Virus record (IMG/VR): IMGVR_UViG_3300037070_002093
Location: 1 to 25,549 of that record
Direction: 5' to 3' (one strand)
Length of the DNA stretch: 25,549 bases
Source of the DNA: a virus
Part shown: positions 1 through 25,549 of the stretch, in pieces
How positions within the stretch are numbered: the first letter of the stretch is position 1
How the letters are laid out: every line of letters starts with the position of its first letter
The notes under the pieces: generated by a model
Told to the model about the DNA's origin: nothing
Seen by the model: only the letters and a program-made list of their open reading frames with translations
The model's database searches: none
Position numbers and translations under genes: made by a program

Positions 1-1
1 G

Positions 2-112
2 CGCCCGTGGAAAGAGCTACCCTTGAACCCAGCGTGGGGGATGGGTGAGTTTTTAAGCATTGGCACCGGAGCTAAACACGGCCCTTGTTGGGGCACTATG
101 GTAGAGGAATGA
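2..112 (+). CDS. C-terminal end of a truncated gene, unknown function
   Basis: An open frame enters from the left edge (first full codon at base 2) and runs 36 codons to a TGA at 110-112. It has no internal start that would make it a separate gene of useful length. The visible residues are rich in Trp, Gly and Pro (it starts RPWKELPLNPAWGMGEF) and I do not recognise a family. Its stop overlaps an ATG at 109 as ATGA, the arrangement of translationally coupled phage genes. This supports it being the real upstream member of the plus-strand operon. Only the frame and the overlap are observed; function is unknown. Confidence 0.55.
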   Translation, partial: RPWKELPLNPAWGMGEFLSIGTGAKHGPCWGTMVEE

Positions 113-114
113 CT

Positions 115-471
115 ATGGACTTCAATGACAAGCTTGACGACATAACGATGGGCGAACTTATCAAAGAGATGGCTAACATGGCCCTAGAGCGCCTTCGTAT
201 TGAGGCACAACCCCAGCACAAAGGGCTGTTGGCCGCGAGTGAGGTAATGATTCCTCTCATTGCTAAGGACGCTGAGCACCTTAGCGCGACGTTAGGTTTC
301 GTGACTATGCTGTTTGCTGCGATGCCCTCGTTGCATCAGGCGACAGACGCGCTGGTGCATTCGACTAGGTTTCAATCGCGGAAGATGGCAGCGGAGTTTG
401 CGGCACAGGGCGGCGAGGACACCCCTGGCCCTAAAATTCTTACGATAAAGGTGCCGATGGCCCATGAGTAA
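115..471 (+). CDS. hypothetical phage protein (119 aa)
   Basis: Small, mostly helical-looking protein with no signal peptide and no recognisable motif. I chose the ATG at 115 because AGAGGA at 103-108 then lies at normal Shine-Dalgarno distance. The ATG at 109 overlaps the upstream TGA but sits directly against that ribosome site, so it is the alternative. The stop overlaps the next start (464) by 8 nt, so the two are likely co-translated. It belongs to the plus-strand operon with the HAD phosphatase and the DUF5664-like protein. A role linked to nucleotide metabolism would be an inference from neighbours only. Function unknown. Confidence 0.7.
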   Translation: MDFNDKLDDITMGELIKEMANMALERLRIEAQPQHKGLLAASEVMIPLIAKDAEHLSATLGFVTMLFAAMPSLHQATDALVHSTRFQSRKMAAEFAAQGGEDTPGPKILTIKVPMAHE

Positions 472-1069
472 ACCACACTTAAAGTTAGGCTTTGATATCG
501 ATGGCGTGCTGGGGGAGTTTAACCTTCCCCTAGCGGCGCGCATGGGGCGCACCGTAGCCCCTGACTGGGTGCCCTCGTGCTGGGATTACCCTCAACATGA
601 GTGGGGCATGAGTGAGGAAGAAGTTAAGGCTATGTGGCTGGGGATTATGGCAGATGAGAACTTCTGGTATAACGAGCCCGCGCTCTTAGGCGCTAAAGAT
701 TTACAATACGCGCTTGACCGTAATGGGGACGATGGCTATACCTTCGACCCTATCTACATCACGTCGCGCCCTGGAAACACAGCGTTTAGTCAAACCTATG
801 ATTGGCTGGACTATCATGGTTTGTTACCGGGCACCGTAATTGTTAGCTCTAAAAAGGGTGACTTGGTAAAGACTTTGAATATTGATTACTATGTAGATGA
901 CAAGCTTGAGAATTGCCTAGATGTGTTTGAGAAGACCGGGCGGAAACCGTATCTCTTGGACTATCCATACAATAGGCACTGCACGCCAGATGAGGCACTG
1001 AAAGTTCACCGTATCTCAAGTGTTCAGGAAATGTTTGACGACGTAGAGCGTTATACAAGGATTAAGTAA
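464..1069 (+). CDS. HAD-superfamily 5'-nucleotidase-like phosphatase
   Basis: A 201-aa soluble protein with the haloacid dehalogenase motifs in order. The nucleophile motif is D11-x-D13-G-V near the N-terminus (GFDIDGVLGEF). Motif II is T100-S101-R-P-G after a beta strand, the motif III lysine is K130/K131 (SSKKGD), and the acidic motif IV is D145-D146 (YYVDDK). This layout matches the 5'(3')-deoxyribonucleotidase-type HADs often carried by phages, which remove phosphate from (deoxy)nucleoside monophosphates with Mg2+ in the cytoplasm. Length is typical. It overlaps the upstream gene by 8 nt and is followed at once by the next ATG. Together with the DUF5664-like protein downstream it suggests control of the nucleotide pool. 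The family call is firm. The exact substrate is inferred and could be another phosphoester. Confidence 0.82.
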   Translation: MSKPHLKLGFDIDGVLGEFNLPLAARMGRTVAPDWVPSCWDYPQHEWGMSEEEVKAMWLGIMADENFWYNEPALLGAKDLQYALDRNGDDGYTFDPIYITSRPGNTAFSQTYDWLDYHGLLPGTVIVSSKKGDLVKTLNIDYYVDDKLENCLDVFEKTGRKPYLLDYPYNRHCTPDEALKVHRISSVQEMFDDVERYTRIK

Positions 1070-1282
1070 ATGGCTAAAAGAGGACGTAAGGCGAAGAATA
1101 GAGTAACAATCCAGCTTGTTATTGATGGGGTGGCATACGTAGACACGATGGTCTATGACTCTCCAGAGCAACTAGTGAATGCGCTGCATGCGACTATCCC
1201 TAACATTAACAAGCTGCTTGTTCCAGACGCACCAGAGGTTATAGAAGTTGTGTCGGAGGGTTCAGATGCCCACAGCGGATAA
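1070..1282 (+). CDS. small basic N-terminus protein (70 aa), unknown
   Basis: The ATG follows the TAA of the HAD gene directly, with AAGG about 9 nt upstream. The first residues (MAKRGRKAKNR) are strongly basic and resemble an AT-hook or nucleic-acid-binding tail. The rest is a small acidic beta/alpha domain ending in a Ser/Gly-rich tail. The stop lies inside the following gene, which begins at 1266 (17-nt overlap). No family recognised. A DNA- or RNA-binding role would be only a guess from the basic tail. Confidence 0.68.
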   Translation: MAKRGRKAKNRVTIQLVIDGVAYVDTMVYDSPEQLVNALHATIPNINKLLVPDAPEVIEVVSEGSDAHSG

Positions 1283-1646
1283 CACTAAACCAGTAATGAA
1301 GCAATATCAGACAGGAGCGATAAGAAGTGCTGAAGGCAATAAGTTTGATGTTAAGGGTTTTCTCAGTCCGCATGCTCTTGAAGCTTATTTCAGCTACATG
1401 CATAGCCATCGAAAGCAAGCCGACGGACGTATCCGTGGTTCCGATAATTGGAAGCAGGGAATTGATGAGAAGGATTACGAGCGCTCGCTTGTTAGACATG
1501 CCCATGATTTCCACCGCGCCTGTGAGGGAGCGGAAGTCAAGGACAAAGACAGTGGTGCATTAGTCACCAAACAAGAGTTAGTGTGCGCTATGATTTTTAA
1601 TGCGATGGGATTGCTACATGAGTATAACAAACCTAACAAAGTCTAA
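1266..1646 (+). CDS. DUF5664-like protein (dATP/dGTP diphosphohydrolase N-terminal-like)
   Basis: A 126-aa protein started at ATG 1266, with GGAGGG at 1256-1261 as a good ribosome site. The pattern TGAIR...KFD...LSP.ALE.Y..YM..HR...DG..R.SDNW..GI, then SL.RH..D, and late C.M.FN.MG.LHE is the signature I associate with DUF5664. Some phage members of that family are annotated as the N-terminal part of dATP/dGTP diphosphohydrolases. If so, it would cleave purine dNTPs to dNMPs, which the HAD phosphatase upstream could dephosphorylate. The classical MazG ExxE/ExxD metal motifs are not obvious, so activity is uncertain. It overlaps genes on both sides (1266-1282 and 1618-1646), as in a coupled operon. 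Family assignment is from memory of the pattern, not from a search. Confidence 0.6.
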   Translation: MPTADNTKPVMKQYQTGAIRSAEGNKFDVKGFLSPHALEAYFSYMHSHRKQADGRIRGSDNWKQGIDEKDYERSLVRHAHDFHRACEGAEVKDKDSGALVTKQELVCAMIFNAMGLLHEYNKPNKV

Positions 1647-1776
1647 ACACGGGAAGTCATGCCCTGAGTGCTCACGGCGCGCGGGGAGGCTGATATTTAA
1701 GCTTTACGAAGACTTCGGCCTTCGTAAGGTAAGAGGGATGACTGTGCTTCAGTCGTGGTGTAAGGCGTGTCGCTAG
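1618..1776 (+). CDS. 52-aa zinc-ribbon protein
   Basis: A short reading frame starting at ATG 1618, inside the end of the previous gene, and ending at TAG 1774-1776. It carries two CxxC knuckles, C15-P-E-C18 and C48-K-A-C51, about 29 residues apart, with S-W just before the second. This is the typical spacing of small zinc ribbons. The pattern near the second knuckle (LQSWCKAC) resembles the N-terminal zinc-binding part of phage HNH/endonuclease VII-type proteins, but no HNH core follows. The coupled start and the intact knuckles argue that it is real despite its size. Likely zinc-binding, perhaps nucleic-acid-binding; partner unknown. Confidence 0.6.
   Translation: MSITNLTKSKHGKSCPECSRRAGRLIFKLYEDFGLRKVRGMTVLQSWCKACR
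1703..1728 (+). other. stem-loop inside the zinc-ribbon gene
   Basis: CTTACGAAG-type arms at 1703-1711 and 1720-1728 are perfect inverted repeats (9 bp) around an 8-nt loop containing CTTCGG. The sequence is coding, so it may be chance. It is also the last strong hairpin before the convergence with the minus-strand genes and could pause or protect the plus-strand transcript. No U-tract follows. Confidence 0.35.
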
Positions 1777-1811
1777 AACGGCACCTGCGGCCTCTCAGCC
1801 CTTCTCGCCTC

Positions 1812-2174
1812 TCAGGACGCCACAAAGCCTAACAAAGCGCTGTAGACAGACCCTCCCCTCTTAAGCCTCGCGGTAGCTAAATACTCACCGCGGGGCATTC
1901 CTTTAAATAACCTAACAAATTGAGCTTGGGTGGTAGGTGGGCCTACTTCCCAGCATCCGCTAGAGAAGTAGTCTTCACCCTCAACACTGAGGCAGGCTTG
2001 CCTGTTGTCGGGGTGGGTGGGAATTATAATACTTAATTCTATTTGGTGGGGTTTCTGGTGGGAGAGAATAGTTATGCTAATAGGACGCAGGGTGTCTACG
2101 GCGCGGGTTTGGCTAGTTAGGAGGGTTAGAGACAGAACCAGCCCTAGAATTAGTGTGCGTAATACCCGAACCAT
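1812..2174 (-). CDS. small secreted protein with signal peptide (120 aa)
   Basis: The N-terminus has two Arg residues followed by a long Leu/Val/Ile run (about residues 7-20), then a small-residue cleavage site near QTRA at 22-25. This is a classical Sec signal peptide. The mature part (~95 aa) is beta-rich, has two cysteines (C61 and C73) able to form one disulphide after export, and ends in a hydrophobic strand. It is the last minus-strand gene before the convergent plus-strand operon. It is separated from the C39-like peptidase gene by 138 nt containing a hairpin and a possible promoter of its own, so it may be expressed separately. Family not recognised. It could act in the periplasm or at the cell surface, for instance in lysis or superinfection exclusion, but that is inference. 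Confidence 0.68.
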   Translation of the reverse strand: MVRVLRTLILGLVLSLTLLTSQTRAVDTLRPISITILSHQKPHQIELSIIIPTHPDNRQACLSVEGEDYFSSGCWEVGPPTTQAQFVRLFKGMPRGEYLATARLKRGGSVYSALLGFVAS

Positions 2175-2207
2175 AGACGTGGTGTCCCTGCTGCTTCAAG
2201 CAAGGTA

Positions 2208-2216
2208 ATTGTAGCA
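2208..2216 (-). promoter_or_regulatory. possible extended -10 promoter for the secreted-protein gene
   Basis: On the minus strand the sequence reads TGCTACAAT, an extended -10 (TGn) followed by TACAAT, 5 of 6 to the sigma70 consensus. It lies about 35 nt before the ATG at 2174. No good -35 is seen at 17 nt upstream. The position in the only real intergenic gap of this region supports it, but it is a weak call. Confidence 0.35.
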
Positions 2217-2270
2217 TAGTTTTAGGGAGGCTGTAGGAGGCTCTAGGGGGCCTCAGGAGGGCGGGGAATA

Positions 2271-2302
2271 GTGAGGTATAGGGGAGACCCTAAAAACCTC
2301 AC
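2271..2302 (-). terminator. hairpin after the C39-like peptidase gene, possible terminator
   Basis: Two-tier stem-loop: GTGAGG (2271-2276) pairs with CCTCAC (2297-2302), and inside it TAGGG (2279-2283) pairs with CCCTA (2288-2292) around a 4-nt loop. It starts about 10 nt beyond the stop of the 2313-2702 gene on the minus strand, where a terminator of the long late operon would be expected. The minus strand continues TATTCCCC, so there is no clean U-tract. It may instead stabilise the 3' end. The rest of the 2175-2312 gap is a purine-rich (plus strand) stretch with GGAGGCT copies. Confidence 0.42.
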
Positions 2303-2312
2303 CACGGGGCTG

Positions 2313-2702
2313 CTAGTCAATCACAAGCATGGTTGCGGGGCGGCACTTGGCGGCTTTGCAGTATTCCTCTGGGCTCATGGCTGTTTTGTCGCTGGGGTCG
2401 ATAATAAGCCCCTCTTTAACCACAACCCAGTGCCCAGCAGGCGCACAAAGGCCATGATTTAGCCCCAGGATACCCGTAGCGCCGTCAAGATAGCCATCCT
2501 TACGGTAGACTCTGCGGGTCTTAAACTTATATAACTTAAGCACTTGCTCCATTTGGCGTAGGATTAGCCCCCGCTTTTTAAGCTTCGGGTCATCCACGTT
2601 CTTCAGCACGGTAGTCAGCACACCCTCGTAAGGGATGTCTAGGAGCATGGCTATAGAGGCAACACCACAGTCCCAATCTTTACGCTGGTTAATTACCTTC
2701 AT
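2313..2702 (-). CDS. C39-like papain-fold cysteine peptidase
   Basis: A 129-aa protein with the layout of the peptidase C39-like family: Q6 (oxyanion-hole glutamine) then D11-C12-G-V-A at the start of a helix (DCGVASIAMLL), H91 in GHWVVV, and D102-P after the next strand. These form a plausible Cys-His-Asp triad. There is no signal peptide, ABC transporter or leader substrate nearby, so it is not a bacteriocin exporter component. Stand-alone C39-like proteins are common in phages and their targets are mostly unknown. Its ATG overlaps the upstream TGA as ATGA. Last gene of the late operon before the hairpin. Fold and catalytic residues are well supported; whether it processes virion proteins, cuts host proteins or acts as a transglutaminase-like enzyme is unknown. 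Confidence 0.75.
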   Translation of the reverse strand: MKVINQRKDWDCGVASIAMLLDIPYEGVLTTVLKNVDDPKLKKRGLILRQMEQVLKLYKFKTRRVYRKDGYLDGATGILGLNHGLCAPAGHWVVVKEGLIIDPSDKTAMSPEEYCKAAKCRPATMLVID

Positions 2703-3334
2703 TTATGGGTATCCATGTATCTCTGTTGTTCTTTCCACTTCTCCTGATAGAAGTCGTGGTCTTTTCGCATGTCTTGCTGCCCGTATTTCTTAGACTGCTC
2801 CACTAAGTTCTTTATTTCCTGCATCTTAGCTTGGTTAGCCATGACTTCTTTAAGGCGCTGAAGCTCTAACTCACCTAGCGAACCACCCATACCACGCAAG
2901 CCGGGACCAGCACCAAACTGAGATTGAATTCTGCGCTCAAACAGCGCATAACCCACTAAGCCCTGAACTTCCCAGTCCACAATTTTATAGGTCACACCCT
3001 CTAATAGAAGCGTGTCGCATAGGGGAGAGACGATTAAGTCGCGGCGTCCGTCTGAGAACTGGACGTGCCAGAGCTTAGACCTGTCTTCTAGCTCTGGAAG
3101 CTCTACGGGCGCGGGTTCGATAGGTTTAGGAACTAGCATTTTAGCTCTACAATCATCTTCATAGGCAGCTAACAATAGCTGCTTAACTTCAGTGGCATTT
3201 TGGCACTTCTGCATTACATTCATAGTAACCTGTGTGCCTTGGGGGAAGCTGATAGTCCATGTGTTAAAGTCTTGCGTGGCCCCAACACCAGTTAACCACT
3301 TACCCACGTCCCAATAGTCCGTAAATTTTCCCAT
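2699..3334 (-). CDS. hypothetical phage protein (211 aa)
   Basis: Start chosen at ATG 3334, preceded on the minus strand by GGGAAGGTGG, a good ribosome site. It overlaps the end of the phosphoesterase gene by 35 nt. The first ~75 residues look globular. Residues ~75-140 form a second beta-rich segment (WHVQFSDGRRDL...). The C-terminal third is highly charged and helical (Lys/Glu/Gln-rich), probably a coiled coil. No catalytic motif is visible and I recognise no family. Sandwiched between two enzymes, it may be an accessory or virion-associated protein. Confidence 0.65.
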   Translation of the reverse strand: MGKFTDYWDVGKWLTGVGATQDFNTWTISFPQGTQVTMNVMQKCQNATEVKQLLLAAYEDDCRAKMLVPKPIEPAPVELPELEDRSKLWHVQFSDGRRDLIVSPLCDTLLLEGVTYKIVDWEVQGLVGYALFERRIQSQFGAGPGLRGMGGSLGELELQRLKEVMANQAKMQEIKNLVEQSKKYGQQDMRKDHDFYQEKWKEQQRYMDTHK

Positions 3335-4079
3335 TGATTACCACCTTCCCGTTGACCAACACAGGAACATAGTCAGAGAACGTGCCATCTTTATTGACCC
3401 AGCCATAGTTGAAGCCCTGGAGCCACGGATTGGGCTTTCCCTCGTTATATACAGGGTCTCGGCGGCAGAGGCACGGCACACAGACCGCCGTGTGGCTCAT
3501 CTCCATGTCTAGGGCACGTTTCGGCGTGTGGACCTGATAAGTATGATAGTGACCAAAGCGGATATTACGAGCGTATAAATCATAAGCCTGCTTCGCTATG
3601 TGGGTTGCGTTGCCCTTGAGGGTGTCGCCGTGGATGAATGTGAGCTTACCAAGCTTAACACTTTCGCCCTGTTGGGTAATCTTCCACGGGCTGCCTACCA
3701 TGTGCTTGATGTCTAGCGCACCCTCAAGCATGGGGCTCTCAATCACTACGTCGTTAAGCCAGTCTTCGTGGTTGCCGATGATGTAGTGATACTGTTTCGC
3801 GTTAAGCTTTTCAAGGGGCGCGAGCACTTCATCATGACACTCTTCCATGTCACGGTAGATTCTCAGCCCCTCTACGTTCCCCGGCTTGTGTTTGTTGTGG
3901 TGTGACACAGCGCCACAGTCTAGGATATCGCCGCCTAAAATAACAACATCCGGCTTAAAATCAGCCGCAAACTCAAGGGCTGTATTTATCGCGCGGATGT
4001 CGTGAATGGGGCGCTTATGGCGAGATTTCGTATATTCGTAGCCCCAGTGGATATCGTATAAAGCTAGGAATTTAGTCAT
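3300..4079 (-). CDS. calcineurin-like metallophosphoesterase
   Basis: A 259-aa protein with all five blocks of the calcineurin-like phosphoesterase fold: D9-x-H11 at the end of the first strand, G-G-D51, G-N103-H104-E, H150-G-D and G-H177-x-H179. These residues bind two divalent metal ions. Family members hydrolyse phosphomono- or diesters. Phage members include nucleic-acid or nucleotide phosphatases and RNA-end-trimming enzymes, so the substrate is open. It sits between the lysis genes and the C39-like peptidase at the distal end of the late operon, an unusual place for a DNA-metabolism enzyme. The start follows the lysis peptidase by 9 nt, with no clear ribosome site. The fold call is firm. 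Confidence 0.85.
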   Translation of the reverse strand: MTKFLALYDIHWGYEYTKSRHKRPIHDIRAINTALEFAADFKPDVVILGGDILDCGAVSHHNKHKPGNVEGLRIYRDMEECHDEVLAPLEKLNAKQYHYIIGNHEDWLNDVVIESPMLEGALDIKHMVGSPWKITQQGESVKLGKLTFIHGDTLKGNATHIAKQAYDLYARNIRFGHYHTYQVHTPKRALDMEMSHTAVCVPCLCRRDPVYNEGKPNPWLQGFNYGWVNKDGTFSDYVPVLVNGKVVINGKIYGLLGRG

Positions 4080-4088
4080 AGCTAGAGC

Positions 4089-4433
4089 TTACGCATATGT
4101 TGTGCCTTTCTTAGGCTGGACGTGGATATGTGCGTTGGGTGTCCCTGGCATCTCATAGATAACAGTGAACTTAGCCCCTAGGGAGTCTTCTAGTTGGATG
4201 ATAAACTTGGCTAGCTGTTTTTTGTCAGTAAAATTCCTGACACGGATATCCAGCGCCTCGTTGGAGTAGTGGCGGGAAGTGGCAGCGTGGGTTGAGTCAT
4301 TCGCGGACGTGATAACTACTTCATCCACATAGTCAATACTGCGCGCGAGTTCAAACAACACAACCAGCATGGTAATCATAGCTGGCGTGAATTCTTTGAA
4401 CCTAACGCTATCCTTAACTGTAAGCTTTGCCAT
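4089..4433 (-). CDS. M15-type peptidase, endolysin candidate
   Basis: A 114-aa protein from ATG 4433 (a TTG at 4466 is possible but would extend further into the holin-like gene). It shows the zinc-site pattern of M15/VanY-type D,D- or L,D-peptidases: S-R-H55-x6-D62 (HYSNEALD), the glutamate E94 after a strand (VIYE) and a late H102-x-H104 (AHIHVQP). Such enzymes cut peptide cross-links of peptidoglycan and serve as endolysins in many phages. There is no signal peptide and no separate wall-binding domain, so it would rely on the holin-like protein encoded just upstream (20-nt overlap). Single-domain size is usual for phages of Gram-negative hosts, which is a hint only. A virion-associated muralytic role is the main alternative. 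Confidence 0.78.
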   Translation of the reverse strand: MAKLTVKDSVRFKEFTPAMITMLVVLFELARSIDYVDEVVITSANDSTHAATSRHYSNEALDIRVRNFTDKKQLAKFIIQLEDSLGAKFTVIYEMPGTPNAHIHVQPKKGTTYA

Positions 4434-4635
4434 TGCCGTTAGCCGCCCTGTCTTGCTTGTTTTCAATACGTGTCAGGCGTTCTACGATACCCTGAAACTT
4501 AACATCAAGAAGCTTCTCAAGGTCTGCTGACGACTGCTCACGAAGCGCTTGGAGCGTGTTGACGCGCCCCTCTAGTCTAATTCCCCACACAATTACACCC
4601 ACTACTGTTAAACCTATAGTAATATACTCGCCCAT
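4414..4635 (-). CDS. holin-like small membrane protein (73 aa)
   Basis: The N-terminus has one hydrophobic segment (about residues 4-19, YITIGLTVVGVIVWGI) followed by a heptad-like helix with the motif LTRIENKQDR and a short polar C-terminal tail. This single-span plus coiled-coil plan is common in phage holins and related lysis proteins. The gene overlaps the peptidase gene by 20 nt, forming a compact lysis cassette: this protein would permeabilise the inner membrane and release the endolysin. No spanin pair is recognisable nearby. The function rests on topology and context, not on sequence homology that I can verify. Confidence 0.68.
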   Translation of the reverse strand: MGEYITIGLTVVGVIVWGIRLEGRVNTLQALREQSSADLEKLLDVKFQGIVERLTRIENKQDRAANGNGKAYS

Positions 4636-4644
4636 AGTCGCCCA

Positions 4645-5928
4645 TTATTGTTCGTCTGTGTTGTAGTCCCCGAGGATTGCGTAGAGTGCGCGCATTAGCT
4701 CGGGTGAATCCTTGTCACCCAGCACTTTACCAGTGCGGTTGAGCACCTTACCTGCCACGAAGCGCGTTGCTGCGGTTGGATTAATCATTCCAAAGATGTG
4801 CGGCGTTCTAAAACCGCTAAGCAATACTTCACCTTCGGCCATTGGTTTGTTCTGCTTCAAGAGCAAATCATCTAAGACTTTAATCTTAGGGATGACGTTA
4901 GATTGAGTCTTAAGCGCGGCTTCGGCACCCGGCACGGCTGCTTTATATTCTGTGCTTAGTGCGCGGCGCACGTCCTTAACACCCTCTTTTACGCCCGCTG
5001 CCTCGTTAAGGCTGGACTGGAAGGGAGTTTTGTTAAGAATCTCACGGGCCTGCTGACCTGAGATAGCGGGCGCTGGATAGTAGTCTGTGCCCCCGATGTC
5101 GCCAATAGCGAAGTTCGCTGGGCGCTTCTGGGAGCGTCTACCTAACACGTCAAGGAATTCCTCAACTACGCCCTCGGCCCCTGATAGCTGACCAGGACTG
5201 TGGATAGCGCCCCTTACGTCGGCGTTGATAGCATCTGACGCGTTGTTGGCGACTTTGTTAGGGTCAATCCATGATTTACCGTTGCCCATAGCGAACGCGC
5301 GAGCGACGGCTTCGTCAAGCTTGGCTTGGCTGAGTTCTGTTGAGGCTTTGTCGTAGGCACGTCGGGGTGTGACACCGGGACGCTTTAGGATGTCATCCAC
5401 AATGGAGTCTACGCCCTGATGGATAGCGAGCCCGTGTGGCGCGGCTTCTTCGGCCATGTTGCGCGTAATTGGGAGCGCACTACGCATAGCACTCTTACCA
5501 CCGCGTATGATAGCGTTACCTGTCGCGGGAAGCGCGCCCTCTAACATGCCCTGTTCCATAGCATTCTGAGCAGCATCTTCGCGGCCCATGTAGCTATCGA
5601 CGGCGTAGCGTGCCCCTCCAGCGCCTAACATGCGGCCTGGAACCACACCCGGAGGCCCCGCAACAGCGAACCCACCAGCCCCGCCTAACACTCCCCCCAC
5701 CATTTCAGGCACACCGTATCTGTCAGCGGCCTTGGCTGTCTTTTCTAGGAACCCCGGCCCGTGTGAGACCTTCAGCCCTCGTAGCTCGGCTATCTTGCGT
5801 AGCTCCGCTGTGCTGAATTCGTCAAGACTTGCTGAGGCTTGAAAACGCTTCAGTAATTCAACGTCTTTATTAACAGCTTGACCTTGCGCGTTAACTCTGG
5901 CTTGGTCCTGTCGTGGCTGCTGTGGCAT
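4645..5928 (-). CDS. probable internal/ejection virion protein (427 aa)
   Basis: Gln/Arg-rich N-terminus, then a helical segment (~20-55) and a Gly/Ala/Val-rich hydrophobic stretch (about 75-110) with glycine-zipper character. The remainder is long and helical, ending in an acidic tail. Glycine-rich amphipathic regions of this kind are typical of podoviral proteins that leave the capsid and form or line the DNA-ejection channel. It lies between the tail genes and the lysis cassette, where P22- and T7-like phages also keep ejection proteins. Its ATG overlaps the upstream stop as TAATG. No enzymatic motif is seen. Role inferred from composition and position. Confidence 0.62.
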   Translation of the reverse strand: MPQQPRQDQARVNAQGQAVNKDVELLKRFQASASLDEFSTAELRKIAELRGLKVSHGPGFLEKTAKAADRYGVPEMVGGVLGGAGGFAVAGPPGVVPGRMLGAGGARYAVDSYMGREDAAQNAMEQGMLEGALPATGNAIIRGGKSAMRSALPITRNMAEEAAPHGLAIHQGVDSIVDDILKRPGVTPRRAYDKASTELSQAKLDEAVARAFAMGNGKSWIDPNKVANNASDAINADVRGAIHSPGQLSGAEGVVEEFLDVLGRRSQKRPANFAIGDIGGTDYYPAPAISGQQAREILNKTPFQSSLNEAAGVKEGVKDVRRALSTEYKAAVPGAEAALKTQSNVIPKIKVLDDLLLKQNKPMAEGEVLLSGFRTPHIFGMINPTAATRFVAGKVLNRTGKVLGDKDSPELMRALYAILGDYNTDEQ

Positions 5929-7241
5929 TACTTAGCCCCCCGTAAAGCTTGCTCTAGGGCTGCTCGTTCTGAGGCTTCGTCGCCTGTCTTAGGCCCCGTC
6001 TTACGCTGGGCTTTAAGCTTATTACGCGCATCCTGCACTACGTCCTCAATCATCTTAAGCTTAACATCTGGCGCAAGGTTGATAATCGCGGGGTCGTTGT
6101 TCATACGTGCCAGCGTTGGTGCGCTCAACCCGAACGCTAGGAGATTTTCTAGCTTATCCAACCCTGTGCCCTGTGCCGCGTCGTAGGCTGTAGGAGCCCC
6201 GTAGCGCTGACGCATCTGTTCTTGGTCAGCGAGGTTGCCTACTTCACCTGTTAGGCGAGCGAGAAAGGGTAGGGATGCATCTAGTTCTTGGAAGTAGCGG
6301 CGCGTGTTGGTAGGCATACCCATATAGGTGCGGGTAGCCCACGCATCGTAGAACGCTGGCCCAAGAAACTTATTTGTCATGCTACCCTTGATTTCAGGCT
6401 GGGCTTTCTGCCACAGTGTAGACAGGTTATTGATTCGAGGGATAGCCTGTGTTGAATTTTCGCTCGCCTTAGAAATAGCAGTAAACCCTGCAATCTGACG
6501 CGCCTTGTCGATGTCAAGTCTGTTCATCTCAACAGCGCGTGCGACGTCAAGCTTTAGTAGGTCAGGCGCATACTTAATCTTGGCGCGGAAGTCCGCGTCA
6601 TTTTCAGCCGCGCGTGTGCGGCCAGCGTATGTCAGGTCTTGTTCTTTTTCACCCTTACGGCGTGCTAGGGCTGCGGCTTCTGTTTCCTTGGCCACCTGCT
6701 CCTTAGCCATGCCAGTGTTGTATTCCTTGTTAAAGGCATCAGCAGCTTCAGCGTCTCTGTTAAAGGCTTCTGAGTTCTGGAGACGTTCGCGTGTGGCCCC
6801 GGCTGTATTAATAAGGTTAGCAATTCCACTCAGACCCTCTTGCTGATTGAACGGCTTCCCTGACGCTAGGCGCTGCTGCATTAATTCCTCAGGACGTGGC
6901 ACCTGCCCTGATTCTGTAACCTTACGTAGCTCCGCCGCAATGGGGCCAATAACAGACGCCTCCGGGGGCGCTAGCTGCATAATGTTGCCGTTAGCACTCC
7001 CTGTAATCCCCTTGCGGTCCCTGTCAGTAAGCTGTTGCGGCTGCACTAAGCCAGCGCGGAGCTTTTCTGTTAGGTTCGCAATGTTTGTGCGTTCATCATC
7101 AGCCCGCTGTCGCTCTCCAATAAGGCGCGACTCTTCAGCCTGACGCTCCATGTAAAGCTTGTTCTGGATTTCCTTGTCAGCGATGCTCCCCAAAGACTGC
7201 CCGAAAGCAGCTAGGGCTCTGCCTATGCGACGTGATGCCAT
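5928..7241 (-). CDS. probable internal virion protein (437 aa)
   Basis: A long, highly charged and mainly helical protein. Residues ~20-110 and ~150-240 are rich in Arg/Glu/Ala/Gln with heptad-like spacing, suggesting extended coiled coils, and the C-terminus is again helical and basic. There is no signal peptide or membrane span. The size and composition fit an inner-core or ejection protein packaged with the DNA. It is coupled to the next gene through TAATG. The start at 7241 has no clear Shine-Dalgarno; it follows the upstream stop by 12 nt. No family recognised. Confidence 0.62.
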   Translation of the reverse strand: MASRRIGRALAAFGQSLGSIADKEIQNKLYMERQAEESRLIGERQRADDERTNIANLTEKLRAGLVQPQQLTDRDRKGITGSANGNIMQLAPPEASVIGPIAAELRKVTESGQVPRPEELMQQRLASGKPFNQQEGLSGIANLINTAGATRERLQNSEAFNRDAEAADAFNKEYNTGMAKEQVAKETEAAALARRKGEKEQDLTYAGRTRAAENDADFRAKIKYAPDLLKLDVARAVEMNRLDIDKARQIAGFTAISKASENSTQAIPRINNLSTLWQKAQPEIKGSMTNKFLGPAFYDAWATRTYMGMPTNTRRYFQELDASLPFLARLTGEVGNLADQEQMRQRYGAPTAYDAAQGTGLDKLENLLAFGLSAPTLARMNNDPAIINLAPDVKLKMIEDVVQDARNKLKAQRKTGPKTGDEASERAALEQALRGAK

Positions 7242-7253
7242 AGTAATTACTTA

Positions 7254-7685
7254 TTACTGTTGCTGTTGAAGTGCGGCTAGGATGGCTTCAATAAGAGAGC
7301 TAGTGCCCCCGTCTGCTGAGCCTTCCTGATACATCTGCGAGGGTTCCAACATGCCGCTGATGCGTGGGAGTTTGCGGCTAAACTTCGGCTGCATAACCTC
7401 GTCACCTGACATCTGTGGTTGGTATGTTGAGGCGTCAAGCCCCCCGGCTGCCACTGGAGAGGGCGCTACTTCTTCTTGGGGAGCCGCGATGTTGCCATCT
7501 ACTGGCCCGTCTGTGACTTCTACAGGAGGGAGCCCCGGTCCGTCGATAGGCTCATCACCTGGACCGACTGGCCCGTCAGCGCCTAACGCTGGTGCCTCTG
7601 GTTCGCCTAATCCGGCCTGCGCTCGTGGGTCGCCGCCGTTAAGTAATGCATCTAACTCTTCGTTGTCAATTCTCTGCTGTGCCAT
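7254..7685 (-). CDS. acidic Pro/Gly-rich virion-associated protein (143 aa)
   Basis: Acidic, low-complexity protein. Residues ~15-80 are dominated by Pro, Gly, Asp and Ala (for example LGADGPVGPGDEPIDGPG), followed by a short mixed segment, and it ends in a Gln run. It is probably disordered. The start overlaps the upstream stop as TAATG. In this position it may be a linker or chaperone for the neighbouring internal proteins. No family recognised; the coding call rests on the clean coupling and frame. Confidence 0.58.
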   Translation of the reverse strand: MAQQRIDNEELDALLNGGDPRAQAGLGEPEAPALGADGPVGPGDEPIDGPGLPPVEVTDGPVDGNIAAPQEEVAPSPVAAGGLDASTYQPQMSGDEVMQPKFSRKLPRISGMLEPSQMYQEGSADGGTSSLIEAILAALQQQQ

Positions 7686-8635
7686 TAGTAATACCCACCT
7701 GTGCTAGTGTTAGTAGCGTTAATAATGTCCTGAATTATCTGGTCGATAGACTTCGCGTTTGTCGCCGCTGTGTTGCTATCTGCCACGTCTCGGTCTAGCT
7801 GTAGGCGTCCTAACCCTAGCTGTGACTCAAGAAGCTGCCCCGCTTGACGAAAGGCGCTGTCGGCCCCGAAGCGGTCTCTGTCGAGCGCTAGGGAGTCGCG
7901 TAGGTGTGATTGATTCGCTTGCGCTATGGCGTTCTGGAGCAAGTTGTTTTCGCGGTTGACCCCTAGCCCTAGAGCATCCATGAAACGCCCGCTAGCGGCC
8001 TGTTGTTCGTTGCTGTAGATATCTCTCAGCCCTGTGGCATAGTCAGCGCCCAGACGTGCGTCTAGGCCCTCAAGGGAGCTAGCTTCTACGCCAGACGGTG
8101 CCCCTGAGACACTTAACATTCCTCTATTAGCGAGGTTCGCGCGGTTCTGTTTTACGAGCCCCTGACGTGAGCGGTCTAGGGCGTCCTTGATGCTCTCGTG
8201 GCGAGCCTTAACAAGCTTGTCGTCAAAGTTCCCACCACCACTTAATACCTTATCTAGATAGCCCTCTAGCTTGTTCTGGAACCCTGACACGGGCGAGCCC
8301 ATACCTGACATTACATTTGTGCCCTCTACGGGACTTAGCCCCCCGAAGCCCTTTTGCATCTGTGCGTAAGCGCCCTCGTCACCTGCATCTACAGCGAGAC
8401 CCATACCCTTAGCTTGATTACGGAACGCGCTTAGGGCGTCCTGTGTGCCCTGTGCTTGGTCGCCCCCGAATGGGCTAGCTGGGGCTTGCGGAGCCTGTGG
8501 CGCTTCTGGCGTAGCTGCGTTAGTCATCCCTGGTAGCGCTGGCATCGATGGAATGTTAGGTGGGTTAAATCCCCCACCCGGCACCATCTGACCAAACATG
8601 TCGTTGTAATCGTATTCGTAAGGGTTATTAGCCAA
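7685..8635 (-). CDS. probable internal/tail-associated virion protein (316 aa)
   Basis: The first ~75 residues are Pro/Ala/Gln/Gly-rich and probably disordered (MANNPYEYDYNDMFGQ then PEAPQAPQAP). From ~125 on it is helical with many Arg/Asp/Leu/Gln residues (SIKDALDRSRQGLVKQ, LQNAIAQANQ) and ends with a Gly-Tyr-Tyr tail. The pattern of a disordered N-terminus and long helical body resembles podoviral internal virion proteins. It overlaps the 3' end of the upstream gene by 8 nt and is coupled to the next by TAATG. Role inferred from context. Confidence 0.6.
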   Translation of the reverse strand: MANNPYEYDYNDMFGQMVPGGGFNPPNIPSMPALPGMTNAATPEAPQAPQAPASPFGGDQAQGTQDALSAFRNQAKGMGLAVDAGDEGAYAQMQKGFGGLSPVEGTNVMSGMGSPVSGFQNKLEGYLDKVLSGGGNFDDKLVKARHESIKDALDRSRQGLVKQNRANLANRGMLSVSGAPSGVEASSLEGLDARLGADYATGLRDIYSNEQQAASGRFMDALGLGVNRENNLLQNAIAQANQSHLRDSLALDRDRFGADSAFRQAGQLLESQLGLGRLQLDRDVADSNTAATNAKSIDQIIQDIINATNTSTGGYY

Positions 8636-9314
8636 GGCTTGCCAACACTTTCTTTAATTCTTCCATCGCTGGGTCAACAGCGCGCGCCTGCGTCGGCTGG
8701 ATGCCCTGATTCTGGATGCCTACCTGAAAAGGCAGCCCCGGAACGCGTGTCTGGAAATTCAGCGCGGGCACACCGGGGTTGTTCAACCCACGAGATGTTA
8801 GGTTAATACGCGCAAGGGCACTCGGCCCTAGGGTCGCGCGGAGCTTACTTAACATTACCTCTGGGTTGTTGCCAGGGATTTTCTTGTTCTTAAAGCTCTG
8901 GCGCTTATCGCCCTCGTCCCCAAAGAGCCCCTGGAGCCCCGCCCCAATGCCTGCTTTAATCATTTCTGGGGACGTTAAGCTATCCATGAGCTTGCCCCCG
9001 AGTCCCTTTGTTGCCACGTCTTTTACTCCATCTACAACGTTAGCGTTAACGCTGCTCATTACCTTACCTGTGCCGTTGCCTAGGAAGCCCCCCGGTGCCT
9101 TGATACCCTTAGCCACTCCGGGTATAGCGCCCAGACCGGCCCCTAGAAGCACTCCCTTGGCTCCCTGACCGCTTACTTTGGCGTTGGCAGCCCCTAGCCC
9201 TGCCCCCATGAGCGCGGCTCCTAGAGGCTGTAGGCCGGGAATAAACATAGTGGCAACCGGCGCTATTTTAAGCGCTGCTTTGCCAAGTCCTTTAAAGAAT
9301 CCACCTAGTCCCAT
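8628..9314 (-). CDS. glycine-zipper ejection-type protein (228 aa)
   Basis: The N-terminal ~100 residues are strongly hydrophobic and Gly/Ala-rich with repeated GxxxG spacing (GLGGFFKGLGKAALK, LMGAGLGAANAK, LLGAGLGAIPGV). This is typical of proteins that insert into membranes as small pore-forming helices. The C-terminal part is polar. A protein of this type among the internal-protein genes of a short-tailed phage suggests a role in the trans-envelope channel for DNA ejection, comparable to T7 gp14 or P22 gp7 in function, though I claim no homology. Minus-strand AAGAG precedes the ATG at a suitable distance. Confidence 0.62.
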   Translation of the reverse strand: MGLGGFFKGLGKAALKIAPVATMFIPGLQPLGAALMGAGLGAANAKVSGQGAKGVLLGAGLGAIPGVAKGIKAPGGFLGNGTGKVMSSVNANVVDGVKDVATKGLGGKLMDSLTSPEMIKAGIGAGLQGLFGDEGDKRQSFKNKKIPGNNPEVMLSKLRATLGPSALARINLTSRGLNNPGVPALNFQTRVPGLPFQVGIQNQGIQPTQARAVDPAMEELKKVLASLG

Positions 9315-9324
9315 AATGAAACTC

Positions 9325-9789
9325 TTATTGAAACGATATATCGCGCCAGCGGTCCGCTAAGTAGCATAGAATCAGTGTTTTACCAGTGCTGATAGCTCTG
9401 TCAGCCGCGCTTGCTGAAACGATACGGTTTTGAGCATCAGAGTTTCCGTCCTGATGCTTAGCTGTGATAGTCCCCGCGCCTGTGGTGTGCAGGATAAGCA
9501 CTGCTCCCTCAATCTCGGGCGCGATGATGCCTGTTAGATTAACCGCTGTGCCCCCAGTGAAGTGCAACACACCTGTTTTCATGTAGTTCAGGTTGTTTGT
9601 GTTGGCTGTGGGAGCCAGCGCGTAGACTGCCTTGTTGAAGCTATTAGTAGCTTTATTTAGGCTCTTATGAACCGCTGTTAGCTCGTCTTGGAGAAACTTA
9701 ACAATTCCTCTAATGGCGTCCTCTGTGGCGTGGTTATCGCCGTTTCTGATAGCCGTGTAGGACGGAATTGGTAACTCTATTCTTGACAT
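9325..9789 (-). CDS. tail-appendage-like virion protein (154 aa)
   Basis: Residues 1-60 form a helical region (EDAIRGIVKFLQDELTAVHK) suited to trimerisation. Residues ~65-154 are beta-rich (TGVLHFTGGTAVNLTGI, GAVLILHTTGAGTITAKH) and end in an aromatic strand, a plan seen in short tail-fibre or spike tips. It directly follows the 669-aa tail gene. The start at 9789 lacks a clear ribosome site; a perfect extended -10 motif (TGCTATAAT, minus strand) lies right in front of it but would place transcription inside the gene. Receptor-binding or tail-closure role is inference. Confidence 0.6.
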   Translation of the reverse strand: MSRIELPIPSYTAIRNGDNHATEDAIRGIVKFLQDELTAVHKSLNKATNSFNKAVYALAPTANTNNLNYMKTGVLHFTGGTAVNLTGIIAPEIEGAVLILHTTGAGTITAKHQDGNSDAQNRIVSASAADRAISTGKTLILCYLADRWRDISFQ

Positions 9790-9804
9790 GATTATAGCAT
9801 TTAA

Positions 9805-11814
9805 TTACGGCATGCGGCGCTTCAGGCCGGGAAGCACCTGATAAGCAAGGGTAAACCCTTCCAAACTCCAGCTTCCGTCGTCTGAGTTGTCATAAATGCG
9901 TAATCTTAGCCCCTCGTCATGGAGATAACGCCCAAGCGTATCTTGTAGCAGCGCCATAGCCTGCGAACTCGATTGGGCAACAATCAGCGTGTCACCGTCC
10001 GCACTCAAGATAGTGTCGCCGTCTGAGCTTAACAAACTAAACGCGCCGGGTTGAATAGTCGTGCTACCCTCCGCGGCGGCTTCGTCAGGGGTATTCCCAG
10101 CAATCCATTCAATTGTTAAGATAACGTTGTTATCTGTCTCGAACAAGAAGTCAGCCCAGCGCCAACGTTTTGTATGGCTCAGCGCGGGTTGTTTTTGCTC
10201 GTTAGTTCCGTATAGGGTCTTCGTCATCCACTGCGCGCGGAAGACAGCCCCGTCGAAGTTGTTGCCTGACCAGAGCTTATAGCAATAGCCACCTGTAGTC
10301 GTGCTAGGCGACCCAGCTAGAAGCGTCTGCGCGGTATCGCTACTTTCTACTTCACGGGCGCACGAAAATGCCCACTCGCGTTCATACCATACGCCCCAGC
10401 GGTAGTTCCATGTCACGCCGATAGAGGGCTCAGAGGCGCTACCGCCTGGAAATAGCCACGTAATCTCGTTGCGAACGTGGTCTTCAAGACACACTACCTT
10501 GCTACGGTGCGTGTAATTGAACGTTGATAGCGTTGTCTTCTTTGGGTGCGAGATAATAACATCGCTCACACCGTCGAAGATTCTGATATCGCCAAGGGGT
10601 GTAAAGTAAGCCAGCGTTACCGAGGGCGCAATCTGCACCTTCCCTAGCTGGTCAACATAGCGGGCACCAGCAGGGACGCGGGCCACACTTCTGTGGCTCA
10701 CAGCCCCCGTCTGCGCGTTAGTTTTGTCTCTAACCCAGTCAAAACTAGACCCTGATATTGTGCCCGTTCCGCTGACTGTCCACACGGAGCGCTCTTGGAA
10801 GACCACTAAGTGGCCCTCAAAGTCGCCACGAGCCCCCGTAATAACGTCCCCCATTGTTTCTTGGTCGTTAAACGGGAACTGGTTTTCATTGTAGACACTA
10901 TCGGCGTCCCCCGCGTCTGACCACCAGCCCGTCTGAGGGGCGGCGTCAGTGCGGAAATACCACATACGTTGTTTATGGGGTTCACAGAAGTAAACTCCCG
11001 TAGGCGGTGCGTCTCCGTGTTCCTCAAGCACACGTTCCTCTAGCACCGTCTCGTCTGTGATGTTATCTGTATAGGCTACCGTTGTGCGGCCATCGACATA
11101 ACTAACGAACCTGAAAATCTTCCCTGTGCCTGTAGTGCGATAGATTTCATACCCTACCACTGTGCCATCGCTGTCGGCAGTCCATGTTAGGGCTCCCTGC
11201 TCACCCTCTAGTGAGAGCACCGTAGAGGCCGCTGAGGCAAGCTTACGCTCACCAGCGCTTGTAATAGGCAGTAGACGCCACTGATAGGTTCCTGTCAGGT
11301 TCCCTGTGCCGCTAGCCGTGCTGCTAGGCGTGTTCATCTGTGTGCCACCTGAAGTCGCCCAAGTGGTTCCATCGAAGGTTCTCACAGCCACTACGCCGTT
11401 CGCCATGAACATGTCGCTGCCTAGCTGGGCGAAGTCAGGAGTTTTGTTGATGCTCCCCGCCCCTAGGTCTTCTACGAATGTCCATGTCACGCCAAGGTCG
11501 TCTGAATACCAGATTTCTGCTTCATTAACTCCGTCGTCGAAGTAGCCAAACACACGGCGCGTAAAAGAGCCAGACGTGCTAGCGCGGTAGGGAAATAGCT
11601 CACGTAATAGGGTTGCACTGGCTCCGACATTAGTTGTCACCGCTGCGCTGTTCTGCTTCACGTAGCCTAATATCTTCTTCGCGCGGCCATATTTATCAAT
11701 CCACAGGTTCTTACTCCCACCCGAACTTAACACGTCAGGCAGAATGATACTGTGGATAGCTTCTTGGCTGCCCAAAAACGCATCGAACGTTTGGATTGTG
11801 ACTGGAATGCTCAT
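9805..11814 (-). CDS. large tail protein with Fn3-like segment (669 aa)
   Basis: The longest tail gene in the window. It is almost entirely beta-rich with many short WxxD/FDG-type turns, as in beta-propeller or stacked-barrel tail hub proteins. A segment around residues 165-265 (YQWRLLPITSAGERKLAS, then GYEIYRTTGTG) looks like a fibronectin III-type domain. Near the C-terminus there is a short internal repeat (LLSSDGDTILSADGDTLIVA). The final part (GSWSLEGFTLAYQV) resembles the end of podoviral tail-nozzle or stabilisation proteins. Its start overlaps the upstream stop as TAATG. Probable role: central tail structure to which fibres attach. Confident as virion protein; exact position in the tail is inferred. 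Confidence 0.7.
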   Translation of the reverse strand: MSIPVTIQTFDAFLGSQEAIHSIILPDVLSSGGSKNLWIDKYGRAKKILGYVKQNSAAVTTNVGASATLLRELFPYRASTSGSFTRRVFGYFDDGVNEAEIWYSDDLGVTWTFVEDLGAGSINKTPDFAQLGSDMFMANGVVAVRTFDGTTWATSGGTQMNTPSSTASGTGNLTGTYQWRLLPITSAGERKLASAASTVLSLEGEQGALTWTADSDGTVVGYEIYRTTGTGKIFRFVSYVDGRTTVAYTDNITDETVLEERVLEEHGDAPPTGVYFCEPHKQRMWYFRTDAAPQTGWWSDAGDADSVYNENQFPFNDQETMGDVITGARGDFEGHLVVFQERSVWTVSGTGTISGSSFDWVRDKTNAQTGAVSHRSVARVPAGARYVDQLGKVQIAPSVTLAYFTPLGDIRIFDGVSDVIISHPKKTTLSTFNYTHRSKVVCLEDHVRNEITWLFPGGSASEPSIGVTWNYRWGVWYEREWAFSCAREVESSDTAQTLLAGSPSTTTGGYCYKLWSGNNFDGAVFRAQWMTKTLYGTNEQKQPALSHTKRWRWADFLFETDNNVILTIEWIAGNTPDEAAAEGSTTIQPGAFSLLSSDGDTILSADGDTLIVAQSSSQAMALLQDTLGRYLHDEGLRLRIYDNSDDGSWSLEGFTLAYQVLPGLKRRMP

Positions 11815-12881
11815 TAACCGCGAATTGCCCCTTCAATACCTGACTGTAAGATAGTTGGAGAGCCGTTGTCGCCACGCCACGTTGTGGTTCCGCTGGCAGT
11901 TGAGTATTCAAGCCACGCTAGATACTGATAACCCACCGTTGCGGCCCCTCGATAACGACAGTGATGAGAAATAACCTCACCAGCCGCGTTTGTTAGACCA
12001 CTCATTTCAATACGGCCGCTTGGGGTAGTCGTGCTGGAGTGCCCAATAGCCACGCCACGTTGCACGCCTGCCGAGTGACTAGAGTTCGCCAGCACATCAG
12101 CATCAACTAAGTCCTCAGACACACCAATAATAAAGGCAAGTTGGTTTGCAGCCGCACCGTTAGCCTGTCGCCATGTGGCAGTTGTATAGTTCCAGCTATC
12201 TGTCGCTTCAACTACACGCATTGGGCGGTCTACACGGTTGTAGTAGTTCCATACAAAACGCTTCGAAGCGCTATCTTCCGTTTGACCACTTACGGTGCCA
12301 GTTCGCATGCAACCTACGAATCTCAAACCCGTAGAGCCAGTCTTCACTAATACGCCGTCTTGCGTTGTCAGGGCTGTTGCGCGCGTCGTGTCGTTAGTCC
12401 ACGCTGTTAAGTTAAGCTGTGGCGTGCCACTGTTGTAGTCCACAAACACGTCATACATTTGACTTGTCGTAGCGGGCACTGCGATAGAAAGCTGACTTTG
12501 ACTTACAATCACCCACGCTGAACCTGTATACAGAGCGATAGTGTTACCAACATACGGAGTAAAGTAGAGTGTTGTTGCCCCTGTGACATCACCTGTTGTC
12601 ACAGGCACTCCAGTTGTTAAGGTAAGTCTGTGGCTTACTTCGCTCTTAACGTATGGCACACCTGTATGGTTAGCAGCACTGAGTAAGTATGATGCTTCTA
12701 GCCCGTCGAGCTTATCGGCGTCAAGGTTTGTGACTTTTGTGCTAGCGGCAGCCACGGCAAACGGAGCATTCGCGCCTCTGTCGAACGTCCACAGGGCGGT
12801 AATTGTAGCGATAGACTCTAGAATAGCTAGCGTCTTTGCGCTCAGCGCGGCTGTTGTGTTGGTAACTGATACTGTAGCCAT
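11814..12881 (-). CDS. tail-fibre-like protein (355 aa)
   Basis: The N-terminal region carries the motif NLDADKLDGLEASYL around residue 50. This is the characteristic [N/A]-L-x-A-D-x-L-D-G segment found in many phage tail fibres just ahead of the beta-rich shaft. The rest is Thr/Ser/Gly/Ala-rich beta sequence with few charged residues, ending without a recognisable enzymatic or chaperone domain. AGG on the minus strand lies 7 nt before ATG 12881. It sits between a group of small beta-rich proteins and the large tail protein. Likely receptor-binding or fibre protein; length is short for a full fibre, so it may form a tip or work with neighbours. Confidence 0.7.
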   Translation of the reverse strand: MATVSVTNTTAALSAKTLAILESIATITALWTFDRGANAPFAVAAASTKVTNLDADKLDGLEASYLLSAANHTGVPYVKSEVSHRLTLTTGVPVTTGDVTGATTLYFTPYVGNTIALYTGSAWVIVSQSQLSIAVPATTSQMYDVFVDYNSGTPQLNLTAWTNDTTRATALTTQDGVLVKTGSTGLRFVGCMRTGTVSGQTEDSASKRFVWNYYNRVDRPMRVVEATDSWNYTTATWRQANGAAANQLAFIIGVSEDLVDADVLANSSHSAGVQRGVAIGHSSTTTPSGRIEMSGLTNAAGEVISHHCRYRGAATVGYQYLAWLEYSTASGTTTWRGDNGSPTILQSGIEGAIRG

Positions 12882-12889
12882 TTAATAAC

Positions 12890-13507
12890 CTATTGTCTTG
12901 TCATCTTGCGACGGCCGAAGATTTGGATTGGCACCACTGGGGCTGCCACGCCGTTGTCTAAGACCACTGCGGGGACTATCCATGTGGCTGAAACCACGCC
13001 AGCAGCCAGAGTCACCGCACCCGGTGTTAAGGTTGCGGCTGGAACCACCCAAGAAGCGCTTAGGGCGGCTGCTGCAAGGGTTACTTCAGCACTTAATACT
13101 GAGGCCCCTACTTGCCATGCGGCGCTTACAGCGCCCGCTGTGATGGTCTGGTCGCCCCCGTCAGCGCTTAACGCGGCTGTTGGGACGTTCCATGCGGCAC
13201 TTACGACGCCTGCTGCTAGGGTGACTTGTCCCGGTGTTAATACAGCGCTGGGCACAACCCACGTTGCTACCGCTGAGGCAGGCGTTAGGGTGACTGGCGT
13301 TGTTAGGGTTACGCTAGGCACTACCCATGACGCGCTAACGACACCAGCAGCGAGCGTTACTGGTGTAGCTAATGTCGGTGCTGGGACAACCCACAGCGCA
13401 CTTACAACCCCGGCCGAGAAGTTGATATCTCCCCCGCCGCCACCTTCTGCGGGCGGGATAGCCATCGAGTTGATGTTCGGGTCGGTGTTAAGTCTAATAA
13501 AACTCAT
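12890..13507 (-). CDS. seven-repeat beta-rich virion protein (205 aa)
   Basis: After a short N-terminus and a poly-Gly linker (~22-26) the protein consists of seven tandem ~22-residue units. Each has the pattern VTLAAGVVSAsWxVPxxxL, with the tryptophans at residues 39, 61, 83, 106, 131, 153 and 176. The C-terminus is a short basic tail (GRRKMTRQ). Hydrophobic alternation with one Trp per unit suggests a beta-solenoid or strand-addition repeat, well suited to an elongated surface appendage. The start is coupled to the upstream stop by TAATG. No enzymatic motif. Unit number could vary by slippage. Virion role is inferred from position among tail and decoration genes. Confidence 0.72.
   Translation of the reverse strand: MSFIRLNTDPNINSMAIPPAEGGGGGDINFSAGVVSALWVVPAPTLATPVTLAAGVVSASWVVPSVTLTTPVTLTPASAVATWVVPSAVLTPGQVTLAAGVVSAAWNVPTAALSADGGDQTITAGAVSAAWQVGASVLSAEVTLAAAALSASWVVPAATLTPGAVTLAAGVVSATWIVPAVVLDNGVAAPVVPIQIFGRRKMTRQ
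12962..13423 (-). repeat. seven imperfect ~66-bp tandem coding repeats
   Basis: The DNA under the repeat protein is itself repetitive, with recurrent words such as GTTACGGT-, GGCGTTAAG- and CCACG-type segments at 66-75 bp spacing. The protein repeats are better conserved than the DNA, so the units are old and held by selection at protein level. Confidence 0.6.
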
Positions 13508-14256
13508 TAGCGTGCGAGACCCGGCTTAAAAGGACCGGGACGAAGCTTGCCGAGGTTAGGAATGTTGGAGCATAGAAACGGTGTTGGCTCCATTGGGATT
13601 TCCACCAAGAACGCTCCCCAACCTGACACACCAGCACTAAGCGTTAATGTCCCTGTGATGGTGCCTGTTGAACCTGCGTTGACGTTCTCGCGATAGGCGA
13701 GAGTGCTGGCACAGAACAACACGGAATCACCGCTGTCGGCAGTGGCGTCCTCGGCCTCGGTGTAAGACCCTGGAGGCGCGAAACTCATGGCTCCAGCGCC
13801 CGCAGTTGCGTCCGGGTCGCCCATGCCGACGAACACGATGTCGCTTCCCTGCGCCGCGGTCAGGCCGGTCGCGTTGACCGATACAGGTGATGCGTTGCTT
13901 GAGTTGTTAGTAGCCGTAGTAAGTGTTGGTGCTGTAGTTGTGCTGCGGCCACTAAGTAACATGCACTGCAACAACCAATCGGCGGAAGAGATACCGATGT
14001 CCGTATAGGCATATGAACCAGCATCGGCGGCGCTGAGGCGCTTCCACGCGACCTGAAACCGCTGACCGTCAGGTGTGGCAACCGACGTGTCCACCAATTC
14101 CGTGAAACCAGACGGCAGGTCCGCCGTGGGGTCTGTGGCTGCGCTGTCCAAAGACAACACCAATATCGCGATGTCGTTGATAGCTGCCCCGGAAGGAACT
14201 GCTACAGTCGGCAAGGTGTCTTGTCCGCCGTTCGTGGTCGAGTCTCGGTATGCCAT
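13507..14256 (-). CDS. beta-rich virion protein (249 aa)
   Basis: Thr/Ser/Ala/Gly-rich protein with a jelly-roll-like pattern of strands (AAINDIAILVLSLDSA, GSDIVFVGMGDPDA, GSTGTITGTLTLSAGVSGW) and no signal peptide. I know this general pattern from phage structural proteins of unknown role, often near fibre genes. The C-terminus ends in a basic PGPFKPGLAR tail that resembles the tails of neighbouring proteins. TAATG overlap with the upstream gene. Probably a decoration or appendage protein; an adhesin with a carbohydrate-binding fold is an alternative. Confidence 0.62.
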   Translation of the reverse strand: MAYRDSTTNGGQDTLPTVAVPSGAAINDIAILVLSLDSAATDPTADLPSGFTELVDTSVATPDGQRFQVAWKRLSAADAGSYAYTDIGISSADWLLQCMLLSGRSTTTAPTLTTATNNSSNASPVSVNATGLTAAQGSDIVFVGMGDPDATAGAGAMSFAPPGSYTEAEDATADSGDSVLFCASTLAYRENVNAGSTGTITGTLTLSAGVSGWGAFLVEIPMEPTPFLCSNIPNLGKLRPGPFKPGLAR

Positions 14257-14963
14257 TAGCGTAAGAGGGCCGGATTAACGCTCATGCCTCTACAGTGTGC
14301 CTGCTGATAGTTGACCAACTTAAGTGCGTCAAGGTCATATGTTAGGTCAAACCACGCATTAAGGTCAGTCGTCACAGCCGCCGTGAACAAATGGTCACTA
14401 GCGCCGCTGTTGCCAATAGAAAGCGTATATGAACCTGCTGCTGTTGGGGCGTTAGCGCGTGTGCCAACTTCCAGCACTAACCTGAACGCTTTATTAAGTG
14501 CTAAGGCTGTTAGGGCTGTTCCTGCGCCTGCTGTTGGCAGAATGCGTGTGGCTCTGCTAGCTGTTAGGGGATACTCAGTAGACGTGGCAAAGTTGCTCGC
14601 CAGCGTGCCAAAAGATGTCCCACCGTCTGGACTAACTGCTTTAAGTAGGTATGCCAAGTGCGCGTTATTAGTCGTCGCGTTCTCAGCACAACGAATAACC
14701 ATACGAAATAGGCAATCCGTTCCAAACCTAACAGGATGAAATACCTCGTTTGACGTGAACTGGTAGCAGAGAATATCTTGAGTAGTTGTAATGGGAATTG
14801 TAATAGCGCCTGAGACCGTCTGCGCTGTTAGGGCGCTATGGCGTCCAGCAAGTTCCATTGGCAATCTCGTCGCCGCTCCCGTTTGTTCCCACGCGGCGTC
14901 AAAGCCAGGGTTCGTAGGGGCCGCAATAGCCCCTGTTGAGAGGAAGTGGAACTTCGTGGCCAT
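14256..14963 (-). CDS. beta-rich virion protein (235 aa)
   Basis: The sequence alternates short hydrophobic strands with Thr/Ala/Gly turns, including an early FHFLSTGA strand and a late FDLTYDLDALKLVNY strand. The pattern is like concanavalin/jelly-roll domains used in phage appendages. The C-terminus is the short basic tail NPALLR, similar to that of the next protein. Start coupled to the upstream stop (TAATG). No motif that allows a specific function. Confidence 0.6.
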   Translation of the reverse strand: MATKFHFLSTGAIAAPTNPGFDAAWEQTGAATRLPMELAGRHSALTAQTVSGAITIPITTTQDILCYQFTSNEVFHPVRFGTDCLFRMVIRCAENATTNNAHLAYLLKAVSPDGGTSFGTLASNFATSTEYPLTASRATRILPTAGAGTALTALALNKAFRLVLEVGTRANAPTAAGSYTLSIGNSGASDHLFTAAVTTDLNAWFDLTYDLDALKLVNYQQAHCRGMSVNPALLR

Positions 14964-15496
14964 TAGTTTACCGCTTCAAGCACATATGCCATACCAGTAA
15001 TAGTGTTAGATGCGCTCGCCGCTGACCAGTCTGCTGTGACACTCAGGTCTTTGGCAGTTGTTAGGTCAACTGTGACTGCCGCTGGGGCGTCGAAACCGCT
15101 CACTGAGAAAGTCTGTGAAGTCTGCGTGCTGGCTGTTAGGTTTACCACCACATCACCAAACACGATAATAGTGCCCGTTGCACCGTTTGTGCGGGTCTGG
15201 ATGATAGCTTCAATAGACCAGTTTGTATTCGCCGCACCGGACGCGCATGTGATGGCTTCGGTCGTGGCAAGCAAGTCACCGCCAACCCCACCCCAGCGAA
15301 TAGCAAAGGTAATAGTCGGTGTGCCTGTTGTGCTCAGCTTACCAAAACAGCGCAAACGCAGCACGCGCCCGTCCTGCATGAAGTTCGCAGGCAGAGTGAC
15401 GTTAGGGAAGATGATTGTTTCTGTAGTCGAGTTGGCGTGAGCAGTAGCATCGCTAGTTGCCCATACCATCGGTTCTACGAATCTTTGAACTGACAT
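14963..15496 (-). CDS. beta-sandwich-like virion protein (177 aa)
   Basis: An all-beta protein of Thr/Val/Ala-rich strands (ETIIFPNVTLPANF, RLRCFGKLSTTG, NTITGMAYVLEAVN), compatible with an Ig-like or jelly-roll sandwich. The segment GDLLATTEAI...W and the alternating pattern are typical of phage structural proteins I have seen annotated only as hypothetical. Its stop overlaps the next start (TAATG). Function beyond virion component not known. Confidence 0.6.
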   Translation of the reverse strand: MSVQRFVEPMVWATSDATAHANSTTETIIFPNVTLPANFMQDGRVLRLRCFGKLSTTGTPTITFAIRWGGVGGDLLATTEAITCASGAANTNWSIEAIIQTRTNGATGTIIVFGDVVVNLTASTQTSQTFSVSGFDAPAAVTVDLTTAKDLSVTADWSAASASNTITGMAYVLEAVN

Positions 15497-15504
15497 CGAT
15501 ATCC

Positions 15505-15921
15505 TTACTGTTGTAGATAGAACGCGCCTGTTGTATCGAATGTTAGGTTAATGTTACCGCCGTTAGTAGGGGTATCAGTTACGTCGATACATGCGATAGG
15601 GGTGCTACCAGCGTCGTTAGTGACGAATTTAAACACAACCACATAGCCGACTGTGCTTCCCCCGACTACCGCTGTCCATGAAGGGTCAGCAGCGTCGTAG
15701 ACAATCCTGTCGTTTGTTGTGTCTTCAGTGAATGTCTTTGACCCCAACGTCTGGTCTGTGCCAATGGCTGTGTAGCCAGTCATTGACGTGTCGTCTTTGT
15801 TAGGCGTCACGGAGCTAGCGACAAGGCGAGCTTGAATGGTGTCCGCTGACCAATCAATCTGGGTTCCACCAGTTTCTACGCTAAGGTCGCGTGCGCCTCT
15901 GTTATAAACAAAACTAGCCAT
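15505..15921 (-). CDS. small virion structural protein (138 aa)
   Basis: The pattern VYNRGARDLS...IDWSADTIQARLV.S..TPNKDD..M...TAIGT, followed by NDRIVYDAADPSWTAV and VVVFKFV, matches a widespread family of small phage structural proteins of unknown precise role, often located near tail or fibre genes. All-beta, no signal peptide, no cysteine-rich motif. It lies 3 nt from the coiled-coil protein gene upstream. Assignment as a virion protein is good; exact role unknown. Confidence 0.65.
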   Translation of the reverse strand: MASFVYNRGARDLSVETGGTQIDWSADTIQARLVASSVTPNKDDTSMTGYTAIGTDQTLGSKTFTEDTTNDRIVYDAADPSWTAVVGGSTVGYVVVFKFVTNDAGSTPIACIDVTDTPTNGGNINLTFDTTGAFYLQQ

Positions 15922-15924
15922 CTA

Positions 15925-16473
15925 TTAAACCTCGTCCAACTTCTCGCGCGCTACTTCGAAGGCTGCGATACGTGCTAGGGCTTTGCTTAATAGCTCAGAC
16001 TTAACATTTATCTCGCGCTGTAGGTTGTCGCGTTCAACACTTACAACCTTTACAGCCTGCTGGGCTGCGGCGTTTTCGACGTTGGCTATCCTTGTGGCTT
16101 CTTCCAGGTCGTTAACTTCAACCTCTTTGTTCGCTGCGTATTCGCCTGCGTCCTTCAAAGCATCAATAGCTGACTCAAGCTGAATCTTTAGCGCCTGCTT
16201 CATGGCTGACTCTTTGTCTAGCTCACGCGTTAGATTGTCAAGGTCATTTACAGCCACCTTTAGGCGGTCCTCGGCGCGTTCTGTTCTGTAGGCTCTGCAC
16301 GCCACACAGCCGTCAGCACCGTATTTACCTCCGTTATTGCACTCCCCAATAGCCTTGTTAATAATCTTCTTAACAACGTCCGCTACGGGGTCCGGGTCGC
16401 CGGGGAACACTGGCTGTTTTAGAGCCTCTGTGAGCACCTTAGCTGCGTCTACTGCCCATTCTTGTGTAGTCAT
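15925..16473 (-). CDS. coiled-coil protein (182 aa)
   Basis: Residues 1-45 form a short domain. A CxxC motif follows (GCVACRAYRTERAED, about 55-70), and from ~66 to the end there is one long charged heptad-repeat helix (DLDNLTRELDKESAMKQ, DLEEATRIANVENAA, ALARIAAFEV). With an additional Cys near 45 a metal or disulphide site is possible. Such rods often act as trimeric stalks or scaffolding factors. It is flanked by beta-rich virion proteins and coupled by TAATG to the gene upstream. Family not recognised. Confidence 0.62.
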   Translation of the reverse strand: MTTQEWAVDAAKVLTEALKQPVFPGDPDPVADVVKKIINKAIGECNNGGKYGADGCVACRAYRTERAEDRLKVAVNDLDNLTRELDKESAMKQALKIQLESAIDALKDAGEYAANKEVEVNDLEEATRIANVENAAAQQAVKVVSVERDNLQREINVKSELLSKALARIAAFEVAREKLDEV

Positions 16474-16814
16474 TAGCGAATCTCGTAGGTAACGTCGTAG
16501 TCGATTGTGGCAGCCGCACCGCCTGATGTTGTAATCACCAGCGCGTTGCCTGTTGTAAGCTTATTACCTGGGTAATCCCTACGAACAGTTGAATAGTTCA
16601 AGTTAAGGATAGCGTCGGCTGTGACTGTGGCCATACGCGCGAGTGCAGCACCGGCTGCGGCGTCTGTGACCACTACGCGGCTTGTTGTGCCTGCTACGCT
16701 GACTGTGATAGTCAGGTAAATAACGTAAATAGCCTCATTCGCGGCTGGCGTATCAACAGTTACGTTGCCGTTCGCTGCTGTCGAGCCGCGCTTTGTATAA
16801 ATTCCCTTAGCCAT
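16473..16814 (-). CDS. small beta-rich virion protein (113 aa)
   Basis: A compact all-beta protein (AIYVIYLTITVSVAGTTSRVVV, NALVITTSGGAAATIDYDVTYEIR). The final strand pattern is common in small phage head-fibre or decoration proteins. AGGATT lies at a suitable distance before ATG 16814. It follows the head-tail adaptor gene directly, so it could bind at the head-tail junction or on the capsid. Function inferred. Confidence 0.6.
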   Translation of the reverse strand: MAKGIYTKRGSTAANGNVTVDTPAANEAIYVIYLTITVSVAGTTSRVVVTDAAAGAALARMATVTADAILNLNYSTVRRDYPGNKLTTGNALVITTSGGAAATIDYDVTYEIR

Positions 16815-16823
16815 TCATAAATC

Positions 16824-17489
16824 CTATGTGTCGTGAGTGTAGCGGTATTGGAAGCCCTTGCCCTGCTCCCTGCGGAAGCGTTCATACGCTTTCAATACTG
16901 GTGCGAAGGTTTCTTTTGCAAACTCCATCAGGTCGCCCTGAGGGTCATCTAGCCCTAACGCGATAAGCTTTACCGCGAACGTAGCAACAGGGAGTCTGGC
17001 GATATCTTTATATGCGAATGTCCCGCTCGCTGTAATATTCGAGGCTGATGCGAAGCCATACCAGCGTAGATTATAGACATCGTTAGGAACAGGGCTGAAA
17101 TAAATGTTAGTTCCATCGGTCCAGTAGCTCTGAGGGCGACCTGTTGACGCTGTGTCAGGGGAAGGCCAGTAGTTGCTATTGGCATGTCCCCCGACGTTAT
17201 AGAGAGGCGTTAGGTCGTAGGTTGGGCGGGACGTGATAGGGTCGAGGAACTGTATCTTATCGAGACGTAGAAGGGTGCTAGGAAAGGCCACAGTCTCCGT
17301 AGAGGCCACTGTAGCGATGCTCCCCACCCCTGAGCCCATCACACCAGGAATCTGCGCTAGAAGCGACTCTAGGTGGTCCTGTGCAACGTTCAGCGCGATA
17401 AGGCCCTTGACAACCCCGGTTTCACCAGCCTGAAGCTGTAGCTCGGGGTCAAGAATTTCCATTGTATCTAGTAAATCTTGGCCCGTCAT
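16824..17489 (-). CDS. head-tail adaptor/connector protein (221 aa)
   Basis: The N-terminal helices (GQDLLDTMEIL, GLIALNVAQDHLESLLAQIPG) are followed by a beta segment with ATVASTETVAFPSTLLRLDKI. A second segment, RPQSYWTDGTNIYFSPVPN and YNLRWYGFAS, follows, and a basic helical C-terminus ends in RYRYTHDT-like residues. This architecture is that of the phage adaptor proteins that bind under the portal and connect it to the tail (T7 gp11-/P22 gp4-like in role). Length is typical. GAGG lies 7 nt before the ATG. Position downstream of capsid genes and before tail genes agrees. Role assigned with fair confidence from pattern and context. Confidence 0.72.
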   Translation of the reverse strand: MTGQDLLDTMEILDPELQLQAGETGVVKGLIALNVAQDHLESLLAQIPGVMGSGVGSIATVASTETVAFPSTLLRLDKIQFLDPITSRPTYDLTPLYNVGGHANSNYWPSPDTASTGRPQSYWTDGTNIYFSPVPNDVYNLRWYGFASASNITASGTFAYKDIARLPVATFAVKLIALGLDDPQGDLMEFAKETFAPVLKAYERFRREQGKGFQYRYTHDT

Positions 17490-17502
17490 TTACTACCTCT
17501 AA

Positions 17503-18081
17503 CTAGCTGTGGTGTTTTGAAAACTTGCTGCCTGTAGATTTGCCGCGCATGCTGACTTGGATACGCGTGTGGTCCCACTGCTCAGACGCCATGTCCCTAA
17601 CATCCTGACGACGGTGGTTTACGCGGTCTGCGTATTCTTTATCTTGCTCGGCTTCGATGTTGGCCCAGTAGGCTGCCATGCTGTGGTATTTACGTCCGCA
17701 TCGGTCCCACGAGCGTGCGAGGGTGCGAGCGTCTAGAGGCATATAAGACTCATCATCCCCATACTGAACGACTAGAATCAACTTCCAGCCCTTCATACGG
17801 GGATGCTTAATCTCGTTAGGCATGTGTGCCCAGACAACCCAACGTTGGTTGACCGGATGCCAGATAACTTCGAAACGGGGGTCTATTTCTTTGATTTTTG
17901 CCCTGAAATCTTCAGGTGCGAACTTAATACCGAAGCTAGCTGGCGTGAAATGGTGCCAGCTTTGCTCCGGTTTAGACTCCCCGCGTCGGTAGGGTATGGG
18001 GTCGATAGGAATCTGACGCCCATAGTTTAGTTTACCGCCGTTAATTAACTTCTCTGTCCCCGGCTCCGAATATAGTTCCAT
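17503..18081 (-). CDS. hypothetical late protein (192 aa)
   Basis: A polar protein, rich in Trp, His and Arg, with a central alpha/beta part (FEVIWHPVNQRWVVWAH, WKLILVVQYGDDE). Its helical C-terminus (YWANIEAEQDKEYADRV) ends in a Lys/His/Ser tail. No known motif. The start at 18081 lies 41 nt inside the end of the upstream gene, with only a weak ribosome site. It belongs to the head operon between the capsid gene group and the adaptor, so a head-completion or assembly function is possible. Not recognised. Confidence 0.62.
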   Translation of the reverse strand: MELYSEPGTEKLINGGKLNYGRQIPIDPIPYRRGESKPEQSWHHFTPASFGIKFAPEDFRAKIKEIDPRFEVIWHPVNQRWVVWAHMPNEIKHPRMKGWKLILVVQYGDDESYMPLDARTLARSWDRCGRKYHSMAAYWANIEAEQDKEYADRVNHRRQDVRDMASEQWDHTRIQVSMRGKSTGSKFSKHHS

Positions 18082-18733
18082 ATGCTACTCTGTGGTCGTC
18101 TGGATTCTTACGGTCGGACTTCATGTGCTTAGCCATCTGCGCTTTCGCAATGTTAAGCTTTGAATGGTCGTCTTTGTTGAAGTTCACTGTGTATTGACAC
18201 ACAGGGCAAGCCATCTTGCCGTTGTCCATGTCAATTACGAGGTCAGTGTTGACCCGGTGCGCGGCAGCCTTACGACGTGCCCACTCGGGAATATACTTCG
18301 CACCGATACCACCTGATAGCGGAACACCTAATTCCTTACGTGCGCCGTTTTCATCGAAGTAGGTTTTTACCATATGCGCGTCAGACCCTACGCCGTGCAT
18401 ACGTGCTCGGCCGCGTGTGTCCCACTCGTATACGGTAGGCGGATATGGGGCACCCTTACGCTTGTCGCGCTCCCATTCGTGAATTGAGTCTACATACGTA
18501 ACGATTGAACTCTTCAAAGCCTCTACACCAATCCACGCTTCCCCTTCGTGCTTTTCAAGCTCGATAAGCTCGAATACACGCTGAAGCACTGGTCGGACAG
18601 CCTTCGGGTTGACGTTAACTGGTGTGCCCTTGTTGAGCGCCACGTTAGGACTCTCTCCAAGATGCTCGGCCATGAACAAGTTTTCTTCTATCGAATATAG
18701 CGCCGGTTCGAAACGGGTAATTGTGCCCTTCAT
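18041..18733 (-). CDS. Cys/His zinc-finger-like late protein (230 aa)
   Basis: A mostly helical N-terminal half (VRPVLQRVFELIELEKHEG) is followed by a polar region. Near the C-terminus there is a finger-like motif, C176-P-V-C179, followed by H203 and H214 on a helix and loop (AQMAKHMKSDRKNPDDH). This fits a treble-clef or C2H2-type zinc site. AAGGA precedes the ATG by 5 nt. Such a protein in the head operon, between a decoration-like protein and the adaptor, is unusual; it might bind DNA or act as an assembly factor. I do not recognise a named family. Confidence 0.66.
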   Translation of the reverse strand: MKGTITRFEPALYSIEENLFMAEHLGESPNVALNKGTPVNVNPKAVRPVLQRVFELIELEKHEGEAWIGVEALKSSIVTYVDSIHEWERDKRKGAPYPPTVYEWDTRGRARMHGVGSDAHMVKTYFDENGARKELGVPLSGGIGAKYIPEWARRKAAAHRVNTDLVIDMDNGKMACPVCQYTVNFNKDDHSKLNIAKAQMAKHMKSDRKNPDDHRVAYGTIFGAGDREVN

Positions 18734-18746
18734 ATGTCCTTATCTA

Positions 18747-19169
18747 TTAGAAGTTCTGGCGTGTGCGACGTAGACGCACTGTGCAGCTTACGCCTAGGAG
18801 ACCTGTTAGAGTTCCAGCGTAGACCGCCGCAAGTGAGTCACCAGGGATAAGAGACAAACGCGATAGGGTTGCGTGCAGCCCTCCTGCGTTACGTGTCTTT
18901 GTCTGTGATGTGTCGGCACCTGTGTTAAGAGCGAACGCCGCTGCTAACGTGCTAACACCTGAACCGGGTGTGGTTCCTGTCGCGCACTTTACAACGTCAA
19001 TTGTGGCACCTGAGCCACCGTTTACGTCGTGGTTTACTGTGACTGCTTCTACTTCATAGTAGCCGTCAGACACAAATAAATACTGTGATAACTGTAGGCC
19101 CGCTGCCGCTGGTAGGGGTCCACCTACGTAAACAGGAGCGTCCAAAGATGACTTGCTGTAGTAGCCCAT
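18747..19169 (-). CDS. head decoration-like protein (140 aa)
   Basis: A small all-beta protein directly downstream of the major capsid gene, the usual place of head decoration or stabilisation proteins. Strands such as YYEVEAVTVNHDV, ATIDVVKCATG and LGVSCTVRLRRTRQNF alternate with Gly/Ala/Thr loops. There is no signal or catalytic motif. It is separated from the capsid gene by a strong intrinsic terminator, so its level depends on read-through. GAGG lies 11 nt before the ATG, a slightly long spacing. Role inferred from position and fold-like pattern. Confidence 0.62.
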   Translation of the reverse strand: MGYYSKSSLDAPVYVGGPLPAAAGLQLSQYLFVSDGYYEVEAVTVNHDVNGGSGATIDVVKCATGTTPGSGVSTLAAAFALNTGADTSQTKTRNAGGLHATLSRLSLIPGDSLAAVYAGTLTGLLGVSCTVRLRRTRQNF

Positions 19170-19185
19170 AATTTTTATGCCTCTT

Positions 19186-19221
19186 AAAAGAAAAGGGTAG
19201 ATAGGTTCCCCTACCTACCCT
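19186..19221 (-). terminator. intrinsic terminator after the major capsid gene
   Basis: On the minus strand an 11-bp stem (arms 19210-19220 and 19195-19205, one G-U pair) closes a GGAA tetraloop and is followed by TTTTCTTTT (19186-19194). It starts 20 nt after the capsid stop codon. Stem, tetraloop and U-tract are all textbook. It would end most transcripts started in the scaffold leader while letting some continue into the tail genes. Confidence 0.9.
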
Positions 19222-19240
19222 AATTCAATCCGCTTAAGCA

Positions 19241-20542
19241 TTACGCTTCAGCAATGTCCTCCACCTTACATCCGGCGGCTGGGTTGTCAGTAATCAACTG
19301 ACCCTGCCAATACCAGCGAACGTCATAGGCTGTGTTAGCTGTGTTAGTGAAGAACGGAACGTTGAACAGCTTGCTTACAGGCTGAGGCATTTCGTTTTCA
19401 CCGTGGCCGACGAAGAAGTGGCTCTTGTCGAACCCTACTACTGTATTGGCTTCGAAGAATGGGTCAAAGTGCCATGCGACTCCTGAGAATTCGTATGGGC
19501 TCTTACCGTCTTCTCCATTGACTCCACCGTTCTGTCGTCCGTAGCCACCGCTTACAGGCCCCGGCTTACCAACTGATGTAATCGTGTCGGCACGTAGCAA
19601 CTCGTGGTAACGGCGTCCGATTGCTCGGTTGCTGAACCAGTTTGTTAGGCGACCGCCACCCTTTTCAATAATAGCGTCTTCGGCCTGTAGAAGTAGGTCT
19701 TCTGTTAGGGCTCGGTTTGTGCCTGAGTTACCAAGCACAACTGACTTCCAGTATTCGTTGCCCGCTGTGTCGCGGTCAATACCACCGGGGTCGTTGACTA
19801 CAGTGCTAATAACGGCGTTGCCTGATGTTCCAGGGCCTACGTCTTCAATTAGCTGTAGGAGACCAAACATGTGCAGCGCCTTTGAGTTCACGCTGATATC
19901 GCTTGTGTCTTCCCAGGTAATGTAGTCGCCAGCAGCAGTTCCAGCACCGTTTGTGCCTAGGGTGACTGTGCGGGCAATTGGGTCCACCGCTGTGATTGTT
20001 CGTGAGTCCAGCAACTTTGTGTCGTCGTCGCTGGCGTCCATGAAGTCAACCACCATGCCTACTTCCGCGCGAGGTAGGAAACGGCTTGAGATAGGGTCTG
20101 TGTTGTCTGCCGCGCTAAGGATGGCAAGCTCGCCTCGGCCGTAGCCTAGGAAGTCTGCGTTAATTAGACGGAAGATACGACGCTGCACGCCTTCGTCCAT
20201 CATCTGGACGGCCTGCTGGAACGCGAACTTTGAGTTACGCGCGTCCTGAATTAGCTTGAACGATACTGAGTATGTTCCAGCGAATTCCTGCAAGCTCCAT
20301 GTGGCTTCGGCCGTGTCTGGGTCAAGTGCTGTAGGGAAGGCTCCACCCTGTGTAGTTCCCTTCCAAGCGCCGGGGTTCTTCACCATGATAGGCATGATGA
20401 ACTGGCCACGACCGCCTAGGGGTGCCTTACGCTTACTTAGAACGTTCCAAAGAGGAACTTCTGTGTTAAAGAGGTAAAGAATACGCTTATCGTCGTGATA
20501 GGTATACTTTAACGCTTCCAATACGTCTGTTGTTGATGCCAT
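19241..20542 (-). CDS. major capsid protein (433 aa)
   Basis: The gene follows the scaffold gene and precedes a strong terminator, and has the size and composition of an HK97-fold capsid protein of podovirus type. The N-terminal arm is helical (DVLEALKYTYHDDKRILYLF). Next comes the segment PLWNVLSKRKAPLGGRGQFIMPI, then GTYSVSFKLIQDARNSKFAFQQAVQMM, a pattern shared by capsid proteins in which a long spine helix follows the E-loop. A middle beta domain (TITAVDPIARTVTLG) and a C-terminal region with DVRWYWQGQLI follow. No protease gene is seen beside it and the N-terminus shows no obvious delta domain, so scaffold is probably the separate upstream protein. Very abundant product expected, in line with its own promoter and terminator. 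Confidence 0.85.
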   Translation of the reverse strand: MASTTDVLEALKYTYHDDKRILYLFNTEVPLWNVLSKRKAPLGGRGQFIMPIMVKNPGAWKGTTQGGAFPTALDPDTAEATWSLQEFAGTYSVSFKLIQDARNSKFAFQQAVQMMDEGVQRRIFRLINADFLGYGRGELAILSAADNTDPISSRFLPRAEVGMVVDFMDASDDDTKLLDSRTITAVDPIARTVTLGTNGAGTAAGDYITWEDTSDISVNSKALHMFGLLQLIEDVGPGTSGNAVISTVVNDPGGIDRDTAGNEYWKSVVLGNSGTNRALTEDLLLQAEDAIIEKGGGRLTNWFSNRAIGRRYHELLRADTITSVGKPGPVSGGYGRQNGGVNGEDGKSPYEFSGVAWHFDPFFEANTVVGFDKSHFFVGHGENEMPQPVSKLFNVPFFTNTANTAYDVRWYWQGQLITDNPAAGCKVEDIAEA

Positions 20543-20579
20543 TGAAAAACAAGTCCTAATTGTTCAAAGTGTGGGACTC

Positions 20580-21497
20580 TTAGTCAGGGATGCCAAACGC
20601 GGCAGCCATTGAGTCGGCAACCTGTGCGGGAGACTTGAAGCCTTCGTTAAGCTTGCCACCGGGGACCGCGTTTCCGCCTCCACCAGCAATCAAGCGCTTA
20701 CGGGCCTTCTCCGCTGCCTGCTTGTCCATCGCGCGAAACATATTACGGAGCTTATCAAGCTTCGTCTTTGCTGCGGAATCAAACTGTGAATCCCAATCCT
20801 CACCATCGTGAGATGAGTAAAGGTCTTCCAGGTATTCCATCGCCGCTGGGTCGTCAGGTAGCTCTAGAGACTGTCTTGTAGTTCCTAGACGCTGCTTTAG
20901 GGCGCTCATGCCAGACGTCTGTTGCATCTGCTGAATAACGCCGCTTAGCTTCTGTAGCTCACCGTGAAGTTGGGTAATTACCTTATCGCGTTCGCCAATC
21001 GCTGCTACGATAGGCTGAATCCCGCGCTGTTGAATGGCTTCTAGGATGCTAGCAGCGGTTTTACCGTTGATATAATCCTGTCCGCGCAATTCTGCGAGTG
21101 GGTCTTGCTGTTGCTGTCCCCCACCTGCGTTTCTAGCTTCGGCCATCTTACGGGCCTCACCTAGCAACTTCTCTGTGGCTGCTGCCTTCTCGGCTTCCCA
21201 AGCTTTCACCGCTTCCGCGTGCGCTTGGGTTTTCTTCGTGAATTCTGACTGCGGGATATAACCACGCTGATAGTCAGCCCACTTGACGGGGTTAGCCTGC
21301 CCCGGAACCCTAACCATTGAGTCGGGTGTTAGGTCGAAGATTGAGCCTCCACCGGCCCCACCTTGCCCACCACCTTGGGGTGCCTGCTGCTGTTGCTGCT
21401 GGCCCCCGCCCTGCTGCCCGCCTTGGGGTGCGCCACCTTGAGCGCCGCCACCTTCAAGCTGATAGAAGGGTAGAGAAATACGTGTAAAACGGAACAT
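20580..21497 (-). CDS. scaffold protein (305 aa)
   Basis: The N-terminal ~55 residues include a Gln/Gly-rich low-complexity stretch (GGQQGGGQQQQQQAPQGGG). Next comes a motif VPGQANPVKWADYQRGYIPQSEFTKKTQ, the 'GYi.qs.fTkKTQ' element common in phage scaffolds. The body is a long charged helix region (AVKAWEAEKAAATEKL, ...) and a C-terminal helix with KSPAQVADSMAAAFGI, likely the capsid-binding part. It is located directly upstream of the major capsid gene, as usual. It is the first gene after the leader/promoter at 21500-21680. AAAGG precedes the ATG by ~10 nt. Acts inside the procapsid during assembly and then leaves. Confidence 0.82.
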   Translation of the reverse strand: MFRFTRISLPFYQLEGGGAQGGAPQGGQQGGGQQQQQQAPQGGGQGGAGGGSIFDLTPDSMVRVPGQANPVKWADYQRGYIPQSEFTKKTQAHAEAVKAWEAEKAAATEKLLGEARKMAEARNAGGGQQQQDPLAELRGQDYINGKTAASILEAIQQRGIQPIVAAIGERDKVITQLHGELQKLSGVIQQMQQTSGMSALKQRLGTTRQSLELPDDPAAMEYLEDLYSSHDGEDWDSQFDSAAKTKLDKLRNMFRAMDKQAAEKARKRLIAGGGGNAVPGGKLNEGFKSPAQVADSMAAAFGIPD

Positions 21498-21538
21498 TTA
21501 GTTATTGCCTTTCGGTCGAGTGATTTCGGAGGGCTAAC

Positions 21539-21568
21539 AACAGGTTATTGACGGGCGTCAGTCCTGTT
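21539..21568 (-). promoter_or_regulatory. two-tier stem-loop in the scaffold/capsid mRNA leader
   Basis: AACAGG (21539-21544) pairs with CCTGTT (21563-21568), and inside it TGACG pairs with CGTCA around two bases. It lies ~40-70 nt upstream of the scaffold ATG in the untranslated leader. No U-tract follows on either strand, so it is more likely an mRNA stability or translation-control element than a terminator. A second small hairpin, TTCGC/GCGAA, lies further upstream at about 21590-21605. Confidence 0.5.
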
Positions 21569-21622
21569 TGCTTATTCTTAGGTCGGGTTCGCCTGAGAGC
21601 GAAACTGAATTAAAGGATAGGC

Positions 21623-21643
21623 GCAATAAATATTACTTATTGC
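21623..21643. promoter_or_regulatory. inverted repeat at the predicted transcription start
   Basis: GCAATAA (21623-21629) and TTATTGC (21637-21643) are perfect 7-bp inverted repeats around 7 nt. The palindrome sits exactly where transcription from the adjacent promoter should begin. It could be an operator for a phage regulator or give the mRNA a protective 5' hairpin. No regulator gene is visible in the window. Confidence 0.5.
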
Positions 21644-21649
21644 AATTTG

Positions 21650-21679
21650 ATATTAGCACGCTTTTGATTAGCGTGTCAA
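21650..21679 (-). promoter_or_regulatory. sigma70-like promoter for the scaffold-capsid unit
   Basis: Minus strand: TTGACA (-35, plus positions 21674-21679, 6 of 6), an 18-nt spacer, then TAATAT (-10, 21650-21655, 4 of 6). The predicted start is near 21643. The -35 overlaps the last codons of the 71-aa gene. It is the best promoter in the window and lies in the only sizeable gap of the head operon (21498-21667), upstream of the most strongly needed proteins. Confidence 0.65.
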
Positions 21680-21883
21680 TTCCGCTAGGATACCTTCTGT
21701 CTTAAGACGTTGATATAGTTTGATATCGCGGTCGGTTATTTTGCCCTGAAGCCTCTTTAGGTCGTCTATTGACTCTTGGATGACTTCAACCCTAGCGGCG
21801 GTTGTGGCTTCAAGGCGAACGATGTCTTCTTCGTAACGGGTAATACGGTCTTGGATAAGGGATTCAACCCCTGCTGCGTCCAT
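21668..21883 (-). CDS. small coiled-coil protein between portal and scaffold (71 aa)
   Basis: A short, highly charged helical protein (YEEDIVRLEATTAARVEVIQ, DLKRLQGKITDRDIKLYQRL) with clear heptad spacing and no Cys. The ATG overlaps the portal stop as TAATG, so the two are translationally coupled. Small coiled-coil proteins at this place may help portal or scaffold assembly. No family recognised. The last codons overlap the -35 of the following promoter. Confidence 0.65.
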   Translation of the reverse strand: MDAAGVESLIQDRITRYEEDIVRLEATTAARVEVIQESIDDLKRLQGKITDRDIKLYQRLKTEGILAELTR

Positions 21884-24135
21884 TACAATACCTGCTCATC
21901 TGTAATGCCCTGCTTTAGTAAGTCTTCAAACTGGGGCTGTGTTTTGACTTGCTCTAGAAGCTGCCCCATAACCGCGTCTACGGTCGCTGAGGCGGCTTGT
22001 GCGCTGCTCTGCTGCACGGCTTGAGCTACGGCACCCTGCACCATCTGGGACTGCATAAACGCCTGCTGCTGCTGTGCTTTCTGTTGCATGAACGCTGAGT
22101 GCTGCTGCCAGCGCTGTTGGAACGCCTGCTGGACCTGTGGGGTCGCTGTTAGGTGTTCCATTGTGGCCATTGCTGCCTCTAGTTCGTCCATCATGGCTGC
22201 ATGGTCCCAGAACGGCATAACCGGGGGCACGTATTCGCCCTTTGTTAGGCGCTCGTTGATTTCGTTCTGTAGCTTACGATATTGGGCGGCGCGCGATATG
22301 CGGCCGGTATCACCCACCTTCGCATCCATCGCTAGCTTTGATTTATCAAGCTGGCCAGTGCGTTCGTCCATGTAAAGGATGCCTAGGGGCGACTGGAGAC
22401 GTTCGATAATTGCACCCTCACGCACAGCGCGTAGCTCTGGGATGAAACTACCGCGTTCTATTCTGATGCTGTAGTTCGTCCCTGACTTTAGAACCTTATT
22501 GTTATAGAACTCTAGAACCTCATCCTGCATGTTCGCATCGGTGTAGTTCATCGTGCGAATTGGAGGGTAGAAGTCCTTAACTCTATTCAACCTCATCTGC
22601 TTAGCCGCGGCGAATTGTTCTCCCAAGTGCTCATAGAGATTATTCCACTCGGAATCCATAATCTCCTGAAGCATGGGAATAGCCATAGGCCCGCGCATCT
22701 GGCCGGGGAACTTTGACTGCTGGAACAAGTCAGCCCCGCCCGCTAGGTCGTTCAAGAGGTTCATGACTAGCTCAATACTCTTGATAAACCAACCCGGCAT
22801 TGCTGGGCCAGCGAGACGGTGCACCAAAGGCACACCCTGTTCATTTACGCTGTTTTCAATGGCTTCTGGGCTGTCGGGCGTAATGTCGGTGCGCTTAATT
22901 CCAGGGCCTAACAAAACCTTACCGTGGATGTTCGCGTTGGCTTCTTCGCCCATCTGGCTTAGGCGCTTGTTAAGGAACTTCTGGGGTGCCATCAGGTCAG
23001 TTACGTAGTCCTTCGTCCAGAAGGTTGTAGTCACTGGCTCTAGGTGGTAGTCCACTACGGGAACCTCTCCGTAAGGGTTCTCACCGTCGCGGAGAATCAT
23101 TTTAGATGGGATAAAGATAGTGTAGCGGCCCTTAGGGTATTTCTTCCCGGCTGGCTGGTAGCGATGCACCACGACGAACATATCTGGGTCGTCGTCCTCT
23201 GTGCTTCCCTGAAGCGCGGGAATCATGTCCTGCAAATCAAGCGCACCATGCGAAGGGCCTAGCTGGGTGAATTCAGTCGTGACAATCTTGATGTGTTCGT
23301 CCCCGCCCACTTCCTCAATCTTCATTAAGACTTCTTGGTTAGGCGAACCATCGACGTTGTAGCCGAAGTTTTCAACAACCCAACCCTTGGTTTTAAGCTC
23401 GGCAATGTAGATGCCTTGGTCAGGTGCTAGGTCAGCAACACTACGCACCCCGGCGTCAAGGAACACGTTTAGCGGGCCGTATACAGTAGACTGCACGTCA
23501 CCCACAACCTGTAGGTCTTCTATTACCTCAAAGTATTCCTTCGGCGCTCCCTGTTCAATGAGCATTTCAACTTCGCTCTCACTGAACTCCTGACCCGGCT
23601 GCTGACTGAAGCTGAACAACACTTCGTTCTGTTCGTTAAGCTTCGGCATGGCCTCCTGAGTGACGTTAGGCATCCAGGTTGTTACTTCGAACGCAACCCC
23701 GCCGTAGACGAGCCAGAAGAGAATTTCCCATGTGCGGCTAGGCTGCTTGACCTTGGCATCCAGGGCGCTGATAAGCCTATCAACTACTTCGGCATTGGCC
23801 CACGAAGCTACGTCCTGTTTGTCAGGGTTCGCCTTAAACTTACCGTTCAAGGCGGCTGTGGAAATGCGGCCCATGAACTTCTTCGCGCGCTGCGCCAGCA
23901 AGTTGAAGACTAAATACAGCTTATTGTCTTCGTTCTCGCGGACTGTTAGGTTTCGCGGCCCTTCGCTTAAGTGGTGCTCACCAAAGAAAAAAGCGAGTGC
24001 TCTTAACACCCGCAGTTCTACTGAGAGCCCCGACTTGCGAGACTTCTGATTTTGTAAGCGCTGATAATCCTTGGTAAGTTCGTCTAGAACTCCGTCAGGA
24101 CTTTGAAGCTGCTCGTCCGTGTATTCGTATGGCAT
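21883..24135 (-). CDS. portal protein (750 aa)
   Basis: By size, position before the scaffold and capsid genes, and pattern this is the podovirus portal. Its N-terminal helical part includes KLYLVFNLLAQRAKKFMGRI and ILFWLVYGGVAFEV. A wing/stem region contains VFLDAGVRSVADLAP and the segment GRYTIFIPSKMILRDGENPYG. A helical C-terminus is rich in Gln and Ala (QQAFQQRWQQHSAFMQQK), resembling the barrel or tail of large podoviral portals. Portals form a 12-mer ring at one vertex, through which DNA is packed and released, and bind the terminase. The start lies only 13 nt after the CCA end of tRNA-Thr and has no Shine-Dalgarno sequence. No terminase gene is in the window; it should lie to the right. 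Confidence 0.85.
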   Translation of the reverse strand: MPYEYTDEQLQSPDGVLDELTKDYQRLQNQKSRKSGLSVELRVLRALAFFFGEHHLSEGPRNLTVRENEDNKLYLVFNLLAQRAKKFMGRISTAALNGKFKANPDKQDVASWANAEVVDRLISALDAKVKQPSRTWEILFWLVYGGVAFEVTTWMPNVTQEAMPKLNEQNEVLFSFSQQPGQEFSESEVEMLIEQGAPKEYFEVIEDLQVVGDVQSTVYGPLNVFLDAGVRSVADLAPDQGIYIAELKTKGWVVENFGYNVDGSPNQEVLMKIEEVGGDEHIKIVTTEFTQLGPSHGALDLQDMIPALQGSTEDDDPDMFVVVHRYQPAGKKYPKGRYTIFIPSKMILRDGENPYGEVPVVDYHLEPVTTTFWTKDYVTDLMAPQKFLNKRLSQMGEEANANIHGKVLLGPGIKRTDITPDSPEAIENSVNEQGVPLVHRLAGPAMPGWFIKSIELVMNLLNDLAGGADLFQQSKFPGQMRGPMAIPMLQEIMDSEWNNLYEHLGEQFAAAKQMRLNRVKDFYPPIRTMNYTDANMQDEVLEFYNNKVLKSGTNYSIRIERGSFIPELRAVREGAIIERLQSPLGILYMDERTGQLDKSKLAMDAKVGDTGRISRAAQYRKLQNEINERLTKGEYVPPVMPFWDHAAMMDELEAAMATMEHLTATPQVQQAFQQRWQQHSAFMQQKAQQQQAFMQSQMVQGAVAQAVQQSSAQAASATVDAVMGQLLEQVKTQPQFEDLLKQGITDEQVL

Positions 24136-24148
24136 TTAGTATGAGAAA

Positions 24149-24222
24149 TGGAGCCGGTGGAAGGAATTTAACCCTCATCACAGCCTTACAAGGGGTGCAT
24201 TCTAACGTTGAACTACACCGGC
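24149..24222 (-). tRNA. tRNA-Thr(UGU)
   Basis: 74 nt including encoded CCA. Acceptor GCCGGTG/CACCGGC is perfect, anticodon loop CTTGTAA gives UGU, T-stem GAGGG/CCTTC. The anticodon stem has one C-C mismatch (29-41), and the T-loop is TTAAATT, lacking the usual C56. Reads ACA (and ACG by wobble). Last tRNA of the cluster, 13 nt before the portal gene. Confidence 0.88.
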
Positions 24223-24227
24223 ATTTT

Positions 24228-24302
24228 TGGAGCGCCCTGCGGAACTCGAATCCGCTTCGCATGGTTTGGAAGACCAGCAGTTACCACATACACCAAGGGA
24301 GC
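24228..24302 (-). tRNA. tRNA-Gly(UCC), degenerate
   Basis: 75 nt with CCA and discriminator U. Acceptor GCTCCCT/AGGGCGC has a T-C mismatch at 3-70; D-stem poorly paired; anticodon stem four pairs around loop CTTCCAA, giving UCC. T-arm GCGGA TTCGAGT TCCGC is normal. A shifted reading with anticodon CCA (Trp) is possible but pairs worse. Likely still a tRNA, perhaps weakly functional. Confidence 0.72.
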
Positions 24303-24338
24303 TTTGATGCGTAGCTTAGTGTCCTATTCTACGCTAGA

Positions 24339-24415
24339 TGGCCCGAACCGCTGGATTCGAACCAGCCTACTCCCCGTCTTCAGCGGGGCGCTTGAACCTG
24401 CTCAGCTACATTCGG
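24339..24415 (-). tRNA. tRNA-Phe(GAA)
   Basis: 77 nt with CCA. Anticodon stem CCCCG/CGGGG is perfect, loop CTGAAGA gives GAA (G at 37 instead of A). T-arm GCTGG TTCGAAT CCAGC is normal. Acceptor CCGAATG/GGTTCGG has a G-G at 7-66. Discriminator G, where bacterial tRNA-Phe usually has A. The 24303-24338 spacer carries a 6-bp inverted repeat (GCGTAG/CTACGC). Confidence 0.85.
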
Positions 24416-24420
24416 ATTTC

Positions 24421-24512
24421 TGGTGGGAAGGGCAGGATTTGAACCTGCGGTGTTTACCCTTTGGGTATCCGGGTTACAGCCGGACTGCTTCAGCCTCTCG
24501 CAACACCCGCCC
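24421..24512 (-). tRNA. tRNA-Tyr(GUA), long variable arm
   Basis: 92 nt with CCA and discriminator A. Loop CTGTAAC gives GUA; anticodon stem TCCGG/CCGGA is perfect. A long variable arm (TACCC/GGGTA) marks the bacterial class II tRNA-Tyr. T-arm GCAGG TTCAAAT CCTGC. Acceptor GGGCGGG/CCTTCCC has a C-T mismatch and a G-U. Confidence 0.92.
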
Positions 24513-24517
24513 ACAAT

Positions 24518-24579
24518 GAGGCACCCATGATTAATGACCTTTGGGTTTTACCGGCCGGAACGGTCATGCGGCTGGCCTC
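24518..24579 (-). ncRNA. structured spacer in the tRNA cluster
   Basis: The gap between tRNA-Leu and tRNA-Tyr (24513-24584) is spanned by GAGGC/GCCTC arms (24518-24522 and 24575-24579) enclosing ATGACC/GGTCAT (24534-24539 and 24562-24567). No tRNA T-arm or CCA is found. It may be a decayed tRNA, a small RNA or a processing signal. Low confidence. Confidence 0.3.
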
Positions 24580-24584
24580 TAAAT

Positions 24585-24672
24585 TGGTCCCCAAGAAAGG
24601 ATTTGAACCTTCACGAGTTATTAGCTCACTGGTTTCTAAGACCAGCGCGGCTGCCAGTTACGCCACTCGGGG
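24585..24672 (-). tRNA. tRNA-Leu(UAG)
   Basis: 88 nt with CCA. Class II with long variable arm; D-arm GCG...CGC typical of bacterial tRNA-Leu; anticodon stem CTGGT/ACCAG with loop CTTAGAA gives UAG; acceptor CCCCGAG/CTTGGGG; T-loop TTCAAAT. Reads CUA (and CUG/others by wobble). CUA codons are frequent in the genes of this window, so it likely supports late translation. Confidence 0.94.
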
Positions 24673-24673
24673 A

Positions 24674-24749
24674 TGGGTTGATTGGTGGAACTTGCATCCA
24701 CTTCAGGCACCTTCACAGGGTGCTGGTAAGCTACTTCACCGTCAACCAA
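24674..24749 (-). tRNA. tRNA-His(GUG), atypical
   Basis: 76 nt with CCA. Anticodon stem GCACC/GGTGC perfect, loop CTGTGAA gives GUG. Acceptor TTGGTTG/CAATCAA pairs fully (one G-U), with C73. The base before position 1 is U, so the G-1 that pairs with C73 in bacterial tRNA-His is missing. Position 8 is A and the T-loop is TGCAAGT. Only 1 nt separates it from tRNA-Leu. Confidence 0.82.
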
Positions 24750-24752
24750 ACT

Positions 24753-24827
24753 TTAGGGCCGTCTGTTATATAAATCCATGAAATACGCTACAGACAACCC
24801 TATTAAAATAGCTAACACTACAAACAT
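24753..24827 (-). CDS. possible 24-aa membrane micro-protein inside the tRNA cluster
   Basis: The 79-nt gap between tRNA-Ala and tRNA-His is almost filled by one frame: ATG at 24827-24825, two bases after the CCA of tRNA-Ala, to TAA at 24753-24755. It encodes a hydrophobic segment (MFVVLAILIGLSVAYFM) and a polar, arginine-containing tail (DLYNRRP), a plausible single transmembrane span. There is no ribosome site, since the upstream sequence is the tRNA itself, so translation would need a leaderless start after tRNA processing. May be chance. Confidence 0.35.
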   Translation of the reverse strand: MFVVLAILIGLSVAYFMDLYNRRP

Positions 24828-24828
24828 A

Positions 24829-24903
24829 TGGTGGACTCTAAGGGAATTGAACCCTTACATTCTGGTTGCAAGCCAGACATGCTCCCGTTATCATCAAGAG
24901 CCC
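24829..24903 (-). tRNA. tRNA-Ala(UGC)
   Basis: 75 nt with CCA and A73. Anticodon stem TCTGG/CCAGA, loop CTTGCAA gives UGC. Acceptor GGGCTCT/AGAGTCC contains the G3-U70 pair that is the main identity element for alanyl-tRNA synthetase. T-loop TTCAATT. Reads GCA and neighbours. Confidence 0.94.
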
Positions 24904-24904
24904 G

Positions 24905-24978
24905 TGGAGGACTGTAGTGGAGTTAAACCACCCTGCGAAGGGTTGCAGCCTTCTGTCTAATCGCCTGACTCACAGCCC
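24905..24978 (-). tRNA. tRNA-Cys(GCA)
   Basis: 74 nt with CCA and U73, as in bacterial tRNA-Cys. Anticodon stem GAAGG/CCTTC, loop CTGCAAC gives GCA. Acceptor GGGCTGT/ACAGTCC also has G3-U70, an alanine-type feature. T-loop TTTAACT lacks C56. One nucleotide from tRNA-Ala, with a similar acceptor stem, hinting at divergence from a common copy. Confidence 0.9.
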
Positions 24979-24982
24979 GTAT

Positions 24983-25057
24983 TGGTATTCGCGGTAGGAA
25001 TTGAACCCACCTAGCCGGGTTCGTAGCCCGGTGCATAATCCTATCTGCCACGCGAAT
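24983..25057 (-). tRNA. tRNA-Arg(ACG)
   Basis: 75 nt with CCA and A73. Acceptor ATTCGCG/CGCGAAT and anticodon stem CCGGG/CCCGG are perfect; loop CTACGAA gives ACG, expected to become ICG by the host deaminase and read CGU/CGC/CGA. T-stem GTGGG/CCTAC, T-loop TTCAATT. Confidence 0.94.
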
Positions 25058-25067
25058 GTCTAACTAA

Positions 25068-25154
25068 TGGCGGAAAGAGGGAGATTCGAACTCCCGAAGC
25101 TTTTACACTCAGAATCCTTAGCGGGGACCACCCTCGACCGACCGGACTCTTTCC
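25068..25154 (-). tRNA. tRNA-Ser(GCU), C33 variant
   Basis: 87 nt, class II, with CCA and G73. Acceptor GGAAAGA/TCTTTCC perfect, T-arm GGGAG TTCGAAT CTCCC perfect, long variable arm. Anticodon loop CCGCTAA gives GCU but has C instead of the near-universal U at 33. Reads AGU/AGC. Confidence 0.9.
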
Positions 25155-25168
25155 GTAAACTTACTAAA

Positions 25169-25252
25169 TGGCGGAAGATGCAGGAGTCGAACCCGCTAGG
25201 CTTTTACACCCGGCTGTTTTCAAGACAGTGCCGCACCGTTGCGCTACCTTCC
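25169..25252 (-). tRNA. tRNA-Ser(UGA)
   Basis: 84 nt, class II, with CCA and G73. Acceptor GGAAGGT/ATCTTCC, loop CTTGAAA gives UGA, T-arm GCGGG TTCGACT CCTGC. The anticodon stem has an A-C at 27-43. The variable arm contains TGTAAAAGC, also present in the neighbouring tRNA-Ser(GCU), so the two probably share ancestry. Reads UCA and neighbours. Confidence 0.92.
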
Positions 25253-25300
25253 GTAAAATCAATGGACTGTGGATGTCATTTCACGTTGCGTTAATTCGCA

Positions 25301-25336
25301 TTGTAGCTTATGCCCCTCAAAAGGAGGCGGCTACAA
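25301..25336 (-). ncRNA. stem-loop in the widest tRNA spacer
   Basis: The 117-nt spacer 25253-25369 between tRNA-Ser and tRNA-Gln holds no frame longer than a few codons. It contains a strong hairpin: TTGTAGC (25301-25307) pairs with GCTACAA (25330-25336), enclosing a second stem of CCTC/GAGG type around A-rich bases. No U-tract on either side and no tRNA features. Possible processing signal or small RNA. Confidence 0.4.
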
Positions 25337-25369
25337 GGTCGAACACCCAGGAGTCTAAACTGTTAAGAT

Positions 25370-25443
25370 TGGCCGACGTTAGTGGATTCGAACCACTGCC
25401 AAGAGCTTCAAAGGCTCTTGTGCTGCCATTACACCAAACGCCA
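25370..25443 (-). tRNA. tRNA-Gln(UUG)
   Basis: 74 nt with CCA and G73. Anticodon stem AGAGC/GCTCT, loop CTTTGAA gives UUG. The acceptor begins with U1 opposite G72, a weak first pair as in bacterial tRNA-Gln. T-arm AGTGG TTCGAAT CCACT. First tRNA of the visible cluster in transcription order. Confidence 0.92.
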
Positions 25444-25446
25444 GTA

Positions 25447-25549
25447 TTAACTTAACCGCTTACTAATAGCGATGAGAGCAAAACCTAAGCCAAGGAAAGC
25501 TACACTCGTTAGGATGCCCAAGAAGAACCCGAAATTTTGTGGTGAATAT
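25447..25549 (-). CDS. C-terminus of a small membrane protein (partial)
   Basis: A frame enters from the right edge and ends with TAA at 25447-25449. The 33 visible residues contain a long hydrophobic segment (GFFLGILTSVAFLGLGFALI) followed by a basic tail (SKRLS), that is, one transmembrane span with a cytoplasmic-looking end. The stop lies 3 nt before the 5' end of tRNA-Gln, so the gene abuts the tRNA cluster and may share its transcript. The start is outside the window. Function unknown; small membrane proteins near phage tRNAs are usually uncharacterised. Confidence 0.55.
   Translation of the reverse strand, partial: YSPQNFGFFLGILTSVAFLGLGFALIAISKRLS

Follow-up and report, generated by a model that had tools for sequence, protein, structure and literature searches.

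Haloviruses of the HF1/HF2 group provide a published precedent for the purging of restriction sites from a viral genome (PMC7230728). In 40 kb of the HF2 sequence, which was used here as a positive control and counted with the same script, GATC and CTAG are both at zero and 41 of the 50 testable six-base palindromes are absent, in agreement with the published account (PMC7230728). GATC was found to be under-represented in 46 of 46 phages whose hosts encode GATC restriction endonucleases (PMC6286503), and Streptococcus bovis phage F4 is cited as GATC-free (PMC7113391). Phage phiX174 is also devoid of GATC, and the addition of such sites lowers its mutation rate, although its authors leave the cause of the avoidance open (PMC5014478). 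Regarding GTAC, Helicobacter pylori, the host species of phage KHP30, possesses the GTAC-specific HpyAXII system of the PabI family (PMC4615327), and in our analysis KHP30 showed observed/expected counts of 4/26 for GTAC and 117/93 for GATC. A literature search for joint depletion of GATC and GTAC in phages returned only the HF1-group paper (PMC7230728) and a general review.

Here, we analyzed a 25,549-base fragment from the IMG/VR virus collection (hereafter the window, meaning the whole stretch) in which both GATC and GTAC are absent. It shares with HF2 a tailed-virus origin and the complete lack of two palindromic tetramers and of many six-base palindromes. In contrast, the HF2 pair is GATC and CTAG, with GTAC near normal (136/187) and a haloarchaeal host, while CTAG occurs at normal frequency in the window and fewer hexamers are missing from it. 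KHP30 is similar in that its host species possesses an enzyme restricting GTAC and its own GTAC is strongly depleted, but its GATC is undepleted, its GTAC count is above zero and no relationship to the window's family was seen. F4 and phiX174 share the complete absence of GATC; however, in the cited passages only GATC is reported absent from them, and phiX174 is discussed as a case of mismatch-repair avoidance.

Since the window resembles HF2, a halophilic archaeal virus, or even membership of the HF1 group, was considered. This assignment was rejected, as the proteins are not uniformly acidic, a tRNA-Arg(ACG) gene is present, and HF2, which is included in the phage collection, was matched neither by the nucleotide search with the window nor by the capsid search. 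The tRNA-Arg(ACG) is of the bacterial type and argues for a bacterial host. The window carries head and tail genes and 10 tRNAs, with most genes on the minus strand (Table 1), and is a piece of an uncultured tailed bacteriophage of an undescribed family, probably a lytic one. Searches of phage records with the window nucleotide sequence gave no match, and those with the portal protein gave no relative. The window capsid is approximately 25% identical to the capsid of a Manatee Spring podovirus. For the probable portal protein no PHROG match was obtained, and homologues approximately 50% identical to it were found in 60 relatives. Neither GATC nor GTAC occurs in any of the three conserved head-tail region genes, and the tRNA cluster likewise lacks both words.

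Table 1. Annotated features of the window and six-base palindromes missing from it
Feature	Position	Strand	Basis or content
5' deoxynucleotidase-like gene (NT5C)	464..1069	+	Pfam PF06941, 1.2e-7
Metallophosphoesterase	3300..4079	-	Pfam PF00149, 1.8e-6; phrog_221, 1.9e-20
Conserved virion structural (tail) protein, 669 aa	9805..11814	-	phrog_3287, 2.5e-8; used for the double-loss tree
Three conserved head-tail region genes	16824-17489, 17503-18081, 18041-18733	-	Homologues in 55-56 family loci
Major capsid protein, 433 aa	19241..20542	-	phrog_14242 'major head protein', 1.9e-11; anchored the family survey
Head scaffolding protein	20580..21497	-	phrog_3927, 2.1e-6
Probable portal protein, 750 aa	21883..24135	-	Size and position ahead of the scaffold and capsid genes
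10 tRNA genes	24149..25443	-	ARAGORN: Thr, Gly, Phe, Tyr, Leu, Ala, Cys, Arg-ACG, Ser, Gln
Absent hexamers, part 1	1..25549		CAGCTG GGCGCC CCATGG GCCGGC GGGCCC CACGTG TGCGCA AGGCCT
Absent hexamers, part 2	1..25549		CCCGGG GTCGAC GAGCTC CTGCAG ACCGGT CTCGAG TCCGGA

The sequence-only reading of this DNA had held that GATC and GTAC appear to be missing from the whole window, that roughly 100 copies of each should be expected, and that other palindromic tetramers (AGCT, CATG, GCGC, GGCC, TTAA and CTAG) are present. Exact counting on both strands returned 0 for each word against 98.4 expected by base composition, and the second-order Markov expectations are lower (59.8 for GATC and 62.9 for GTAC). 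Because part of the loss is already absorbed into these Markov expectations, a stricter null was applied, in which synonymous codons were shuffled across the 7,432 codons while the proteins and the codon usage stayed constant. Over 200 replicates, this null gave 63.7 ± 6.2 GATC (minimum 49) and 81.0 ± 7.0 GTAC (minimum 65). The third-rarest of the 256 tetramers in the window, AAAA, is present in 38 copies. No like deficit was found in non-palindromic tetramers of equal composition: among the 24 tetramers in which every base occurs once, the lowest after GATC and GTAC is ATCG with 52 copies. Likewise, the count of all palindromic tetramers against the Markov model confirmed the deficit for GATC and GTAC, with each of the remaining 14 at 0.66 of expectation or more and CATG, CTAG and TCGA at normal frequencies. 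GAAC (111/107) and GTTC (127/145) are also normal, and therefore no general GWWC effect is present. The observation is thus correct and stronger than first claimed.

The statement that exactly two palindromes have been lost stands among the tetramers but not overall, since 15 six-base palindromes without an embedded GATC or GTAC are also missing from the window, where 1.4 would be expected by chance. Within its coding DNA, 16 six-base palindromes are at zero compared with 1.8 ± 1.2 under the codon null. As a class, six-base palindromes reach 0.70 of expectation, whereas six-base words with a palindromic core and mismatched ends reach 1.10. Among degenerate words, CCWGG is reduced to 23 copies versus 65.8 expected (0.35 of expectation), and GTWAC, GGWCC and TCSGA to 0.40-0.54. 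The palindrome deficit holds after correction for composition and codon usage and is not seen in equal-composition non-palindromic words. The contrast between the two hexamer classes, combined with the normal GAAC and GTTC counts, indicates that the deficit tracks two-fold symmetry, a property characteristic of type II restriction sites. A scan for type I-like gapped motifs (3+2, 2+3 and 3+3) yielded none that stood out. Some of the absent hexamers are rare or absent family-wide and may reflect an older or general avoidance of palindromes, not the present host.

The loss of both words is visible in the choice of codons. In the window, Asp preceding a codon that starts with C is always encoded by GAC (82/82), while elsewhere GAC and GAT occur at 243:125. 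Ile following a codon that ends in G never uses ATC (0/56, versus 149/289 elsewhere), and Tyr in the same context is always TAT (25/25), compared with 120 TAC and 76 TAT elsewhere. Val before a C-starting codon avoids GTA (0/89, versus 126/419 elsewhere), and Thr is never preceded by a codon ending in GT (0/97). Such codon bans are what selection leaves behind in a living genome.

Relatives were collected from IMG/VR, where a capsid search gave 80 of them and scans with capsid, portal and tail proteins gave approximately 190 family loci, or 85 after overlapping and near-identical pieces were dropped. For the 62 loci with at least 12 expected sites of each word, the median observed/expected ratios are 0.93 for GATC and 0.96 for GTAC, and no locus has a GATC ratio above zero and below 0.44. 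Among the shorter loci under the 12-site threshold, a few are partly depleted in GATC (L106, 9/49; L099, 9/33). The deficit therefore varies between related phages, being near normal in most and zero in three lineages, all of which lack GTAC as well as GATC. Besides the window, these are two distant relatives of it, the 47.9 kb contig IMGVR_UViG_3300050501_000117 (L041/L081/L082, hereafter L041), with 0/190 GATC and 0/98 GTAC over its full length, and the 4.2 kb contig IMGVR_UViG_3300010403_000318 (L176), with 0/20 and 0/15, respectively. In L006 (4/56), L007 (0/19), L193 (0/16) and L008, only GTAC is missing or greatly reduced. Taking three GATC-free lineages and seven loci poor in GTAC out of a total of 61, the hypergeometric probability of the co-loss is approximately 1e-3, a value that ignores phylogeny.

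L041 belongs to the same phage family as the window and shares with it, besides the two tetramers, ten absent hexamers without GATC or GTAC; the same codon-context bans are present in it. However, the two are distant, with capsids that are only 55% identical, and the L041 capsid is approximately 27% identical to that of Microbacterium phage Shocker. Unlike the window, L041 also lacks AAGCTT, GAATTC, AGCGCT and nearly all CCWGG (1/138), and it keeps CCCGGG and ACCGGT, which are both absent from the window. In the capsid tree, branches with 100/99 support separate the window from L041. In the tree of the 669-aa tail protein, the double loss needs three changes, and a grouping of any two or all three double-zero lineages is rejected (AU p from 0.003 to 1e-55). 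Furthermore, the nearest relatives of the window retain sites (L145, 81/53; L196, 116/107), as does L148 (7/16), the nearest relative of L176. The rejected monophyly, combined with the site-bearing nearest relatives, marks the loss as convergent: the double loss arose on three or more occasions, the only other course being a repeated return of sites to random frequency.

We consider it likely, with a probability of approximately 0.8, that the phage genome was cleared of these sites by restriction at GATC and GTAC, together with six-base cutters. That the forbidden words are palindromes, and that many six-base restriction sites have been purged alongside them, makes restriction the best-supported cause. 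It is also the simplest, because palindromes, including many known restriction sites, were purged in some lineages and not in others. In this mechanism, each unprotected site in the incoming DNA would give a host enzyme a chance to cut, so that site-bearing genomes would be lost. Sustained pressure would remove even the last sites and drive the count to zero, and clearance would proceed through synonymous and non-coding substitutions. The agent appears to be host restriction by two systems in a bacterial host. The earlier proposal of counter-selection by restriction is upheld as far as strong site-specific selection is concerned, given the codon null, the context bans and the three convergent losses; that two separate systems act was an assumption in it, and the methylation specificity of the host stands as a prediction. 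At least three independent losses of the pair suggest, as the likely agent, a host group with both specificities or a pair exchanged among hosts. The recurrence of the pair could reflect hosts of one group that carry both systems, two systems that move together, or one agent for both words, and the loss of GTAC alone in other relatives favours two agents. A scan of 84,980 species genomes by capsid and portal revealed no prophage relatives.

The proposed cause corresponds to a known strategy, restriction-site avoidance, taken to an extreme and convergent form in an undescribed phage family; otherwise the mechanism is ordinary. The missing words can be read as a record of the restriction enzymes used by the hosts. 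The window thus predicts restriction at GATC and at GTAC, together with several six-base cutters, in the host or group of hosts, and this would help host assignment for the uncultured family. In addition, the repeated all-or-none loss of the pair in distant lineages offers a set of natural replicates in which to study the strength of restriction needed before a phage loses its last site.

Alternatively, the two losses may be one adaptation to a host defence that reads both words. Such a defence could be, for example, a modification-dependent (type IV) nuclease directed against N6-methyladenine in GATC and GTAC, or one enzyme of relaxed specificity. GATC and GTAC each carry an adenine methylated by known host enzymes, which agrees with this idea, as does the recurrence of the words as a pair in all three GATC-free lineages, and in Haloferax, Dam-methylated DNA is restricted by Mrr, as the HF1-group paper points out (PMC7230728). 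However, the loci L006, L007 and L193 lost GTAC but not GATC, and therefore the two losses can be uncoupled; the other tetramers of the m6A type (CATG, CTAG and TCGA) are unaffected. A relaxed GWWC recogniser was rejected, as GAAC and GTTC are untouched. We therefore regard a common defence as unlikely. Slightly less likely again is its broader form, in which a single widespread and undescribed defence reads GATC and GTAC but not GAAC or GTTC and drove the repeated all-or-none loss; if this were true, the recurrence of exactly these two words would be its footprint.

A nuclease of the phage itself could also cut host DNA at GATC and GTAC while sparing the site-free phage genome, as the chlorovirus restriction endonucleases do. 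Since the window is a fragment, the early genes of its phage are unseen, and such a gene might lie among them, as might a methyltransferase or anti-restriction gene of the phage. In contrast, a Pfam scan of the 46 ORFs of the L041 contig detected no restriction endonuclease, HNH or methyltransferase family, and searches for D12, N6/N4 and C5 methyltransferases were negative in both L041 and the window, the latter being only a fragment. This scheme also leaves the absent six-base palindromes unexplained, and we consider it very unlikely.

Even less credence can be given to Dam-directed mismatch repair. Here, nicking by MutH would lead to the avoidance of GATC, which has been proposed for phiX174, and the loss of GTAC would need a cause of its own. 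The precedent is the GATC-free phiX174 with its response to added sites, for which the cause was left open, as described above. Mismatch repair explains neither the GTAC loss nor the 15 absent hexamers, and GATC occurs at normal frequency in most family members. Finally, although the contig is metagenomic, an artefact of composition or technique (from codon bias, from amino-acid content, or from loss of site-bearing fragments in assembly or library preparation) is barely conceivable, since codon permutation predicts 64 GATC and 81 GTAC, both words are normally frequent in relatives drawn from the same collection, and fragment loss cannot yield the codon bans because intact ORFs pass through every potential site, always with a synonymous alternative.

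Protection by a phage-encoded methyltransferase was rejected for the L041 contig on the basis of the negative methyltransferase searches. This alternative defence does occur in at least one GATC-bearing relative, L016, where adjacent N6/N4 and C5 methyltransferase genes were observed.

The distant relative of the window that also lacks GATC and GTAC entirely (loci L041, L081 and L082, all on the 47.9 kb contig IMGVR_UViG_3300050501_000117) has a different restriction footprint from the window: it lacks AAGCTT, GAATTC and AGCGCT, and it has a single CCWGG site where 138 would be expected. Two domains encoded on this contig, PF18909 (dATP/dGTP diphosphohydrolase type) and PF05014 (nucleoside deoxyribosyltransferase), belong to families which are occasionally associated with altered DNA bases; beyond these two domains, no modification genes were seen on it. 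On the same contig, uracil-DNA-glycosylase and DNA polymerase matches are joined in one ORF.

Elsewhere in the family, both GATC and GTAC are retained in L016, whose contig (G010) carries predicted methyltransferases that represent another anti-restriction route within the same phage family. Both words are also kept in the subgroup of L043, L044 and L045, where six-base palindromes overall reach just 0.14-0.18 of expectation.

Coordinates of the genes discussed
Feature	Location	Detail
Uracil-DNA-glycosylase domain (PF03167) and DNA polymerase match (phrog_17)	L081:10211-11947	578 aa, single ORF
N6/N4 and C5 methyltransferase genes	G010 25292-26856	side by side
tRNA genes	window 24149-25443	n=10, span ~1.3 kb

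The tRNA genes of the window apparently end in CCA, and none were found in the scanned relatives L001-L004, L006, L008, L012 and the L041 contig. Across the window (1-25549), AAGCTT (26 against 12 expected) and GATATC (11 against 3) are in excess, and CTAG occurs at normal frequency; many relatives are CTAG-depleted.

Follow-up and report, generated by a model that had tools for sequence, protein, structure and literature searches.

A conserved structured RNA at the head of a putative scaffold-capsid transcription cassette in a viral structural gene run

The scaffold:capsid proportion in dsDNA phages has mostly been inferred from a few model phages. Among these, P22 has a scaffolding protein that exerts posttranscriptional autoregulation; we know of no RNA operator for this autoregulation in P22, nor, to our knowledge, is any RNA target for scaffold autoregulation known elsewhere. 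In the class III region of T7, gene 9 (scaffold) and gene 10 (capsid) are preceded by promoters, the T-phi terminator stands directly behind gene 10, and read-through accounts for genes 11 and 12 (PMC5592923). For SPP1, a published account places a gap of ~167 nt with a predicted terminator ahead of scaffold gene 11, and a predicted terminator at 8775-8815 right behind capsid gene 13, which ends at 8777 (PMC6316719). We analysed a 25,549-base virus record, which may be a fragment and whose whole length is referred to here as the window. A sequence-only reading had proposed that a promoter with a perfect TTGACA box, a structured leader and a strong intrinsic terminator frame exactly two genes, scaffold and capsid, within this record, an arrangement that could be expected to yield far more scaffold and capsid than portal or tail proteins.

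The scaffold-capsid cassette and its flanking signals

The minus strand of the window carries a run of structural genes comprising a portal-position gene, a 71-aa ORF, the scaffold and capsid genes and many small genes. The 750-aa product of the portal-position gene (21883-24135 (-)) is named by position, and sequence searches with it against PHROG, Pfam and the PDB gave zero matches. The small ORF (21668-21883 (-)) is followed by a scaffold gene (20580-21497 (-), 305 aa; phrog_3927, E = 2.1e-6) and a major capsid gene (19241-20542 (-), 433 aa; phrog_14242, E = 1.9e-11), for both of which the PHROG matches were weak yet specific. The capsid identity of the 19241-20542 product is supported by a predicted structure of medium confidence (pLDDT 61), with which Foldseek returned 32 PDB matches at E <= 0.001, all titled as capsids or HK97-fold particles and including the HK97-fold capsids of SU10 and Pa223; the region 16824-17489 matched the SU10 adaptor (Pfam). 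The window capsid shared 50-60% identity with those of 22 relatives, and the window scaffold 23-32% with those of 21. Searches of phage records with the window capsid and the portal-position protein gave zero matches, and a clade capsid matched only four such records (24-38% identity). The gaps flanking the gene pair measure 170 nt before scaffold and 71 nt after capsid. Ten predicted tRNA genes lie at 24149-25443 (-), upstream of the portal-position gene.

The promoter proposed by the sequence-only reading is present at 21650-21679 (-), where a -35 box TTGACA (21679-21674) and a -10 box TAATAT (21655-21650) are separated by an 18-nt spacer, and the -10 box is extended by a preceding TG (TGC TAATAT). 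With 10 of 12 consensus matches, it belongs to the sigma70 type as defined by near-consensus hexamers 16-18 nt apart; its -35 box, at 21679, falls within the 3' end of the 71-aa ORF, and transcription would start near 21643. It is the best-scoring of 10 sites in 6000-25549, where chance alone predicts 12.3 at a cut-off of 9/12, and 6 of 200 shuffled copies of the promoter region reached its score. A chance promoter was nevertheless rejected: taken by itself the window site lacks significance, yet a sigma70-like site of at least 9/12 was found within 130 nt upstream of the leader element in 38 of 45 loci, and it is this conservation at the same place in relatives that makes the promoter convincing. 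These loci (44 besides the window, the leader element being located in each and near-duplicates remaining) were hand-picked from a pool of 80 viral loci with related capsids among the matches listed, together with the window and locus L094; obvious duplicates, incomplete loci and the distant loci L073-L081 were dropped from our hand-picked sets. The relatives' promoters mostly read TTGACA-17/18-TATACT and stand 18-59 nt ahead of the leader element, and in 33 of the 38 loci the promoter is the single top plus-strand site of the locus. The same test (at least 9/12, 130 nt) found none in L042, L094, L061, L002, L003, L004 and L010. An inverted repeat, CACGCT...AGCGTG, lies between the -35 and -10 boxes of the window promoter (21679-21650 (-)) and is possibly an operator.

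At the other end of the gene pair, a predicted intrinsic terminator begins ~20 nt past the capsid stop (19185-19221 (-)), with a 12-bp stem, a GGAA loop and a U-rich tail (TTTCTTTTA). The stem (19221-19194) consists of 12 perfect pairs (G-U allowed), six of them GC, and the whole of 19221-19185 has the GC-containing stem and immediately following U-tract that define an intrinsic terminator. No other site on either strand of the window combines at least 10 bp with at least 6 T of 9, and sites of this strength were expected at 0.04 per shuffled 25.5-kb strand. Promoter and terminator thus frame exactly the scaffold and capsid genes on the minus strand, as had been proposed.

The suggested check, conservation of both elements in relatives, held for the promoter and for the hairpin after the capsid gene, which was strong in most of 36 post-capsid stretches (hand-picked from the pool of 80 plus the window, near-duplicates remaining), and failed for the U-tract. 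By eye, only ~5 of these 36 loci (the window, L007, L053, L061 and L062) have a U-rich tail after the hairpin, and such a tail is not a family-wide trait; in L009 and L010 the next gene starts at once after capsid, with no gap for a hairpin. In the largest clade and L041 the hairpin covaries and has a near-invariant base (CUGAGUAGGUG/GUCACUUCGCCAG) without a U-tract; among 22 sequences (20 distinct), 25 cells were changed on both sides of a pair versus 3.5 in shuffles, of which 0 of 500 were as high. Because the hairpin occurs in most relatives and the U-tract in some, strict termination appears lineage-specific. The proposed interpretation is partly supported: conservation of promoter, leader and hairpin backs the two-gene cassette, and the sequences suggest a shared 3' function of partial termination or 3'-end protection, with strict intrinsic termination as the version of the window lineage. 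The upper stem of the post-capsid hairpin in L011-L064 (alignment A8) is hypervariable and yet almost always paired, and a GAGCCCCACUCUGGAUCAACGGGGC-like hairpin lies between capsid and the next gene in L001-L004, which are close relatives only.

A conserved leader RNA ahead of the scaffold gene

The leader, a structured minus-strand stretch of 146 nt, was evaluated over 21650-21498, which folds at -33.6 kcal/mol (z = -3.0), with only 1 of 200 shuffles as low. Its main part is a rod-like RNA of nested helices and three like internal loops (21510-21591 (-)), supported by covariation and a covariance model match. A few nucleotides past the closing helix of the rod lies the Shine-Dalgarno sequence AAAGG (21508-21512 (-)), which is unpaired in the predicted fold. 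Between the putative start site and the rod is a 5'-terminal hairpin, GCAAUAAGU/AUUUAUUGC (21623-21643 (-)), which is weak on its own because 21 of 200 shuffles folded equally well. Hairpins of unrelated sequence, possible 5' stabilisers, also occur between the -10 box and the rod in L007, L008, L009 and L041.

Alignment of 25 leaders of the largest clade, excluding the window, yielded one long nested hairpin in which 93.5% of cells were paired. Cells changed on both sides numbered 89, versus 31.0 in shuffled alignments (0 of 500 as high), and sliding the partners by 1-3 columns lowered pairing to 29-51%. When 30 leaders including the window were aligned, the corresponding counts were 119 and 33.9 (again 0 of 500), in an alignment that was fitted and is thus biased towards structure. 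We built a covariance model (R1) from the 25-leader alignment, and with filters off it matched the left-out window at 21591-21510 (-) with 31.4 bits (E = 4.4e-6), which ranked first among 11 matches on the two strands, the runner-up scoring 15.3 bits. R1 also found the leader in six more held-out loci at E <= 0.02 (L042, L094, L006, L007, L041 and L004), reached E = 2.2 on L002, and gave some antisense matches to the same rods. A second model (R2), built from the 30 leaders including the window, had the leader as its best match in all seven further loci, with E values from 8e-7 (L053) to 0.04 (L010). The leader is a conserved structured RNA in which compensatory changes exceed those in shuffles; the sequence-only reading had noted a structured leader, and our initial candidate of a generic one gave way to a specific conserved element in view of the alignment and held-out searches. 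Searches of Rfam release 15 (4227 models) returned zero leader matches at the gathering score, and zero at E <= 5 for the window and L001-L004. No reading frame is consistently open across the element, and in the window every frame contains stops; a coding leader peptide was rejected because of these stops and because length differences are not in threes.

The three internal loops of the rod are similar and asymmetric, with approximately AYAN (4 nt) on one strand opposite AY on the other. In the window, copy 1 has ACCC as its 5' strand (21585-21588 (-)) opposite AC (21521-21520), copy 2 has AUAA (21572-21575 (-)) opposite CC (21532-21531), and copy 3, which is strand-flipped, has AUAA (21545-21548 (-)) opposite AC (21562-21561). 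GA/UC pairs mostly border the first two copies, and L007 has ACAA/AC in all three. With a strict descriptor that required every loop, 12 pairs flanking them and the spacings, 28 of the 45 leaders matched, the window's included, versus 7 of 4500 shuffles. Among the 28, the first two copies stand 13 nt apart in 25 leaders and 12 or 14 nt apart in the others. In the largest clade the inter-loop strands are equal in length, which would allow a continuous helix of about one turn and so place the loops on one face.

The element is closely tied to the scaffold gene. When all viral contigs were scanned with the RNA-sequence pattern alone, 22 of the 23 places found were directly upstream of scaffold and capsid genes, and the other (L231), without a scaffold link, was taken as chance. 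The rod 5' end lay 84-129 nt from the scaffold ATG in all 43 leaders measured (84-101 nt in 41, and 106 and 129 nt in the other two), mostly with a Shine-Dalgarno sequence directly after the closing helix. Among four loci obtained by searching with the portal-position protein, L082 and L095 gave weak scores (13.8 and 15.3 bits), though their best match sits at the leader, the RNA is hardly recognisable in L087, and RNA search gave no match in L093, which has a related capsid and scaffold with a short gap only. R2 gave no match in the distant capsid group L073-L081, and none at the leader of SU10, podovirus ctLwi270 or Shocker. A second pattern scan, which used a motif repeated in the window-side lineages, returned 120 stretches; R2 was clear in only one of the 80 that were tested with it (L156, another stretch of a contig already in the set), and the remainder were taken as chance, so that occurrence elsewhere was rejected. 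Occurrence in prophages or hosts was likewise rejected, with three weak genome matches at 27% capsid identity and zero R2 matches.

A different element, AGGGCC-(CCYC/GRGG hairpin)-UACGGGCC, stands directly before the Shine-Dalgarno sequence upstream of scaffold in L073, L074 and L078-L081, and is conserved in 6 of 6 aligned loci of that distant group. A similar AGGGCC-type element, with a terminator-like hairpin ahead, occurs in the cultured Microbacterium phage Shocker (L241 2798-2932).

Candidate roles of the leader RNA

We favour, at a probability of roughly 60%, a scaffold-capsid cassette whose conserved leader acts as a protein-bound, cis-acting control element. This best explanation builds on sequence elements and their conservation, covariation and position; from these we infer transcription start and stop, protein binding and a ligand. 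A host-type promoter would make a separate scaffold-capsid mRNA inside the structural gene run, and the hairpin after capsid would stop part of transcription, leaving downstream genes dependent on read-through. The rod-like RNA would lie within the first ~150 nt of this mRNA and end right before the scaffold ribosome-binding site, and a protein would bind the rod via its three repeated loops, about one helical turn apart, altering translation or stability of the message. The loops look like protein binding sites because they are near-invariant, present three times at near-constant spacing, and end before the scaffold start; a conserved RNA with such a module suggests regulation, beyond mere extra mRNA. 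Against this explanation, the RNA is kept in the seven of 45 loci that have no recognised promoter, the U-tract is not conserved, and the post-capsid gap is absent from L009 and L010; the missing, faint or weak RNA of L093, L087, L082 and L095 counts the same way.

Our first choice of candidate ligand would be the scaffold protein, acting in feedback on the message that encodes it, a hypothesis drawn by analogy with autoregulation by the P22 scaffolding protein. The scaffold is, at 23-32% identity, the least conserved partner, while the leader loops hardly vary; given this divergence, fixed loops would be better accounted for by a host protein, and a host factor as ligand would fit both observations as well or better. 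In a more specific version, which we regard as possible if tentative, the rod would serve as a three-site RNA ruler to which free scaffold (or coat) binds cooperatively, shutting scaffold-capsid synthesis off when unassembled scaffold accumulates. Such a three-site operator, if true, would define a new RNA family that is devoted to the stoichiometry of the capsid and occurs in a large group of uncultured dsDNA phages.

The leader might instead be passive, with the rod and the 5' hairpin shielding the 5' end from RNases and keeping the ribosome-binding site open, which would yield a long-lived, well translated capsid mRNA without any ligand. The unpaired Shine-Dalgarno sequence adjoining the rod, the 5' hairpins of variable sequence in the window, L007, L008, L009 and L041, and the resemblance of the stable, U-tract-free 3' hairpin of the largest clade to a 3' protector are all in keeping with such a role. 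A mere stabiliser would not require invariant loop sequences, however, and the recurrence of three similar loops every 12-14 nt in different lineages argues for recognition, so that we consider a passive leader doubtful.

Two further roles were considered. The put RNAs of HK022 modify RNA polymerase, and the nascent rod could do so too, enabling polymerase to pass the post-capsid hairpin or other stops; a conserved RNA near the promoter with a terminator or hairpin two genes on would suit this. The RNA always goes with the scaffold gene and not with the promoter, staying in the loci where no promoter is recognisable, and it is present in L009 and L010, which have no hairpin to pass, making this role unlikely. 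That the leader releases a trans-acting small RNA, for example a nucleator in procapsid assembly, seems to us very improbable: the element is compact, conserved and beside the capsid genes with its own promoter, but its near-constant distance to the scaffold ATG (84-101 nt in 41 of 43) fits a role in cis, and the stretch from rod to ATG showed neither a terminator nor a processing site.

Comparison with known systems

As in P22, control at the mRNA level would set the output of a phage scaffold gene. Shocker resembles the window in its order of portal, small ORF, gap with a structured element, scaffold-position gene, capsid and GC-rich hairpin, and differs, together with L073-L081, in having another leader motif (AGGGCC...GGUAC) that R2 does not match. 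With T7 the window shares promoter(s) dedicated to scaffold and capsid, a sole terminator behind capsid and a probable dependence of downstream genes on read-through, whereas T7 uses its own RNA polymerase and the window site matches the host sigma70-type consensus; here, moreover, a conserved rod RNA would lead the mRNA. With SPP1 it shares a gap before scaffold and a predicted terminator directly behind the capsid gene, while the part of the SPP1 account consulted reports neither promoter nor conserved leader RNA for genes 11-13 (PMC6316719).

A literature search that covered few subscription journals did not find the leader RNA described. As a conserved, recognition-like repeat upstream of scaffold that is absent from Rfam, it offers a concrete RNA to probe, and its covariance model is a tool for locating the RNA in other phages. 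The cassette logic is already known from T7 and SPP1, and cis-acting structured mRNA leaders are known as a kind; the novelty is the RNA at the head of this message. The cassette is thus ordinary in kind, and its uncatalogued leader RNA is the part most worth following.
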